A stretch of 64,000 bases of DNA from Streptomyces sp. R41 (GTDB taxonomy: Bacteria > Actinomycetota > Actinomycetes > Streptomycetales > Streptomycetaceae): contig NZ_CP163443.1 in assembly GCF_041053055.1 (NCBI RefSeq), positions 5,811,001-5,875,000 of the forward strand, in the 5' to 3' direction. Made by a program: the position numbers and the translations under genes. The notes beneath the pieces are model-generated. The model made no database searches and was not told where the DNA came from. It worked only from the letters and a program-made list of their open reading frames with translations. How positions within the stretch are numbered: position 1 is the first letter of the stretch; every line of letters begins with the position of its first letter. Below are positions 1 through 64,000 of the stretch, in pieces.

Positions 1-1
1 C

Positions 2-1102
2 AACGTGCCGGTCGGTGTCGTCGCCATCCTCATCGGCGCCCTGCGCGTCCGGGAGTCGCTCAACAAGCGGGCCCACCCCACCGACTGGGCCGGCCTCGCC
101 ACCTTCAGCATCGCGCTCGCGGCACTGGTCTTCGCCACCATCCGCGCGCCCGAGGAGGGCTGGACCAGCGCCACCACGCTGGGTCTCTACGCGGCCAGTG
201 CGATCTTCCTGGTCCTGTTCGTGGCCATCGAGCGGCGGCTGGGCGAGCGCGCCATGATCGACCTGGCGTTCTTCCGCAACCCCACCTTCGTCGGCATCTC
301 CCTCGTCGCCATGATCGGCAACGCCGGAGCCCTGCCTTCGGTGTTCTTCGAGACCAGCTACCTCGAGAACATGCTGCATGTGGACGCCTGGGGCACTGGC
401 CTGCGCTTCCTGCCGCTGACGGGCGCGATGTTCGTGGCCGGCGCCATCGGCGGCGGCCTCATCGGCAAGGTCCCCTTCCGAGTGCTGCTGGGTGGCTCGA
501 CCCTGGTCATGGCCATCGGCATTCTGTGCCTGAACCTGACGGAGGCCGACTCGTCCTGGACCGTGCTCATCCCGGCGCTGGTCATCGCCGGCATCGGCAT
601 GGGCGCCTTCAACCCGGCCCGGGCGGCGCTGGCCATCGGTGTCACGGAGCCGGCCAAGTCCGGTGTGGCCTCCGGCATCAACGAGACCTTCCAGCAGGTC
701 GGCATCGCGGTCGGTATCGCCGGCGTGGGCGCGTTCTTCCAGAACCGCGTGTCCAATGACTTCACCTCCTCCGAGGCCGGCAAGCAGATGGGGCACGATG
801 CCGCGGAGCAGGCCTCCCACGGCATCAGCGCCGGAGGACTCGACGCCGTCGCGAAGGCCGCGGGACCCCTGCACGACCGGGTACTGGCCGCCGGGCAGGA
901 CGCGTTCATGAGCGCCTTCCACAGTGCCATGACCCTGAGCGCGATCCTCGGGTTCGTCGCCGCGTTCATCGGCTTCCTCATGCTGCGTACGCAGGACCTG
1001 CACTCCAGTGCGCTGTCGACGATTCCGCCGGACGTCGACGAGGACGGCGAGGTACGGCCGGGCGACGCGTCGCCGGACGTCGCGGTGGGCGTGTCCGCCT
1101 GA
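2..1102 (+). CDS. MFS drug exporter, DHA2 type, C-terminal part (5' end cut off)
   Basis: This is the C-terminal 366 or so residues of a 14-helix DHA2 (EmrB/QacA) major-facilitator exporter, a proton-driven multidrug efflux pump of the cytoplasmic membrane. The reading frame is open to the window edge, so the first six or seven helices are missing. Seen: the post-loop NVPVGV motif at the very start, repeated hydrophobic helices up to about residue 330, and an acidic hydrophilic tail (DVDEDGEV). The GIGMGAFNPAR stretch near residue 200 is typical of the family. It converges on the sugar ABC operon and ends before a strong hairpin. Substrate cannot be predicted, and there is no visible link to the clavulanate genes 13 kb away. 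Confidence 0.9.
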   Translation, partial: NVPVGVVAILIGALRVRESLNKRAHPTDWAGLATFSIALAALVFATIRAPEEGWTSATTLGLYAASAIFLVLFVAIERRLGERAMIDLAFFRNPTFVGISLVAMIGNAGALPSVFFETSYLENMLHVDAWGTGLRFLPLTGAMFVAGAIGGGLIGKVPFRVLLGGSTLVMAIGILCLNLTEADSSWTVLIPALVIAGIGMGAFNPARAALAIGVTEPAKSGVASGINETFQQVGIAVGIAGVGAFFQNRVSNDFTSSEAGKQMGHDAAEQASHGISAGGLDAVAKAAGPLHDRVLAAGQDAFMSAFHSAMTLSAILGFVAAFIGFLMLRTQDLHSSALSTIPPDVDEDGEVRPGDASPDVAVGVSA

Positions 1103-1153
1103 CGCAGGCTTGGACGGGACCGGCTGACGACGCCGGGCCCTCCCCCTCAGTCA

Positions 1154-1191
1154 CCGTCCCGGTGGTTTGTTCCCCCGCGCCACCGGGACGG
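1154..1191. terminator. Bidirectional hairpin between MFS gene and sugar ABC operon
   Basis: A perfect 12-bp inverted repeat (CCGTCCCGGTGG at 1154-1165, complement at 1180-1191) with a 14-base loop lies between two convergent genes. No long T run follows, as is usual in Streptomyces. Confidence 0.75.
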
Positions 1192-1307
1192 TTCACCGCG
1201 TGAATCCGTAGGACGCCTTCGCCTCGGGCGGCAGTGTCGTAGGGGCCATCCCCACCGCCACAGCCGCTTGGCCGTCAGGAGGAGCCGTCACCAGGCAGCG
1301 TGATGCG

Positions 1308-2159
1308 TCAGGCCTTGATGGTTCCGGTGGTGAGGCCGCCGGTGATGAAGCGTTGGAAGACGGCGAAGACGCAGACCACGGGGATGCTGATGAGAGTGGC
1401 GGTGGCCATCAAGGCTCCCCATGCGGTTCCGTGTTGGCCGACGAAGGCGCTGAGCAGGACCGTGACCGGTTGTACGTCGGGCTTCTCGGCGAGCGTGAGG
1501 CCGAAGACGAACTCGCCCCAGCCGATCAGGAAGGAGAGTCCGGCCACCGCGACCAGGCCGGGCACCATGATCGGGAGGACGATGCGGAGCAGTACGCCCA
1601 TCGGGCCGCAGCCGTCGACCAGGGCCGCTTCCTCCAGTTCCCTGGGGACGCTGCGCAGCACCGGGCGCAGCACGATCACCGCGAAGGGCAGCGTGAGGGT
1701 GGTGTCCGCGGCGATCAGTCCCAGATACGTGTCGTCGAGTCCGGCCCGGCGTTCGAGGATGAACAGCGGTGCCGCGAGCACGATGCTGGGCGGCAGTTGG
1801 GCGATGAGGAGTACGAGCACCATGGTGCCGGAGCCGCGCATCGGGATGCGGGCGAGCGCGTAGGCGAGAGGGACGCCCAGCAGCAGGGTGAGCGCGACCA
1901 CTCCGCAGGAGATCACCAGGCTGTTGAACAAGGCCTGGAGCAGTGCGCCGTCGGACAGCGCCCTCGCGTAGTTCTCCGTGGTGGCCGGGGCGGGGACCCA
2001 CTGTGGGGACTCGGCCAGGATCCGGTCCGGCTCGGTGAGGCTGGTGTTGACCATCCAGTAGACCGGCAGAAGGAAGGCGGCCGTGATCAGCGTGGCGGTC
2101 GTGGTGAGGAGCCAGGGGCGGCGGGTCGGTCTCCGACCGATTGGCATGCGCTTCTTCAC
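1308..2159 (-). CDS. Carbohydrate ABC transporter permease, MalG type
   Basis: Inner-membrane permease (283 aa) of a CUT1 sugar importer. Six hydrophobic segments are seen, and an EAA-loop-like sequence (EEAALVDGCGPM) near residue 190 would contact the ATPase. The GTG start at 2159 was chosen because it overlaps the stop of the upstream permease by four bases (GTGA) and gives the short basic N-terminus usual for MalG proteins. Last gene of a three-gene operon with a MalF permease and a lipoprotein binding protein. No ATPase gene is present, so the shared Streptomyces MsiK-type ATPase probably energises it (inference). Sugar specificity unknown. Confidence 0.9.
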   Translation of the reverse strand: MKKRMPIGRRPTRRPWLLTTTATLITAAFLLPVYWMVNTSLTEPDRILAESPQWVPAPATTENYARALSDGALLQALFNSLVISCGVVALTLLLGVPLAYALARIPMRGSGTMVLVLLIAQLPPSIVLAAPLFILERRAGLDDTYLGLIAADTTLTLPFAVIVLRPVLRSVPRELEEAALVDGCGPMGVLLRIVLPIMVPGLVAVAGLSFLIGWGEFVFGLTLAEKPDVQPVTVLLSAFVGQHGTAWGALMATATLISIPVVCVFAVFQRFITGGLTTGTIKA

Positions 2160-3073
2160 GCTGTCTCTCCCTCCCGGCGCAGTCGACGCACATAGAGCGC
2201 GCCCGCGAGCAGCGGGACGAGCAGCAGCAACAGGCCCGCCGCGGCGCCCTCTCCGAAGCGGAAGAACTTGAAGAAGATCTCGTAGACGTAGAGGGACAGG
2301 ACGCTGGTCGCGTCGACGGGGCCGCCGCCCGTCATGACGAAGATGATGTCGAAGACCTTGAAGGTGTAGACGAGGCCGAGCAGCAGCACGGGCACCGACA
2401 CGGGCCGCATCAGCGGGAGCGTGATCCAGCGGAAGCGCTGCCAGACGCCCGCGCCGTCGATGGCGGCGGCCTCGTGGAGCTCCGGGTCGATGGTGTGCAG
2501 CCCGACCAGGAGCAGCAGCATGTTGAAGGGCACGCCGACCCATACGTTGGCGAGGACGACCCCCGCAAGCGACGTGCTCGGGTCGGTGAGCCAGTCGTGG
2601 GACAGGCCGCCCAGACCCGCCCTGCGGAGCAGCGCGTTGTAGACGCCGGACTCGCCGTCGAGCATCCAGCGGAAGAGGGTGCCGCTGACGACCGCGGGCA
2701 GCAGCCAGGCCACAAGGAGCAGCGACCGGAGCAGGCCGTTCAGCGGGAACGGCCGGGCGAACAACAGGGCCAGGGCGAACCCGATGACGAACTGGAACAG
2801 CAGCGATCCCAGGGTGAAGACCATCGTGAGGCGTACGGCGTGCCAGAAGTCCGGGTCGGAGACGGTGGTCCGGTAGTTGGCGAGGCCGGTGAACCGCGGG
2901 GCACCACCGAGCAGTTCCCGCAGGCCCACGTCGTGCACGGACGTCCATACGTTGTAGAGCAGGGGGTACGCCAGGAAGAGGCCCAGGAAGACCAGGCCCG
3001 GGACGGAGAAGAGGTACCCCGCCCGTCGACGGCGGGCGGAGAGGGAGAGGGGAGTGGGGCGGCTCGGTCTCAC
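2156..3073 (-). CDS. Carbohydrate ABC transporter permease, MalF type
   Basis: Inner-membrane permease (305 aa) pairing with the MalG-type protein downstream. Features seen: a short arginine-rich N-terminus, a first helix (YLFSVPGLVFLGLFLAYP), six hydrophobic segments, and the EAA loop (HEAAAIDGAGVWQRF) near residue 190. The start is GTG 3073, which overlaps the stop of the binding-protein gene by four bases (GTGA). The stop in turn overlaps the MalG start. These overlaps indicate one translationally coupled mRNA. Confidence 0.9.
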   Translation of the reverse strand: MRPSRPTPLSLSARRRRAGYLFSVPGLVFLGLFLAYPLLYNVWTSVHDVGLRELLGGAPRFTGLANYRTTVSDPDFWHAVRLTMVFTLGSLLFQFVIGFALALLFARPFPLNGLLRSLLLVAWLLPAVVSGTLFRWMLDGESGVYNALLRRAGLGGLSHDWLTDPSTSLAGVVLANVWVGVPFNMLLLLVGLHTIDPELHEAAAIDGAGVWQRFRWITLPLMRPVSVPVLLLGLVYTFKVFDIIFVMTGGGPVDATSVLSLYVYEIFFKFFRFGEGAAAGLLLLLVPLLAGALYVRRLRREGETA

Positions 3074-4314
3074 CGCCGCTCCAGCGCCTTGTCGATCTTG
3101 ACGGCGGCGGACTTCGCCGCGGCGGAGGGAGCGGCGGCGCCGGTGAGTACGGCCTGTTCGGCCTCGGCGACGGCCCGCGAGGCATCGGCGTAGTGCGGCC
3201 CATACTGACGTGGACGGGCCACGGGCAACTGGCTGAGGAAGAGCCGCAGGGCGGGGTCGGACGCCCAAGTGCCCGCGCTCGCCAGGTCCTTGCGGGCGGG
3301 GAGGTTGCCGAGCGCCACCAGGTACGGCACCAGAACCGAGGGACGCTGGGTGTACTCGAGGACCGCCCACGCCTTGTCGAGATGCTCGCTGCTCGCCATC
3401 ACGACCCAGTTCTCTCCGCCCAGGCAGGTGGCGGACGTCCTGTCGCTGGGGAGCGCGACGACCTCCCACTCCAGGTCGGCGTTCTTCAGGGTGGGGAGCT
3501 GCCACGGGCCGTTGATCTGCAGGGCGGCGCGCTGATGGATGAACCGTGTGTTGACGTCCTGCTGCGTCCAGCCCACGCACTGCTCGGACAGCGAGCCCTT
3601 GGCGACGAGGTCGTCGAGGAAGGACAGCGCGGTCGCGCCGTAGCCGGCGAAGGTGTCCAGGTCGCCGCCGGCCTGCCACAGGAAGGGCAGGAACTGGAAG
3701 ACACCCTCCTCCGTCCTGATCGCGCTCAGTGCCAGACCGAACCGGTCCCCACTGGTCAGCCGGTGCGCCGCGGCGGCCAGTTCGTCCCACGTGGTGGGGG
3801 GCTGCACGTCGGCGGTGCGGAGCATCGCGGTGTTGCAGTAGAGGGCGAGGCAGTTGCTGTTGTTGGGGATTCCCAGGCTCTTCCCGGCGACCTGGCAGCC
3901 GGCCCAGGGGCCTTCGTAGTACTGGTCCGCCTGACCCCATTCCTCGATCCTGTCGGTGAGATCGGCCAGCAGCCCGCTGCCGCCCAGTGAGTTCATGGCG
4001 ACGTTGTCGACGATGGCGATGTCCGGAAGATCACCGGAGACCGCGCCCAGGGTGATCTGCCGGTCGAGGTCCGCGAAGGGGAACGTGCGCCGCTCGATCC
4101 GCACGCCGGGGACGTGCGCCTCGATGTCCTTGACCAACGCCGTCATCGCGGGCTGGAAGTTGTCCAGGGTGAAGTAGTCCCACCAGGTGAGGGTGGCCGT
4201 ACCGCCGCTCTGCTGGTCCGAGCCGCAGGAGGCCAGGGCCGAGCCGAGGCCGAGGGCGGCCGCTCCCGCGCCGGCGGCGCGCAGGAATCCACGGCGGTCG
4301 ACGGCGTACGACAT
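3070..4314 (-). CDS. Sugar-binding lipoprotein of ABC importer
   Basis: Extracellular solute-binding protein (family 1, 414 aa), first gene of the operon. The N-terminus has a twin-arginine-like motif (DRRGFLRAAG), a hydrophobic stretch and a lipobox ending in LASCGSD, so it should be exported and anchored as a lipoprotein. The fold signature around TLTWWDYF and the tryptophan-rich interior fit CUT1 carbohydrate binding proteins. ATG 4314 was chosen because it directly precedes the signal peptide and has GGGAG upstream; the frame stays open further up but that region looks like the repeat-rich promoter. Ligand unknown. Confidence 0.88.
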   Translation of the reverse strand: MSYAVDRRGFLRAAGAGAAALGLGSALASCGSDQQSGGTATLTWWDYFTLDNFQPAMTALVKDIEAHVPGVRIERRTFPFADLDRQITLGAVSGDLPDIAIVDNVAMNSLGGSGLLADLTDRIEEWGQADQYYEGPWAGCQVAGKSLGIPNNSNCLALYCNTAMLRTADVQPPTTWDELAAAAHRLTSGDRFGLALSAIRTEEGVFQFLPFLWQAGGDLDTFAGYGATALSFLDDLVAKGSLSEQCVGWTQQDVNTRFIHQRAALQINGPWQLPTLKNADLEWEVVALPSDRTSATCLGGENWVVMASSEHLDKAWAVLEYTQRPSVLVPYLVALGNLPARKDLASAGTWASDPALRLFLSQLPVARPRQYGPHYADASRAVAEAEQAVLTGAAAPSAAAKSAAVKIDKALERR

Positions 4315-4347
4315 GCTCTGCTCCCACTCTGTGATCGGTGTTCGCCA

Positions 4348-4460
4348 CCTCGGAAGTCGGCAGTCTCGGAAATCGGAAGTCTCGGGGTCGGAAGTCTCGG
4401 ACATCGGGAGCGGAGTCTCGGGGTCGGCCGTCTCAGAAGTCGGAAATCTCAGAAGTCGGA
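4348..4460. repeat. Degenerate short-repeat array in promoter of sugar ABC operon
   Basis: Between the LacI-like gene and the binding-protein start, the 10-mer GAAGTCTCGG and variants such as GAAGTCGGAA and CAGAAGTCGG recur many times in about 110 bp. The array lies where the operon promoter and operators should be and runs into the last codons of the regulator gene. No clear -10/-35 pair could be singled out. Confidence 0.6.
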
Positions 4461-5507
4461 ATCCGGGAGATCGGTGAAATCCTCGAGATCCGGAAAGTCC
4501 GCTTCGGGCTCCGAACCGGGCACCGGTCGGCAGGGACCGGTGCTGGCCCGCAGGGAGATCAGGGGTTTCAGCAGGACGTGTCGGGGAGGAGAGCCGGGTG
4601 AGGTGAGCCGTCGCATCATCAGGTCGACAGCCACCCGGCTCATCTCCTTGGCGGGGATCTCGGCCGCGGTGAGCTGCGGGTTCACCTGCTCCGCCCAGCG
4701 GCCGGCCGCCACGCCGACGACCGAGAAGTCGCGCGGCACGGCGCGGCCGTGGCGCGTCAGCCCGCGATACAGGCCCTCCAGAGCCGCCTCGTTCATGGTG
4801 ACCAGCGAGGTGGTCGCCGGATCCTCCAGCAGGATCTGCTCCAGGACCGCTTCGCCCGCCGCGACGTCGTCGCCGCAGAGGTACGCGTGTGGGGTGAGTA
4901 CATGTTCCGCCATGGCCTTGGTGTAGCCCTCGAGCCCGAGGTGCGCGAATCCGTATCCGATCCGGAAGAGCTGTTCGGACCGGTTGACGAAGGCGATACG
5001 GCGGTGGCCCAGGTCGGCCAGGTGGTACACGCAGCGGCGCGCCAGGCCCGCGAAGTCCAGATCGACCCAGCCGGTCTCCTCGGCCCTGCTGTTCCTTCCG
5101 ATGGTCACGAAGGGGAAGCCGGCCTTGGCGAGGTGCTCGACCCTGTCGTCCTCCAGCGTGATTTCCATGACGATCACGCCGTCCACCCGACGCTCGTCGA
5201 TCACCCGCCGGAACGAGGGGTCACTCGCCCGGTCCGCGGGGGAGAGCAGCAGGTCGTAGCCGTACGTGGTGGCCGCCTCGGCCACGCCGCCGATGAAGGC
5301 GAGCTGCATCCCGGTGTAGTCGCGACCCCGGCCGGCCGGCGGATAGACCAGACCGAGGGTGTGCGTACCCCCGCTCGCCGTGGCACCGTCGCCACCCGCC
5401 GTGGCACCTGTCGTGCCGGCCTTCGCCGTGGCGCCTTCGCCCGCCGGGGCATCCGTGTCCGCGCGCGGGCCGGCTCCGGTCCTCGGGTCGTCCGGCCGCC
5501 TCGTCAT
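4449..5507 (-). CDS. LacI-family sensor protein lacking its DNA-binding domain
   Basis: The protein (352 aa from ATG 5507) matches the periplasmic-binding-like ligand domain of LacI/GalR regulators from about residue 55 onward: LGLVYPP, RRVDGVIVMEI, HRRIAFVN, and the C-terminal PLISLRAST. The helix-turn-helix and hinge helix that normally fill the first 60 residues are absent. In their place is an Ala/Gly/Thr-rich low-complexity stretch. The upstream gene stops only two bases before this ATG, so there is no room for the missing domain, and no GGAGG-like ribosome site is visible. It sits beside a sugar ABC operon, its expected target. It may be a decayed regulator, a co-sensor, or a product of rearrangement. 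Confidence 0.8.
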   Translation of the reverse strand: MTRRPDDPRTGAGPRADTDAPAGEGATAKAGTTGATAGGDGATASGGTHTLGLVYPPAGRGRDYTGMQLAFIGGVAEAATTYGYDLLLSPADRASDPSFRRVIDERRVDGVIVMEITLEDDRVEHLAKAGFPFVTIGRNSRAEETGWVDLDFAGLARRCVYHLADLGHRRIAFVNRSEQLFRIGYGFAHLGLEGYTKAMAEHVLTPHAYLCGDDVAAGEAVLEQILLEDPATTSLVTMNEAALEGLYRGLTRHGRAVPRDFSVVGVAAGRWAEQVNPQLTAAEIPAKEMSRVAVDLMMRRLTSPGSPPRHVLLKPLISLRASTGPCRPVPGSEPEADFPDLEDFTDLPDSDF

Positions 5508-5509
5508 CT

Positions 5510-7972
5510 TCAGCTGACCGGTAGGGGTTGTTCGGCCCAGATGGTCTTGCCGGTCGGGGTCTGGCGGGTGCCCCAGCCCTGGGTGAGCTGGGCAATCATG
5601 TGCAGCCCGCGTCCGCCCTCGTCGTAGGTGCGGGCGCGTCGCAGGTGGGGCGCGGTATTGCTGGCGTCGGAGACCTCGCAGATCAGCGTCCGGTCGCGGA
5701 TCAGCCGCAGCCCGATGGGCACTGCCCCGTACCGGATGGCGTTGGTGACCAGTTCGCTCACCACCAGTTCGGTGACGAACGCCGCTTCCTCCAGGCCCCA
5801 GACGGCCAGTTGGCGGGAGGCCTGGGCCCGGGCGTCCGCGACGATCGCGGGGTCGGACGGCACGGACCAGGCGGCGACCTGATCGGTGTGGAGGGCGCGG
5901 GTGCGCGCGAGGAGCAGGGCCACGTCGTCGGCCGGGGCCGGGCTTTCGGGGAGCAGCGCCTTGAGTACGGCGTCGCAGGTGACCTCCAGAGAGGGGACGG
6001 GGGAGGTCAGGGACTCGCACAGCCGGTCGAGGCCGATGCCGATGTCATGACCGCGGGCAACGACCAGGCCGTCGGTGTAGAAGGCGAGCAGACTGCCTTC
6101 GGGCAGTTCCAGCTCGGTGGCCTCGAAGGGCAGGCCGCCGACGCCCAGGAGGGGTCCCGGGGAGAGCCGGACCACGCTGACCGTGCCGTCGGGGAACAGC
6201 ACGGCGGGCGGCGGGTGGCCGGCGCTGGCGAGGGTGCAGATGCGGGAGACCGGGTCGTAGACGGCGTACAGACAGGTGGCGCCGATCTCACCGGAGGACG
6301 TCATGTCCTGCGAGGTGCTGTCGTCGCCCGAGGTGAGGTGGGTGACCAGGTCGTCGAGGTGGGTGAGGAGCTCGTCCGGAGGCAGGTCGACATCGGCGAG
6401 GGTGCGCACCGCCGTGCGGAGCCGGCCCATGGTGGCGGAGGCATGGAGGCCGTGCCCGACCACATCGCCGACGACCAGGGCGACCCGGGTGCCGGAGAGG
6501 GGAACCACGTCGAACCAGTCGCCGCCCACGCCGGCCCCCGGGCCGGCCGGCAGATAGCGGTACGCGACCTCCACGGCCGCCTGTTTGGGAAGGTCACGGG
6601 GCAGCAGGCTGCGCTGGAGGGTGAGCGCGTTGGTGCGCTCGCGGGTGTACCGGCGCGCGTTGTCCACACCGACGGCCGCCCGGCCCGCGAGTTCCTCGGC
6701 CAGGACCAGATCGTCCTGTTCGAAGGGTCTCGAGCCCTCTCTGCGGGCGAAGACCGCCACCCCGAGGGTGATCGCCCGGGCCTGCAGCGGAGTGGTCATG
6801 ATCGAGTGGAATCCGTAGGCCCGTACGCGTTCGATGCGCGTCTCGTCCTCGGTGATCCACCGGATGAAGTCGGGATCGTCGAGGCCGCTGAGCCTAGGTT
6901 GCCCGGTGGTCAGGGAGCGGACGGGAGGAGAGAACGGGGGATAGGTGTCGAACGCGCCGAGGTCGACGACGGCTTCGGGCACCCCCTCGTAGGACGACTG
7001 GTGCGCGACCCGGCGCAGGAGCACGCCGGCGTCGACGGGTCCCGGGGCCGGCTCCTGCCCGCGGGTCACGGAGTCGAGCAGGTCCACGCTGACGAAGTCG
7101 GCGAGCCGGGGCACGGCCAGATCGGCGAGTTCCTGGGCGGTGCGCTGCACGTTCAGGGTGGTGCCGATACTGGCACCCGCTTCGTTCAGCAGGGCCAGCC
7201 GTTGCCGGGCCCAGTGCTCCTCGCTGCTGTCGAACGCCGCGGTGCCGACGCCGCACACTCGGCCGGTGGAGGGGTCCCTGACGGGCCACATCTCGATGAT
7301 CCAGGCGGGTTGACGGGAGGAGAAAGCCCCCGGGGCGCTGCGCTCGTAGCGCATCGGCCTGTCTTCCTCGGCCACCTTTTGGACGAGCCGCAGGAACCCC
7401 TCGTCGGCGTGGTGCTCGTCGAGGACGTCCGGGTACGGCGACGACCCGCGCCGTTCACCCGCCTCGCCCGGTCCCGCTCCCCCCTTCGCTTCCCCTCCTC
7501 CTGAGGCGACCGTGTTCAGCCGCCACCCGTGCGAGCCCAGGGCGAAGGTGGACATGGCCACCGAGGACTGGGTGTACGCCCACTCCACCATCCTCCGGTC
7601 GTACTCCGACTCGGACGCGTCCGAGGTGGCGGTCACGACGAACCCCTGGGCCTCGCCGTTGCAGTCCAGCGAGGCATAGGCGTGCAGGGCCAGATCGACG
7701 CGGTGACCGTCCTGGTGGCGGAGGGCCGCTGTGCCGCTCCATTCCTGGGAGCCGATCAGGGAGAACCCGGCAGCGCGGGAGGCTTCCACGGTGGCGAGAA
7801 GGTCGGCCGCGGTCTGCCCCACGACGTCCGAAGCGTGGTAACCCAGCAGCCGTCTGGCTCCCTCGCTCCAGCCCGTGACGACGCCGCTGGTGCCGATGGT
7901 GGCCGTGGCGGCATCGGCTGAGTACGCGCAGTGACCGGGAGCTTGATCGGAAAACGGCCTTCTGGTGTCCAT
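5510..7972 (-). CDS. PAS-GAF-PP2C phosphatase with C-terminal anti-sigma kinase domain
   Basis: An 820-aa cytoplasmic signalling protein of the SpoIIE/RsbU-RsbW fusion type common in Streptomyces. Regions in order: a PAS domain (about 20-130, LLGYHASDVVGQTAAD), a second PAS-like segment (130-255), a GAF domain (about 270-435), a PP2C phosphatase (about 465-680, with GGDWFD, VGDVVGHG and FYTDGLV metal-site motifs), and a HATPase_c domain (about 700-815, with SELVTNAIRYG N-box and GGRGLHMI G1 box). Such proteins tune anti-sigma/anti-anti-sigma switches in stress or development. No partner anti-anti-sigma gene is adjacent. Start at ATG 7972. Confidence 0.9.
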   Translation of the reverse strand: MDTRRPFSDQAPGHCAYSADAATATIGTSGVVTGWSEGARRLLGYHASDVVGQTAADLLATVEASRAAGFSLIGSQEWSGTAALRHQDGHRVDLALHAYASLDCNGEAQGFVVTATSDASESEYDRRMVEWAYTQSSVAMSTFALGSHGWRLNTVASGGGEAKGGAGPGEAGERRGSSPYPDVLDEHHADEGFLRLVQKVAEEDRPMRYERSAPGAFSSRQPAWIIEMWPVRDPSTGRVCGVGTAAFDSSEEHWARQRLALLNEAGASIGTTLNVQRTAQELADLAVPRLADFVSVDLLDSVTRGQEPAPGPVDAGVLLRRVAHQSSYEGVPEAVVDLGAFDTYPPFSPPVRSLTTGQPRLSGLDDPDFIRWITEDETRIERVRAYGFHSIMTTPLQARAITLGVAVFARREGSRPFEQDDLVLAEELAGRAAVGVDNARRYTRERTNALTLQRSLLPRDLPKQAAVEVAYRYLPAGPGAGVGGDWFDVVPLSGTRVALVVGDVVGHGLHASATMGRLRTAVRTLADVDLPPDELLTHLDDLVTHLTSGDDSTSQDMTSSGEIGATCLYAVYDPVSRICTLASAGHPPPAVLFPDGTVSVVRLSPGPLLGVGGLPFEATELELPEGSLLAFYTDGLVVARGHDIGIGLDRLCESLTSPVPSLEVTCDAVLKALLPESPAPADDVALLLARTRALHTDQVAAWSVPSDPAIVADARAQASRQLAVWGLEEAAFVTELVVSELVTNAIRYGAVPIGLRLIRDRTLICEVSDASNTAPHLRRARTYDEGGRGLHMIAQLTQGWGTRQTPTGKTIWAEQPLPVS

Positions 7973-8111
7973 TCCTGCTCAATTCACGCCAGGCGTGTCA
8001 CTCATAGTCCTCAGCCTGCGCGCTGCACAAGAAACGGACAAGTCGGACTCGTGCAGGTGGTTGCCAGGGCTGCGCCCGGGCCTTCACCAGGGCTGGGGCG
8101 TCCGCCGAGCC

Positions 8112-9671
8112 TCAGTCGGCGTCCCGTTCGTGTGCCGAGACCGGGATGGTCTCCTTGCGGAAGAACGCCGGGCGGATCACCCGGTACACCAGCATCAGAA
8201 CAGCGCCGAGCAGCAGTGCGCCGATGCCGGTGACGAAGACGCCGCCGAGTTGCCGGTGGGGCGGGAAGGGCAGGGTCCAGGAGGTGCTGCCGTAGTCCGC
8301 GGCGGAGTACACCCTGCAGGCGTTGACGAAGAAGTAGAGGAGGAGGACGCCGCCGAGGCCGGGCATGATGCCCTTGGTCCACAGGTCGCGCGGGCTGCGG
8401 GTGAGGACTCTGCGGTGGTACCGGACGCAGGCGAACCCGGTGAGCCCGTAGTAGAAGGCGATCACGAGGCCGACCGAGCCGATGGAGTCGGCCAGTACGT
8501 CCTCGCTCACCCGGGTCAGCATGACGTAGAAGGCGATGGAGGCCAGGCCCATGCCGACCGTGGACCAGGTCGGGGTGAGGAAGCGGGGGTGGATGCGGGC
8601 GAAGCGGTCCGGGACGGCCTTGAAGGCGGCCATGGAGAGGGTGGTTCGGGCCGTCGGGAGGATGGTGGTCTGGGTGGAGGCCGCTGCCGAGGTGAGCACC
8701 ATCAGGATCAGGAGCTTGGTGGCGATCTCGCCCCATCCCGCGGTCCCGAAGACCTCGGCGCCGAGGCTGGAGAGGACGTCTGCGGAGTTGTCGGGGTTCG
8801 CGAGGCCGATGCCGCGGTCTCCCACGCCGGCGAAGGCCTGCGCGGACGTGGTGACCATGAAGTAGACGAGCAGCAGGATGACGGTGGAGATGACGGCGGC
8901 GCGACCCGGGGTGCGATCGCGGTCGATGGTCTCCTCGTTGACCGATACGGCGGTGTCCCAGCCCCAGTAGATGAACACCCCGGCCAGCACGCTCTTGGTG
9001 AGGTCGTCGAGCGAATCGATCCGGGCGGGGTTGAACCACGACCAGGAGAGCTCCGACGAGACGCCCGGCGCCGTTCCCCCGTACACCTTGACCAGCGCCG
9101 TGATCGCCAGCAGGAAGAGGACCACGATCTCGATGGTGAGCAGCACCTTCTGCAGATTCGCCGAGATCTCGATGCCGATGTAGCAGATCAGCGTCATCAC
9201 GGCGATCCAGGCCACGCCGACCACGGTGACCCAGAACGTGTCCCGCGCCAGTCCGTCCGCGCCCACGAGCTGGAAGCCGTACGCCCCGGCGATCTGGGCC
9301 AGGTTGGCCATCACGATGATGTCCGCGGCGACGATTCCCCATCCGCCCAGCCAGCCGGTACGCGGGCCGAACGCCCTGGAGGCCCAGGTGAAGGTGGTGC
9401 CGCAGTCGGGGTCCGCCCGGTTGAGCTCCTTGTAGCCGTAGGCGATCAGGAACATCGGGATGAAGGCGAGGATGATCACGATCGGTGACTGGTAGCCCAC
9501 GATTGCGACGACGACGCCGAGGGTCGCCGCGAGGCTGTAGGCGGGGGCGGTGGACACCAGACCGATCACCGTGCTGGAGAAGAGCCCCAGCGCGCCGTCC
9601 TTGAGCCCCTTGTCCGTCGCTCCCGGGCCCGGCGAGAGATGCGCTGCGGGCGGGACAGAGGGCAGGCTCAT
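8112..9671 (-). CDS. APC-superfamily amino acid permease
   Basis: A 519-aa, roughly 12-helix membrane protein of the amino acid-polyamine-organocation family. Seen: the early GLFSSTVIGLVSTAPAYSLA helix, the conserved GPRTGWLGGWG turn and regularly spaced hydrophobic segments to about residue 500. ATG 9671 follows a GGAGGG ribosome site. It is a single gene between the signalling protein and a metallo-hydrolase gene, both on the same strand. Substrate unknown; arginine or polyamine uptake is possible but not shown. Confidence 0.9.
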   Translation of the reverse strand: MSLPSVPPAAHLSPGPGATDKGLKDGALGLFSSTVIGLVSTAPAYSLAATLGVVVAIVGYQSPIVIILAFIPMFLIAYGYKELNRADPDCGTTFTWASRAFGPRTGWLGGWGIVAADIIVMANLAQIAGAYGFQLVGADGLARDTFWVTVVGVAWIAVMTLICYIGIEISANLQKVLLTIEIVVLFLLAITALVKVYGGTAPGVSSELSWSWFNPARIDSLDDLTKSVLAGVFIYWGWDTAVSVNEETIDRDRTPGRAAVISTVILLLVYFMVTTSAQAFAGVGDRGIGLANPDNSADVLSSLGAEVFGTAGWGEIATKLLILMVLTSAAASTQTTILPTARTTLSMAAFKAVPDRFARIHPRFLTPTWSTVGMGLASIAFYVMLTRVSEDVLADSIGSVGLVIAFYYGLTGFACVRYHRRVLTRSPRDLWTKGIMPGLGGVLLLYFFVNACRVYSAADYGSTSWTLPFPPHRQLGGVFVTGIGALLLGAVLMLVYRVIRPAFFRKETIPVSAHERDAD

Positions 9672-9804
9672 GGCGCCCTCCGGTCAAGGAACACGGAGCT
9701 GCTGCTCCAAGAGTGACCCGCTCGTCAGTAAGCGGCCAGTTGTCGCCGCGGCGAGGCCGACTGCCCTGTTGCACCTGGGGACGACCCCCTCCGGCCAGGA
9801 GACC

Positions 9805-10803
9805 TCAGGCGAGTGCCGCCGTGACGTCGACGGCCTTCAGATGGTGGGGGCTGAGGACCCGGGAGGCGGGGGCGGATGCGGCCGTGAGTTCCTTGGCCGC
9901 CGTGGTGGGGGTCGCGGCCGCGAGGAGGGACGGGGCGTCGCTGAGGGGGGTCGTCATGTCGTCGTGGTGGGTGGGGATGAGGAGGGGCGGGTCGCCGATG
10001 GCGGCGAGAAGGCGCTCGACATAGCGGTGGAGTGCCGAGTGCGAGGTCATCGCGATCGCCGCGATGTCCGGGCGGATGCCGGACAGTTCACGCTCGGCGA
10101 AGTTGCTCGCGCCCATGAGCAGGATGCTCGGACCGCCGTCCACGGTCAGTTGATAGGCGAGTGTGTCGCCCTCGACCAGGTCGCCCAGCACGGTGGGGCG
10201 TCGGGGCGGTGCGGTCTTGCGGCCGGGGGCGAAGTAGCCGTGGTCGGGCTGCTGGCTGTGCAGGCTGCGGAAGACCTCCACGGTGTATCCGTCGAACTGG
10301 AGGTACTCGCCGCCCTTGACCTGAATCACATCGTCCAGACGGGGCCGAGGGGTTCCCATGGCCGTGAGCAGATTGCGTACCGTCTCGTCGCACATCGCGC
10401 GGATGCGGTGCTTTTCCCAGGCGGGGCGCCCCAGGAGTTGGGGTACGTCCGCCACGTGGTCGAAGTGGCCATGGCTGACCAGGATCAGTTCGGGCGGTCC
10501 GGTGAGGTGCCGTGCGGCGACCCGCTCCACGGCCGCCCGGTCGAGGCGCAGGGGGAGCTTCGGGTCGATGGCGCCCTGCGCGTCCCGGTAGGGCATGCGG
10601 CTCAGATACGGGTCGAAGAGGATGCTGCGGCCGCCGTCGATGACGATCTCCCAGCCGGAGACGCCCAGCCAGCGCATCTCTACGGGGGTGGAGTACGGCG
10701 CGCCCCGCCCGGTCGTCGGCGCCGCTCCGACCAGCCCGGCCGCGGACGCCGCCGCCCCCGATGCCGCCAGGACTCCCTTGAGGACCGTACGTCGCCCGGC
10801 CAT
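9805..10803 (-). CDS. Tat-exported metallo-beta-lactamase-fold hydrolase
   Basis: A 332-aa protein with an N-terminal twin-arginine-like signal (AGRRTVLKG then Ala/Gly-rich helix, cleavage near residue 30). It has the zinc motif of the metallo-beta-lactamase superfamily, SHGHFDHVAD, near residue 105, and further His residues (LHSQQPDHGY, PTHHDD). The architecture (GVSGWEI, FDPYLSR) resembles UlaG/RomA-like MBL-fold proteins rather than true class B beta-lactamases. It lies just outside the clavulanate cluster, so the lactamase-like name should not be read as resistance. Function unknown. Start ATG 10803 with AGGGAG upstream. Confidence 0.85.
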   Translation of the reverse strand: MAGRRTVLKGVLAASGAAASAAGLVGAAPTTGRGAPYSTPVEMRWLGVSGWEIVIDGGRSILFDPYLSRMPYRDAQGAIDPKLPLRLDRAAVERVAARHLTGPPELILVSHGHFDHVADVPQLLGRPAWEKHRIRAMCDETVRNLLTAMGTPRPRLDDVIQVKGGEYLQFDGYTVEVFRSLHSQQPDHGYFAPGRKTAPPRRPTVLGDLVEGDTLAYQLTVDGGPSILLMGASNFAERELSGIRPDIAAIAMTSHSALHRYVERLLAAIGDPPLLIPTHHDDMTTPLSDAPSLLAAATPTTAAKELTAASAPASRVLSPHHLKAVDVTAALA

Positions 10804-11014
10804 GTGCTGCCACGCTCCCTGTGACGACCTTGAGTGCGAGGAACGCTACGGCAGGTGAGGGCGTATGGGGTGGTTTTCGGTCATTGGTGCCGAAGGCGTC
10901 GCCGTGGCCGCAGGGGCCGCCGTGGTCACGCGGCCGCCACGGTCACCGGGACGCGGAGGTCACCAAGAGGCCGAGCCGACGAGGATCTCCCCGTCGGCTC
11001 GGCCCCGCGATCCC

Positions 11015-11155
11015 GTACTTACGCGTCCGGCTGCCGTGACTTACGCGTCCGGTGTCGTGCGCGGCGTAGTTACGCGCACTCGTGTCATGCGCACCGCACT
11101 CACGCGCACTTGTGTCATGCGCGCCGTACTCACGTGTCCGGTGTCGTGCACGCCG
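11015..11155. repeat. Five imperfect ~30-bp direct repeats at left edge of cluster
   Basis: Units at about 11015-11037 (partial), 11038-11066, 11067-11096, 11097-11126 and 11127-11155 are 29-30 bp each. They share the pattern TTACGCGTCCGGTGTCGTGC or its variant ending in GTGTCATGCGC. Units are contiguous with no spacers, so this is a tandem array and not CRISPR. The last unit contains the stop codon of the small ORF at 11130-11384. Apart from this array I see nothing recognisable in the 326-base gap 10804-11129. Confidence 0.8.
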
Positions 11156-11384
11156 TCTCGGTGCCGTCCGAGACGCATGCCCTGACGTACTCGCCCGAGG
11201 TGGCGGAGAGGATCCCGCCGTCGGCGACCTTTCGGTATGTGCCGCCGGGAGCCTTGTCCTCCAGCCAGGCCGTGGCGGTGCCGGACGTCTGCGCCCAGGC
11301 GTAGACGTCGCTCACCGACCACGTCGGGCGGCCCCCGTACAGCGAGACCTGGGCGCCCGACTTCAGCTTCGCGGCCTTCCACAC
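11130..11384 (-). CDS. Small hypothetical protein, probably an N-terminally truncated secreted protein
   Basis: An ORF of 84 codons from GTG 11384. It is rich in Thr, Ser, Gly and Trp with two late cysteines (RACVSD and TACTT), a composition like small secreted Streptomyces proteins, but no signal peptide is present. Only about 54 bp separate its start from the end of the ccaR-like gene, too little for the missing N-terminus. It may be a remnant cut off at the cluster boundary. I do not recognise a family, and it could also be a chance ORF. Confidence 0.4.
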   Translation of the reverse strand: MWKAAKLKSGAQVSLYGGRPTWSVSDVYAWAQTSGTATAWLEDKAPGGTYRKVADGGILSATSGEYVRACVSDGTETACTTPDT

Positions 11385-11438
11385 CGGTCGCCCGTGGCGG
11401 CCGGCCGTCGGCTCGCTCCCCGGTCGCCCGGCAGCTGC

Positions 11439-12248
11439 TCACCCCACCCGGTCGCCCGACAGGGGAATCCCCGTGGCCCTGAGCAGCGATTCGTCCTGCT
11501 GCAGGATGGCCTGCATCAGTTCCCTCAGCCGTGCCCCCGGATTGATGCCGATCTGCTCGCGCAGAATCTCCTTGGCCCGGTGGAAGACCCGGATCGCGTC
11601 GGCCTGCCGGCCCTCGCCGTAGTAGGCCTTCATCAGGCCCACGTACAGGTCCTCGCGCAGCGGGTCGTGGTCGACGAGCTCCGACAGCTGCGAGATCGCC
11701 TCGCCGTAGTGCCCGAGACCGACGTCGATCAGCGCGCGCAGCTCGGCCGCCGCGGTCCGCTCGCGGTCCAGCGCCTCGCCTTTCATTCGGAGCCGGGTCG
11801 AGGTGACGTCCGTGAGGGCGGCGCCCCGCCACATGGCCAGCGCGCCGTCGAGGCGCTCGGAGGCGATCTTGTACTGGCCGCGGGCGTGCAGCTCGCGGAC
11901 GTGGCGTACGGCGTCCCGGAAGACGAACACGTCGATACGGTCGGCGGGGACCCGCAGTTCGTAGCCGAGGGCGTGCGAGCCGAGCGCGTCGCGGGTGAGC
12001 CCCGCCTCGGCCAGGGCCGTGCGGATCATCCAGGCCGAGGTCTGCAGCTGTCCGGAGACGGTCAGCGGCGGCTCACCGTCCCACGAGTCCTCGATGATCG
12101 CTTCCTTGGTGGTGACCTGTCCGGGCTTCAGCGCCAAGGAAGCGAGGAATCGTCGCTGCCGCTGACCCCGGATGGGTATCGGTATGTCATTTCTCAACAG
12201 GGTCACGGGGCCGAGAAGCTGGATGGTCACACTGTTCCTGCTGTCCAT
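11439..12248 (-). CDS. ccaR: CcaR-type SARP pathway activator
   Basis: A 269-aa Streptomyces antibiotic regulatory protein. It has an OmpR-type winged helix (about 8-100: IQLLGPVTLL, RGQRQRRFLASLAL, EAIIEDSWDGEPP) followed by a bacterial transcriptional activation domain (about 105-260, with REDLYVGLMKAYY and AREILREQIG-like helices). From memory the sequence is very close to CcaR of S. clavuligerus (about 256 aa), which activates both cephamycin C and clavulanic acid genes. Here it should switch on ceaS and the rest of the cluster (inference). I scanned the coding strand and saw no TTA codon, whereas S. clavuligerus ccaR is known for one. It has a GGGGG ribosome site and a 15-bp repeat array lies upstream. 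Confidence 0.9.
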   Translation of the reverse strand: MDSRNSVTIQLLGPVTLLRNDIPIPIRGQRQRRFLASLALKPGQVTTKEAIIEDSWDGEPPLTVSGQLQTSAWMIRTALAEAGLTRDALGSHALGYELRVPADRIDVFVFRDAVRHVRELHARGQYKIASERLDGALAMWRGAALTDVTSTRLRMKGEALDRERTAAAELRALIDVGLGHYGEAISQLSELVDHDPLREDLYVGLMKAYYGEGRQADAIRVFHRAKEILREQIGINPGARLRELMQAILQQDESLLRATGIPLSGDRVG

Positions 12249-12424
12249 GACGGTTCCCCCTTGTGTATGTGAATCAGGCCGTCGCCCAACAGGGGCTGCG
12301 GTATTGACGGAAGCGGGGGAACCGCCACCGGCGGCGCGGCTGGGCCGGCCTCGGTGACGCTTCGTGGAATCGTGCGACTCTGTCCCCCGTACCGTTGGCT
12401 CTCAGGTGCTCCGTGACCGTTGCT

Positions 12425-12509
12425 GGGTCACGGATGGGTCGATCACAGATGGTCGATGACACGTGGATCGATAACAGATGGGTCGATCTCAGATGGGTCG
12501 ATGCGTCAG
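12425..12509. repeat. 15-bp direct repeats upstream of ccaR, possible operator array
   Basis: Units with the pattern GGGTCGATNNCAGAT occur at 12425-12435 (partial), 12436-12450, 12451-12464, 12465-12479, 12480-12494 and 12495-12509. They fill the gap between the end of the PBP gene and the ccaR start, about 180-260 bp upstream of ccaR, and the last unit overlaps the PBP stop codon. SARPs bind directly repeated heptamers, so these may be regulator sites, but the 15-bp period differs from the usual 11 or 22. Confidence 0.7.
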
Positions 12510-14152
12510 TTGAGGTTCTTGAGGAACTTCGCGGCGATGGGGCCCGCGTCGGATCCGCCCGACCCGCCGTCCTCCAGGAGGACCGACCAGGCGATGTTGC
12601 TGTCGCCCTGGTAGCCGATCATCCAGGCGTGCGTGTGCGGCGGGGTGTCGTCGCCGAACTCTGCGGTGCCCGTCTTGGCGTGCGGCTCGCCGGGCAGGTC
12701 CTTGAGGGCCCAGCCGGCGCCGTACGTGACGGTGGCGCGCATCATCTCGCGCAGGTTGCCGACCACGTCCGACTCGAGCCGGGCGGGGGCCTCGTACTTC
12801 TTCTTCACGGCGTCGGGCACCAGGACGGGCTGCTTGAACTCGCCCTCCTTGACCGTGGCCGCGATCGAGGCCATGACCAGTGGCGACGTCTGGAGCCGGG
12901 CCTGTCCGATGGTGGACGCCGCCTTGTCGTTGTCGCTGTTGGTCACCGGGATGCTTCCGTCGTACGTCGTGGTGCCCACGTCCCAGGAGCCGCCGATGCC
13001 GAAGGCCTCCGCGGTGTCGTGCAGGGCGGTGTTCGACAGCTTTCCGCGCGCGCCGACGAAGAACGTGTTGCAGGACTTGGCGAAGGCGTCCCTGAAGGTC
13101 GAGCCGGACGGCAGCACGAACTGGTTCTGGTTCTCGAAGCGCTGGCCGTTGACGTAGGCGAACTTGGGGCAGTCCGCCCGGTCCGTGGGACGCATCCCCT
13201 GCTTCAGCAGAGCCGCGGAGGTGACGACCTTGAAGGTGGAGCCGGGCGGGTAACGGCCCTCCAGGGCGCGGTTCATGCCGGAGGGCATGTTGGCCGCGGC
13301 CAGGATGTCGCCGTTGCTGGGGTCGACGGCCACGATCGCCGCGTTCTTCTTCACTCCGTCGAGTGCTTCGGCGGCGGCCTCCTGCACCTTGGGGTCGATG
13401 GTGGTCTTCACCGGCTTGCCCGTGCTGCTTCCCGAGCCGGTGAGCTGCTTGACGACGCGGCCGCTCTCGCGTTCCACGATCACGACCGACTGTGCCTTGC
13501 CCCCGCCGCCGGTGAGCTGTTTGTCGTAGCGGGCCTGGAGGCCGGAGATTCCTTTGCCGGTCCTGGGGTCCACGGCGCCCACGAGAGAGGCGGACTGGAG
13601 TTCGTCGCCATTCTTGTCGAGGACGGCGGCCCGCTCCCGTGACTTCAGTGCGAGGGTCTGCCCCGGAACCATCTGAGGGTGAATCAGCGGTGTATGGAAT
13701 TCAACGGTCCATCGACCGCCCTTCTCGATGAGCTTCGCTTTCGAGTCCCACTTGTAATCGCCCGCACCGGAAAGGGCCATCTTCACGGTGAACGGAATCT
13801 CTACTTCCCCTTCCGTTTCCCGCTTCCCGGCACCGGCGGTGATCTCCGTCTTCGACGGCTTCAGGTTCGTCATGACGGATTTGATCAACGACTCGGCGTT
13901 GTCCGGCGTGTCCGTCAGCCCGGCGGCCTGCTTGGCGTCGCCGGCCTCCCATGCGTCCAGGAACTTGTCCAGCTGTCCCGTGGCCGCGGCGACCTGTGGG
14001 TCGTCCTCGTCGTCCCCGGCCAGGGCGTTGTATGCCCAGTAGCCGATTCCAGCGGTCGCCGCAAGTGCCACGAACGTTGATACAACCGCGCGACGACGGG
14101 ACCGACGCCTGTCGTACCGCGGGTAGTCAACATAGACATCGGAACGATTCAT
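12506..14152 (-). CDS. pcbR: Penicillin-binding protein, PcbR-like, probable self-resistance
   Basis: A 548-aa class B penicillin-binding protein. Seen: a short basic cytoplasmic tail, one membrane anchor (about 23-45, VVSTFVALAATAGIGYWAYN), an NTF2-like MecA N-terminal domain (about 55-170), and a C-terminal transpeptidase domain with all three active-site motifs: STFK (GSTFKVV), SCN and KTGT. In S. clavuligerus, PcbR (about 550 aa) lies beside ceaS and protects against beta-lactams; this gene has the same size and is divergent from ceaS. The symbol is assigned by position and length, not by alignment. Start ATG 14152 gives the membrane anchor at the right place. Confidence 0.82.
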   Translation of the reverse strand: MNRSDVYVDYPRYDRRRSRRRAVVSTFVALAATAGIGYWAYNALAGDDEDDPQVAAATGQLDKFLDAWEAGDAKQAAGLTDTPDNAESLIKSVMTNLKPSKTEITAGAGKRETEGEVEIPFTVKMALSGAGDYKWDSKAKLIEKGGRWTVEFHTPLIHPQMVPGQTLALKSRERAAVLDKNGDELQSASLVGAVDPRTGKGISGLQARYDKQLTGGGGKAQSVVIVERESGRVVKQLTGSGSSTGKPVKTTIDPKVQEAAAEALDGVKKNAAIVAVDPSNGDILAAANMPSGMNRALEGRYPPGSTFKVVTSAALLKQGMRPTDRADCPKFAYVNGQRFENQNQFVLPSGSTFRDAFAKSCNTFFVGARGKLSNTALHDTAEAFGIGGSWDVGTTTYDGSIPVTNSDNDKAASTIGQARLQTSPLVMASIAATVKEGEFKQPVLVPDAVKKKYEAPARLESDVVGNLREMMRATVTYGAGWALKDLPGEPHAKTGTAEFGDDTPPHTHAWMIGYQGDSNIAWSVLLEDGGSGGSDAGPIAAKFLKNLN

Positions 14153-16328
<2,176 letters not shown>

Positions 16329-16330
16329 TC

Positions 16331-17863
16331 ATGGCCTCCCAGGACCTTCCCGCGGCCTTCGGTCTCCTGGCCTCCGCTCGTCCGAGCGGGGGCCGGGTCC
16401 CCCAAGCCGCCTTCGCCACCCGGGGCACCCACACCGGCGTCGACCTGCATTTACGCTCGCAGACTCTCGGCGCGACCCTGGTGCACGCCCCCGGGCTCCC
16501 ACCCGACTCCGCCCAGGCACACGACGCGGACACCGCCGTACTGCTCGCCGGTGAGATCTACAACCGCGGCGACCTGTACTCCGTACTGGGGCCCAGGACC
16601 GAGCGGTCCGGCGACGCACAGCTGGTCCTGGACCTGCTGCGCCGCTACGGCCTGCACGCCTTCCGCCTCGTCAACGGGCGGTTCGCGGCGGTCGTCAGCA
16701 CCGGCCGGCAGGTCCTGCTGGCCACCGACCACGCCGGATCGATCCCGCTGTACGTGTGCGCGAGCCCCGGCGAGGTCACCGCGTCGACCGAGGCCAAGAC
16801 TCTGGCCGGGCACGGCAGTCCACGGGGCTTCCCCTTCGCGGACGCCCGCCGGGTCCGCGGCCTGCCGGGCGTCTACCAGGTGCCCGCGGGCGCCGTGATG
16901 GACATCGGCCTCGACGCCGGCACGGCCGAGACCCACCGCACCTGGGCCCCGCCGCTCGCCCGCCGGATCATGGACGAGGACGACGCCGTGGCCGCCGTAC
17001 GCACGGCCCTCGACCGGGCCGTGAGCGCGCGCCTCGCCCCGGGCGGTACGCCGCTGGTGGTGCTGTCCGGCGGCATCGACTCCTCCGGGGTCGCCGCCCT
17101 CGCGCACAAGGCGGCGGGCTCGATCGACTCGCTGTCGATGGGCACCGACGTGTCCGACGAGTTCGCCCAGGCCAAGGCGGTCGCCGACCACCTCGGCAGC
17201 CGGCACCGGGAGATCACCGTCCCCGCCGCCGACCTGCTGGGCCAACTCCCGTACGCGGTATGGGCGGCGGAGTCCGAGGACCCCGACATCATCGAGTACC
17301 TGCTGCCGCTCGTCGCCCTCTACCGCGCGCTCGACGGGCCGCCCCGCCGGGTCCTGACCGGGTACGGCGCCGACATCCCGCTCGCGGGCATGCACCGCGA
17401 GGACCGGCTGCCGAACCTGGACACGGCCGTGGCGTACGACATGGCGACGTACGACGGCCTGAACGAGATGTCGCCGGTGCTGTCCGCCGTGTCCGGCCAC
17501 TGGTCCACCCACCCCTACTGGGACCGCGACGTGCTCGACCTGCTCGTCTCGCTGGAGGCGGGCCTCAAGCGCCGCTACGGGCGCGACAAGTGGGTGCTGC
17601 GCGCCGCCATGGCCGAGTTGCTGCCCGAACAGACCGTCAAGCGGCCCAAGCTGGGCGTCCACGAGGGGTCGGGCACCACCTCCTCCTTCTCGCTGCTGCT
17701 CCTGGAGGAGGGCGTCGCGGAGCCGTCCGTCGACGCGGCCAAGCAGCAGGTGGTGCGGGAGCTGTTCGACCGCACCGTGGTGGCCGGCGAGGACCCCGGC
17801 GAGGTGAGCACCGCCGAGGTCGTGCGGTCGGTGGCCGACCGGCTGGAACGGGGGGCGGCATGA
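16331..17863 (+). CDS. bls: Beta-lactam synthetase (carboxyethylarginine beta-lactam-synthase)
   Basis: ATP-dependent closure of carboxyethylarginine to the monocyclic beta-lactam deoxyguanidinoproclavaminate. 510 aa (S. clavuligerus enzyme about 513). The N-terminal half resembles the glutaminase domain of asparagine synthetase B but lacks the N-terminal catalytic Cys (it begins MASQ), as is known for this enzyme. The C-terminal half has the PP-loop SGGIDSSG near residue 245 and a KRPKLGVHEGSG segment carrying the catalytic Lys near residue 440. Codon 41 (16451-16453) is TTA, the rare leucine codon read by bldA tRNA. Start two bases after ceaS; stop overlaps the next small ORF (ATGA). Confidence 0.97.
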   Translation: MASQDLPAAFGLLASARPSGGRVPQAAFATRGTHTGVDLHLRSQTLGATLVHAPGLPPDSAQAHDADTAVLLAGEIYNRGDLYSVLGPRTERSGDAQLVLDLLRRYGLHAFRLVNGRFAAVVSTGRQVLLATDHAGSIPLYVCASPGEVTASTEAKTLAGHGSPRGFPFADARRVRGLPGVYQVPAGAVMDIGLDAGTAETHRTWAPPLARRIMDEDDAVAAVRTALDRAVSARLAPGGTPLVVLSGGIDSSGVAALAHKAAGSIDSLSMGTDVSDEFAQAKAVADHLGSRHREITVPAADLLGQLPYAVWAAESEDPDIIEYLLPLVALYRALDGPPRRVLTGYGADIPLAGMHREDRLPNLDTAVAYDMATYDGLNEMSPVLSAVSGHWSTHPYWDRDVLDLLVSLEAGLKRRYGRDKWVLRAAMAELLPEQTVKRPKLGVHEGSGTTSSFSLLLLEEGVAEPSVDAAKQQVVRELFDRTVVAGEDPGEVSTAEVVRSVADRLERGAA

Positions 17864-17994
17864 CGTCGTACGTCCGTCCGGCGGCGGCTGCGGGTCCGTA
17901 CGGCTGCCGCGTGCCCGTAGGCCCGTACGGCGGTCCGTACACCCGCGTCGCGAACCCGTCCCTGACCGCCGTCGAGACCCCGGAGGGGGACTGA
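17860..17994 (+). CDS. Candidate 44-aa peptide between bls and pah
   Basis: An ATG at 17860 overlaps the bls stop (ATGA) and opens a 44-codon frame ending three bases before the pah GTG. The peptide begins MTSYVRPAAAAGPYG and is rich in Gly, Pro and Tyr. The DNA carries imperfect repeats around CCGTACGG and CCCGTAG. The end-to-end spacing would let ribosomes pass from bls to pah, so it could be a coupling leader rather than a functional peptide. I recognise no family, and translation is unproven. Confidence 0.35.
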   Translation: MTSYVRPAAAAGPYGCRVPVGPYGGPYTRVANPSLTAVETPEGD

Positions 17995-17997
17995 GCC

Positions 17998-18939
17998 GTG
18001 GAACGCATCGACTCGCACGTCTCGCCCCGCTACGCCCAGATCCCCACCTTCATGCGCCTGCCGCTCGACCAGGAGCCACGCGGTTACGACGTCGTGGTCA
18101 TCGGCGCTCCCTACGACGGCGGCACGAGCTACCGGCCGGGCGCGCGGTTCGGGCCGCGCGCCATCCGCAACGAGTCCGGGCTCATCCACGGTGTCGGCAT
18201 CGACCGCGGTCCCGGCACCTTCGACCTCATCAACTGCGTCGACGGCGGCGACATCGATCTGACCCCGTTCGACATGAACATCGCGATCGAGACCGCCCAG
18301 CGGCATCTGTCGGAGCTGCTGAAGAGCAACGCCGCCTTCATGATGCTCGGCGGCGACCACTCGCTGACCGTGGCGGCCCTGCGCGCCGTGGCCGAACAGC
18401 ACGGCCCGGTCGCCGTCGTGCACCTGGACGCCCACTCCGACACCAACCCCGCCTTCTACGGCGGCCAGTACCACCACGGCACGCCCTTCCGGCACGGGAT
18501 CGACGAGAAGCTCATCGATCCCGCCGCGATGGTGCAGATCGGCATCCGGGGCCACAACCCGAAGCCGGACTCGCTCGACTACGCCCGCGGACACGGCGTA
18601 CGCGTGGTGACCGCCGACGAGTTCGGCGAGCTGGGCGTCTCCGGGACCGCCGGCCTCGTCCGGGAGCTGGTGGGCCAAAGGCCCGTGTACGTGTCGGTCG
18701 ACGTCGACGTGTGCGACCCGGCGTTCGCGCCAGGGACGGGCACCCCGGCGCCGGGCGGGCTCAGTTCGCGGGAGGTCCTCGGGCTGCTGCGCTGCGTCGG
18801 TGACCTCAAGCCGGTCGGCTTCGACGTGATGGAGGTCTCGCCCCTGTACGACCACGCCGGGATCACCTCCGTCCTGGCGACGGAGATCGGTGCGGAACTG
18901 CTCTACCAGTACGCCCGCGCCCATCGCATACAGATGTAG
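17998..18939 (+). CDS. pah: Proclavaminate amidinohydrolase
   Basis: Mn-dependent arginase/agmatinase-family enzyme that removes urea from guanidinoproclavaminate to give proclavaminate. 313 aa, the same length as S. clavuligerus Pah, with the same N-terminus (MERIDSHVSPRYAQIP). Metal-binding motifs are all present: GGDHS near residue 120, LDAHSDTN near 143-150, and SVDVDVCDPA near 235. The start codon is GTG. Third enzyme gene of the early operon, 22 bp before cas. One small change seen: VDVCDP where the usual family motif is VDxxDP with other residues at the Cys position. Confidence 0.97.
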   Translation: MERIDSHVSPRYAQIPTFMRLPLDQEPRGYDVVVIGAPYDGGTSYRPGARFGPRAIRNESGLIHGVGIDRGPGTFDLINCVDGGDIDLTPFDMNIAIETAQRHLSELLKSNAAFMMLGGDHSLTVAALRAVAEQHGPVAVVHLDAHSDTNPAFYGGQYHHGTPFRHGIDEKLIDPAAMVQIGIRGHNPKPDSLDYARGHGVRVVTADEFGELGVSGTAGLVRELVGQRPVYVSVDVDVCDPAFAPGTGTPAPGGLSSREVLGLLRCVGDLKPVGFDVMEVSPLYDHAGITSVLATEIGAELLYQYARAHRIQM

Positions 18940-18943
18940 CTGA

Positions 18944-19942
<999 letters not shown>

Positions 19943-19970
19943 TCACGTCGCCGGCCGGCCGGTTGACCGC

Positions 19971-19996
19971 GCCCCCTCCCCGTTTCGGGAGGGGGC
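19971..19996 (+). terminator. Hairpin after the ceaS-bls-pah-cas operon
   Basis: A 10-bp GC-rich stem (GCCCCCTCCC / GGGAGGGGGC) with a six-base loop lies 28 bases after the cas stop. It separates the early operon from oat, which then needs its own promoter in 19997-20090. Confidence 0.75.
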
Positions 19997-20104
19997 TGCG
20001 GTGCGTTCGGCTCATGTGGCTCGTTCGGATCGTTCGCGTCGCCATACCCGCGATGCATGAATATGCTGCCTGATTGGAAGTAATGCAGACAGGAGACGAT
20101 GACC

Positions 20105-21307
20105 ATGCCCGACTCCGAACACTTCGACGGCTCCGAAGGGAAGACGACGCCGCAGGGGTTCGTCGTGCACACCGCGCCGGTCGGTCTCGCCGACGACGGC
20201 CGGGACGACTTCACCGTGCTGGCCTCGACGGCCCCGGCCCAGGTCAGTGGGGTGTTCACCCGCTCCCGGTTCTCCGGGCCGAGCGTCCTGCTGAGCCGTG
20301 AGGCCGTCGCCGACGGCCGGGCGCGGGGCGTGGTGGTGCTGGCCCGCAACGCGAACGTCGCGACCGGGCGGGAGGGAGAGGCCAACGCGCGCGAGGTGCG
20401 CGAGTCCGTGGCGCGCGTCCTCGGCGTGCCCGAGGACGAACTCCTCATCGCCTCCACCGGCGTGATCGGCCGTCAGTACCCCATGCCGCAGATCCGGGAG
20501 CACCTCAAGTCGCTGTCCCTGCCCTTCCCGGAGGGCGGTTTCGACCATGCCGCCCGCGCCATCATGACGACCGACACCCGGCCGAAGGAGGTCCGGCTGC
20601 GGTGCGGGGACGCGACGCTCGTCGGGATCGCCAAGGGCGTCGGGATGATCGAGCCGGACATGGCGACGCTGTTGACGTTCTTCGCCACGGACGCCCGGCT
20701 CGACGCGGCCGAGCAGGACCGGATCTTCCGGCGGGTGATGGACCGCACCTTCAACGCGGTGAGCATCGACACGGACACCTCCACCAGTGACACGGCGGTG
20801 CTGTTCGCCAACGGGCTGGCCGGGGACGTCGATCCCGTCGCCTTCGAGGAGGTTCTGTACGAGGCCGCGCTGGCCCTCGTCAAGGACATCGCGAGCGACG
20901 GGGAGGGCGCGAGCAAGCTCATCGAGGTCCAGGTCACCGGGGCGCGTGATGTCGCCCAGGCCAAGCGGGTGGGCAAGACCGTCGTCAACTCACCGCTGGT
21001 GAAGACCGCGGTGCACGGCAGCGACCCCAACTGGGGCCGCGTCGCCATGGCGATCGGCAAATGCTCCGACGACACCGACATCGACCAGGACGCCGTGCGG
21101 ATCCGGTTCGGGGAGGTCGAGGTCTACCCGCCCCGTGCCTCTGGCGCGCGGGAGGAGGACGCGGTGCGGGCGGCTGTCGCCGAGCACCTTGAAGGGGACG
21201 AGGTGATCATCGGCATCGACCTCGCCGTCGCGGACGGGGCGTTCACCGTGTACGGGTGCGATCTCACCGAGGGGTACGTGCGGCTGAACTCGGAGTACAC
21301 GACCTGA
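20105..21307 (+). CDS. oat2: Ornithine acetyltransferase (ArgJ family) of the clavulanate cluster
   Basis: N-terminal-nucleophile acetyltransferase of the ArgJ family that moves acetyl groups between glutamate and ornithine. In clavulanate producers it is thought to feed arginine precursor or act on N-acyl intermediates. 400 aa; the autocleavage site KGVGMIEPDMATLL with nucleophilic Thr is near residue 180, and STGVIGR and DPNWGRVAMAIGK motifs are present. ATG 20105 is preferred over ATG 20099 because the AGGAG site at 20091-20095 is only three bases from the latter and nine from the former. Confidence 0.94.
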   Translation: MPDSEHFDGSEGKTTPQGFVVHTAPVGLADDGRDDFTVLASTAPAQVSGVFTRSRFSGPSVLLSREAVADGRARGVVVLARNANVATGREGEANAREVRESVARVLGVPEDELLIASTGVIGRQYPMPQIREHLKSLSLPFPEGGFDHAARAIMTTDTRPKEVRLRCGDATLVGIAKGVGMIEPDMATLLTFFATDARLDAAEQDRIFRRVMDRTFNAVSIDTDTSTSDTAVLFANGLAGDVDPVAFEEVLYEAALALVKDIASDGEGASKLIEVQVTGARDVAQAKRVGKTVVNSPLVKTAVHGSDPNWGRVAMAIGKCSDDTDIDQDAVRIRFGEVEVYPPRASGAREEDAVRAAVAEHLEGDEVIIGIDLAVADGAFTVYGCDLTEGYVRLNSEYTT

Positions 21308-21342
21308 CGGGTGGGGCGGGTGCGGGCGCGGGTGGGTGGTTT

Positions 21343-21517
21343 TTTCGCCCCCTCCGCCCCTGCCCGTCCCGACCAGCCTGTCGGCTGCGGGTGGGTGGGG
21401 GCTTGTCGCGCAGTTCCCCGCGCCCCTAAAAGGGGCGCGGGGACTGCGCGATCTTTTAGCGGGGGTCTGGGGGCGCAGCCCCCAGGTACGGGACGGGCAG
21501 GGGCGGAGGGGGCGAAA
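21343..21517. repeat. Nested inverted repeats between oat and oppA1
   Basis: The outer arms are a perfect 28-bp inverted repeat (21343-21370 and 21490-21517, pieces GCCCCCTCCGCCCCTGCCC and its complement). Inside is a second hairpin at 21407-21450 (CAGTTCCCCGCGCCCCT / AGGGGCGCGGGGACTG, one-base bulge). The inner hairpin is a sequence type I recognise as dispersed in many Streptomyces intergenic regions. It will terminate oat transcription and may be a mobile repeat. The rest of the 342-base gap holds only the oppA1 ribosome site (GAGGAGG near 21632). Confidence 0.85.
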
Positions 21518-21649
21518 GACATCCCTCACGCCCACCCCGGCTATACCGACCCGCCGGCGGCTATGCGTGCCCCAGCCCGTACCCCCTTCCTCGCATGCCC
21601 GCCCCCACAAGATGTGGAGGAAGGCATCCGCGAGGAGGGCTGCAGGGAC

Positions 21650-23341
21650 ATGGAGAGCACTCGGTCGACGAGTACGGGCAGTACGGGCAGTACGGGCGGC
21701 GACGACGGATTCGGCGCGGGGGCGCGTGGCGTGGTGAGGCCGACCGACGCCCTCGGCGGCACGCTCCGGCTGGTGCGGACGGACGACTTCGACTCGCTGG
21801 ACCCCGGGAACACGTACTACGCCTACACCTGGAACTTCCTGAGGCTCATCGGCCGGACCCTGGTCACCTTCGACACGGCCCCGGGCAAGGCGGGCCAGCG
21901 GCTGGTGCCGGATCTCGCGGAGTCGCTGGGGGAGTCGTCCGAGGGCGGTCGGGTGTGGACGTACCGGCTGCGGGCGGGGCTCCGGTACGAGGACGGCAGT
22001 CCGGTGACGTCCGGGGACGTCAAGTACGCCATCGCCAGGAGCAATTACGGGACCGATGTGCTGGGGGCGGGGCCGACCTATTTCCGGCATCTGCTGGGGA
22101 CGGAATACGGGGGGCCGTGGCGGGAGCCCGACATCGACGGGCCCGTCACGCTGGAGACCCCCGACGAGCGCACCCTCGTCCTCCGGCTAAAGGAGCCGTT
22201 CGCGGGGATGGATCTGCTGGCGACCATGCCCAGTACGACGCCCGTGCCGCGCCGCCTTGACACCGGCGCGGAGTACCGGCTGCGGCCGGTCGCGACCGGA
22301 CCGTACCGCGTCGTCTCGTACACCCGCGGCGAACTGGCCGTGCTGGAACGCAACCCGCACTGGGACCCGGCGACGGACCCGGTCCGCAGGCAGCGGGCCG
22401 AGCGCGTCGAGGTGCACCTCGGCAAGGACCCGCACGAGGTGGACCGCATGCTGCTGGCCGGAGAGGCGCACATCGACCTCGCCGGGTTCGGCGTGCAGCC
22501 CTCCACGCAGGAGCGGATCCTCGCCGATCCGGCGCTGCGGGCGAACGCCGACAATCCGCTCACCGGGTTCACCTGGATCTACTGCCTGTCGAGCAGGATC
22601 GCGCCGTTCGACAACGTCCACGCCCGGCGTGCCGTGCAGTTCGCCACGGACAAGGCCGCCATGCAGGCGGCGTACGGGGGTGACGTCGGTGGGGACATCG
22701 CCACCACCATCCTTCCGCCGACCATCGACGGGTATCGCGCATTCGATCGCTATCCCGTCGGGGGCGACGGGAGCGGCGATCTCGATGCCGCCCGTGCCGA
22801 GCTCGTCGCCGCCGGGATGCCCGACGGGTTCCGTACGAAGATCGCCGCCCGCAAGGACCGGCTCAAGGAGTACCGGGCCGCCGAGGCGCTGGCCGCCGGG
22901 CTCGCGCGGGTCGGGATCGAGGCCGAGGTCCTGGACTTTCCCTCCGGCGACTACTTCGACATCTACGGCGGCTGCCCGGCTTATCTGCGCGAGCACGGGA
23001 TCGGGATCATCATGTTCGGCTGGGGCGCCGACTTCCCCGACGGGTACGGGTTCCTGCAGCAGATCGTCGACGGGCGGGCGATCAAGGAGCGCGGCAACCA
23101 GAACATGGGCGAGCTGGACGATCCGGAGATCAACGAGCTGCTCGATCGCGGGGCCACCTCCGGCGATCCGGCCGAGCGCGCGGAGATCTGGCACCGGATC
23201 GACCGGCTGACCATGGAACACGCGGTGATCGTGCCGTATCTGTACCCGCGCTCGCTCCTCTACCGGCACCCGGACGCCGGCAACGTCTACGTCACGGGGT
23301 CGTTCGGCATGTACGACTACGTGGCGCTCGGGGCGAGTTGA
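21650..23341 (+). CDS. oppA1: Oligopeptide-binding protein OppA1
   Basis: Extracellular solute-binding family 5 (OppA-like) protein, 563 aa. Known for S. clavuligerus: oppA1 and oppA2 are both needed for clavulanate production although no Opp permease genes lie in the cluster. Seen here: GGTLRLV near residue 38, LDPGNTYY, the DVKYAI region near 125, and the DNVHARRAV motif near 325. The N-terminus is a Ser/Thr/Gly-rich hydrophilic stretch with no signal peptide or lipobox, so export is not obvious. ATG 21650 has GAGGAGG 11 bases upstream. Its last 25 bases overlap the end of convergent claR. Confidence 0.93.
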   Translation: MESTRSTSTGSTGSTGGDDGFGAGARGVVRPTDALGGTLRLVRTDDFDSLDPGNTYYAYTWNFLRLIGRTLVTFDTAPGKAGQRLVPDLAESLGESSEGGRVWTYRLRAGLRYEDGSPVTSGDVKYAIARSNYGTDVLGAGPTYFRHLLGTEYGGPWREPDIDGPVTLETPDERTLVLRLKEPFAGMDLLATMPSTTPVPRRLDTGAEYRLRPVATGPYRVVSYTRGELAVLERNPHWDPATDPVRRQRAERVEVHLGKDPHEVDRMLLAGEAHIDLAGFGVQPSTQERILADPALRANADNPLTGFTWIYCLSSRIAPFDNVHARRAVQFATDKAAMQAAYGGDVGGDIATTILPPTIDGYRAFDRYPVGGDGSGDLDAARAELVAAGMPDGFRTKIAARKDRLKEYRAAEALAAGLARVGIEAEVLDFPSGDYFDIYGGCPAYLREHGIGIIMFGWGADFPDGYGFLQQIVDGRAIKERGNQNMGELDDPEINELLDRGATSGDPAERAEIWHRIDRLTMEHAVIVPYLYPRSLLYRHPDAGNVYVTGSFGMYDYVALGAS

Positions 23342-24801
23342 GCCCGGGGGGCATCCGCCTGCCGGTGCGTCGCCGGCAGGCCGATGCTCCGGCAGGCCAC
23401 GGCCGCATCGTGGAACTCGGCCTCGAAGCGGGCCAGTTGGTGAAGGAAGCGCCGGGTGGGGCTGGTCAGGTCCGTGCCGCGGGCACTGCGCAGCAACAGT
23501 CGGGCGCCCAGGCCGAGTTCGAGGCGGTGGATGCGACGGGTCAGCGCGGACTGGCTGATGGACAGCACGGCGGCCGCCCGGTTGATGCTGCCGTGCTTCG
23601 CCACCGCCCTCAGTACATGCAGATCCTCGACGTCGAACTTCCTGGTCGCGGTCGGCACGAGCGGTGCGTCGGGCGCGTCGCTCTCCCGTACGGGTCGGGT
23701 GTTCCGGGCGGTCTGCTCCCGGTGCCAGCGCGTCCACCACGGGTCGCCCAGCAGGCACTGGTGCTGCTCGGCGAACCGCCGCAGATAACGGTCGGCGAGC
23801 AGTGCGGCGAGTCGCTCGGCCAGGGCGCGAGGTACGACGGTCGGGTCGACAAGGAGGCTGGTGGAGCGGTGCGGCCGCTCCACCACGGACCGGTGGACCA
23901 CGGAGGGCGCGAGCACCGCCGGATGCGTGGGGGAACCGAGCCCGATGGCGTCGCCGCGGCGCAGCATTCCCCGGGCCACCGAGGCGCCGGTGACGTGCAG
24001 GGCGGCGGGTGCGGGGAGGCCGGCGGCTTGGAAGACCCGGGCGACCAGGACCTCGGAGTCGGGGCCGGCCTCGGACACCCAGTTCTCGCCCCGCAGATCG
24101 GCGAGCGAGACCGCGTTGCGGCCGGCCAGCGGGTGGTCGAACGGCAGCGTGACCCACAGCGGATCGTCGAGGACGCCGTACGTGCGCACGGCCCGCTCGA
24201 CCGAGTTGCGCGGCGCGTCGAGGCTCCAGGTGTGCGCGGCGTCGACGTGATAGCCGGCCAGCTTGCGCATGACCTGGTGGGGCGTGTCGTGGTGGACCGA
24301 CAGAAGGACGTCCAGCGTGGCCGCGGCGTCCTCGACCACGTCCTCCAGGAGCGGTTCGGCGGAGGCGATGGCCAGCACGGCGGGCGCGTCGACCGCCTCC
24401 GAGCCGCGCCCGAAGATGTTTGTCTGGACGGCGAGATCGACCTGGCGGAAGAACCGGCGCCCGGCCACCAGCAGGCGCGAGCCCGCCGAGGTCAGCCGCG
24501 CGGTGTGGCGGCTGCGCAGGGTCAGGGGGAGGCCGACGGTCTTGTCGAGGCGGTCGAGTTGGCGCTCCACGGCCCCGTGCCGCGACCCGGTGCGCCGGGC
24601 CACTTCCGCGAGGTCTCCGCACTGTCCCACCGCGTCCAGCAGGGACAGGTCGGGGCGGGTGAAGGGGAAGGGAAGGGGAGAAGTTTCCGGCCGGTCGGGA
24701 ACAGACGTTGTCGCAGACGTCATCGCGGGCTTTATCGCAGGCGCTGTCGCGGGCTTTATTGCAGGCGCTATTGCAGGCGTTGTTTCTGACCCGTAAGACA
24801 A
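23317..24801 (-). CDS. claR: ClaR, LysR-type activator of late clavulanate genes
   Basis: Transcriptional regulator of the late genes. It has the unusual ClaR layout with helix-turn-helix segments at both ends: one at about residues 45-105 (DAVGQCGDLAEVARRTGS...) and one near 405-465 (AVAKHGSINRAAAVLSISQS). A LysR-like effector region lies between. 494 aa, longer than the 431 I recall for S. clavuligerus, because the N-terminus carries a Pro/Ala/Ile/Lys repeat encoded by a 12-bp array. The start appears to be TTG 24801, with AAAGGA eight bases upstream; the internal ATG 24723 has no ribosome site. It ends inside the 3' end of oppA1 (stop TAG). Confidence 0.9.
   Translation of the reverse strand: MSYGSETTPAIAPAIKPATAPAIKPAMTSATTSVPDRPETSPLPFPFTRPDLSLLDAVGQCGDLAEVARRTGSRHGAVERQLDRLDKTVGLPLTLRSRHTARLTSAGSRLLVAGRRFFRQVDLAVQTNIFGRGSEAVDAPAVLAIASAEPLLEDVVEDAAATLDVLLSVHHDTPHQVMRKLAGYHVDAAHTWSLDAPRNSVERAVRTYGVLDDPLWVTLPFDHPLAGRNAVSLADLRGENWVSEAGPDSEVLVARVFQAAGLPAPAALHVTGASVARGMLRRGDAIGLGSPTHPAVLAPSVVHRSVVERPHRSTSLLVDPTVVPRALAERLAALLADRYLRRFAEQHQCLLGDPWWTRWHREQTARNTRPVRESDAPDAPLVPTATRKFDVEDLHVLRAVAKHGSINRAAAVLSISQSALTRRIHRLELGLGARLLLRSARGTDLTSPTRRFLHQLARFEAEFHDAAVACRSIGLPATHRQADAPRAQLAPSAT
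24710..24781. repeat. 12-bp tandem repeat inside the claR 5' end
   Basis: Six contiguous 12-bp units: 24710-24721, 24722-24733, 24734-24745, 24746-24757, 24758-24769 and 24770-24781, with patterns ATCGCGGGCTTT and ATTGCAGGCGCT. They encode APAI/KPAT-like tetrapeptides at the ClaR N-terminus. Because 12 is a multiple of 3, copy-number change would lengthen or shorten the protein without a frameshift. Confidence 0.85.
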
Positions 24802-24942
24802 TGTCGGTTTCCTTTTTGGTCAAGGACTGTGCCGCTTGATTGTCCGCAGTGGCTCAATGAATTCGCTGCGGCGATCTTAGGCGCGTCCTCTCTTCGGGCT
24901 CTCCTCGCGCCGGGGTGAGGAGAGCGTCCGAAGACGGTCCGG

Positions 24943-25005
24943 ATAGATCCGGACAGGACCGTCATGGATCCCGACAGGACCCTCGTGGATCCTGGTAGGA
25001 CCCTC
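24943..25005. repeat. Three 21-bp direct repeats between cad and claR
   Basis: Exact-period units at 24943-24963, 24964-24984 and 24985-25005 share GGATCC..ACAGGACCCTC. The array is just downstream of cad on its own strand and 140 bp upstream of the claR start. Two helical turns per unit suits a regulator array placed on one DNA face. The function is unproven. Confidence 0.75.
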
Positions 25006-25747
25006 AGGCCTGGTCGGTCGGGCGGATGAAGATCTCGTTGACCGTCATGTGGGAGGGCGCCGTCACGGCGTAGCGCACCGCCTCGGCGATGTCGGCCGCC
25101 TGCAACTGCCGGATCTTGCTCACCCGTTCCTCGATGGCGGCCTTCGTCGGCGCGTGCGTGATGTGCTCGCGCAGTTCGGTCTCGACGGTGCCCGGCTCGA
25201 TGACCACCACGCGCACACCGCGCTCGGTGACCTCCTGGCGAAGCCCCTCGCTGAACCCGTTCACGGCGAACTTGCTGGCGTTGTAGCCGGCGGCGCCGCG
25301 GCCCGCCACACGCGCGGCGATCGAGGAGATCTGCACGACCGCGCCCTGGCTCTTGAGCAGGTGCGGCAGTGCCGCGTGGGTCATGTACATCAGGCCCAGG
25401 ACGTTGGTGCCGATCATGCGGGTCCAGTCCGTGGTGTCGGCGCCCTCGACCGGACCCAGCAGCATCACCCCGGCGTTGTTCACCAGGACGTCGAGCCGCC
25501 CCAGGGTCTCCACGGTCGAGCGCACGGCGCCGTGGACCGCCTGCTCGTCGGTGACGTCCAGTTCGAGTACGTGGACGGTGGCGCCGGTGGCCTCCAGTTC
25601 GTCCCTCAGGGCGTGCAGCCGGTCGACCCGGCGGGCCGCGACGGCCACGGCGGCACCCTCGGCGGCCAGCACCCGTGCCGTGGCCGCGCCGATTCCCGAG
25701 CTCGCACCCGTGATGAGCGCTACTTTCCCCTGCAGTGCTGAAGTCAT
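25004..25747 (-). CDS. cad: Clavaldehyde reductase (clavulanic acid dehydrogenase)
   Basis: Last known step of the pathway: NADPH-dependent reduction of clavulanate-9-aldehyde to clavulanic acid. A short-chain dehydrogenase of 247 aa, the same length as S. clavuligerus CAD/Car. Seen: the cofactor motif TGASSGIG near residue 13, an ARR pair favouring NADPH near 39-41, NNAG near 90, catalytic Ser (QISSIAA) near 140 and YNASK near 155-159. ATG 25747 was chosen for the family length; a second ATG three bases upstream abuts the GGGGGA site. It reads toward claR and is divergent from cyp. Confidence 0.95.
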   Translation of the reverse strand: MTSALQGKVALITGASSGIGAATARVLAAEGAAVAVAARRVDRLHALRDELEATGATVHVLELDVTDEQAVHGAVRSTVETLGRLDVLVNNAGVMLLGPVEGADTTDWTRMIGTNVLGLMYMTHAALPHLLKSQGAVVQISSIAARVAGRGAAGYNASKFAVNGFSEGLRQEVTERGVRVVVIEPGTVETELREHITHAPTKAAIEERVSKIRQLQAADIAEAVRYAVTAPSHMTVNEIFIRPTDQA

Positions 25748-26055
25748 CATTCCCCCGGTGGGTGATGGATAGGGCGCGCGAATGACGGACACGGTGCGCG
25801 AACGTACGTACAGAGCGCGCGAATGTCTTGAGAATGGTGTGCGGTGGCGCCTGGAAAGGGCTGGATGCCGTGACGCTATCAGCCGCGGCATTGTGCGGTG
25901 AATGGCTGTCGGCGCCTCAGGTTATGACTGTTTCCGGCCGGTTATGCATGCCCGGCCGCAGGCCAGGACGCCTCCGCGCGGGCACGGCAGATTGGGTCGA
26001 CGACAGCACGTCGGCACGACCCCTGTGCAGCGACCTGTGCAGCGATAGGCGGTGG
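25748..26055. promoter_or_regulatory. Divergent cad/cyp control region with 20-bp repeats
   Basis: A 308-bp gap. Three 20-bp direct repeats (25773-25792, 25793-25812, 25813-25832; shared core GCGCGCGAATG) start about 25 bp upstream of cad. Near the cyp start, a 12-bp unit CTGTGCAGCGA(T/C) is repeated (about 26022-26046). The cyp frame remains open across much of the gap, but family comparison places the cyp start at 26056, so I treat it as regulatory DNA. Confidence 0.6.
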
Positions 26056-27291
26056 ATGATGCAGAACGATGCAGCGGTCCAGGAAGAGAGGGCGGCGGCA
26101 CCGTCGTACCCGATGCCACGTGTCTCCCCCGTGGACCCGCCGCCGCAGCTCGCCGCGCTGCGGGCCGGACGCGCCGCGAGCCGGGTGACGCTGTGGGACG
26201 GCAGCGAGGTGTGGCTGGTGACCTCGCACGCCGGTGTCCGGGCCGTGCTGGGTGACCGTCGGTTCACCGCGGTCACCAGCGCCCCCGGCTTCCCGATGCT
26301 GACCCGCACCTCGCAACTCGTGCGCGCGGCGCCCCACACGGCCTCGTTCATCCGCATGGACGACCCGGACCACTCCCGGCTGCGCTCGATGCTCACCCGC
26401 GACTTCCTCGCGCGCAAGGCGGAGGAAATGCGGCCCGTGCTGCGGGAGTTGCTGGATGACATGCTGGGCGGTCTGGTGGCGGCCGGTGAGAAGCCCGTCG
26501 ATCTCGTCGCCGGTCTGACGATTCCCGTGCCGTCCCGGGTCATCGCCCTGCTGTTCGGCGTGGGCGAGGACCGCCGGGACTTCATCGAGGGCCGCAGCGC
26601 GATTCTCATCGACCGTGGCTACACCCCCGATCAAGTGGCCACCGCAAGGGACGAGTTGGACGGCTTCCTGCGGGAGCTCGTCGAATCGCGGGTCGCCGAT
26701 CCCGGCACCGATCTGGTGAGCCGTCTGGTGACCGACCAGGTACGGCCCGGCCGGCTGAGCGTCGAGGAACTGGTCCCGATGTGCCGGCTGCTGCTGGTGG
26801 CGGGGCACGGCACGACCACCAGTCAGGCCAGCCTCAGTCTGCTCAGCCTGGCCACCGACCCCGGCCTCGCCGACGCCCTGACCAAGGACGAGAGCCTGCT
26901 GCCCAAGGCGGTCGAGGAGTTGCTGCGCTTCCACTCCATCGTGCAGAACGGACTGGCCCGCGCCGCCATCGAGGACGTACAGCTGGACGACGTGACGATC
27001 AAGGCCGGCGAGGGTGTCGTCCTCTCGCTCTCGGCGGGCAACCGCGACGAGCGGGTCTTCCCGTCCCCGGACACCCTCGACCCGCACCGCGACGCCCGCC
27101 GCCATCTGGCCTTCGGCCACGGCATCCACCAGTGCCTGGGGCAGTGGCTCGCCAAGGTCGAGATCGAGGAGATGCTGGCCGCCGTGCTGCGCTGGATGCC
27201 CGGTGTGCGGCTGGCCGTGCCGTTCGAGGAGCTGGACTTCCGCCACGAGGTGTCCAGTTACGGACTCGGCGCGCTCCCGGTCACCTGGTGA
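26056..27291 (+). CDS. cyp: Cytochrome P450, CYP105M type
   Basis: P450 monooxygenase of the late clavulanate pathway, proposed to take part in the oxidative deamination and inversion steps from N-glycylclavaminate toward clavaldehyde. 411 aa, close to the 407 or so of S. clavuligerus CYP105M1. Seen: I-helix AGHGTTTSQ near residue 240, ExxR in EELLRF near 280, and the haem loop FGHGIHQCLG with the Cys ligand near 355. The MMQND start at 26056 resembles the family start. Its stop overlaps the ferredoxin start, so redox partners are co-translated. Confidence 0.94.
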   Translation: MMQNDAAVQEERAAAPSYPMPRVSPVDPPPQLAALRAGRAASRVTLWDGSEVWLVTSHAGVRAVLGDRRFTAVTSAPGFPMLTRTSQLVRAAPHTASFIRMDDPDHSRLRSMLTRDFLARKAEEMRPVLRELLDDMLGGLVAAGEKPVDLVAGLTIPVPSRVIALLFGVGEDRRDFIEGRSAILIDRGYTPDQVATARDELDGFLRELVESRVADPGTDLVSRLVTDQVRPGRLSVEELVPMCRLLLVAGHGTTTSQASLSLLSLATDPGLADALTKDESLLPKAVEELLRFHSIVQNGLARAAIEDVQLDDVTIKAGEGVVLSLSAGNRDERVFPSPDTLDPHRDARRHLAFGHGIHQCLGQWLAKVEIEEMLAAVLRWMPGVRLAVPFEELDFRHEVSSYGLGALPVTW

Positions 27292-27557
27292 CAGACGTGA
27301 GCGACGCGAGCGACGCGAGTGGCATGAGCGACGGGAGCCACGCGGCCGGCGCGAGCCGCCTGACGATCACCGTCGACCCGGACGCGTGCTGCGCCATGGG
27401 CCGGTGCGCGGCGAGTGAGCCGGAACTCTTCGACCAGGACCCCGACACCGGCACCGTGGTCCTGCTCGACCCCACCCCCGCGCCCGCACGGCACGCATCG
27501 GCCCGGCTCTGCGCCGAGTTGTGCCCGTGCGGGGCCATCACGGTCACCGAGGACTGA
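27288..27557 (+). CDS. fd: Ferredoxin, 3Fe-4S type, partner of cyp
   Basis: Small acidic iron-sulfur protein supplying electrons to the P450. About 89 aa from GTG 27288, which overlaps the cyp stop (GTGA). The ferredoxin proper starts near residue 25 (LTITVDPDACCAMGRC) and ends with LCAELCPCGAI, giving the CxxxxxC...C-P spacing of one-cluster actinobacterial ferredoxins. The first 24 residues are an odd Ser/Asp/Gly-rich extension encoded by 9-bp repeats (GCGAGCGAC). Starts at GTG 27297 or ATG 27324 would shorten it, but none has a clear ribosome site. Confidence 0.9.
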   Translation: MTDVSDASDASGMSDGSHAAGASRLTITVDPDACCAMGRCAASEPELFDQDPDTGTVVLLDPTPAPARHASARLCAELCPCGAITVTED

Positions 27558-27611
27558 GAGCCCGCGCCCCAGCGGCGCCCTTCGCCGCTCAGCGGCCGAC
27601 AAGGAGCGATC

Positions 27612-28985
27612 ATGATCCAAGCCCCTGGTTCCGTCCCGTCCGGCGCCACCGCCGCCGAGGCGGCGCTCGCCGCCGACGACTCCCCGATGGGTGACGCTGC
27701 CCGGTGGGCGGTAGGGCTGCTGACGGCGCCCGACCTCGCCCCGGACGAGTCCACAGCCGGTCGTTTCGTGCCGACCTTCCCCGCCCGGCACGCGCGGGGC
27801 TTCTCCGCGACGCTGGAGGAGTGGCGTACGAAGGGGCCGTTCACGGTCCGGGAGTACCAGCCCGTCGCCCACAAGGGCTGGGTCGTCCTGTCCGGGCCCA
27901 CCGGCCTGCGCCACACGCTGTCGCTGACCCTCGACTCCACCGGGCTGATCCGCATCCTCGCCCTCCAGCCCGAGACGGTGATCCCCGAGATACGCACCTG
28001 GGACGAGCTGGAGGACACGCTGCGCATATCCGGCGTCGACCACTCCGTCCTCGCCGCGCGCCTCACGCCCGGCGGAACCGCCGTCCTGCACGAGTCGGCC
28101 GCCGCCCGGCCGATGCCCACCGGCTCCGCGTACAAGCTCTATGTGATGCGCGCCCTCGTCCAGGCGATCGAGAGCGGCGAGCTGAGCTGGGACGACGAGG
28201 TCACCGTACGGCCCGAACTGCGCAGCCTGCCCACGGGCGACATGCAGGATCTGCCGGACGGAAGCCGCGTCCCGGTGCGCGAGACGGCGTACAAGATGAT
28301 CGCGATGAGCGACAACACCGGCGCCGATCTGATCGCGGACCGGTTGGGCCGGGACGCCGTCGAGCGTGCCGTGACCGCCTCCCGCCACCACGACCCCTCC
28401 CTCCTGCGTCCCTTCCTGACCAGCCACGAGGTCTTCGAACTCGGCTGGGGCGCACCGGAGTTGCGTAAGGCCTGGGCCGAGCGCGACGAGTCCGGACGGC
28501 GCGAGCTGCTGCGCGAGATCGCCCGGCCGATGACGGTGCGCGGCTCCGATCTGGGCGAGACGGTGCACCGGCTGGGCCTCGACTGGCACATGACCGCGTA
28601 CGACGTGCTCCACGTCCTCGAAGGACTCCGGCACGACAGCGAGCGGGACGCCACCGGCACGGTGGAGCACATCCTGACCGCCTACCCCGGCATCCCCGTC
28701 GACCACGCCAAGTGGTCCAGGGTGTACTTCAAGGCCGGTTCCTGCCCCGGCGTGATGATGTTCTGCTGGCTTCTCCAGGACCGGGCCGGCACCGTGCACG
28801 TCCTGGTGCTGCGGCAGGCGGCCGACGAGCAGAAGCCCATCGGCGACGGCCTGTTCCTGCGCGGACTGGGTGCGCGGGTCATCAACTCCGGTCTGCTGGA
28901 GGCCGGCCCGGAGCACGGCGAAGGAGCCGAGCCCGGCACAGCTCCGCAGCACGGCGAAGGAGCCGACCGGGAAGCCACCCGGTGA
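27612..28985 (+). CDS. orf12: Orf12, beta-lactamase-like protein of clavulanate biosynthesis
   Basis: Essential late-pathway protein of unknown exact reaction. The S. clavuligerus protein has an N-terminal isomerase-like domain and a C-terminal class A beta-lactamase-like domain with weak cephalosporin esterase activity. Here 457 aa (458 in S. clavuligerus). Seen: nucleophile motif SAYK at 172-175, SDN at 233-235, and KAG near residue 374 in place of the KTG box. The C-terminus carries two near-identical EHGEGA/QHGEGA repeats. ATG 27612 has an AAGGAG site. Its stop overlaps orf13 (GTGA). Confidence 0.94.
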
Positions 28986-30016
28986 GCGTCAAGGACCGAC
29001 TCCTCGCCGTTCTCGTCGCCGTGCTGTGGGGGCTGAACTTCCTCGCCGTACGGATCGGACTCGACCACTACCCGCCGCTCTTCCTCTCCGCGCTGCGCTT
29101 CCTCGTCCTCGCCGTGCCGGTGATCCTCTTCGTGCCCCGCCCGAAGGCGCCGGTGCGCTGGCTGGTGGTCTACGGACTGGGCTTCGGGGTCCTGCAGTTC
29201 GGGCTGCTCTTCCTCGCCATCGACCAGGGCATGCCGTCCGGGCAGGCCTCGGTCGTGGTGCAGGCTTCGGCCCCGTTCACCATGCTGCTCGGCGCGCTGC
29301 TGCTGGGCGAACGGGTCTCCCCGCGGCAGCTGGGCGGAATAGCCCTCGCCGTGCTCGGCATGGCGGTGATCGCGGTGGAACGGGCCCGCAGCGCCGCTCT
29401 GCTCCCGCTGCTGCTGACCCTGCTGGCGGCGCTCGGCTGGGCACTCGGCAACATCGCCAGCCGCCAGGCCCGCCCCGACCATCCGCTGCGCTTCGCCCTG
29501 TGGATGTCCGTCGTGCCGCCGCTGCCGCTGCTGGCCCTGTCCGCCGTCATGGAGGGCCCGACCACCGGCTGGCGCGCACTCGGCGGCTCGTTCGACGCCG
29601 ACGGCTGGCCCGGCCTGGCGGCCCTGGTGTACACCGCGCTCGCGGGCTCGGTGGTCGGCTCGGGCATCTGGACCACCCTGCTGAAGCGCTACGAGGCGGG
29701 CGTCGTGGCCCCGTTCTCCATGCTGGTCCCGGTGGTGGGGGTGGCGGCGGCGTGGGCGGTGCTGGGGGAGGAGCTGACGGGGTGGTCACTGACGGGCGGC
29801 GTGGCGGTGGTGGTGGGGGTCCTGGCGGGAACGGGTTGGGCACCGAGGGTGCCCTTCCGGCGAAGCAGTGGGGGAGCGCCCCTTGAGGGGCGCGAGGCTG
29901 TGACATCTGCGGCTCCGCCGCGTGGGCGCGCCCGGCCACGACCCACCCGCACCGACCGAACGGAGAATCAGTCCCCCGAACCGACCGCCCCGGCCCAGAA
30001 CACCCACCGGTCATAA
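28982..30016 (+). CDS. orf13: Orf13, EamA/DMT-family transporter, putative clavulanate exporter
   Basis: Ten-helix drug/metabolite transporter (344 aa) with two EamA repeats (about 5-130 and 145-285). Motifs such as [13 protein letters not shown] and the [11 protein letters not shown] helix are typical. Proposed in S. clavuligerus to export a late intermediate or the product; not proven. GTG 28982 overlaps the orf12 stop. After the last helix comes a 55-residue Arg/Pro-rich tail that appears to derive from a dispersed hairpin repeat (29876-29893), and its last 49 bases overlap convergent orf14. Confidence 0.9.
29876..29893. repeat. Dispersed hairpin element in the 3' end of orf13
   Basis: An 8-bp stem (GCGCCCCT / AGGGGCGC) with a two-base loop, followed by CTGCGGCTCCGCCGCG. 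It is of the same type as the oat-oppA1 inter-gene hairpin. Here it lies within the coding frame and creates a non-membrane tail. Confidence 0.65.
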
Positions 30017-31008
30017 GGCACGAACCCCATGGCCGCGTTGACCGCGATCATCGCGTCGTTGTCCTCGGCGTTGGCCGTCTCGATGAGCCGCACACCCGGC
30101 TCATGCCGCAACACGTACTCCAGGTTCGCCAGCTTGAGCAGCCGCCCCAGCCGATGTCCCCGATGCGCCCGGTGCACGACGGTCATCCCCTGAAGCGCGT
30201 ACTCAGGATTCCCCGTGGTCTTCGAGACACTCGTGTACCCGGCCAGACGGCCACTCGCGTCGTGGACGACACCGGTGTGGTACGCCCGCCGCCCGCGCCC
30301 GACGCGCATGGTCTCGAACTCCCGGGCGTAGCTGGTCTCGACTTCCTGCTCCTCGTCGAAGGCCTCGTCGCCCAGCGACTCATCGCCGAGCGACCGTTCC
30401 AGCACGGACACCCGTACCGCGTATTCGTCGGGCGTGATGGTCCCCCAGGTGACGAGGGAGTACCCCTCCGGCACGGCGGGGACGCCGTCGGCCAGCGGAT
30501 CGTGCGCGCCGAGGTCCAGCCACTGGTGCACTCCGGCCGGTACGGCCGAGCGCTCCGCCCCCATCGCCGCCGCGAAGGCGGCCGGTCCCGGGTCGCGCGC
30601 CGGGCCGCCGGGCAGTGCCTCCACCACGGTCGCGGCGAGCGCGGAACGCCCGTGCCCCGCGGCGATGTCGGCCGCCCGCTCGTACAGCGCGCGCCCGATG
30701 CCCCGGCGGCGCAGCTGCGGGTGGACGAGGAGCTGGTCCACGCGTGCCACGCCGGCGCCGTCGGGCAGCGCGAGCCGCAGCGCGCCGACGACCCGGCCGC
30801 CGTGCCCGTCGTGGCGTACGACCCAGTCCTCCAGCTTGGTGGCGGGCGGCGGGAAGCGCAGCGAGCCCGTCATGTCGGCGGTGCAGGGGGGCGCGGCCTC
30901 CGGGACGTCACCGGCCGAGTCGGCGAGCAGCCGCAGCCACTGGCCGACCGTGGTCTCGTCGTCGGCGGCCAGCGGGCTGAAGCGCAGGTCGTGCGTGATG
31001 TCGTTCAA
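29968..31008 (-). CDS. orf14: Orf14, tandem GNAT acetyltransferase-like protein
   Basis: 346-aa protein with two GCN5-related domains (about 15-170 and 185-340). The first has an acetyl-CoA loop-like RRRGIGRALYERA; the second has HRGHRLGRLLKLAN. The S. clavuligerus homologue binds acetyl-CoA in its N-terminal domain, and its substrate is unknown. It may handle the N-acyl intermediates of the late pathway (inference). ATG 31008 overlaps the oppA2 stop by four bases, so it is coupled to the gcaS-orf16-oppA2 mRNA. Its 3' end overlaps orf13 by 49 bp. Confidence 0.92.
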   Translation of the reverse strand: MNDITHDLRFSPLAADDETTVGQWLRLLADSAGDVPEAAPPCTADMTGSLRFPPPATKLEDWVVRHDGHGGRVVGALRLALPDGAGVARVDQLLVHPQLRRRGIGRALYERAADIAAGHGRSALAATVVEALPGGPARDPGPAAFAAAMGAERSAVPAGVHQWLDLGAHDPLADGVPAVPEGYSLVTWGTITPDEYAVRVSVLERSLGDESLGDEAFDEEQEVETSYAREFETMRVGRGRRAYHTGVVHDASGRLAGYTSVSKTTGNPEYALQGMTVVHRAHRGHRLGRLLKLANLEYVLRHEPGVRLIETANAEDNDAMIAVNAAMGFVPYDRWVFWAGAVGSGD

Positions 31009-32720
31009 GGGGTGTTCTCCCAGTCGCTACGGTCGGCGCGGTCGGGGGCGATGCCCATGGCCTGGACGTCGTACAGCCCGAAGGCCGGATGGACGTACAC
31101 ATTGGTGACCCACGGGTTGCGGAAGTGCAGGGTCTTGTCGTGGACCAGGGGAAGGATCACGGCGTGTTCCATCACCAGGCGTTCGACGGCGCTCCACTGG
31201 CGGGCCCGTTCGGCGGGGTCGGTGGTGTGCAGGCTCTGGTCGATGAGCTCGTTGACGCGCGGGTCGTCGAGCTCGGCGATGTTCCAGTTGCCGCCGTTGG
31301 GTTTGATCTGGCGGCCGTCCACGAGGGGCGCGAGGAAGCCGTACTCGGTGGGGAAGTCGGCGCCCCAGTCGGTGACGATGAGCCCGAGCGCGTGCTCGCG
31401 GACGGTCTCCGGGTGCCCGGCGCCCAGGCTGAAGTAGCTCGCGACGTCCAGTTCCTTCACGGTCAGCCGGATGCCGACCCGGGCCACCGACTCGGCGACC
31501 GCGTCGGCGACCAGCCGGAACTTGCCGCGCTGGGTGCCGATCACCGCGTCGAAGCCGTCCGGCAGCCCCGCCGCCGCCAGCTCGGCGCGCGCCGCGTCGA
31601 GGTCGCCGCGCAGGTCCGGGCCGGTCGGATACCGGTCCAGGTCCTGATGCGCGGGCAGCCGTGGCGGGAACAGCGCCGTGGTGAGGTCCCCGCCGGTGAC
31701 CGGGCCGCCGCGCGCCTGCTGGAGCAGGATCTTGTCGGCCGCGTAGTGCACGGCGCGGCGCGCGTGCACGTTGTCGAACGGCGGGATGTGCGGCTGGATC
31801 GACACGAAGTGCAGGAAGCTCGTCCGCGGATTGTCCGTGTACGACCGCAGGACACCGTCCGTCGTGACACGGCCCTGCGCCGCGTGCTGGAGGCCCCGGC
31901 CCTCGAGGTTGATGTCGAACTCCCCGGCGATCAGCCGCTCGTCGAGCTCGTCGACGTCCACCCCGATGGTCAGCTCCACCCGGTCGGGCAGCGCGGGCCG
32001 CACCGGGTCCGTGGCGCGGTCCCAGTACGGGTTGCGCTCGAAGTGCATGAACTTGCCCGGCCGGTGGACGGCGATCCGGTACGGACCGCTGGAGCGCGGG
32101 TTCTCCCCGTAGTCGGCCCCGGTGTCCGCGCGCCGCGGCACCGGGGCCGCGCAGGGCTGCGCCATCAGATGGTCGAAGTCCGAGAACGGGCGCCGCAGTT
32201 GGAAGACGATCGTGCGCTCGTCGGGGGTGAGCACGGACCGCAGCGGGTCGCTGGTCCGGTACGGACCCGGGTACGGCCGCGCGGGATCGTCGAGGAGCGG
32301 TACGAGGTAGGTCGGGCCGCCGGGCAGCACGTCCTGCGCGAACACCCGCTGCACGGCGTGGCGTAGGTCGTCCGAGGTGATCGGGGTGCCGTCGTCGTAG
32401 CGCAGGTTCTCGCGCAGCCGGTACGTCCAGGTGCGGCCGCCGTCGCTCACCCGCCCGGGGCTCTCGGCGAGGTCCGGGACGGGGACGAGCCCGGCGGGGC
32501 CCGGGTCGGTGGGGTAGGCCATGAGGGTGCGGTTGAGCATCCGCTGCAGCAGCCACACCCACACGTAGTAGGTGCGCGCGGGGTCGAGGGAGTCCACATC
32601 GGCCGAGGAGACCAGACGGAGCGTGCCGCCGCGCCGGTCCGAGGGGTTCACCATCGAACCGACGCCGGCGTCCCAGCCGGCACCCGCACCCGCCGCCGCT
32701 TCGGTGATTCGCGTACTCAT
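31005..32720 (-). CDS. oppA2: Oligopeptide-binding protein OppA2
   Basis: Family 5 solute-binding protein (571 aa), paralogue of OppA1. Shared motifs are seen: GGTLRLV near residue 31, LDPARTYY, the DNVHARRAV segment near 325 and MEHAVILP near the end. S. clavuligerus OppA2 is essential for clavulanate production and its crystal structure is known to bind arginine and peptides. As with OppA1, the N-terminus (MSTRITEAAAGAGAG) has no recognisable signal peptide or lipobox. ATG 32720 overlaps the orf16 stop (ATGA). Confidence 0.93.
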   Translation of the reverse strand: MSTRITEAAAGAGAGWDAGVGSMVNPSDRRGGTLRLVSSADVDSLDPARTYYVWVWLLQRMLNRTLMAYPTDPGPAGLVPVPDLAESPGRVSDGGRTWTYRLRENLRYDDGTPITSDDLRHAVQRVFAQDVLPGGPTYLVPLLDDPARPYPGPYRTSDPLRSVLTPDERTIVFQLRRPFSDFDHLMAQPCAAPVPRRADTGADYGENPRSSGPYRIAVHRPGKFMHFERNPYWDRATDPVRPALPDRVELTIGVDVDELDERLIAGEFDINLEGRGLQHAAQGRVTTDGVLRSYTDNPRTSFLHFVSIQPHIPPFDNVHARRAVHYAADKILLQQARGGPVTGGDLTTALFPPRLPAHQDLDRYPTGPDLRGDLDAARAELAAAGLPDGFDAVIGTQRGKFRLVADAVAESVARVGIRLTVKELDVASYFSLGAGHPETVREHALGLIVTDWGADFPTEYGFLAPLVDGRQIKPNGGNWNIAELDDPRVNELIDQSLHTTDPAERARQWSAVERLVMEHAVILPLVHDKTLHFRNPWVTNVYVHPAFGLYDVQAMGIAPDRADRSDWENTP

Positions 32721-33850
32721 CGTGCCGTCTCCCCGATCCGCAGCAGGAAAGAGTGCTCCTCGCTCGCCAGGCAGCCGCGCGCGAGTTTCGCCTCGACGCT
32801 GCCGATCCCGGCGTGCAGGACGGACACGCCCTCGCGCGCGGCGGCCTCGAGGACGCGGTAGTACAGGACGTCGTAATAGAGCGGCAGCTTGCCCTGGGCG
32901 TCGTAGTCGAATCCGGCGCGGTGGCCGAACCACTGCTCCTCGCCGCGGGCCCGGGAGCGCAGCACCATGCCGAAGCCGATGATGCTGCCGTCCTTGCGCG
33001 CCACCGAGACCATGGCGTCGTCGCCCATGACCTCGGAGATCCAGCTCAGCAGCCCGGCCGAGTGCTCGGGGCTCGCCGGATTGCCGTACTTGCGCAGCAG
33101 GTTGCAGTCGAGCTCGCCCAGGCGCGGGGCCAGTGCCTTGGTCAGCGGTTCGAGGTGGACCTCCACCTTGGCCTCGGCCAGCGCCCGGCGCTCCAGGCGC
33201 ACCCGGCGGCGCCGGTGCTTGCTCATCTCCTCGAGGAACTGGTCCCAGCCGCCGGGCGGAATGGGCAGCCAGGCGTAGTGCGCCGAGAGGTGCGAACGGT
33301 AGCCGCGGCCGCGCAACAGCTCGACCAGGCCGGTGTCGCGGACGTCGACATGGGGGAAGCAGACGGACGCCGCCCCGCGCTCCGCGGCGAGTTGCTCGGC
33401 CCGCTCCAGCAGCGCCTCGACGTCCGAGGGCAGCGCATCGGGTCGGGCCGGCGCCCGGGTGCGTCCCAGGTGCCGGCCGCCGCACACCAGGGACGGCAGC
33501 AGGGCCGCCGGATCGCCCTGGGCCACCTCGGTGAGGACGGCCTCGGCCTCCGGTGTGCCGCCGTCCTCCAGAGCCCGGGAGAGCATCGCGTCCGGCCGGG
33601 CGAGCAGCCACGGCACCGAGTCGTCGGCCCACGCGGCGACGAGGCCCGCGACCGGCTTGTCGTCCCGGTGCTGGACGAGAAAGTCCATCGTGGTCCCGGA
33701 GTTGCGCTCCTGGACCGCCAGCCAGCGGGAGGTCTGGAAGAAGTCCTCCGCGCCGAGCAGGTCGTCCCAGCCGGCGGCGGGCAGCGCGGCGGCGTCCGCC
33801 ACCGCCCGCACATCGCCCCGGCTGCCCGCATACGGACCGGTGCCCCTCAC
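32717..33850 (-). CDS. orf16: Orf16, GNAT/FemAB-like protein of clavulanate cluster
   Basis: 377-aa protein with no proven role. The C-terminal half reads like a GNAT fold of the acetyltransferase/peptidoglycan-recognition type: KHRRRRVRLERR near residue 215, GSIIGFGMVL near 290, LYYDVLYYRVLEAA near 325 and HAGIGSVEAKLARG near 350. It could transfer an acyl or aminoacyl group to a pathway intermediate (inference). The GTG start at 33850 overlaps the gcaS stop (GTGA), and its own stop overlaps oppA2, so four genes are coupled in series. Confidence 0.88.
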   Translation of the reverse strand: MRGTGPYAGSRGDVRAVADAAALPAAGWDDLLGAEDFFQTSRWLAVQERNSGTTMDFLVQHRDDKPVAGLVAAWADDSVPWLLARPDAMLSRALEDGGTPEAEAVLTEVAQGDPAALLPSLVCGGRHLGRTRAPARPDALPSDVEALLERAEQLAAERGAASVCFPHVDVRDTGLVELLRGRGYRSHLSAHYAWLPIPPGGWDQFLEEMSKHRRRRVRLERRALAEAKVEVHLEPLTKALAPRLGELDCNLLRKYGNPASPEHSAGLLSWISEVMGDDAMVSVARKDGSIIGFGMVLRSRARGEEQWFGHRAGFDYDAQGKLPLYYDVLYYRVLEAAAREGVSVLHAGIGSVEAKLARGCLASEEHSFLLRIGETAR

Positions 33851-35148
33851 AGCTTCTGTGCCCCGTCCTCCTCGACCACGAAGTCGAGGTACGCGGCCGC
33901 CTTGTCGGCCAGGGCCTGTGCTTCGAGGCGGTCGGGGCCGTTGCAGTAGGTGAAGCCGACGCAGGAGGAGTTGTCCATGCGCTGCAACAGGTGGTCGCCC
34001 TTCTCCACGTGCAGCAGCACCTGCACGCCCGGCACCGAGGAGGCGGCCTCCACGCCGTCCACGCGCTTGAGGACGCCGCGCCGCTGCGGGTAGATCATGC
34101 GGACGGCGGCGCCGCCGGTGTGGATGACCGGCTCGATCGGCGGGATCTCGCCGATCGCGAGCAGCCAGGCGTCCAGGATGGGGCTGCGCCCGGTGACGTC
34201 CGTGACGAGCATGGTCATGCAGCTCGACGGTGTGCGCGGGTTGGCCTCGATGATGCGCCAGCCGGACTCGGTGCGCCGGACCTCGGTGTGGCAGGGCCCG
34301 CGGTCGTAGCCGATGGCCTCCAGCGTCCTTCGCACCACGGAGTAGAGCTCGTCGCGCTCGTCGTCGGAGAGCGGCACGGGGAAGGTGTGCCCGCACTCGA
34401 TGTAGGCCGGGTCGCCGAACAGGTCCTTCGAAGTGACGCCGAAGACGTGGGTGTGTCCGTCCACCGTCATCGTCTCGACGCTGACCTCGACGCCTTCGAC
34501 GTACGTCTCCAGGAGCACGTCGCCCGAACGCGGCTGGCCGCGCAGGCTGTGCCGTATCCCGGACAGCTCCTGCCACGCCTCGACCAGTTGGTCCATGTCG
34601 TCGACGCGGCGGACCCCGTAACTGATCGCCTCCGCGGGCGGTTTGGCGATCATCGGGAAGCCGAGCCGCTCGGCCGCTTCTTCGAGCTGTTCGCGGCCGC
34701 CGACCAGCATGTGGGGGATGTTGAACGGTACGTCGCCGAGCGCGACGCGCAGCCGGTCCTTGACGTTGGCGGTCTCCACGGCAGCGGGGTCGGGACCCGG
34801 CAGACCGAGGCGCCGGGCCGCTTGCGCGGCGAGCACCGTGTGGTAGTCGGAGAACGACGTCAGACCGTCCACCAGGGGAGCGCCGTTGTCGTCGGTCACC
34901 ACGGACAGCACCGCTTCCAGGTCGGTGGTGTCGACGTCGATCACGTGGTCGACGGCCGCGGCGAGCGGGTGGGAGTCCCAGTCGTGGCCGTGGGTGTACC
35001 AGGCCCGGTCACCGGTGAGCAGCCACACCTCGAGACCGTGCTCGCGGGCCTGGTGCAGGCCCAGGACGAACGGGTGGTTCTGCATGTGCTCGACGATCGC
35101 GATGCGCCTGCCGGCGAACTTCGCGTAGTCGGCCAGGGGTGTTGTCAT
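33847..35148 (-). CDS. gcaS: N-glycylclavaminic acid synthetase, ATP-grasp
   Basis: ATP-grasp ligase that couples glycine to clavaminic acid, known from S. clavuligerus GcaS (orf17). 433 aa. Seen: an N-terminal preATP-grasp region (RIAIVEHMQ), ATP-binding FPMIAKPP near residue 165, and the Mg-binding end of the ATP-grasp domain (CHTEVRRTESGWRIIEANPRTP) near 290-310. First gene of the gcaS-orf16-oppA2-orf14 operon, all with 4-base overlaps. It marks the right end of the recognisable clavulanate cluster; pbpA and the further genes that follow in S. clavuligerus are not here. Confidence 0.95.
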   Translation of the reverse strand: MTTPLADYAKFAGRRIAIVEHMQNHPFVLGLHQAREHGLEVWLLTGDRAWYTHGHDWDSHPLAAAVDHVIDVDTTDLEAVLSVVTDDNGAPLVDGLTSFSDYHTVLAAQAARRLGLPGPDPAAVETANVKDRLRVALGDVPFNIPHMLVGGREQLEEAAERLGFPMIAKPPAEAISYGVRRVDDMDQLVEAWQELSGIRHSLRGQPRSGDVLLETYVEGVEVSVETMTVDGHTHVFGVTSKDLFGDPAYIECGHTFPVPLSDDERDELYSVVRRTLEAIGYDRGPCHTEVRRTESGWRIIEANPRTPSSCMTMLVTDVTGRSPILDAWLLAIGEIPPIEPVIHTGGAAVRMIYPQRRGVLKRVDGVEAASSVPGVQVLLHVEKGDHLLQRMDNSSCVGFTYCNGPDRLEAQALADKAAAYLDFVVEEDGAQKL

Positions 35149-35303
35149 GGGACCGCCTCCATGGTCCGCCGCCGATCACGTCGGTGGCGTTGCAGTCGAC
35201 TGGCGTTGAGGACCAGTTGAACGCGTCGGCCATGGCGAAGCCATGAATCGGGTGGTCACACGCATAGGCGGTCGGCGAGGCGCATAGGAACGCCGCCGGC
35301 CGC

Positions 35304-35693
35304 TCACTCGCTCGGTGACCGGACCCCGGCCAGCAGTCCGCCAAGGACCGCGAACAGCGCCAGGAAACCGGCGGTGGCGCCCGTACCGACGGCGTCCTCG
35401 ACCACATGGCCCCCGATGAGGATCCATGCCAACGCGCCGAGCAGCACCAGCAGGTGGTTGCCCCTCTCGCGCAGTACGCGCATCCCCGCCCACAGCAGCA
35501 CGGGCATCGATGCCACCCCGGCGACCCCCGCGAGGAGCGACTCCAACGACCCGGCGAACATCGCGTCCGGATCGGCATCGCCCACACCCTGCGCCCACTC
35601 CCGCAGGGACGACCAGATCCAGTAGCAGACGACGGCGGACACCGCCGACACGACGGCGCCCTTCACCCAGCGGGCGGTCCTGCGGTTCGTCAT
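35304..35693 (-). CDS. Small membrane protein, four predicted helices
   Basis: 129 aa with hydrophobic segments at about 13-28, 50-70, 80-100 and 105-122. I recognise no family. It lies 155 bp upstream of gcaS on the same strand and after the terminator of the SGNH gene, so it could be co-transcribed with gcaS, but the gap is longer than elsewhere in that operon. Whether it belongs to the cluster is open. ATG 35693. Confidence 0.75.
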   Translation of the reverse strand: MTNRRTARWVKGAVVSAVSAVVCYWIWSSLREWAQGVGDADPDAMFAGSLESLLAGVAGVASMPVLLWAGMRVLRERGNHLLVLLGALAWILIGGHVVEDAVGTGATAGFLALFAVLGGLLAGVRSPSE

Positions 35694-35718
35694 ATCGCTC
35701 AGCCTTCCACGGCACGGC

Positions 35719-35754
35719 GACGGGGGCCTGAGTACGAGTACTCAGGCCCCCGTC
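35719..35754 (-). terminator. Long hairpin after the SGNH-hydrolase gene
   Basis: A 17-bp perfect inverted repeat (GACGGGGGCCTGAGTAC and its complement) with a two-base centre, ending 18 bases after the stop of the gene at 35772. It isolates the right flank from the gcaS operon. Confidence 0.85.
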
Positions 35755-35771
35755 CCCTGTTGGGATCCTGC

Positions 35772-38700
35772 CTACAGCGAGTGCTGCAGGCTGTCGGCGT
35801 ACAGCCGCGCACCCGCGATCTTCGGGTGGAAGGACTTCATGGAAGGCGCCACATTGCCCGGCAGCCAGTTCCAGTCCCGGTTGTCCGCCTGCGAGTGGCC
35901 GGACAGGACGATGCCGTGCACGTCCTCCGGGTCACCGCAGATCGCCTTGCCGGCGAACTCGTCACGCGGGTCGGAGAAGACCGCGTTCGCGTTGTACAGG
36001 CTGTTGGCGTCGTTGACCGCGCCCTGCATCTCGGCGGCCAGCGTGTCGGCCATGCCGTTCAGCCACGGCGCCTCCTCGGTGCCGATGCCGACGACGCACT
36101 GGCCGTTGCCCTCCAGGAGCTTCGGATAGCCCATGAGGACGATCTTGGCGTTGGGCGCCTTCTGGTGCAGCGAGTTGAGCATGCCCGCCAGCCGTGGCCG
36201 GATCTGCTCGTGCAGCCACTTCGGTGCCCATTCCTCCAGGGAACCGGTCGACTGTCCGTCGATCTTCTTGCCGGTGTCCGGGTCGACGGCGTCGATGGAG
36301 TTGTCGTTGCACACGGTCAGGGCCGTGATGCACTCCTGGATGATGTCGGCGAACCGGGCGTCGTTGCCGCCGATGGACAGGGTGACCAGCGTGGTGTTCT
36401 GGTCGAGATAGCCCTGCTGGATCTGTGGCAGCTCACTGCTCTGGCCCTCGCGCAGGATGTTGTAGTGGCGGGCGCCGGAGCAGGCGATGAAGTGGTAGTC
36501 CATGTCGGAGTCGCGGTCGTCGGCCATCGCCCCGATCGACTTCGAGTAGCCGGGCAGCGTGGCCTGACGCGACCAGGCGTACTTCGACCGGTGGCACTTG
36601 TCCTCGGTGTCGGGCTGCTGTTTGTCGTAGTAGTCGGATTCCGGGTAGTAGTCCGCGCCGCCGTTCTCCGAGGCGCCCTCACCCGAGGAGTACGAGTCGC
36701 CCATCGCCACGACCATGTTCTTCGGCTTGCCGATCATCGGTTGGAAGCCGACCGAGTCCCAGGCGACGTCCTCGGTGCCCTTGCCGTCCTCCGTCACGTT
36801 CGACAGGGACACCGTGGGCGTTCCGGTGAAGTTGAAGACGCCGATCGGCACCCACTTGTTCGCCATCACCCGCTGCGGCAGCGCGCGGTTGGGGCTGAGG
36901 GAGTTGGTGCCGCCCACCTTGTACATGGCCTGGCGGGTGTGCGCGCCGTGGTCGGGCAGGTGCACCCAGACACGCATCCAGCCGCGGTCGGACTTGTTCA
37001 GCGTCCAGGTGCCGGTGGTCTGCAGCCTGCTCGCGTCGGTCGTCCCGTTCTTGTTGGTGTGCGAGAACCAGAAGTGGTTTCCGTAGGCCGCGCCGATCTG
37101 GTGCAGGTCGATCCGGGACGAGGCGCTTCCGAAGTCGAGGTTGAACGAGCCCGCGGACGACACCGTGCCGCACGATCGGGTACTGGAGCCCGCCGGGGTG
37201 ATCCCGTCGGCGAGGTCGTCGACGATGTACGTCCCGGAGGGCAGGTTGGCCGAGCACTCCGGCGGATACGAGTTGGCGTCCGCCTGCTCGGGATAGGTGT
37301 CGTCGAAGCGGTGGATCGGGTTGCCGCACTGGGCGCTGGACGTGCAGTTCTTCCAGGTCGCGGCCTTGGTGAACCAGCACTTCAGGTACAGCGGGTCCGA
37401 GGTGTTCGGGTCACCCGGCAGCAGGCAGGGGCCGCCGCCGGTGTCGTTGGTCGCGCCCGTGCTGATCTTCGACGGGTCGCAGTTGTTGCTGCTGTCACAG
37501 AACAGGCTGATCGGAGGCTTGGCCGCCGTGCGGTAGGCGTTGGAGTTCCACCACGCGGCGCGGTAACCGGGCTGGAAGTCACCGGGCTTGAACATCGCCG
37601 AGATCGGGCGGGCCGCCCAGCCGATGACCTTCTCCTCGTACGGCCAGTCCTGCGGGTGCGCGGCATGGCTGTAGTCGTCGGCGCCGGCCGCGTCCTCCAG
37701 GAACGGCGTACGGTTCTCCTTCCACAGCGGGTTCGCCGGGTTGTTGGTCCAGCCGAGGCCCCACTTGCCGGCGTTGCTGCCCGCGTCCGCCTTGAGGTGG
37801 TAGCCCGTGTTGTACGACCACAGGGCGGCGAACCAGTTCTCGATGTACTTCGGGCTGCCGTCGTTGATGACGATTCCGTCGGCACGGGTCTGGTTCCACT
37901 TCTCGACCAGGATGTTCACGCCGGCCGCGATGTTCGCCGCGTAGTCGAGCGCGATGGCCTCCTGCTGCTGCACGGTCTTCGTCGGCTGGCCCTTGCCGGG
38001 CAGCCGCATGCCGTCGGTGACCTGGGTGACGCCGTAACCGCAGTCGGACTTGGTCCAGTCGATGGCCCACGGGTCGGTCTGGGAGCCGTCGGAGGAGTAC
38101 TTGACGCCGTAGAAGTTGCCGATCAGCGGGTTCGCGGTGACACCCGGCACGGCGTAGCGAGTCGCCTGCCACATGTTCGACTCCTGCGCGGTGACGCCGA
38201 GCATCACCTGAGCAGGGATGTGCCAGTCGGCGCCGCTGCCGCCGCTGAGCGACTGGAGCGGGAACAGGGTCTGCGGCGCGTACGCGCTCATCCCCGTGTT
38301 CTTCCAGTTCGCCCCTCGTGTGGCGCCCTTGTTGAGGGTGCCGACGACCGCCTGGTCCACGGCCCACTCGATCTGCCGCGGAGTCGGCTGGAACGCCTGC
38401 TTCTTCGGGTCGTTGCGCGGGACCGAACACGTACGGTCCGCGTCGACCGGCGACGCCATCGGGGTGGCCTTGCCGGACTTCGCGGGCGTGCCAAGGGCCG
38501 GGCTCAGCGCGGTCGCGGTTCGCTGGGCGGCCGCGCTGCCGATCCGGTTGCCCGGCGCGGCGTCCAGGACGGCCGTCCTTCCGGTGTCCAGGGCCTTCAG
38601 GGTGATCCTCGCGGCGCGCGCCGAGAAGGAGTCCTTCTGCGTGATCCGGGAGTCCTTGCCGTCCGCCCACGCGGTGGTCACCGCGGCGCCGCCGCGGCTG

Positions 38701-39809
38701 GAGATCCGGGCGTCCTTGTCGATGCCTCCCGGATTGCGGACCGCGCCCGGCAGCGACCCGTGGCCGCGGGCCTTGCCGGTGACGTACACGGTTCCCGCCG
38801 GGGTGCGCGCGAGGTCGAAGCCGGTCAGCGCACCCTGTGCGAGCTCGGCGGCCCTCGCCCTGCCGTTCGCCGCCCGCAACGCCCCCGCGGTGACACGGGA
38901 GACGGCGGCCTGGTCATCGGCCGACGACTTCTTCTTGCCGCCGGGCAGCCGGTCGATGAAGGTGACACCGCCGTCGGCGTCCGGCTGCAGCTGGAACGGT
39001 ACGGCGTGGGTGCGGGCCACCGTCTTCACCGTCGTGCCGTCGATCCGTACGACCCGGTTGCCGCGCGCGGCGACGATCCCGCCGCCCACCGGAACCGCCG
39101 AGGTGACCTGGCCGGCCACCTTCGTGTTCGCGGACTTCCCCGAGGCGGCGGCGACCGTGACCAGCCGGGTTTCGTTCGTCTTGGACGTCTTCTCGTCGGT
39201 GAACTGGGAGAACACCGCGTCGTCGCCGGTGCCGCAGCCCGGCGAGAAGTAGCCGAGGGTGGCCTGGAACGGCAGCTTGCGTACGGCGCCGGTCTTCAGG
39301 TTCACGATCGCGGTGAAGGCACCGCGGCTCATCAGCTCGGGCTTGTTGGTGAAGGTGCGCGGCGCGTACGCCACCGCCGCGTACGTGCCGGACCTGGTCA
39401 CACAGGCGTTGCCGATCCAGGTGTCCGTCTCGAACCCCGGCTCGGACAGCGAGGCGGCGGTCTTCCACGCGTAGCCGCTCTTCTCGTCGGCCACCATCAC
39501 ATGGAAGCCCGTGCCGTCACCCGAGGTCGTGAACGCCCGGTCCGAGGAGGACTTGTAGCTCTTGCCGAGCAGCTCGGCTCGCTTCTTCGCGGGAACCGCG
39601 CCGGGGTTGGTGTCGTTCGGGGCCCCCTTGCCCGTGCCGCTCGCGGACTTCGAGGTCGGGGAGGTCGGGGAGGTCGGGGACCAGCCGTTGGCTGCTCCTG
39701 GCGGGACCGCGTCCGCGTAGGCCTGCGTCGTACCGACCCCACAGGCCACCGCTATCGCGACGGCCGTGGCGACCGGGACACGCGCATATCTCACTATGCT
39801 GCGTCTCAA
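35772..39809 (-). CDS. Very large secreted protein with propeller-like, lysozyme-like, golvesin-like and SGNH hydrolase regions
   Basis: 1345 aa. Seen: a signal peptide (basic start, VPVATAVAIAVACGVG, cleavage near residue 32), a Ser/Thr/Pro linker, a beta-propeller-like region (about 75-430), and a region like lytic transglycosylases (about 470-720, with AQES near 540 and GYGVTQVTDGMRLPG). Then a Trp-rich golvesin/Xly-like beta module (about 860-1010, TGTWTLNKSDRGW), and a C-terminal SGNH esterase with GDSYSSGEGA near 1040, GGNDA near 1150 and SFHPK near 1326. Together this suggests an extracellular cell-wall or polymer-acting enzyme. The start is uncertain: TTG 39809 or GTG 39794. It lies between gcaS and a BLIP gene. 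Confidence 0.88.
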   Translation of the reverse strand: MRRSIVRYARVPVATAVAIAVACGVGTTQAYADAVPPGAANGWSPTSPTSPTSKSASGTGKGAPNDTNPGAVPAKKRAELLGKSYKSSSDRAFTTSGDGTGFHVMVADEKSGYAWKTAASLSEPGFETDTWIGNACVTRSGTYAAVAYAPRTFTNKPELMSRGAFTAIVNLKTGAVRKLPFQATLGYFSPGCGTGDDAVFSQFTDEKTSKTNETRLVTVAAASGKSANTKVAGQVTSAVPVGGGIVAARGNRVVRIDGTTVKTVARTHAVPFQLQPDADGGVTFIDRLPGGKKKSSADDQAAVSRVTAGALRAANGRARAAELAQGALTGFDLARTPAGTVYVTGKARGHGSLPGAVRNPGGIDKDARISSRGGAAVTTAWADGKDSRITQKDSFSARAARITLKALDTGRTAVLDAAPGNRIGSAAAQRTATALSPALGTPAKSGKATPMASPVDADRTCSVPRNDPKKQAFQPTPRQIEWAVDQAVVGTLNKGATRGANWKNTGMSAYAPQTLFPLQSLSGGSGADWHIPAQVMLGVTAQESNMWQATRYAVPGVTANPLIGNFYGVKYSSDGSQTDPWAIDWTKSDCGYGVTQVTDGMRLPGKGQPTKTVQQQEAIALDYAANIAAGVNILVEKWNQTRADGIVINDGSPKYIENWFAALWSYNTGYHLKADAGSNAGKWGLGWTNNPANPLWKENRTPFLEDAAGADDYSHAAHPQDWPYEEKVIGWAARPISAMFKPGDFQPGYRAAWWNSNAYRTAAKPPISLFCDSSNNCDPSKISTGATNDTGGGPCLLPGDPNTSDPLYLKCWFTKAATWKNCTSSAQCGNPIHRFDDTYPEQADANSYPPECSANLPSGTYIVDDLADGITPAGSSTRSCGTVSSAGSFNLDFGSASSRIDLHQIGAAYGNHFWFSHTNKNGTTDASRLQTTGTWTLNKSDRGWMRVWVHLPDHGAHTRQAMYKVGGTNSLSPNRALPQRVMANKWVPIGVFNFTGTPTVSLSNVTEDGKGTEDVAWDSVGFQPMIGKPKNMVVAMGDSYSSGEGASENGGADYYPESDYYDKQQPDTEDKCHRSKYAWSRQATLPGYSKSIGAMADDRDSDMDYHFIACSGARHYNILREGQSSELPQIQQGYLDQNTTLVTLSIGGNDARFADIIQECITALTVCNDNSIDAVDPDTGKKIDGQSTGSLEEWAPKWLHEQIRPRLAGMLNSLHQKAPNAKIVLMGYPKLLEGNGQCVVGIGTEEAPWLNGMADTLAAEMQGAVNDANSLYNANAVFSDPRDEFAGKAICGDPEDVHGIVLSGHSQADNRDWNWLPGNVAPSMKSFHPKIAGARLYADSLQHSL

Positions 39810-39963
39810 CTTCCTGTCTTTCTTCTGGGATTCACGCCCAGATCAGGGCGTGCACCGCACCCAGGGACCGGACCGGCGCCAACAGGCAGAGCGGGCAAGC
39901 CCTCAGGGGGCGGAGATGTGGGGTGCGGGAGGTCGACGGACCTCAACCGCTGGGTGAGCGGGG

Positions 39964-40527
39964 TCAGTTCAGGCTGCTGTTCTTGGACTTGCCTCGGAGC
40001 GTGTCGTCCGTGAACCAGACGTGGGCCCAGCCGGCGCCCGTCGCCGCCCGGCACTGGAAGTCGATCTGCCATCCGGCCTTCGAGGGGTACGCGGGATACT
40101 CCTCGCCCCACACGACGCAGCTGCCTCGGCCGAGGACCGTCATGACCTGGTCCACGGTCATGCCGGTGGTGACCTTGTTGTAGTTCGCGAGCGTGAGCTG
40201 CGGGTTCGTGGGATTCAGCAGCTTTTCCTGCGACTTGCGGTTCAGCTGGTCGGCGGCGTTGAAGTCGAAGTTCGCGTACGGCGGGTAGTCGTCGCTGTAC
40301 GCCCGGCAGGAGAGCCCGGTCCTGTCGCCGAATTCGTCCGGATCGCACACGCCCGGGCCGACGATGTCCAGCACCTGCTGGCGGCTCATCCCGAACTGGA
40401 TCTTCTGGAACATTTCCAGGTTCATCCCCGAGCCGGCGCTCGACGGGCCGGCCGTCCCGACGACGGCACCGGCCGCCGCCAGCGCCATCACCGCCGCGGT
40501 CGCGAGGGACCTTCTCAGCTTGCGCAT
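39964..40527 (-). CDS. bli: Beta-lactamase inhibitory protein (BLIP family)
   Basis: A 187-aa secreted protein with a signal peptide (cleavage near Ala31) and a mature part of about 156 aa made of two repeated domains. Each opens with the BLIP signature: QFGMSRQQVLDIVG near 44 and TTGMTVDQVMTVLG near 120. All four BLIP cysteines are present (61/74 and 137/159). Asp80 in SDDYPPY corresponds to Asp49 of S. clavuligerus BLIP, which contacts the beta-lactamase active site. The second contact loop (Phe142 of BLIP) is shorter here and has no obvious Phe. A strong GGAGGAG ribosome site precedes ATG 40527. Known family role: tight protein inhibitors of class A beta-lactamases. Confidence 0.92.
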   Translation of the reverse strand: MRKLRRSLATAAVMALAAAGAVVGTAGPSSAGSGMNLEMFQKIQFGMSRQQVLDIVGPGVCDPDEFGDRTGLSCRAYSDDYPPYANFDFNAADQLNRKSQEKLLNPTNPQLTLANYNKVTTGMTVDQVMTVLGRGSCVVWGEEYPAYPSKAGWQIDFQCRAATGAGWAHVWFTDDTLRGKSKNSSLN

Positions 40528-40778
40528 GGTCGTTGCTCCTCCCCGTAGTCCTGTGCCGCCCCTGGTGCCACACCTGCGGGGAGGCGGGAGCAGCGTGGCA
40601 CCGGGCACTCTTCTGGCCATCCCCTGCAACTCCCCTGTGGACAAGGCGGGTTGGAAGCTCTTCGGAGGCTCTTCGCGGCCTCTTGCGGCGCACTTGCCGG
40701 GCTCTTCCCGGGCTCTTTCCGGCGGAGATGAGTGCCCGTACTCAGGCGCCCGGCCGACCTCTCTGCCAACCTGGCGGC

Positions 40779-41393
40779 ATGCCTTCTCGCGAGAGCCGTA
40801 CGAGCCGTACGAGCCGTACGAGCCGTATGGGCGATACGAGCCGTACCAGCGCCGGCCGCGCCGCCCTCTGGGCCGTGACCGCCGTGACCGCCGCCGCCTG
40901 TCTCGCCGCGTGCGGAACTCAGCGGCCCGGCGCGACGCCGTCCGAGACCCCCACCTCGTCCGCCGGCTCCTCCTCGTCGCCCGCGAGCCCGCACGCGGAG
41001 CCGGACCGCGGCGACAGCGCGCCGCACAACGCCGAGAACAACATCGGCCGGATGCCGGCGGACATGACCCCCGCCGACGAGGCGGCCGCGCAGGAGAAGG
41101 CCGAGAAGGTCAAGCCGGTACTGGAGGAACTGCGAAAGCAAGGGCGCATCAGCCCCAAGGACGTACGCCCCGCGCTCGCATCGCTCGGCTTCCGTGCCGC
41201 GGACATGCGCGTCCAGGACCCGTGGTCGCGATGGAACGTGGACCACTCGGAGAAGGTGCCGGGCACCTTCTACGGGATCTGGGTCGGCAAGACCGCCTGT
41301 ATCTCGGGCGCGGTGAGCGAGGACAGGGTGTGGGTCGAGGTCAACGGCCCCTATCCGGAGACCGCCTGCATCGTGCCGCCGGTCGCCCACTGA
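40779..41393 (+). CDS. Small secreted lipoprotein, unknown function
   Basis: About 204 aa. A hydrophobic signal followed by the lipobox LAAC lies near residues 31-46, then a Ser/Thr/Pro linker and a globular part with two cysteines near the end (TACISG, TACIVPP). The first 16 residues are an SRT repeat encoded by four copies of the 9-mer GAGCCGTAC (40793-40828). The ATG at 40827 just after the repeat would give a more usual signal peptide; neither start has a clear ribosome site. I recognise no family. It is divergent from the BLIP gene; the 251-base gap between them (40528-40778) contains GGGCTCTTCC-type imperfect repeats. Confidence 0.75.
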   Translation: MPSRESRTSRTSRTSRMGDTSRTSAGRAALWAVTAVTAAACLAACGTQRPGATPSETPTSSAGSSSSPASPHAEPDRGDSAPHNAENNIGRMPADMTPADEAAAQEKAEKVKPVLEELRKQGRISPKDVRPALASLGFRAADMRVQDPWSRWNVDHSEKVPGTFYGIWVGKTACISGAVSEDRVWVEVNGPYPETACIVPPVAH

Positions 41394-41498
41394 TTCCTGT
41401 CACACCCCCTCTCCCGCGCGTAAGCGAGATGACGGCGCCGCGCCACGCCCCGCGCGTACGCGGACTGACGGATCCACCGGCGGTGCCATCCTTCAGGC

Positions 41499-41930
41499 AT
41501 GGGTGTCTCCGGCGCGGCGAGCGGCGGGTACTCCGGTACTCCGCTCGCCAAGAAGATCGGTATCAAGGCAGGGCAGCGGGTGCGGCTGACGCACGGGCCG
41601 AAGGACTGGGACATTCCCGGGCTGCCCGAGGACTGCGCGGTCTCCGCGGGTGGACCGAAGGGGGCGGACGTCACGGTCGCCTTCTTCAGGGCCCGCGCGG
41701 AGCCGGCGGCTCAGGCGGCCGGGCTGGTCCGGGACCTGTCCGACGAGGCGATGCTCTGGATCGCCTGGCCCCGGCGCGCGGCCGGGCACGAGAGCGACAT
41801 CACCGAGAACGATCTGCGGGAGATCTTCCTGCCGCTCGGGGTCGTGGATGTGAAGGTGGCGGCGCTGGGAGAGGACTGGTCGGGCCTGAAGTTCGTACGG
41901 CGCAGGGAGAACCGGGATCAGGGGAGCTGA
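41499..41930 (+). CDS. DUF3052 family protein
   Basis: 143-aa soluble protein. The pattern GTPLAKKIGIKAGQRV near the N-terminus, LWIAWPRRAAGHESDITEN in the middle and VDVKVAALGEDWSGLKFVRRRENR at the end is characteristic of a DUF3052 family whose function is unknown. Single gene between the lipoprotein and a glycosyltransferase gene. Confidence 0.85.
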   Translation: MGVSGAASGGYSGTPLAKKIGIKAGQRVRLTHGPKDWDIPGLPEDCAVSAGGPKGADVTVAFFRARAEPAAQAAGLVRDLSDEAMLWIAWPRRAAGHESDITENDLREIFLPLGVVDVKVAALGEDWSGLKFVRRRENRDQGS

Positions 41931-42072
41931 CGTACGCCGAACCGGCATACGGAGAACGGGCGCACGTCAAGGGGGAACGTCCGGACGTACATTCGGACGT
42001 ACGTCGGGGCGTACCTGAGGGGGACTTCCGGTGAACGGCTAGCATCGCGGCACAGTTGTCGGCCGGGATGGG

Positions 42073-42987
42073 GTGGATGTCGTGTCACAGGCGGAGGAGG
42101 GGCCGCGGGTTGCCGTTGCCGTGGTGACCATGGGGAATCGGCCCGCCGAGGTCGACGCGCTGCTCACCTCCGTGGCCAAGCAGGACGTCGCGCCCGCACG
42201 GATCGTGATCGTGGGCAACGGCGCTCCGCTGCCCGAGTTCGCCGAACGCCTCGGACTGCCCGGGGAAGTCACCACCATCGAAGTCGACGAGAACCTCGGA
42301 TGCCCCGGCGGGCGCAATGTCGCCCTCCAGCGCCTGAGCGAGCTGGGGGACGTCGACGTCGTCGTGGAGCTCGACGACGACGGGCTGCTCGTCGACGGGG
42401 ACGTCCTGCGCAAGGTACGGGACCTGTACGCCGCCGATCCGCGGCTCGGCATCGTCGGCTTCCGCATCGCCGACGAGAACGGGGAGACGCAGCGCCGGCA
42501 CGTGCCCCGGGTCGGGGCCAAGGACCCGATGCGGGGAGGACCGGTCACCGGCTTCCTCGGAGGCGGCCACGCCCTGTCCATGCCCATGCTCGCCGAGATC
42601 GGCGACTGGCCCGCCGAGTTCTTCTTCGCGCACGAGGAGACCGACATGGCCTGGCGTGCCATCGACGCCGGGTGGACCGTGCTGTACGAGCCCGAGCTGC
42701 TGCTCCAGCACCCGAAGACCTCGCCCGCGCGGCACGCCATCTACTACCGGGTGACCGCCCGCAACCGGGTCTGGCTGACCCGCCGGCGGCTGCCCCTCCC
42801 GCTGATCCCGGTGCACCTGGGCATCTGGACCCTGGCCACACTCCTACGGACCCGGTCCGTAGGCGGACTGAAGGCCTGGTTCGGCGGTTTCGCGGAGGGG
42901 CTGCGGGAGTCCGGTGGGGAGCGGCGCCCCATGCGCTGGCGGACGGTGTGGCGGCTCACCCGCCTGGGCCGCCCGCCCGTCATCTGA
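42073..42987 (+). CDS. Family 2 glycosyltransferase
   Basis: 304-aa GT-A fold glycosyltransferase. Seen: an N-terminal nucleotide-sugar domain (VAVAVVTMGNRP), the ENLGCPGGRNVAL substrate loop near residue 75, a DDDG metal-site motif near 100, and an FFAHEETDMAWRA catalytic segment near 195. Hydrophobic patches near the end suggest membrane association. Start GTG 42073 (GTG 42082 is an alternative). It is followed by a strong hairpin. Confidence 0.88.
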   Translation: MDVVSQAEEGPRVAVAVVTMGNRPAEVDALLTSVAKQDVAPARIVIVGNGAPLPEFAERLGLPGEVTTIEVDENLGCPGGRNVALQRLSELGDVDVVVELDDDGLLVDGDVLRKVRDLYAADPRLGIVGFRIADENGETQRRHVPRVGAKDPMRGGPVTGFLGGGHALSMPMLAEIGDWPAEFFFAHEETDMAWRAIDAGWTVLYEPELLLQHPKTSPARHAIYYRVTARNRVWLTRRRLPLPLIPVHLGIWTLATLLRTRSVGGLKAWFGGFAEGLRESGGERRPMRWRTVWRLTRLGRPPVI

Positions 42988-43015
42988 GGGTCTGCACGAG
43001 CCCGTACGACGGACG

Positions 43016-43052
43016 GAGGCCCCGGTCGTTCACCTCCGACGACCGGGGCCTC
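43016..43052 (+). terminator. Hairpin after the glycosyltransferase gene
   Basis: A 14-bp perfect stem (GAGGCCCCGGTCGT and complement) with a nine-base loop. It fills part of the 304-base gap 42988-43291; the rest should hold the promoter of the AfsR-like gene, and I saw no other structure there. Confidence 0.85.
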
Positions 43053-43291
43053 GCGCGTCCCCGGATCCGGCCACGGCGGCGACACTCCCCCGAGTTACGC
43101 GTCGTACGCGCGCACCGTCGGGCCAGATCCGATGTAGTGATCACATCAGGCCACGCCAACGGATCGCTAACATGAGGCCAACGGTTCGATCGGGAGCCGT
43201 GAGTCGGTCGGCGGGAAGTCGCCGGAAGAAGGCGCGAAGTCGCCGTGGGCGCGGCCGGGGCGGTCGCGCGGGAAGGCAGTGGGGCGGCGTG

Positions 43292-46200
43292 ATGCGGGAC
43301 GGGCTGCGGTTCGGGCTGCTGGGGCCGCCGGTCCTGTACGACGCCGAGGGCGAGTTCAGGTCGATCGGCGGCGGCAAGACGCGTGCCCTGCTGGCGGCGC
43401 TGCTTCTGGAACCGGGCCGGGTCGTCTCGGTCGACGTGCTCAAGGACGCGCTGTGGGGCGGGGCGCCACCCGCATCCGCGCAGGCTTCCCTGCAGAACCA
43501 TGTGACGCGACTGCGGCGCCTCCTCGACGATCCGGAGCGGCTGCGCGCGGTCCCTCCCGGATACGTCCTGCGGGTCGGCGAGGGCGAGTTGGACGTCCGT
43601 GTCTTCGAACAGCACGCCACCGCCGCACGTGCCGCGCACGCCGAGCGCGCCTGGGAGCGGGCGCTGCGCGAATCCACGTCCGCGCTCGCCCTGTGGCGCG
43701 GCACCCCGCTGAGCGGCCTGCCGCCCGAGACCGGCGGACACGCCTTCGTCCAGCGCCTGGAGGAGGCCCGCCTGCTGGTCCTGGAGTGGCGGTACGAGGC
43801 CGAGCTGCGCCTGAGCGACCTCGGGGAAGCTCGGGTGCGTTCCCGAGGCAGCTCAGCGCTCAACCCTGCCCGACTCGACCGACTGGCCCCCGAGTTGGCC
43901 GAACTCACCGCCGAGCACCCCCTCCGCGAGGCCTTCCACCGGCTCCTGATGCTCGTGCTGCACCGCACCGGGCGCCAGGCCGAGGCCCTCGCCGTCCACC
44001 GTGACCTGCGGGCCCGCCTGGTGGAGGAGCTCGGGATCGAGCCGGGCCCCGCGGTGCGTGAGGCACATCTGGAGATCCTCCGGGAGCAGGGCGACACGGA
44101 GGGGGCGGCGGACGGCGCCGACGACGCCGGGCGAGGAGAGCGGGAGGCCGCGGTCGTCCCCTCGGATCCCGGCCCGCCGCGCCCCGCCCAACTCCCGCCC
44201 CCGCCCGCGCACTTCACCGGCCGCGACGACCTCCGCGAGCCGCTGCGCCTGGCGCTGGACCCGGAGCGCCGGTACGCCGGGTCCGACGTCGCCGTGGCCG
44301 ACGGGATGCCGTGTGTCGCCGTGATCAGCGGCATGGCCGGCGTCGGCAAGAGCGCGCTCGCGCTGCACGTGGCACACGGGCTGAGGGAACGTTTCCCCGA
44401 CGGCCAGTTGTACGTCAACCTGCACGGCGCCACCCCCGGGATGACCCCGCTCACCTCGGGCCAGGCGCTCGCCGCGCTGCTTCGCGACCTCGGCGCCGAG
44501 CCGCGCCGGATCCCCGAACACCCGGACGCGGCGGCCGCGTTGCTCCGGTCGATGCTCGCGCCCACCCGCACACTGATGGTGCTCGACGACGCCGCGCATG
44601 CCGCGCAGGTGCGACCGCTGCTGCCCGCGGGCGTGGGCTGCGCGGTGATCGTGACGAGCCGTTCGCCGCTCACCGCCCTGGACGGCGCGCACCGCTTCCC
44701 GCTCGCGCCGCTGTCGGACGAGGACAGCGCGGCGCTGCTCCGCGCGATCTCCGGCCGCCGCAACGGGCTCGACGGCGGGCACCCCCTTGTCGAACTCACC
44801 GGCCGGCTGCCGCTCGCCCTCCGCGTCGTCGCGGCCCGCCTCGCCGCGCGCCACGCGCTCACACCGGACGCGCTCGCCGGTCAACTGGCCGCTACAGAAG
44901 GGCGGTTGCACCACCTGGAGTACGACGACCTGAGCGTCCGCCGTTCCCTGGCCGTCGCCCACGACGCCCTGCGCGCCTCGGAGCGCCAGGCCGACCGGGA
45001 CGCGGCGCTCGCCCTGTGCCGCATCGGCGCGCTCGACCTCCCCGCGTACGGGGCGCCCCTCCTCGCCCGCCTCTCCGGCATCGCCGAGCGCCGAGCCGAG
45101 GCCGCCCTCGACCGCCTCGTCGACGTCGCCCTCCTGGAGGAGACGGCGTACGGCCGCTACGCACCGCACGACTTGGTACGGGACTTCGCGAGGGAGATCG
45201 CGGGAATTTCAGCCCCTCCGGCGTTGGAGGAGCAGGGTCCGGGGCGGAGCCCCAGGTACGGGACGGGCGGGGGCGGAGGCGGAGCCGCATCCGTCAGCGG
45301 CTCCGCCGCGGACCCATCTGGTGCGGACGCCATGGCTTCGCGTGCCGCGGGCAGCCCTGCTCCCGCCGACACGGGCACCCCCGTTCCCGGCGGTAATGCC
45401 GCCGCTGCCCCCGGCGGCCAGGACGCGGTACTCGCCGCCGGCCATGACGCGGCCGTGGCCGAGCGCGCCCTCCGCTGGTACGCCGGTGTCGCCGCCCGCT
45501 CCCTGGAGGCGATCCTCGAACCCGGCCTTGACCGCGAGGACCGCGGCCGCCCGACCGCCACGCAGCCCCCCGCGCACGCGGCGGACGTCGCGGCCATTCC
45601 ACCCTTCTGCTCCTCCAAGGACGCCTTCGCCTGGGGCGATCTGGAGCTGGAGAACGTGGTCGCCCTGGTGGAGCGCCACGCGGAGACCTCCCCGTACATC
45701 CCGGTCCTGGTCCGCCTGTTCAACCCCTACGTCCAACGCAGCGGCCGCGTAGCCGAGTTGGAGATCCTTCAGCGGGCCGCGCTCGGCGCGGCGCGGCGGC
45801 TCGGGGACGAGGCGGCCGAGGCGTACGCGCTCGGAGACCTCGCGGGGCTGCACTTCATGACGGGCCGCGCGAGCGACGCCCTCGTGCTCAACGACGAGGC
45901 GCTGGCGATCTGGCGCAGGCTCGGCGTCCTGTCCTGGGTACGGCGGGGCCTGAACAACCGCGGCATGCTCCTCGAAGGACTCGGCCGCTACGCCGAATCC
46001 AGCGAGGCCCTGATGCAAAGCCTCGAATTCTCACGGGAGTTGGGCGACCCGCACATGGAGGCCATCACCTACAGCCACCTCGGCAACCTGTACGAGCACA
46101 CGGACCCCCGGGCCGCCATCGACCACCACAAGCGCAGCCTCGCGATCGGCGACACGATTCAGGACGTCATCATCCGCCACTCCGCGCACTGCAACATCGG

Positions 46201-46561
46201 CTACGCCCACCTCACCCTCGGCGAACCGGCCGCCGCCGTACCGCACTTCGAGGAGAGTCTGCGCATCCTCGGCAGCCATGGCGACTGGCACGGCGAGTCG
46301 CAGACCCGGCTCGGGCTGGTGCGCGCCCTGCGCGGGGTGGGGCACTGGGAGCGGGCCGCGCGCGAGTGCGATCTGCTGCTCTGCCGTGCGGACCGCCGAG
46401 CCGACCGCTACACCGGAGGGCTCGCTCGCCATCAGCGGGGCCTGCTGCTGCACAGCCGGGGGGATGTCGAGGGGGCGTTCGAGCAGTGGGAGTCGGCCCT
46501 GGAGGCGCTGGTGGAAACGGACAGCCCGGTGGTGGGGGAGTTGCGGGAACTCCTGGCGTAA
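43292..46561 (+). CDS. AfsR-like SARP/NB-ARC/TPR regulator
   Basis: 1089-aa regulator of the AfsR/SARP-STAND class. Order: OmpR-type winged helix (about 5-95, FGLLGPPVLY, GGGKTRALLAALLLEPG), BTAD (about 100-245), Pro-rich linker, NB-ARC ATPase (about 305-640; P-loop GMAGVGKSALAL near 350, LMVLDDAAHA near 430), a long low-complexity linker (about 650-730), then TPR repeats (about 800-1085). The low-complexity linker includes 45250-45268, a 19-base match to the oat-oppA1 repeat element (21480-21498). ATG 43292 or the adjacent GTG 43289. Targets unknown; it is too far from the cluster to assign to it. Confidence 0.88.
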   Translation: MRDGLRFGLLGPPVLYDAEGEFRSIGGGKTRALLAALLLEPGRVVSVDVLKDALWGGAPPASAQASLQNHVTRLRRLLDDPERLRAVPPGYVLRVGEGELDVRVFEQHATAARAAHAERAWERALRESTSALALWRGTPLSGLPPETGGHAFVQRLEEARLLVLEWRYEAELRLSDLGEARVRSRGSSALNPARLDRLAPELAELTAEHPLREAFHRLLMLVLHRTGRQAEALAVHRDLRARLVEELGIEPGPAVREAHLEILREQGDTEGAADGADDAGRGEREAAVVPSDPGPPRPAQLPPPPAHFTGRDDLREPLRLALDPERRYAGSDVAVADGMPCVAVISGMAGVGKSALALHVAHGLRERFPDGQLYVNLHGATPGMTPLTSGQALAALLRDLGAEPRRIPEHPDAAAALLRSMLAPTRTLMVLDDAAHAAQVRPLLPAGVGCAVIVTSRSPLTALDGAHRFPLAPLSDEDSAALLRAISGRRNGLDGGHPLVELTGRLPLALRVVAARLAARHALTPDALAGQLAATEGRLHHLEYDDLSVRRSLAVAHDALRASERQADRDAALALCRIGALDLPAYGAPLLARLSGIAERRAEAALDRLVDVALLEETAYGRYAPHDLVRDFAREIAGISAPPALEEQGPGRSPRYGTGGGGGGAASVSGSAADPSGADAMASRAAGSPAPADTGTPVPGGNAAAAPGGQDAVLAAGHDAAVAERALRWYAGVAARSLEAILEPGLDREDRGRPTATQPPAHAADVAAIPPFCSSKDAFAWGDLELENVVALVERHAETSPYIPVLVRLFNPYVQRSGRVAELEILQRAALGAARRLGDEAAEAYALGDLAGLHFMTGRASDALVLNDEALAIWRRLGVLSWVRRGLNNRGMLLEGLGRYAESSEALMQSLEFSRELGDPHMEAITYSHLGNLYEHTDPRAAIDHHKRSLAIGDTIQDVIIRHSAHCNIGYAHLTLGEPAAAVPHFEESLRILGSHGDWHGESQTRLGLVRALRGVGHWERAARECDLLLCRADRRADRYTGGLARHQRGLLLHSRGDVEGAFEQWESALEALVETDSPVVGELRELLA

Positions 46562-46592
46562 AAGCCGAAGCGGGCAAAGTGACTCGGCGGTC

Positions 46593-48284
46593 TCACTTGG
46601 CATCCGCGTAGCACTCCACCACCGCCGTGGTGAACGGAAAGCGGACCGGTGTCTCCCCGAACGTGAGCCGCCCCGCGAGGTCGGCCGCCTCGCGGATCGC
46701 CGTCACGACCGTGTCGGCCTCCTCGGCGGGGCAGTGCACGATCACCTCGTCGTGCTGGAAGAAGACCAGCTCGGCCGAGAGGTCGGCGCAGGTGCGCCGG
46801 AGTGCGGCGAGCACCAGCAGGGCCCAGTCGGCGGCGCTGCCCTGGACGACGAAGTTGCGGGCGAACCGGCCGCGGGCACGGGAGTTCGAGGAGGCGTACC
46901 CCGGAACCCACCCCTGCTCAAGGCCGCTCTCCACGGGATCGTCCTGAGGAATACCCGCCTCCTCCGCACTCTCGTCCGACGAGCCCACCGCCGGGGGAGA
47001 GGTCCGGCCCAGCCAGGTCCGCACCAGCCGCCCCTCCTCTCCCGCCCGCGCCGCGTCGTCCACGTACGCCACGGCCTTGGGAAAGCGGCGGCGCAACAGG
47101 GCGAGGTTCTTCAGCCCGTCACCCGACGTCTGCCCGTACACGGCACCCAGCACGGCGAGCTTGGCCTGCGCCCGGTCGCCGGCGAACGCCCGGTCCGAAA
47201 CAGCCTGATACAAGTCGGTCTCCCGCCCCGCGACCTCCATCAGATCGGGGTCGCGCGAGATCGCGGCCAGCACGCGCGGCTCCATCTGATCGGCGTCGGC
47301 GACGACGAGCCGCCAGCCGGGATCGGCGACGACGGCACGCCGGATGACCTTGGGGATCTGCAGGGCACCCCCGCCATTGGTCACCCACCGCCCGGTGACG
47401 GTCCCGCCCGGCAGGTATTCGGGCCGGAACCGCCCGTCGCGCACCCAGTCCTGAAGCCAGGACCACCCATGGGCGACCCAGATCCGGTACAGCTTCTTGT
47501 ACTCGATCAGCGGCTTCACGGCCGGATGGTCGATCGACTCGATCTCCCACCGCCGAGTGGACTTGACCTTGATCCCGGCCTGAGCGAAGGCCTTGACAAC
47601 ATCCGCGGGCAAATCGGGTCTGACCCGTCTCCCGAAAGCGGCCGACACCTCATCCGCCAGCTCGGCAAGCCGCCGGGGCTCGCCCCCGCCCGCGTACCGC
47701 TCCCCGAGCAGCTCGTGCAGCACCTCCCGGTGGACGTCCGCGCTCCACGGCAGCCCGCCCTGGTTCATCTCGGCGGCGACCAGCATCCCGGCCGATTCGG
47801 CGGCCGTCAGCAGCCGCATGCGCTCCGGATGCGCGGTCGCGTCATGCCGCCGTTGCTGGTCCGCGTACACCTCCAGGAGATCTTCCAAAGGCACGTGGAC
47901 CGGGCGCGGCTCGAAGAGCGACGACTGCGAACCGGGCTCGGCGGACCGCTGCGGCGGATCGACCGGTACGGGCCCACCGCGCAGCCTCGCCAGCGCGGCG
48001 GCCGCCGACCGGGGCTCGCCGAGCCGCCCCTCGTGCCCGAGCAGCAGCGTCTCGGCGGCCTCCAAGTCGTAACACCGCTCGACTCGCACCCCCGCGGCGA
48101 GCAGACGCGGATACACCTCCGCGGTGGACCGCCAGACCCACCGGCTCACCTCGGGCCTCGACCGCACGGCCTCCGCCAGATCCGCCTCCCTGCGGACCGG
48201 CCCTTCGGGCAGCCCGTCGGGGCCGAGGACGGCGACCTCCGCGCCGCCGTCCTCGGCCGGTGCGAGAGCCCAGCGCCCGGTCAT
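46593..48284 (-). CDS. DNA polymerase A-like protein with 3'-5' exonuclease-like region
   Basis: 563-aa family A DNA polymerase-like protein, much shorter than Pol I and without the 5'-3' exonuclease. Seen: an N-terminal RNase D-like region, polymerase motif A (VVADADQMEPRVLA) near residue 330, motif B (RAQAKLAVLGAVYGQ) near 380, and motif C (FFQHDEVIVH) near 510. Streptomyces genomes carry such a second PolA paralogue. ATG 48284 was preferred to a TTG ten codons upstream. Confidence 0.88.
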   Translation of the reverse strand: MTGRWALAPAEDGGAEVAVLGPDGLPEGPVRREADLAEAVRSRPEVSRWVWRSTAEVYPRLLAAGVRVERCYDLEAAETLLLGHEGRLGEPRSAAAALARLRGGPVPVDPPQRSAEPGSQSSLFEPRPVHVPLEDLLEVYADQQRRHDATAHPERMRLLTAAESAGMLVAAEMNQGGLPWSADVHREVLHELLGERYAGGGEPRRLAELADEVSAAFGRRVRPDLPADVVKAFAQAGIKVKSTRRWEIESIDHPAVKPLIEYKKLYRIWVAHGWSWLQDWVRDGRFRPEYLPGGTVTGRWVTNGGGALQIPKVIRRAVVADPGWRLVVADADQMEPRVLAAISRDPDLMEVAGRETDLYQAVSDRAFAGDRAQAKLAVLGAVYGQTSGDGLKNLALLRRRFPKAVAYVDDAARAGEEGRLVRTWLGRTSPPAVGSSDESAEEAGIPQDDPVESGLEQGWVPGYASSNSRARGRFARNFVVQGSAADWALLVLAALRRTCADLSAELVFFQHDEVIVHCPAEEADTVVTAIREAADLAGRLTFGETPVRFPFTTAVVECYADAK

Positions 48285-48353
48285 GATTCCGAGTCTCGCA
48301 GGGAGGTCTGACAATGGCGCCGACCACGAGCAGCGCCCGAGCCGCAGGCTCGC

Positions 48354-49094
48354 TCAGCCCGTGCTCGCCCCCCCGCGCCCCGTGACGACCTCCTCGAGCA
48401 TGCGCGCGACGTGCCCTTCGGTCGTCGCCTTGTCGACGCCCGCACCGCTGAGGACGCCCTCGCCGTTCTCGTACTCCAGGAGGGCCAGCAGGATGTGCTC
48501 GGTGCCGACGTAGTTGTGGCCGAGGCGGAGGGCCTCGCGGAAGGTGAGTTCGAGGGCCTTCTTGGCGGCGGGCCCGTACGGGACCAGTTCGGGGACCTCG
48601 TCGACGGCCGGCGGGAGCGCTGCCTTCGCCGCCTCGCGCACCGTGTCCAGGGACACGCCCTGCGCCGTGATCGCCTTGGCGCCGATCCCCTCGGGCTCGG
48701 CGAGGAGACCGAGGACGAGGTGCTCGGGCAGCCCCTCCGCATTGCCCGCGGCCTTGGCCTCACTGTGCGCGACCATGACCACCTTCCGGGCACGCGGGGT
48801 GTAGCGCCCGAAGCCCTGGTTCGGATCGAGATCCGACTCAGCCTTCGGGACGAACCGCTTCTGGGCGGCCTGCCGGGTGACCCCCATGCTCTTGCCGATG
48901 TCCGTCCAGGACGCGCCCGAACGCCGGGCCTGGTCCACGAAGTGCCCGATCAGATGGTCGGCCACGTCACCCAGGTGATCCGCGGCGATCACCGCGTCCT
49001 GGAGCTGGTCCAGCGCGTCGGTGTGAACCTTCTTGATGGCCTCGATGAGGTCGTCGAGACGTACGGATGCATTGCCGAGCGGGTTCGAAGTCAT
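48354..49094 (-). CDS. Clp-N domain protein with N-terminal helix-turn-helix
   Basis: 246-aa protein. The N-terminal part has a helix-turn-helix (WTDIGKSMGVTRQAAQKRF) near 65-82. The rest (about 95-235) carries two Clp-R repeats like the N-domain of ClpA/ClpC (YTPRARKVVMVAHSEA; LGHNYVGTEHILLALL) but no ATPase. It may combine DNA binding with recognition of Clp substrates or adaptors. The ATG lies right at the predicted transcription start, with two near-identical palindromes just upstream, consistent with autoregulation. Confidence 0.88.
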   Translation of the reverse strand: MTSNPLGNASVRLDDLIEAIKKVHTDALDQLQDAVIAADHLGDVADHLIGHFVDQARRSGASWTDIGKSMGVTRQAAQKRFVPKAESDLDPNQGFGRYTPRARKVVMVAHSEAKAAGNAEGLPEHLVLGLLAEPEGIGAKAITAQGVSLDTVREAAKAALPPAVDEVPELVPYGPAAKKALELTFREALRLGHNYVGTEHILLALLEYENGEGVLSGAGVDKATTEGHVARMLEEVVTGRGGASTG

Positions 49095-49142
49095 ATGTCA
49101 ACCGTAGGTTGACACCCCACCACTGTCAACCCAAAGTTGACA
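49095..49142 (-). promoter_or_regulatory. Leaderless promoter with twin palindromic operators
   Basis: On the - strand, TTGACA (49129-49124), a 17-bp spacer and TACGGT (49106-49101) form a strong promoter, leaving six bases to the ATG at 49094, so the mRNA should be leaderless. Two palindromes cover it: TGTCAACCGTAGGTTGACA (49096-49114) and TGTCAACCCAAAGTTGACA (49124-49142), 28 bp apart. Confidence 0.75.
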
Positions 49143-49290
49143 CCCGTCGAAATGGCCGATGCGCACCCTCCTCGACTGCCCTCAGCGAGGACCAGCCGTA
49201 CGGCGGCCCGCAGCCGCACACGCACGGAAGGGGCCGTGTCGGTACATCGAATGCCCGTATCCGGACGGATCCACAAGGAACGGCTCCGTG

Positions 49291-49442
49291 GCTCCCCACG
49301 GTTGATCCGTTCGGATACGGGCGGATGTACCGACGTGGCCCCGACCCACCACGAACAGCGGGCGGGGCTCCCCACGGTTGATCCGTTCCGATACGAGCGG
49401 ATGTACCGACGTGGCCCCGACCCACCACGAACAGCGGGCGAA
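49291..49442. repeat. 76-bp tandem duplication downstream of ABC permease
   Basis: Units at 49291-49366 and 49367-49442 are nearly identical, starting GCTCCCCACGGTTGATCCG and containing CCGACGTGGCCCCGACCCA. A diverged partial copy lies at about 49235-49290. They occupy the gap between the Clp-N gene and the permease. The permease frame reads through them only because of a probable frameshift. Confidence 0.8.
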
Positions 49443-49458
49443 CCACCGGCGGCCGTCG

Positions 49459-51701
49459 TCACGTCCGCCGCCACGCCCCCACCGCCGCCGCCCCGACCGC
49501 CACCACCAGGCAAGCCCCCACACACCCGCCCAGCACCCCCCACGGCACATCCACCCCCACCGGCGCCGACACCCGCGCCAGCGCCGCCGCGACCCCCCCG
49601 CAAGGTTCACCCCGGCCCGCCGCACCCCCAAGCACCGCCCCACGCAGACCCCCACCACCGCCTCCCCGGCGACCACCCGCAGCACCTGCCCCCGAGTGGC
49701 ACCCGCCATCCGCAGGGACCGCAGCTCCGTACCCCGCGCCGACGTCGCCATCACCAGCGTCGCGGCGAGCGAAATCCAGGCGTACACAAGGGCGATGCCC
49801 AGCACCACGAGAAACCCCAGCCGGGTCTGCGGGCTGGTGCGCGGGTGGGTGGCAGCCAGCCACGCCGACGCGGACCTCACCGTGCCGCCCGTCGAGGCCC
49901 GCAACGCCGTCCCGACGGCCGCCCGATCCACTCCACGCCCCACCCGCACATCGAGCCGATCGACCACGGCTCCCACCGCGTTCGCCGAGGTCACATACGC
50001 CCCGTTGTCCCCCGTCCCCCGTGCCAGCACCGCCACGACCCGCAACCGCGCAGGCCGCCCGTCACCGAGCCACACACGAACCCAGGCTCCCACCTCATGC
50101 CGCTCCCACTCCTCGTTCACGACGATCGACCGGTCGTCGAGATCGCGCACGTCGCCCGCGACGACCGGCAGCCGCGCCACAGCCGCGAACGCCGCCACAT
50201 CGCTCACCGCCCGCGCGTCGGACCGTATGAGCGCGGTCCCCTCCTCCCGTACGAAGACCGCGGTCGACGCGGTGGCCGAGACCGTGGCCCCAGCAACCCG
50301 CACCGCCCGCAAGTCGCCCCCGCTGACCACGAAGTGAGCACGGGTCTGTTCCCGGGCCTCCGTCGCCTTCGCCCGAGTGACGGTCGCCGCAGCCCCCAGC
50401 AGCGAACCCGCCAGCGCGACGGTCACCAGGACAGGAGCCGCCACGGCGGCCGTGCGCCGCAGCGCCGCGGCCGCGTTCTCACGGACGAGCAGCCCGACCG
50501 CTCCGGACAGCCGGCCGAGGGGAAGCAGCCGTACGAGAGGCAGCCGTACGAGAGGCAGCCGTACCAGGGGACGGACGAGCACGGGAGCGAGGGCCGCCAC
50601 CGCCGTGATCAGGACCATCGGCTGCGTCGCGTACGTCTTCCGCTTCAGCGGCGCGGACGGATCCGTCGCCAACATCCAGACCATCAGCCCGAGTCCGACC
50701 GCGAGCAACCCGAAACCGATCACCCGCCGCGACAGAGGCATCACACCCGTGTCCACGGACGCCTCGCGCAACGCCTCCACGGGCCCGATGCGCCCCGCCC
50801 GCCACGAGGCCACCCAGGCGCCCGCAAGGGCCACCGACACACCCGTGCAGAAGGCGACGTGGCAAGGCCAGTCCGCCGACCCCCGCAGCGCGAACCACGA
50901 GGGCGCCACCCCGCCGTCCACCAGCGCCCGCACGAGCCGAGGCGCACCACGCGCCCCCAGCGCGCACCCCGCCGCTGAAGCCGCCAGCCCCACCGCGCAC
51001 GCCTCCCCGAGCAACAGCCGCCGCACCTGCCCGGGCGTCGCACCGGCCATCCGCAGCAGCCCGAACTCCCGCCGCCGCAGGGCCACGACGAACGCGAACG
51101 TCGAAGCCGTCACGAAAACGGAGACGAAGGCCGTCACCCCGGCCGCCGTTCCCAGCAGGGAGCCGACCCCGGCCAGCGCCTCGGCATCGCGCGCCGCGGA
51201 GGGGTCGGCCTGATGCCGGTCGTCACCGGTCAGCACCCGCGCACGATCCCCGACGAGCCGCCGCACAGCCGCAACGGGCGCGTCAACGCCAACCGCGTCA
51301 ACGCCAACCGCGTCAATGCCAGCCGCGTCAACGCCGACCGCATCGACACGTACCGCACCGCCACCAACCGCGTCCCGATTCGCACCATCCGTCCGTACGA
51401 TCCGCACCCGCCCCAATTCACGAAGCTCACGGACGAGTTCACTGTCCACAGGATGTGGATGCGCCAGCTTCTTCGACACGAGGGCGCTGTCCGCCCCCCG
51501 CCGCACCTCCACCGTGAGGGTGTCCCGCCCCATCACCACGACGGGCGAGGACGCGAACCGTGTCGGCGGCCGCCCGGACGCGTCGAGGCCGGCGGCAAGG
51601 GCGAGCCCCATCGCCGTCATCACCGCGACCCCGAGCCCGACGGCGACGAAGGAGCCGAGAAGGGAGGCCCAGCGCGTACGCAACGACGAAAAACTCAGCA
51701 C
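49459..51701 (-). CDS. FtsX/MacB-type ABC transporter permease, apparent C-terminal frameshift
   Basis: Membrane permease of about 745-750 aa with two FtsX domains (helices near 15-40, 190-215, 270-290, 340-360, 400-430, 640-670 and the C-terminus) and a large extracytoplasmic region. The literal frame loses its hydrophobic character near 49650 (reading VGRCLGVRRAG...) and runs on into repeats to 49182. Adding one G in the GTGGGG run near 49646 restores AVLGG...VAAALARVSAPVGV and a normal last helix with a stop at 49459. This is either a real frameshift or a sequence error. GTG 51701 overlaps the ATPase gene. The N-terminal outer loop carries a 15-bp repeat. Confidence 0.75.
51281..51355. repeat. 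15-bp tandem repeat within the permease gene
   Basis: Units at 51281-51295, 51296-51310, 51311-51325, 51326-51340 and a diverged 51341-51355 have the pattern CGTCAACGCCAACCG. On the - strand they encode repeated VGVDA/AGIDA pentapeptides in the extracytoplasmic loop. In-frame copy-number change is possible. Confidence 0.85.
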
Positions 51702-52465
51702 GGCGCACCCTCCAGTCGCTCCAGCCCCGCGAGCCGCTCCAGCCCTGCCAGTCGCTCCAGCTCCGCCATCCGCCCCGCGACGCCCGTCGCCGAAGGCTCC
51801 GCCAGCTCCCCGCTCACCCGCCCGTCGACCAGGAACACCACCCGGTCCGCGTACGAGGCCGCCACCGGGTCGTGCGTGACCATGACGGTCGTCTGCCCCT
51901 CCCGGTCCACCAACTCCCGCAGCAGCGAGAGCACTTCACGACCCGTCCCGGTGTCGAGCGCCCCCGTCGGCTCGTCGCCGAAGAGGACCGCGGGACGGGT
52001 GATCAGCGCCCGCGCGAGAGCGACCCGCTGTTGCTGCCCGCCGGACAGCTGCGCCGGCCGGTGCCCGGCGCGGTCGCCGAGCCCCACCCGGTCCAGCGCC
52101 TCGCGCACGGCCCCGCGGGAGGGCCGCCGCCCGGCCAGCCGCAGCGGCAGGGCGACGTTCTGCGCGGCGGTCAGCGACGGCAACAGGTTGAAGGACTGGA
52201 ACACGAATCCGATCCGCTCCCGCCTGAGCAGCGTCAGCCGACGCTCGCTCAGCCCGCGCAGCTCGACCCCGTCGACGGCCACCGTGCCGGAAGTCGGCCG
52301 GTCGAGCCCGGCCGCGCACTGCAGCAGGGTCGACTTCCCCGACCCGGACGGCCCCATCACGGCGGTGAAGGTTCCGGCGGCGAAGTCCAGATCGACCCCG
52401 TCCAGGGCGGCGACGGCACCATAGTCACGGCGCAGAGATCGAATACGTACGGCTGTTTCGGTCAT
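51695..52465 (-). CDS. ABC transporter ATP-binding protein, LolD/MacB type
   Basis: 256-aa ATPase for the adjacent permease. Walker A GPSGSGKST near residue 40, Q-loop FVFQSFNLLP, signature LSGGQQQRVALARAL near 145, Walker B VLFGDEPTGALD near 165 and the H-loop VTHD near 195. The C-terminus has leucine-rich repeats (RLAGLERLAGLERLEG). Its 3' end overlaps the permease start by seven bases. Such pairs often export peptides or antibiotics or sense envelope stress; the substrate is not predictable. Confidence 0.92.
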   Translation of the reverse strand: MTETAVRIRSLRRDYGAVAALDGVDLDFAAGTFTAVMGPSGSGKSTLLQCAAGLDRPTSGTVAVDGVELRGLSERRLTLLRRERIGFVFQSFNLLPSLTAAQNVALPLRLAGRRPSRGAVREALDRVGLGDRAGHRPAQLSGGQQQRVALARALITRPAVLFGDEPTGALDTGTGREVLSLLRELVDREGQTTVMVTHDPVAASYADRVVFLVDGRVSGELAEPSATGVAGRMAELERLAGLERLAGLERLEGAPC

Positions 52466-52563
52466 GCCTCAAGCGAACCGTCCGGCAACCGCCCGAACAC
52501 GACCACCAGAGGGCGTCCTGGGGGTAGGGCAGGCCCTACCGGGGCCCGTGACACGATCGACGT

Positions 52564-53688
52564 ATGAGCAGCAGTAACCCCAGCCCCGGCACGGTCGAGC
52601 GCGCCTTCGAGACCGCTCTCTACGCCGACTCCGACACGGCCCTCGACACGGGCGCCTCGCTGCTCGCCGCCGACCCGGCATCCGACGCCGAACTCGCCCG
52701 CCGAGGCGAGGAGTTCGTCTCCGCGGCCTGGCGGCGCGGCTGGCAGCCCGCCGACGTCGTACGGATCGTGCGACGCGAGCTGGAGGATGTCCACGTACAG
52801 CTGGTGTCCGCGCTGATCCTCAGCGAGAACCGCAAGCCACAGGGCCCGCGCTGGGCCGCACAGCTCGAAGACCTGGCGGCCGAGCCCCGGGCTCCCCGCA
52901 CCGACCGCTTCTCGTACGCGACCGCCGTACTGGAGCTGTACCGACTGCTGCTCCGCCTCCCCGCCATCGAGCCGCTGGACGTACCCGGGAAGGGCCAGGC
53001 CGCCCCCCAGGACACCCGCATGCTCACCCGCATCCGCGCCCTGCTCGCCAAGGCCGAGGCGACCGGGTTCCCGGAGGAGGCGGAGGCGCTGAGCGCCAAG
53101 GCGCAGGAGCTGATGGCGCGGCACAGCATCGACGAGGCGCTGCTCGCGGCGCGCACGCACGCGAAGGACGCGCCCGGCGCCTGCCGCATCGGCGTCGAGC
53201 CGCCGTACGAGACGGCCAAGGCGGTGCTCCTGGACGCGGTGGCAGGGGCGAACCGCTGCCGGGCGGTATGGAACGAGGCCCTCGGCTTCTCGACCGTCGT
53301 CGGCTTCGAACCCGACCTGGAGGCGGTCGAGCTCCTCTACACCTCACTCCTCGTGCAGGCCACGGCGGCGATGACGAAGGCGGAGGCCGCGCAGCGGGCG
53401 GGCGGCCGGAAGCGTACGAAGACCTTCCGGCAGTCCTTCCTCGCCGCGTACGCGCACCGGATCGGCGACCGCCTCGCGTCCGTGACCGAAGGGCAGGAGG
53501 CGGCCACGGAGGGGGAGTTGCTGCCGGTGCTGGCGGCCCGCGACGTGGCGGTCGCGGACCACATGGACCGGATGTTCCCCGAGACGGTGACCACCCGGCT
53601 GCGTGGGGTCAGCGACGCGGCCGGGTGGCACGAAGGGGCCGCGGCGGCGGACCGGGCGCAGGTCAAGGGGCGGCCGCCACTGCGGTGA
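52564..53688 (+). CDS. DUF2786 domain protein
   Basis: 374-aa soluble protein. A DUF2786 segment (MLTRIRALLAKAEATGFPEEAEALSAKAQELMARHSID) lies near residues 155-192. The rest is helical with no motif I recognise. The function of the family is unknown. It is divergent from the ABC operon; its stop directly abuts the convergent DUF4232 gene. Confidence 0.85.
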   Translation: MSSSNPSPGTVERAFETALYADSDTALDTGASLLAADPASDAELARRGEEFVSAAWRRGWQPADVVRIVRRELEDVHVQLVSALILSENRKPQGPRWAAQLEDLAAEPRAPRTDRFSYATAVLELYRLLLRLPAIEPLDVPGKGQAAPQDTRMLTRIRALLAKAEATGFPEEAEALSAKAQELMARHSIDEALLAARTHAKDAPGACRIGVEPPYETAKAVLLDAVAGANRCRAVWNEALGFSTVVGFEPDLEAVELLYTSLLVQATAAMTKAEAAQRAGGRKRTKTFRQSFLAAYAHRIGDRLASVTEGQEAATEGELLPVLAARDVAVADHMDRMFPETVTTRLRGVSDAAGWHEGAAAADRAQVKGRPPLR

Positions 53689-54225
53689 TCAGTCGCCCGC
53701 GTGCTGGAACGGGCTCACGGAGGCATTCAGGTCGGCCGCCTCGTTCTTGCCCGCGACGGGCCCGTACGACCACTTGAAGTCCTGCGTGGCGGTGGCACCG
53801 GGCAGGCTGATCTTCAAGGTCTGGGCGTCGAAGGTCTTCGCGTCGCCCTTCTCGCCCCGGACGTAGGTGATGGTGAAGGTCGCGGTGTCGTTCTTCGCGA
53901 GGGTCAGCTTCACCGGGTTCGCGGACTTCTCCGGGGCGATGTCCGTGGAGTCGCCACCGGCATGGACCTCGAGGCCGGGGAAGCCCTTCAGTGTGCACGT
54001 GGAGTCGCGGTTGGTGAGGGTGACCGGGACGTTGCCGGTGTCCCCGGCGGCCGGGGCGGCGTTGGCGGGTCCCACCTCGATGCCCACGTGGTCGACCCGG
54101 CAGTCGGTGGAGGCGCTCTTGTCGGTCTTGCCGGCCTCGTCGGTCTTGCTGCCGCCGCTGTCGTCGCAGGAGGTCAGGGCGAGGGCGGCCGCGAGGACGG
54201 TGACGGCGATGGGCAGGGCACGCAT
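53689..54225 (-). CDS. DUF4232 lipoprotein
   Basis: 178-aa secreted lipoprotein: signal peptide with lipobox LTSC near residue 19, an Asp/Lys/Ser-rich linker, then a beta-sandwich-like DUF4232 domain with a cysteine pair (DCRVDHV and STCTLKGFPGLEV). Function unknown. ATG 54225 with GGGGGAA upstream is preferred to an upstream in-frame start, which would precede the signal peptide. Confidence 0.85.
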   Translation of the reverse strand: MRALPIAVTVLAAALALTSCDDSGGSKTDEAGKTDKSASTDCRVDHVGIEVGPANAAPAAGDTGNVPVTLTNRDSTCTLKGFPGLEVHAGGDSTDIAPEKSANPVKLTLAKNDTATFTITYVRGEKGDAKTFDAQTLKISLPGATATQDFKWSYGPVAGKNEAADLNASVSPFQHAGD

Positions 54226-54356
54226 GGGGTTCCCCCGGAGGTGATGACGGTGGTGCATGGATCATCACGCATTTTGATCCCCGGACGTTGCACGCCCCTC
54301 GGTCGTTCGCCTCCGCCGAGCCGCGAATGTCCATAAAAGTCCCTTAGGCTGACGGA

Positions 54357-56888
54357 ATGAGCTGGATCCGGGCGCTGAAGGAGACCGCGCGCTCGGGACT
54401 GACGATCGAGCGGAAACGTCTCGAACCGCTGATCGCGCTGCGGGGCGCCGCCGGGCTCGCGCTGGTGATCGGGGTGAGCCTGTGGGCGTTCGGGCCCGGG
54501 GCGGCGGCGGGGGGTGCGTTCGGGGCGTTCCAGGCGGCGATCGCGACCTTCCAGCGCAGCTGGCGACCGCGTCCCGAGCTGGCGCTCGCCTCCGGCACCA
54601 CCCTGGCCGTCTCCACGTTCGTCGGCTACCTCACCATCACCCACCTGGCCCTGTTCCTGGCGCTGTTGGTGGTGTGGACGTTCGTGGCCGGGATGAGCTG
54701 GGCGGCGGGCCCGACCACCGGCCTGATCGCCACCTCGAACGTGGCGATCATGCTGATCACGGTCACCCTGCCCACCTCGGTCGCGCAGGCCGCGGGCCAC
54801 AGCGCGATGATGATCGCCGGCGGCGTGGTGCAGGCGTCCCTGGTCGCGCTCTTTCCCATACGACGCTGGGGGGCCCACCGCGACGCGCTGGCCGACGCCC
54901 TGGCCGCCGAGGCGGACTACGCGCGCCGACTGTGCCGCGACCCGCTGGCACGCTTCGACCCGGAGCCGCTGATGGAGGCGCGCAACGCGGCCGCCGTCAC
55001 CCAGCGCCAGGCCCGCCGCCGCCCGGCCGAACTCCACGGCCCCCGCGGCCTCGCCGAACGCATCCGCCCCGTCCTCGCCTCCCTCGCCGACCCGGCGATG
55101 GGCGTCCCGACCGAGGGCCCCGAACGCGACCGCGTCCGCGAACTCCTCGCCGCCGCAGCCACGATCCTCGACACCTCCGCCGGCGCCATCCGCCACGGAA
55201 CCCCGGTCTCCCTCCCCCCGGGCGCCGTCGCGGCCTTCAGAACCCCGGACACGTCCGCCATCCTGACGGGCCCGCCCTACCGAGCGGCGAAGCGCCTGGG
55301 AGCCCTGCTCCAGCGCGTGGTGGAAACGGTGGAGGGCGAACGCGACGCGACATCCACGGGCGTACGGGCCGCCGAAGCGCGGCCCCGCCCGGCCAAGACC
55401 CCCGGCCGCCTACGAGCTGCCGGACGCGCGGGTATGCGCGCCGCCGGCCGCCTCCGAACCGCCCTGGCCGTGGGCAGGCATGCCACTAGGGGCGGCACCC
55501 GTCCCGAGGAGAGCGGCACCTCGCAGGGGCCGAGCAGTGCCCCCACCCCGACTCCAGCCCCCACCCCGGGCAAGGGGAAAGCGGGCGGCACCCGTCCCGA
55601 GGAGAGCGGCACCTCGCAACCGCCGAGCAGCGCGCCCAGCTCAAACTCAGCCCCCACTCCGGGGACCCACCACCCCGAGAGCACCCCCACCAAACCCATG
55701 CTCCGCCCCACCCTCCTCGAACTGACCCCCGTGGCCCTCAAAGCCATGCGGGAGGAACTCCACCACGACTCCCAGATCACCCGCCACGCGATCCGCGTGT
55801 CGACCGTCGCCGCCACCGGCTACCTCCTCGGTACCTGGCTCCCCCTCGGCCACGGCTACTGGGCCCCCCTGGCCGCGGTCATGATCATGCGCCCGGACTT
55901 CTCGCAGACCTACAGCCGAGCCGTCGCCCGTTTCGCCGGCACGCTCGTCGGGGTGGCGCTGGCCACGGGCGTCGTCCAGGCGGCACACCCGGGGACGTAC
56001 CTCTTGGGCGCCTTCGCCGTGGTCAGCGCGGGGCTGATGTTCCTGCTGATGCGCACGGGGCAGATCGCCGCCCAGGCCTGCATCGCCGCGTACGTCGTCT
56101 TCCTGCTCGGCATGGGCGGGGAGCAGTTGAACCAGACGGTCCCGGAACGCGTGCTGCTCACCCTCCTGGGCGGACTCCTCGCGGTGATCGCCTACGCCGT
56201 CTACCCGGCCTGGGAGACTCCGCGCCTGCGCCCCCGCCTCGCGGACCGGCTGACCGAACAGGGCCGCTACGCGGCCGCCGTCGTCGCCCGCTACGCCGAT
56301 CCCGGCGGCGGAGGCGACGACGTCCGCAAGGCTCTCCTCGCCTCGCGCGCCGCCCGCGCGGCCTGGCACACGACCGTGACCCGCGCCCAGACGGAGCCGG
56401 TACGCCACCGGGGCCTGCCCCGGACCACGGCCGACGCCGCCGACGAGGCCATCGCCCACATGGGCCGCGTCACCATGCTGCTTGAGGCCCACCTCCCGGA
56501 CCGGGACGCACTCCCGGTCCCGCCCGCCGCCCGCTTCGCCGAGGCCCTGCCCAAGGCCACCCGACAGGGCGCCAAGGCGGTGCGTGAGCGCCGCGTCCCG
56601 CGCTGGGACACGGTCCGCGAGGCCCTGGAGGCCTGGGATCGCGAGGGCGTCCCGAAGGACGGCCCGGCGGCATTCGTCCGCCAGGGCGCGAGGCTGCTCC
56701 TGGAAGCCCTCGACGAGCTCTCCGAGGCCCTGGACACGGCCGTACCCCCGACGACGGCGGAGGGCGGCGAGTCCACACGCGCGAAGCGCACGAAGCACAG
56801 GAAACACGCAAAAAACGTGAAGCACGCGAAACGTGGAAAACATGCGAACGGGCCGCGGAACCCAAAGGATTCCGCGGCCCGAAAATGA
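54357..56888 (+). CDS. FUSC-family membrane protein (aromatic-acid exporter-like)
   Basis: 843-aa inner-membrane protein with two hydrophobic blocks (about 25-170 and 475-625), each followed by a helical cytoplasmic domain, the FUSC/YccS architecture. The second block has the typical YWAPLAAVMIMRPDF near 500. Between the blocks is a Pro/Ser/Thr linker containing a duplicated GGTRPEESGTSQ encoded by a 35-bp repeat (55491-55525 and 55584-55618). The C-terminus is a very basic KHAK-rich tail. The transcription terminator hairpin lies inside the last codons. Confidence 0.87.
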   Translation: MSWIRALKETARSGLTIERKRLEPLIALRGAAGLALVIGVSLWAFGPGAAAGGAFGAFQAAIATFQRSWRPRPELALASGTTLAVSTFVGYLTITHLALFLALLVVWTFVAGMSWAAGPTTGLIATSNVAIMLITVTLPTSVAQAAGHSAMMIAGGVVQASLVALFPIRRWGAHRDALADALAAEADYARRLCRDPLARFDPEPLMEARNAAAVTQRQARRRPAELHGPRGLAERIRPVLASLADPAMGVPTEGPERDRVRELLAAAATILDTSAGAIRHGTPVSLPPGAVAAFRTPDTSAILTGPPYRAAKRLGALLQRVVETVEGERDATSTGVRAAEARPRPAKTPGRLRAAGRAGMRAAGRLRTALAVGRHATRGGTRPEESGTSQGPSSAPTPTPAPTPGKGKAGGTRPEESGTSQPPSSAPSSNSAPTPGTHHPESTPTKPMLRPTLLELTPVALKAMREELHHDSQITRHAIRVSTVAATGYLLGTWLPLGHGYWAPLAAVMIMRPDFSQTYSRAVARFAGTLVGVALATGVVQAAHPGTYLLGAFAVVSAGLMFLLMRTGQIAAQACIAAYVVFLLGMGGEQLNQTVPERVLLTLLGGLLAVIAYAVYPAWETPRLRPRLADRLTEQGRYAAAVVARYADPGGGGDDVRKALLASRAARAAWHTTVTRAQTEPVRHRGLPRTTADAADEAIAHMGRVTMLLEAHLPDRDALPVPPAARFAEALPKATRQGAKAVRERRVPRWDTVREALEAWDREGVPKDGPAAFVRQGARLLLEALDELSEALDTAVPPTTAEGGESTRAKRTKHRKHAKNVKHAKRGKHANGPRNPKDSAARK
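56850..56880 (+). terminator. Hairpin overlapping the 3' end of the FUSC gene
   Basis: An 11-bp perfect stem (GGGCCGCGGAA / TTCCGCGGCCC) with a nine-base loop, eight bases before the end of the stop codon at 56888. Confidence 0.8.
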
Positions 56889-56969
56889 CCAGCCGAACGA
56901 TCAGGCGCTCCGAATGATCACGAGCCCCCGAAGGACCAGGCGCCACCAGCGATCACGCGCCGCGAACGA

Positions 56970-57479
56970 TCAAGACCCCAAGCTCGCCGTAGGCAACCCC
57001 GTGGGCAACTGCTGCGCGCCCTCGCTCTTCACGTAGGACTCCTTGCCGAGCGCGCCCTCCCACGTGATCTTCAGGCTCGTACCGCTGACGGAGTCGACCA
57101 TGCCGACCGCACGGTCCTTGCTGCCGTCCGTGCACTTGAGGCGGATCATCCGCATGCCCGACTCCTCGGCGGCGGTACCGCTGCACACGCTGCCCCCGGT
57201 CGTGAAGAGCGCGGCCTTCTCGCCGGTGACCATCAGTGCCACGGCCTTGCCGCCCGTGGTGGCCAGCCAGCTGCCCTCCAGCTTGCTCTTGGCGCCGGAG
57301 GTGCCGCCCGTGCCGCCGCCCGTGGCGGCCGTCTCCGTCGCGGACGCGCTCGGGCTCGTGGACTTGTCGCCGGAGCCGCCGTCGTCGCTGCTGCAACCGG
57401 TCAGCAGGAGCGCGGCCGCCAGCCCCGCGGTCGCGGCCGCGATACGCGCCTGCCTGCGCGGGAAGGTCGCCGAAGTCAC
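56970..57479 (-). CDS. Small lipoprotein, unknown function
   Basis: 169 aa: signal peptide with lipobox LTGC near residue 28, a Ser/Gly/Thr linker, and a compact C-terminal domain (LEGSWLATTGGKAVALM) with two cysteines (SVCSG, LKCTD). GTG 57479 with GGGGGC upstream gives a normal signal peptide; the frame is open further upstream into the S14 gene. I recognise no family. Confidence 0.78.
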   Translation of the reverse strand: MTSATFPRRQARIAAATAGLAAALLLTGCSSDDGGSGDKSTSPSASATETAATGGGTGGTSGAKSKLEGSWLATTGGKAVALMVTGEKAALFTTGGSVCSGTAAEESGMRMIRLKCTDGSKDRAVGMVDSVSGTSLKITWEGALGKESYVKSEGAQQLPTGLPTASLGS

Positions 57480-57534
57480 TGAAGCCCCCAAGGGTGGGTG
57501 AGGATGCCGAGGTCGCCGGGACGACCGCAGCAAG

Positions 57535-57840
57535 CTACCAGGAGGACTTGCGAACCCCGGGGAGGAATCCGGCGTGCGCTTGCTCACGCAGATTCACCCG
57601 GGAGAGGCCGAAGGTACGCAGATAACCGCGCGGGCGGCCGTCCACGCTGTCCCGGTTGCGTACGCGGGTGGCGCTCGCGTCGCGCGGCTGCCTGCGCAGT
57701 TCCTCCTGCGCCGCGACCCGTTCGGCATCCGTCGAGGACGGCCGGCGGATGATCTCCTTCAGCTCGGCCCGCCGGGCGGCGTGCCGCGCGACGATCTCCT
57801 GGCGCTTCTCGTTCTTCGCGATCTTGCTCTTCTTCGCCAT
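57535..57840 (-). CDS. rpsN: 30S ribosomal protein S14, zinc-independent paralogue
   Basis: 101 aa. Typical S14 sequence ([37 protein letters not shown]) without the CxxC zinc ribbon of the C+ form. Such C- paralogues replace the zinc form during zinc starvation under Zur control. Its ATG shares one base with the L28 stop (TGATG), so both are made from one mRNA. Confidence 0.95.
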
Positions 57841-58076
57841 CAGACCTTCACTCCCCGGGCGCGGATCCGCGCCACCGCCGCCTCGACGCCGATCGTGTCG
57901 ACCGTCTTGATCCCCTTCGCGCTCAGCCGCAGCCGTACGTAGCGGCCCTCGCTCGGCAGCCAGTAGCGCTTGCGCTGGACGTTCGGGTCGAAACGGCGGG
58001 AGGTGCGCCGGTGGGAGTGCGAGATCTGGTTGCCGAAGCCCGGCCGGGCGCCGGTCAGCATGCAGTGGGCGGACAA
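57840..58076 (-). CDS. rpmB: 50S ribosomal protein L28, zinc-independent paralogue
   Basis: 78 aa with the L28 pattern ([27 protein letters not shown]). The start is TTG 58076, giving the canonical MSAHC N-terminus, with GAGAGG nine bases upstream; the ATG five codons later would remove it. First gene of a two-gene operon with S14, divergent from the L33-L31-CobW-S18 genes across a Zur-like box. Confidence 0.93.
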
Positions 58077-58112
58077 GGTGACGCACCTCTCGTGATCGCT
58101 GGCCAGTGACTA

Positions 58113-58141
58113 CTGGCAATGGGATTCATTTTCAGTAAGAT
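58113..58141 (+). promoter_or_regulatory. Zur-like box and leaderless promoter for the C- ribosomal genes
   Basis: CTGGCA (58113-58118), a 17-bp spacer and TAAGAT (58136-58141) lie seven bases from the rpmG ATG at 58149, predicting a leaderless mRNA. Overlapping it, 58117-58134 reads on the - strand TGAAAATGAATCCCATTG. Its left half matches the Streptomyces Zur box (TGAAAATGA) well, the right half poorly. Confidence 0.65.
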
Positions 58142-58148
58142 ACCAGGC

Positions 58149-58313
58149 ATGGCACGCAACGAACTCCGTCCGGTCATCAAGCTCCGGTCCACCGCCGGGA
58201 CCGGCTACACCTACGTCACCCGCAAGAACCGCCGGAACGACCCGGACCGGATGACCCTGCGCAAGTACGACCCGGTCGCGGGCCGCCACGTCGACTTCCG
58301 AGAGGAGCGCTGA
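58149..58313 (+). CDS. rpmG: 50S ribosomal protein L33, zinc-independent paralogue
   Basis: 54 aa, [29 protein letters not shown], the standard L33 sequence without cysteines. The start at 58149 is preferred to an in-frame ATG at 58119, which lies upstream of the -10 element. First gene of the forward zinc-starvation operon. Confidence 0.95.
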
Positions 58314-58318
58314 CCGCC

Positions 58319-58567
58319 ATGCGCGAGGGAATCCACCCGGCGTACGGCCCGGTCGTCTTCCGGGACCGCGCCGCGAACCACGCCTTCCTCACCCGCTCGA
58401 CCATGACGAGTGAGAAGACGATCGAGTGGGAGGACGGCAACACCTACCCGGTGGTCGACGTCGAGATCTCGAACGTCAGCCACCCCTTCTACACGGGCAA
58501 CGCGCGCGTCCTGGACACGGCCGGGCGCGTCGAGCGCTTCGAGCGCCGTTACGGAAAGCGGAGCTGA
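58319..58567 (+). CDS. rpmE2: 50S ribosomal protein L31 type B
   Basis: 82 aa. The pattern [19 protein letters not shown] and [28 protein letters not shown] identifies the type B (zinc-free) L31. It starts five bases after the rpmG stop and is followed by the CobW-like gene after two bases. Confidence 0.95.
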
Positions 58568-58569
58568 AG

Positions 58570-59832
58570 GTGGCCGAGCTCTCCGTCGCGATCGTCGGCG
58601 GACTGCACGCCGATGCCCGCAGGGCGGCCGTCGAGCGCCTGCTGACGGCCGTCCCGGGCAGCGTCGCGCTCCACCACGACCTGGCCACGGCCGCGGCGGG
58701 CACGGTCGTCCGTACGGTCCGTGACCGCACCGGCATCCTCTCCGCCGGCGAAGCGCCCCTGGTCAACGACTGCGCGTGCTGCGCACTGCGCGAGGACCTG
58801 GTGCCCGAACTGGAACGGCTCGCGGACGCCGGCCTCACCCGGCTCGCGATCGTCGAGCTGTGGGACTCCGTCGAGCCCAAGGCCATGGCCGAGGTCGTGG
58901 CGTCGAGCGGCCTGACGCTGACCGGCGTGATCACCGCCGTCGACCCGGCGCTGCTGCTCCCCTACCTCGGAAACGGCGACGACCTCGCCGACGGCGGCCT
59001 CGCCGCGGCCGCCAACGACCAGCGCACCGTCGCCGACACCTTCGCCCGCCAGCTCGAGTACGCCCCCGTCCTCGCCGTGGCCGACTCACAGGAGGCCGAC
59101 GACGAGGACCGCGCCCTGCTCGCGCAGTTGCACCCGACGGCCCGCCAAGTACCCATCAACGGCACCGCTTCGGCGGACCCTGATGCGTCCGGGGCCGGCT
59201 CGGCGGGCCCCGGTCTGCCGGGTGCCGGGTCGTCCGGCCCGGACGTGCCGGCACCCGGGTGGTTCGGCTCGGCCTCAGTGCCGGGCGGGTCGCGCTCGGC
59301 GCTCGCCGAGGCCGCGCTCGCCGGGTTCGACGTCGAGGCCGCCGCCGCGGCCCAGCACCCCGCCTGTGCGCTGCTCCCGGCCGAGGCCGACGCGCACGGT
59401 GTCTCCACCCTCGTATGGCACCGGCGCCGTCCGTTCCACCCGGAGCGGCTGTATGCCGCACTGGAGGACCTGACCTGCGCGGCCGCGCGCAGCCGGGGGC
59501 GGTTCTGGCTCGCGGACCGGCCCGACACGCTGCTGCACTGGGACGCCGCCGGGGGAGCGCTGTGCGTGGAGAGCGCGGGCCCGTGGCTCGCCTCGCTGCC
59601 GGACGCGGCGTGGGACATGGTCCCGCCGGTGCGCCGGGCCGCCGCCGCGCTCGACTGGCACCCGGAGCACGGGGACTGCTGCCAGCACCTCGTCTTCACC
59701 TCGCCCGGGCTCGACCGCGAGGGGCTCGAACTGCTCCTGGAGTCCTGCCTGTTGACCGACACCGAGTACGCCGCCGGGCGCGCCGCCTGGAAGCGGCTCC
59801 CGCCCGCCTTCGACACCCTCCTGGAAGTCTGA
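58570..59832 (+). CDS. CobW/COG0523-like putative metallochaperone with degenerate P-loop
   Basis: 420 aa from GTG 58570. The family CxCC metal site is present ([12 protein letters not shown] near 70), as is a CobW C-terminal domain (about 285-415, [13 protein letters not shown]...[11 protein letters not shown]). The N-terminal nucleotide site, normally GxxGxGKT, here reads [17 protein letters not shown] and has no GKT. A Gly/Ser/Pro-rich linker lies near 200-235. Position among Zur-type ribosomal genes suggests zinc delivery or salvage. Whether it can bind GTP is doubtful from the sequence. Confidence 0.88.
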
Positions 59833-59840
59833 GAAGCCTG

Positions 59841-60074
59841 ATGCCCCGCAAGACCGAACGCAAGCCCGCCAAGTCCCGCCCGAATCCGCTGGACCGCGAC
59901 GGGATCACGTACATCGACTACAAGGACACCGATCTGCTGCGGAAGTTCGTCTCCGACCGCGGCAAGATCCGCAGCCGTCGCGTCACGCGCGTGACCGCGC
60001 GGCAGCAGCGGATGCTGGCCCGCGCCATCAAGAACGCGCGGGAGATGGCGCTGCTGCCGTACTCGTCCCGGTAG
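59841..60074 (+). CDS. rpsR2: 30S ribosomal protein S18, paralogue
   Basis: 77 aa; S18 core [35 protein letters not shown]. It has no cysteines, as expected of the zinc-independent form. Last gene of the forward operon, eight bases after the CobW-like gene. Confidence 0.95.
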
Positions 60075-60095
60075 GCCCGACCGGGAGTGCACAGG

Positions 60096-60142
60096 TAGGA
60101 GATTCCCTACGGTTGACCCGTAGGGAATCTCCTATCTATTGT
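60096..60142 (+). promoter_or_regulatory. Palindromic operator and promoter of the glyoxalase-arsR operon
   Basis: A perfect 17-bp inverted repeat (TAGGAGATTCCCTACGG at 60096-60112, complement at 60118-60134) is centred on TTGAC. TTGACC (60113-60118), an 18-bp spacer and TATTGT (60137-60142) form a promoter; the ATG at 60150 is eight bases on, so the mRNA is probably leaderless. Likely site of the ArsR repressor encoded in the operon. It could also act as the terminator for rpsR2. Confidence 0.7.
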
Positions 60143-60149
60143 CGTATCC

Positions 60150-60542
60150 ATGAAACCCATGGAACCCACGAACATCACCCACGCCTCCTTCGTCACCCTC
60201 CCGGTCGCCGACCAGGAGCGCGCCCTGCGCTTCTACACGGACGTACTCGGCTTCGAGGTCACCGCGGACCGGGACATGCCTCCCGGGCGGTGGCTGCAGG
60301 TCGCGCCCAAGGGGGCGCAGACCGTCTTCACGCTCTCGGGTCCGGGGATGGGCGGTTTCGTGCCCGGCGAGACCCGGGGGATCATGTTGGTCACGACCGA
60401 TGTCGACGCCGACTGCGCGCGGCTCGCCGCCGCGGGCGTCACGGTGGAAGGTCCCGACGACCTCCCCTGGGGCCGCATGGCCTCGTTCCGCGACCCGGAC
60501 GGCAACGGTCTGATGCTGATCACGGAGAAGGAAGGCTTCTGA
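60150..60542 (+). CDS. Glyoxalase/VOC-family protein
   Basis: 130-aa vicinal-oxygen-chelate fold protein, two beta-alpha-beta-beta-beta modules (ASFVTLPVADQERALRFYTDVLGFEV and GIMLVTTDVDADCARLAAAGV), ending ASFRDPDGNGLMLIT. Could be a dioxygenase, isomerase or resistance protein. It is first in a three-gene operon with an ArsR regulator and an SRPBCC protein. Confidence 0.9.
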   Translation: MKPMEPTNITHASFVTLPVADQERALRFYTDVLGFEVTADRDMPPGRWLQVAPKGAQTVFTLSGPGMGGFVPGETRGIMLVTTDVDADCARLAAAGVTVEGPDDLPWGRMASFRDPDGNGLMLITEKEGF

Positions 60543-60549
60543 TCGCGCC

Positions 60550-60894
60550 ATGACGACCATCGGGGCCCATGAGGACCGCCTCTTCGCCGCGCTCGCCAAC
60601 GCCACCCGCCGAGAGGTGCTGCGGCTGCTGCGCGACGACGGGCCCCAGCCCGTCCAGGCGATCGCCGACCACTTCGACATGCGCCGCCCGAGCCTCTCGG
60701 AACACCTCAAGGTGCTCCGGGAGGCCGGCCTGGTGTCGGAGGAGCGCGCGGGACGGCAGCGGATCTACCGCCTGGAGGCCGCGCCGCTCGCCGACGTGCA
60801 GGACTGGCTCCACCCGTACGAGCGGTTCTGGCGCGACAGGCTCAAGGGCCTCGGCGATCTCCTGGACCGCATGCCCGACGATGACGAGACATGA
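60550..60894 (+). CDS. ArsR-family transcriptional regulator
   Basis: 114-aa winged-helix regulator: LANATRREVLRLLRDDGPQPVQAIADHFDMRRPSLSEHLKVLREAGLV. No metal-binding ELCVCDL motif is seen, so it is of the non-metal type usually found with an SRPBCC partner. It probably represses its own operon at the upstream palindrome. ATG 60550; the stop overlaps the next gene (ATGA). Confidence 0.92.
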   Translation: MTTIGAHEDRLFAALANATRREVLRLLRDDGPQPVQAIADHFDMRRPSLSEHLKVLREAGLVSEERAGRQRIYRLEAAPLADVQDWLHPYERFWRDRLKGLGDLLDRMPDDDET

Positions 60895-61364
60895 GCCCCG
60901 TTTCGCAGTCCGAGCCGGCGGATGACCTGACGACCATCCGCGTCGACCAGTTCCTCCCGCACCCGCCCGCCAAGGTCTGGCGCGCCCTCACCGAGCCCGA
61001 GCTGCTCGTGCAGTGGCAGATGCAGGGATCGGAGGACTTCCGGCTCGAAGTCGGCCACCAGTACACGCTGACATCGGTCCCGCGCCCCAACTCGAAGTTC
61101 TCCGGCACCGTTGACGTGCGCGTTCTCGCGTACGAGCCGGAGCGGATGCTGCGCGTCCGGTGGGCGGACGCCGATCCCGCCAATCCCGCGGATTGGACCA
61201 TTACTTGGACACTGGAACACGAAGGCCGCGGTACGCGTCTGTTCCTAGTACACGAGGGATTCGATCCGGACGATCCCGCACAGATGATGGCGCGGAAGAT
61301 CATGGACGGGGGCTGGAGGTCGCATGTGATGCGAGCTCTGGGGAATGCGCTGGACCGGCTGTAG
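60891..61364 (+). CDS. SRPBCC/AHSA1-like ligand-binding protein
   Basis: 157-aa START-like fold protein: FLPHPPAKVWRALTEPELLVQWQM at the N-terminus and a C-terminal helix MARKIMDGGWRSHVMRALGNAL. The ArsR-AHSA1 pair is a common actinobacterial arrangement, where the SRPBCC protein may bind the small-molecule signal. Overlaps arsR by four bases. Confidence 0.9.
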   Translation: MSPVSQSEPADDLTTIRVDQFLPHPPAKVWRALTEPELLVQWQMQGSEDFRLEVGHQYTLTSVPRPNSKFSGTVDVRVLAYEPERMLRVRWADADPANPADWTITWTLEHEGRGTRLFLVHEGFDPDDPAQMMARKIMDGGWRSHVMRALGNALDRL

Positions 61365-61456
61365 TCCTTTTGCGGGCCGGTGAGCAGCAGGCCGTAGTCG
61401 CGCGAACAACAGCTGGTAGTCAAGCGCCGGTAAAAGCTGTAACCGTAGGACCACCC

Positions 61457-61506
61457 CGCGTGCACGTGCATCTGCCCATGCATCTGCACATGAACAGAGC
61501 TATGAT
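61457..61506 (+). promoter_or_regulatory. Shared 31-bp element and -10 box upstream of the DUF397 gene
   Basis: 61457-61487 contains GTGCACGTGCATCTGC followed by CCATGCATCTGC, an inner direct repeat of TGCATCTGC. The same 31 bp with one mismatch occurs on the opposite strand at 62524-62554. A perfect-looking TATGAT lies at 61501-61506, so the element covers the -35 region. Confidence 0.7.
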
Positions 61507-61568
61507 CCGGGTCAGTTGACCACTGCATCTATGGCCACTTCAGCCACTGCACGACCGGGGAGCGACCT

Positions 61569-61853
61569 GTGGACCACGACGTGTACGACGTGGATGACGT
61601 GTACGACGGCATGGCTGACGACGTGTACAACGGCATGGCTGCGACCGCGCTGGACGGGGTGGCCTGGCAGAAGAGCCGGCACAGCAACTCGCAGGGTTCC
61701 TGCGTGGAGTTCGCCCGGCTGCCCGGCGGCGAGGTGGCCGTGCGGAATTCGCGGTTCCCCGAGGGGCCCGCGCTCGTCTACACGCGTGCCGAGATAGAAG
61801 CGATGCTCCTGGGCATCAAGGACGGCGAGTTCGACCACCTGATCGCGGGCTGA
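61569..61853 (+). CDS. DUF397 protein (BldB/WhiJ-locus type)
   Basis: 94 aa. The DUF397 core is clear: WQKSRHSNSQGSCVEFARLPGGEVAVRNSRFP. The N-terminus is acidic with repeats (YDVDDVYDGMADDVYNGMA). Such small proteins usually pair with an XRE-DUF5753 regulator, as here. GTG 61569 follows GGGAGC. It converges on the anti-sigma gene across a strong hairpin. Confidence 0.9.
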   Translation: MDHDVYDVDDVYDGMADDVYNGMAATALDGVAWQKSRHSNSQGSCVEFARLPGGEVAVRNSRFPEGPALVYTRAEIEAMLLGIKDGEFDHLIAG

Positions 61854-61915
61854 TGACGCGCGATCGCCGACACGACCGAGGGCGATCGCCGCTCGACGCT
61901 GCGTAACGCGCGTAG

Positions 61916-61943
61916 AACCGCGGCGCCAAAAGGCGCCGCGGTT
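61916..61943. terminator. Bidirectional terminator between DUF397 and anti-sigma genes
   Basis: A 12-bp perfect stem (AACCGCGGCGCC / GGCGCCGCGGTT) with an AAAA loop and T-rich tail, placed between two convergent genes. Confidence 0.92.
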
Positions 61944-61945
61944 TC

Positions 61946-62449
61946 CTATTCGGTGGCCACCGGCGGCTGGAGCCGGAACAGCGCCCACACGACCTTGCCG
62001 CTGAGCGTGCCCGCGAGCGGGTGCCAGCCCCAGCCGTCGGCGAACGAGTCGACCAGGAAGAGGCCGCGGCCCGATTCCGCCGAGAAGTCGTCCGAGTCGC
62101 CCGCGACCGGGCTGTCGTGACTGGGGTCGCGCACCGCGCATACCAGACGTGAGGTCCACCGCATCAAGTGCAGCCGCACGGGCGGGCCTTGGTCGTCCCG
62201 AGGGGTGTCCGAGGGCAGTGCGTGCCGCAGCGCGTTGGTGACCAGCTCGGAGACCACCAGACAGACGTCGTCGAAGCGGTCGCCGATGTCCCACTGGTCC
62301 AGCGTTCTGCGGGTGAACTGCCGTGCTTCGCGCACTGCTTCGTAGCGGGCGGGCAGGGCGCAGGAAGCGGCGTCGGACACGGCCGCGGGATCGAGCGGCG
62401 GAAGTCCCTGCCGTAAGGGCTCGAGCATGGTCGATCCATTCGTCCCCAT
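61946..62449 (-). CDS. Anti-sigma factor-like ATP-binding protein (RsbW type)
   Basis: About 167 aa from ATG 62449. HATPase_c_2 motifs: VVSELVTNALRHAL (N-box) near 70 and SGRGLFLVDSFADGWGW (G1 box) near 125. Cytoplasmic serine kinase/ATPase fold; in WhiJ-type loci its target is unknown. The frame is open to 62551, but that part reads through the shared promoter element, so the shorter start is preferred. Confidence 0.85.
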   Translation of the reverse strand: MGTNGSTMLEPLRQGLPPLDPAAVSDAASCALPARYEAVREARQFTRRTLDQWDIGDRFDDVCLVVSELVTNALRHALPSDTPRDDQGPPVRLHLMRWTSRLVCAVRDPSHDSPVAGDSDDFSAESGRGLFLVDSFADGWGWHPLAGTLSGKVVWALFRLQPPVATE

Positions 62450-62523
62450 GCGAGGCACTCCCGGGTGTTCGCGGTCGTTGCGATGCAGCGGTGGCGCGGG
62501 GACCATGGTTCCGAATGCGTACA

Positions 62524-62554
62524 GCAGATGCAAGGGCAGATGCACGTGCACGCG
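62524..62554 (-). promoter_or_regulatory. Second copy of the 31-bp element, upstream of the anti-sigma gene
   Basis: Read on the - strand, this matches 61457-61487 with a single mismatch at the centre. It lies 75 bp upstream of ATG 62449. A clear -10 box at the equivalent spacing is not seen. Confidence 0.65.
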
Positions 62555-62747
62555 CCCGAATTAGACCTTCGTCTACCAGTTCTTGCTCATTTCTTCTGTC
62601 ACCTTCTTCCCTCTTGTTGCCCCTCTCCTGATCTTTTCGTGCGTGGCTCCTTTGGCTACTTTCCGTTTCCGTAATCGAACGAGTACTGCTTGAAGTGTTT
62701 TAGTGGCAGACTTCGGCCCCTGAAGACGGTTGGGGAGGCGGACGAAC

Positions 62748-63611
62748 GTGAGCGCTGGTGAGTCGAGCGGCTCGGTGGTGCGGCGCATGCTGCTGGGGTC
62801 ACATCTGCGGCGCCTGCGGGAGGCGCGTGGAATCACCCGGGAAGCGGCCGGTTACTCGATCCGTGCCTCCGAATCGAAGATCAGCCGCATGGAGTTGGGA
62901 CGGGTGAGCTTCAAGACGCGTGACGTCGAGGACCTGCTGACGCTGTACGGCATCACGGACGAGGTGGAGCGCACCTCCCTCGTCTCGCTCGCGAAAGAGG
63001 CCAACGTCGCGGGCTGGTGGCACAGTTACTCCGACGTCCTGCCCAGCTGGTTCCCGACCTACGTCGGCCTCGAAGGCGCGGCCCATCTGATCCGGGTCTA
63101 CGAAGTGCAGTTCGTGCACGGCCTGTTGCAGACCGAGGCGTACGCGCACGCGGTCGTCGCGCGCGGCATGAAGGGCGCGTCCGTCGCCGACATCGACCGC
63201 CGCGTGGCCCTGCGCCTGGAGCGCCAGAAGTACCTCGTATCCGAGAACGCCCCGGAGTTCCACATCGTCCTCGACGAGGCCGCGCTGCGCCGCCCGTACG
63301 GCGACCGCGAGGTGATGCGCGGACAGCTCCAGCATCTGATCGAGGTCTCGGAGCGTCCCAACGTACGGCTTCAGGTCATGCCGTTCAGCTTCGGCGGGCA
63401 CTCCGGCGAGAGCGGCTCCTTCACCATCCTGAGCTTCCCGGAGTCCGACCTGTCGGACGTCGTCTATCTGGAACAGCTGACCAGCGCGCTCTACCTGGAC
63501 AAGCGTGAGGACGTCACCCAGTACGAGAGCGCGCTGAAGCAGCTGCAACAGGACAGCCCGGGCCCTTCCGAGAGCCGCGACTTGCTGAGGGGGCTGCTCC
63601 AGCTCTCCTGA
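62748..63611 (+). CDS. XRE-family regulator with DUF5753 domain (WhiJ-like)
   Basis: 287 aa. N-terminal Cro/XRE helix-turn-helix (LRRLREARGITREAAGYSIRASESKISRMELG) at about 15-50, then DUF5753 (about 95-275; EVQFVHGLLQTEAYA, RPNVRLQVMPFSFGGH). It is the regulator partner of the DUF397 protein and probably binds the shared 31-bp element (inference). GTG 62748 has GGGAGG ten bases upstream and is preferred to TTG 62730. Confidence 0.9.
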   Translation: MSAGESSGSVVRRMLLGSHLRRLREARGITREAAGYSIRASESKISRMELGRVSFKTRDVEDLLTLYGITDEVERTSLVSLAKEANVAGWWHSYSDVLPSWFPTYVGLEGAAHLIRVYEVQFVHGLLQTEAYAHAVVARGMKGASVADIDRRVALRLERQKYLVSENAPEFHIVLDEAALRRPYGDREVMRGQLQHLIEVSERPNVRLQVMPFSFGGHSGESGSFTILSFPESDLSDVVYLEQLTSALYLDKREDVTQYESALKQLQQDSPGPSESRDLLRGLLQLS

Positions 63612-63612
63612 G

Positions 63613-63637
63613 CGCCTTCGCGCAGTCTCCGAAGGCG
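63613..63637 (+). terminator. Hairpin after the XRE regulator gene
   Basis: An 8-bp stem (CGCCTTCG / CGAAGGCG) with a nine-base loop starting two bases after the stop codon. Confidence 0.7.
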
Positions 63638-63735
63638 TCCTTCAACTCCCTTGAAACACAAGTACGATGACGCGTGATCAGACCGTGATCGGATGTCTGC
63701 TTCGGCAGCGCAGGGATTGAGGGATCGAGGAGCAC

Positions 63736-64000
63736 ATGTCGTCCTACTTCACCGACCTGGCCCAGCAGTACATCGATGGCGAGTGGCGCCCGGGCACCGG
63801 CTCCTGGGACATCATCGACTTCAATCCGTACGACGGTGAGAAGCTGGCGTCGATCACCATAGCCACGGCGGACGAGGTCGATCAGGCCTACCGCGCGGCC
63901 GAGCGCGCCCAGAAGGCATGGGGCGCGACCAACGCGTACGCCCGTCGCGCGGTCTTCGAGAAGGCCCTGCGCATCATCGAGGACCGCGAGGCCGAGATCA
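63736..64000 (+). CDS. Aldehyde dehydrogenase family protein, N-terminal part (cut by window end)
   Basis: The first 88 codons of an NAD(P)-dependent aldehyde dehydrogenase: MSSYFTDLAQQYIDGEWRPG, DFNPYDGEKLASITIATADEV, AYRAAERAQKAWG. This is the usual substrate/cofactor-domain start; catalytic Glu and Cys lie beyond the window. ATG 63736 follows GAGGAG. Substrate unknown. Confidence 0.9.
   Translation, partial: MSSYFTDLAQQYIDGEWRPGTGSWDIIDFNPYDGEKLASITIATADEVDQAYRAAERAQKAWGATNAYARRAVFEKALRIIEDREAEI

Follow-up and report, generated by a model that had tools for sequence, protein, structure and literature searches.

A complete clavulanic acid gene cluster with a producer-type Cpe and without adjoining cephamycin genes in Streptomyces sp. 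R41

The window, by which we mean the whole 64-kb stretch of DNA that was analysed, comes from the 10.46 Mb, single-contig genome of Streptomyces sp. R41 and holds a complete clavulanic acid (CA) cluster at positions 9805–35148, all of its frames open. After blaB1, the order is ccaR and pcbR (minus strand), ceaS, bls, pah, cas, oat, and oppA1 (plus), claR and car (minus), cyp, fd, orf12, and orf13 (plus), and orf14, oppA2, orf16, and gcaS (minus). Every gene of the core CA cluster, defined as ceaS to gcaS (PMC6856088), is present and in order; an earlier sequence-only reading had described this set as complete, and profiles, PDB matches, and collinearity with S. jumonjinensis bear it out. That reading had placed the cluster at 11439–35148, which is slightly too short, as blaB1 lies from 9805 on the left and a nocE-like gene and a BLIP gene extend to 40527. 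The features are as follows (percentages are protein identities to S. jumonjinensis).

9805–10803, minus: blaB1-like MBL-fold hydrolase, 332 aa; Pfam Lactamase_B_2; 74%
11439–12248, minus: ccaR, SARP activator; BTAD domain; 74% to the protein at the same place
12506–14257, minus: pcbR, penicillin-binding protein, start not fixed; MecA_N and Transpeptidase; 75% over 548 aa
14607–16328, plus: ceaS, carboxyethylarginine synthase, 573 aa; PDB 1upa matched full-length, start taken from that alignment
16322–17863, plus: bls, beta-lactam synthetase, 513 aa; PDB 1jgt matched over residues 6–513
17998–18939, plus: pah, proclavaminate amidinohydrolase; arginase family; 92%
18962–19942, plus: cas, clavaminate synthase; NF043003 at 581.6 bits (cut-off 450)
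20099–21307, plus: oat, ornithine acetyltransferase; ArgJ family
21311–23341, plus: oppA1, substrate-binding protein, start not fixed; SBP_bac_5; 92% over 538 aa
23317–24801, minus: claR, LysR regulator, start not fixed; HTH_1 and LysR_substrate; 73% over 431 aa
25004–25747, minus: car/cad, clavulanic acid (clavaldehyde) dehydrogenase, 247 aa; the sole PDB match at E≤1e-50 is 2jah, 380 bits
25828–27291, plus: cyp, cytochrome P450, start not fixed (S. jumonjinensis match from ∼26053); p450; 81%
27324–27557, plus: fd, ferredoxin, 77 aa; three Fer4 families above cut-off
27612–28985, plus: orf12/cpe, Cpe protein with a KAG motif; PF18042 and PF13354; PDB 2xep; essential residues present
28982–30016, plus: orf13, predicted EamA exporter; EamA; 83% over 266 aa
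29968–31008, minus: orf14, GNAT protein, GNAT matched in two stretches; 77%
31005–32720, minus: oppA2, substrate-binding protein, 571 aa; SBP_bac_5 at 199 bits
32717–33772, minus: orf16, ∼350 aa, FemAB-like/GNAT fold; PF04339 at 55.6 bits; 83%
33847–35148, minus: gcaS, N-glycyl-clavaminate synthetase; ATP-grasp and LAL_C2; 89%
35772–39809, minus: nocE-like large protein, 1345 aa; GDSL and golvesin matches slightly below cut-off
39964–40527, minus: BLIP-family gene, 187 aa; PF07467 at 140.5 bits (cut-off 26.7); signal peptide read by eye

Of 16 first-look candidates in the genome, 8 were scored, and cas was the only one of these to match NF043003. The orf13 start is a GTG overlapping the orf12 stop, and the published blaB1 products of S. 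albiflavescens and strain M41 are likewise 332 aa (PMC9146315). The name nocE-like is taken from GDSL proteins of other CA-like clusters; the protein is 94% identical to its counterpart in S. albiflavescens, 85% in M41, and 79% in S. fulvorobeus.

A tblastn search of the 64 kb with eight S. jumonjinensis cephamycin reading frames found no cephamycin genes (best E 0.003), which upholds the earlier claim that no cephamycin cluster adjoins; the locus is not a CA-cephamycin supercluster. Genome-wide, the suggested search for pcbC and pcbAB returned neither an IPNS nor an ACV-synthetase orthologue: the best IPNS match was 29% identical, as compared to 83% between S. jumonjinensis and S. fulvorobeus, and the first pcbAB reading frame found nothing closer than 32%, as compared to 80% for a true orthologue. 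Three DIOX_N proteins of this genome were rejected as IPNS at 29% each. No IPNS orthologue was found in the window's own genome or in those of S. albiflavescens, M41, and G454. The check for lat did yield one lysine 6-aminotransferase, at 9.167 Mb, that passes TIGR03251, but we read it as probably serving lysine catabolism and rejected it as a cephamycin lat or its relic: it is 61% identical to the S. jumonjinensis cephamycin Lat (S. fulvorobeus Lat is 79%) and 92–93% identical to its counterparts in S. albiflavescens, HD, and Bin2.31, and the aldehyde dehydrogenase beside it has piperideine-6-carboxylate dehydrogenase as its best NCBIfam match, below that model's cut-off. An MM 4550-type carbapenem partner was sought solely through a second Bls homologue, for which this genome gave only partial matches (29–35% over 96–235 query residues), and such a cluster is probably missing from it; in G256 and G255 a second Bls match of 35–36% over 343–378 residues was taken as the presumed carbapenem enzyme. 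S. fulvorobeus (which is G255) has been reported to carry a carbapenem cluster, as have 12 of 21 S. pratensis-type genomes (PMC12482188).

CA clusters without cephamycin genes have already been published (PMC6856088, PMC12482188), and the arrangement is not new; PMC9146315 describes the same order in S. albiflavescens and strain M41. The window shares with these two the S. clavuligerus-like gene order (as far as their loci were fetched), adjacent blaB1 and ccaR, with pcbR, beside ceaS, a genome with no IPNS orthologue, and the right-hand chromosomal flank, and their CAS proteins are 98% and 90% identical to that of the window, respectively; of the three, only the window has a full-length BLIP gene on the far side of nocE. 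Clusters of the S. pratensis type, which have a KGG Cpe, resemble it in their CA enzymes, in having pcbR, ccaR, blaB1, and nocE, and in lacking adjoining cephamycin genes (PMC9146315, PMC6856088), but their order is split and rearranged and their Cpe falls in another clade. The window does not match their layout of two blocks with ccaR/blaB1 inserted (as defined in PMC9146315). In four loci of S. pratensis-like order (L042, L044, L046, and L050), pcbR lies beyond cas, and oat and mbl-ccaR lie upstream of ceaS; in a tree of ceaS+bls+pah+cas, from a set of loci that does not include S. pratensis itself, all four fall outside the window's clade.

The window's Cpe is of the producer (KAG) type on all three counts of motif, essential residues, and clade. 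According to PMC6478378, KAG is found in producers and KGG in non-producers; K89, S173, K176, S234, Y359, K375, S378, and R418 are each essential in S. clavuligerus; and the Cpe proteins of S. jumonjinensis and S. katsurahamanus complement, whereas those of S. flavogriseus and S. viridis do not. The window's protein keeps all eight residues. In our Orf12 tree, from which the nine most distant of 78 proteins (P0191–P0199) were left out, it groups with S. clavuligerus and S. jumonjinensis in a clade of 22 rows (100/99). Outside this clade are [Kitasatospora] papulosa and other rows with an S. pratensis-like order. The ceaS+bls+pah+cas tree, in which S. clavuligerus is not represented, gives the same picture for its own taxa. 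The S. clavuligerus row (P0142) is a crystal-structure chain with A at position 378, where the wild type has S according to PMC6478378. KAG occurs in 21 of the 22 rows inside the clade (the exception, P0144, has KGG) and in 3 of 47 outside it (P0137, P0189, and P0190), and the link between KAG and production is a correlation.

The sequence marks this strain as a candidate for true CA production in the absence of cephamycin, contrary to the published rule that only strains with an adjoining cephamycin cluster make CA (PMC12482188). We favor, with moderate confidence, the reading that the locus is an intact, free-standing cassette of the producer lineage (KAG-Cpe) that most likely makes CA and, in this lineage, has probably never been linked with cephamycin genes; its expression, product, history, and ecological role are what we infer from the genes. 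CeaS, Bls, Pah, and Cas would lead to clavaminate, the late steps to 5R clavulanate would be carried out by GcaS, Cpe, Cyp/Fd, and Car, CcaR and ClaR would switch the cluster on, and PcbR would protect the cell. For the enzymes, these roles follow what is established for the CA pathway. A less probable, though quite conceivable, alternative is that the complete cluster is silent or halts at monocyclic beta-lactam or 5S precursors, as has been proposed for S. pratensis. No lone CA-like cluster that has so far been tested, including those of S. pratensis and its relatives, yields CA (PMC12482188), and predicted monocyclic inhibitors are made by S. pratensis and JAC strains (PMC12482188, PMC6856088). 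However, the tested Cpe proteins of non-producers are KGG (PMC6478378), and the loci of S. pratensis-like order stand outside the window's clade. Because the window's cluster is lone and looks intact, groups with the producers in the tree, and carries their Cpe signature, it makes the rule of PMC12482188 testable in one strain.

Whether lone clusters are ancestral is left open in PMC12482188. In S. jumonjinensis, cefD, lat, pcbAB, and pcbC lie directly beyond blaB1, and an ancestor may have had cephamycin genes at that edge that the window's lineage then lost, but we consider this unlikely. In its favor, IPNS-bearing genomes occur, by name and among the matches listed, in three of the four subclades of the 22-row Orf12 clade, so an ancestral supercluster with subsequent losses keeps some plausibility, and the Orf12 and IPNS of NPDC046197 are listed with an identical longest contig of 348,557 bases. 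The IPNS tree, built from 38 of the 120 proteins listed (of 217) plus two read from loci, disagreed with a single ancestral unit, though not to the point of excluding it fully: the IPNS of CA-bearing genomes formed two separate clades. A single clade was rejected for the seven CA-bearing genomes (AU p 2.5e-5), a group named after we had seen the tree and which genomes carry CA genes, and of which one member (NPDC048717) was called CA-bearing from its CAS name alone. It was also rejected for S. clavuligerus, S. jumonjinensis, S. katsurahamanus, and URMC 126 (AU p 0.0098), but not for the three known producers alone (AU p 0.224). Because the IPNS of CA-bearing genomes is not one lineage, repeated joining is favored; the window holds no cephamycin remnant, and the lack of an IPNS orthologue in its genome and in those of S. 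albiflavescens, M41, and G454 likewise argues against loss at the edge.

The adjacency of ccaR and a PcbR-like PBP gene, noted in the sequence-only reading, is real, and judged by where they lie and by their similarity to the S. jumonjinensis proteins (75% and 74% identity, respectively), the PBP and the activator are orthologous to PcbR and CcaR. In the window and in six of six full-length loci with CAS of at least 85%, including S. jumonjinensis, pcbR, ccaR, and blaB1 are direct neighbors; the count leaves out L092, whose CAS match (92% over 51 residues) lies at a contig end without a left flank. The S. jumonjinensis supercluster, with its KAG-type Cpe, is collinear with the window from blaB1-ccaR-pcbR through ceaS to gcaS: when this suggested alignment was run, 17 of the 19 genes in the blaB1–gcaS span (fd left out) were matched, all in the same order and on the same strand at 73–92% identity, and oppA2, although filtered from the reading frames, was visible as an oppA1 cross-match between orf14 and gcaS. 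It differs in the cephamycin genes beyond blaB1 and in that nocE-like is unmatched in the fetched stretch. S. clavuligerus has the same CA genes (Cpe 67%), but pcbC-pcbAB-lat-blp-orf10 lies between pcbR and ccaR (order from a published paper), and the premise that cephamycin genes separate the two in the classic producers is documented here for this species alone and fails for the producer S. jumonjinensis. Inverting the S. jumonjinensis ccaR...pcbC segment gives the S. clavuligerus order except for cefD and blp, so the S. clavuligerus order is read as derived, and pcbR-ccaR-blaB1 would be the shared older state. The proposal that pcbR and ccaR once flanked a cephamycin block that was then deleted, suggested by the S. 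clavuligerus order, is therefore very improbable, since the two genes adjoin even in S. jumonjinensis, which makes both compounds, and one inversion connects the orders with no deletion needed. The other proposal, a free-standing cassette, is the one we favor, but describing it as limited to the activator and the resistance PBP leaves out blaB1 and the nocE-like gene, which it also carries, and the BLIP gene next door.

This BLIP-family gene lies 4.8 kb from gcaS, and its product, with a PF07467 match and an apparent signal peptide, is 49% identical to S. clavuligerus BLIP over 153 aa. A member of this two-repeat secreted family, it keeps D49, Y50, Y53, K74, W112, H148, and W150, but unlike S. 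clavuligerus BLIP it lacks the F142 loop and has S in place of H41. F142 is one of two named BLIP hot spots, and BLP of S. clavuligerus illustrates that family members can be inactive (PMC6121496); the protein is a putative class A beta-lactamase inhibitor. Its position suggests that the cassette may belong to a class A beta-lactamase-inhibiting set rather than act as partner of a cephamycin made by the same genome, which would be a possible reason, other than its own cephamycin, for the persistence of lone CA clusters. We would extend this only tentatively to the idea that a two-part class A inhibitor kit (CA plus BLIP, under CcaR) is the selected unit and is retained in genomes that lack cephamycin, that the window holds the two parts next to each other and makes real CA, and that cephamycin was added later and repeatedly.

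Across 392 congeneric genomes, full-length BLIP matches were found in 9 of 12 with Orf12 and in none of 380 without it, counted by species and uncorrected for kinship; with all 17 BLIP matches counted, the figures are 9 of 12 and 8 of 380, again uncorrected. The division between full-length (at least 54 bits) and partial (22–43.5 bits) matches was set after the scores were seen. S. wedmorensis (G265), whose match is full-length (115.7 bits) but whose CAS locus shows no Orf12 in the 21 kb fetched, may be an exception to the association. Among 24 entries picked for CAS or Orf12, 10 had no BLIP match and 14 had one (G259 and G487 are the same place, counted twice). The link with BLIP makes CA-bearing genomes a possible source of new inhibitor proteins. 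The S. albiflavescens BLIP gene carries a 432-base internal deletion, and M41 has a BLIP-like gene elsewhere.

The sequence-only reading described a complete clavulanic acid (CA) cluster without adjoining cephamycin genes, an observation that is confirmed by the ordered genes and by the absence of cephamycin matches in the 64 kb. The window (G000:C1:5811001-5875000) lies in a single-contig genome of 10,462,393 bases that is 99.56% complete. With open reading frames picked by codon composition and gene families assigned by profile scans, the 19 genes read, from left to right, blaB1-like MBL, ccaR and pcbR (−), ceaS, bls, pah, cas, oat and oppA1 (+), claR and car (−), cyp, fd, orf12 and orf13 (+), and orf14, oppA2, orf16 and gcaS (−), and no reading frame used for them contains an internal stop. 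CeaS, Bls, Cas, Car and Orf12 each match a solved enzyme of the same name; the Orf12 structure is listed as an S. clavuligerus protein, and the other four structures are also of S. clavuligerus enzymes. Among the relatives listed, named relatives of the window's clavaminate synthase (CAS) at ≥82% identity are Streptomyces throughout, and the nearest CAS among named genomes are those of S. albiflavescens (98%) and strain M41 (90%). An amino acid permease gene lies directly beyond blaB1 (8112-9671, −), and among the fetched CAS loci compared only these two strains match it.

The finding is not new as a kind because lone clusters have already been described: PMC9146315, which treats S. albiflavescens together with clavulanic acid, reports the S. 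clavuligerus gene order, with blaB1 adjoining ccaR, for S. albiflavescens, SID14446, M41 and SID288, and passages in PMC6856088 and PMC12482188 describe lone CA-like clusters in general. Of specialist interest are the producer-type Cpe (Orf12) signature in a genome lacking isopenicillin N synthase (IPNS, encoded by pcbC) and the link to BLIP.

No cephamycin gene traces were found within the window, and a whole-genome search for pcbC, pcbAB and lat returned no cephamycin orthologue. The best genomic match to IPNS was 29%, versus 83% between S. jumonjinensis and S. fulvorobeus, and that to the first pcbAB reading frame was 32%, versus 80% for a true orthologue. A Lat-like gene at 9.167 Mb was rejected as cephamycin lat, as sequence comparison placed it in another group. 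Twenty CAS- or CA-bearing genomes were searched for IPNS, and two carry an orthologue; a second search of 12 handles (several genomes repeated) found one only in S. jumonjinensis, the control, and in G343, whose IPNS coordinates are those of S. fulvorobeus. These searches took in all 12 Orf12-bearing genomes, G000 included, of the congeneric set described below, and among them G343 alone has an orthologue.

The sequence-only reading had offered either a cephamycin deletion between pcbR and ccaR or a free-standing cassette. The deletion need not be assumed, because pcbR, ccaR and blaB1 stand side by side in the window and in every one of the six full-length loci whose CAS is ≥85%, those of S. 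jumonjinensis, S. albiflavescens, M41, HD, Bin2.31 and B93; the free-standing cassette is favoured. The S. jumonjinensis CA cluster has the same order and strands as the window, with 17 of 19 genes matched directly (fd was left out and oppA2 was seen by cross-hit only), in a producer of both CA and cephamycin C. Going away from ceaS, it continues pcbR, ccaR, blaB1, cefD, lat, pcbAB, pcbC, cmcH, cefF-like, ... cmcI, the names being assigned by family and position. In S. clavuligerus, SCLAV_4198 to 4206 are pcbR, pcbC, pcbAB, lat, blp, orf10, ccaR, cmcH and cefF (PMC3992018). Flipping the S. jumonjinensis ccaR...pcbC segment yields this order except for cefD and blp, so that a single inversion would explain the difference, and S. 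clavuligerus probably has the derived order because the other arrangement also occurs in the window and in all six loci. Operon order is reported to vary between these producers (PMC6856088).

The search for Orf12 gave 78 proteins, and a tree built from 69 of them has a 22-row clade (100/99) with the window, S. clavuligerus and S. jumonjinensis, the window's subclade of five standing apart from a subclade of seven with both producers; [Kitasatospora] papulosa, whose locus has an S. pratensis-like order, falls outside. A ceaS+bls+pah+cas tree of 20 loci, S. clavuligerus not among them, agrees. Producers are reported to have the Cpe motif KAG where two non-producers have KGG, and of alanine changes at 16 positions eight abolish production and W91A is partial (PMC6478378). 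In our alignment, KAG occurs in 21 of 22 rows of the producer clade versus 3 of 47 outside, and the window protein keeps 8 of 8 essential residues. Motif, residues and clade position together predict, but do not prove, a cluster of functional type.

IPNS of CA-bearing genomes (status taken from CAS/Orf12 protein names, from CAS alone for NPDC048717 and from the literature for S. katsurahamanus) splits into two clades, one (87/95) of S. clavuligerus, S. jumonjinensis, S. katsurahamanus and S. fulvorobeus, the other (100/99) of NPDC002785, NPDC046197, NPDC048717 and URMC 126 (the Orf12 of this last strain clusters with that of S. clavuligerus). With groups named only after tree inspection, forcing seven of these (all but S. 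fulvorobeus, where the cephamycin genes are unlinked to the CA genes) into one clade was rejected (p 2.5e-5), as was uniting the three producers with URMC 126 (p 0.0098), while the three producers alone were not rejected (p 0.224). These rejections speak for CA and cephamycin having been joined more than once. The linkage may instead be older than thought, as IPNS carriers fall in three of four subclades of the 22-row Orf12 clade and Orf12 (P0128) and IPNS (P0212) of NPDC046197 are given the same listed longest contig (348,557 bases); the two IPNS clades and the rejection of the seven as one stand against this. NPDC046197 possibly represents a further linkage beyond the three known producers.

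Beyond the nocE-like gene, near the CA cluster, lies one further feature:

39964-40527, (−), BLIP-family gene, 187 residues (PF07467, 140.5 bits)

Its product is 49% identical to S. clavuligerus BLIP and scores 130-132 bits against BLIP (three best-matching chains) versus 83 for BLIP-I and 71 for inactive BLP. It keeps D49, Y50, Y53, K74, W112, H148 and W150, lacks the F142-bearing loop and has S for H41; Y50, Y53, K74, W112, H148, W150 and H41 are positions that matter in BLIP. D49 and F142 are hot spots (PMC6121496). Blip-like genes in new CA strains are described as very rare and <40% identical (PMC9146315); in S. clavuligerus, blp adjoins orf10, beside ccaR, and blip expression depends on ccaR (PMC3992018). 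S. albiflavescens carries the window's BLIP gene with a 432-base internal deletion (L111:8853-9097), beside a nocE-like gene that still matches over its whole length. HD, Bin2.31 and B93 (L036, L037 and L039, near 0.6-1.3 kb) have a BLIP-like gene on the opposite side, directly beyond blaB1, and the R41 genome has a second at 3.487 Mb. In S. fulvorobeus, a nocE-like gene (L117:7605-11606; 79% to the window's) lies ∼5 kb from lat of the unlinked cephamycin cluster.

Among 392 congeneric genomes, taken as one set for both markers from shared handles, Orf12 (E≤1e-60) was found in 12 and PF07467 matches in 17. Full-length BLIP (≥54 bits) occurred in 9 of 12 Orf12 genomes versus 0 of 380 others (Fisher p 4.0e-16; 9.2e-12 for all 17 matches), with kinship ignored and the cut set after the scores were seen; the eight partial matches (22-43.5 bits) were all in genomes without Orf12, and three Orf12 genomes (G320, G328 and G457) had no BLIP match. 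In an overlapping draw of 394 genomes from the family, all 8 with full-length BLIP (≥64 bits) had Orf12 and both with weak PF07467 matches lacked it. S. wedmorensis (G265), outside the draws, is a possible exception, having BLIP but no Orf12 found in its fetched CAS locus. A literature search covering titles, abstract openings and some passages found no published statement of this association. Together the two draws contain 12 distinct genomes with full-length BLIP; the gene adjoins the cluster in only 4 of these (G000, G184, G268 and G462), and in the other 8 it is separated from it by anything from 26 kb to megabases or sits on a different contig, so plain linkage does not account for the association; shared ancestry might.
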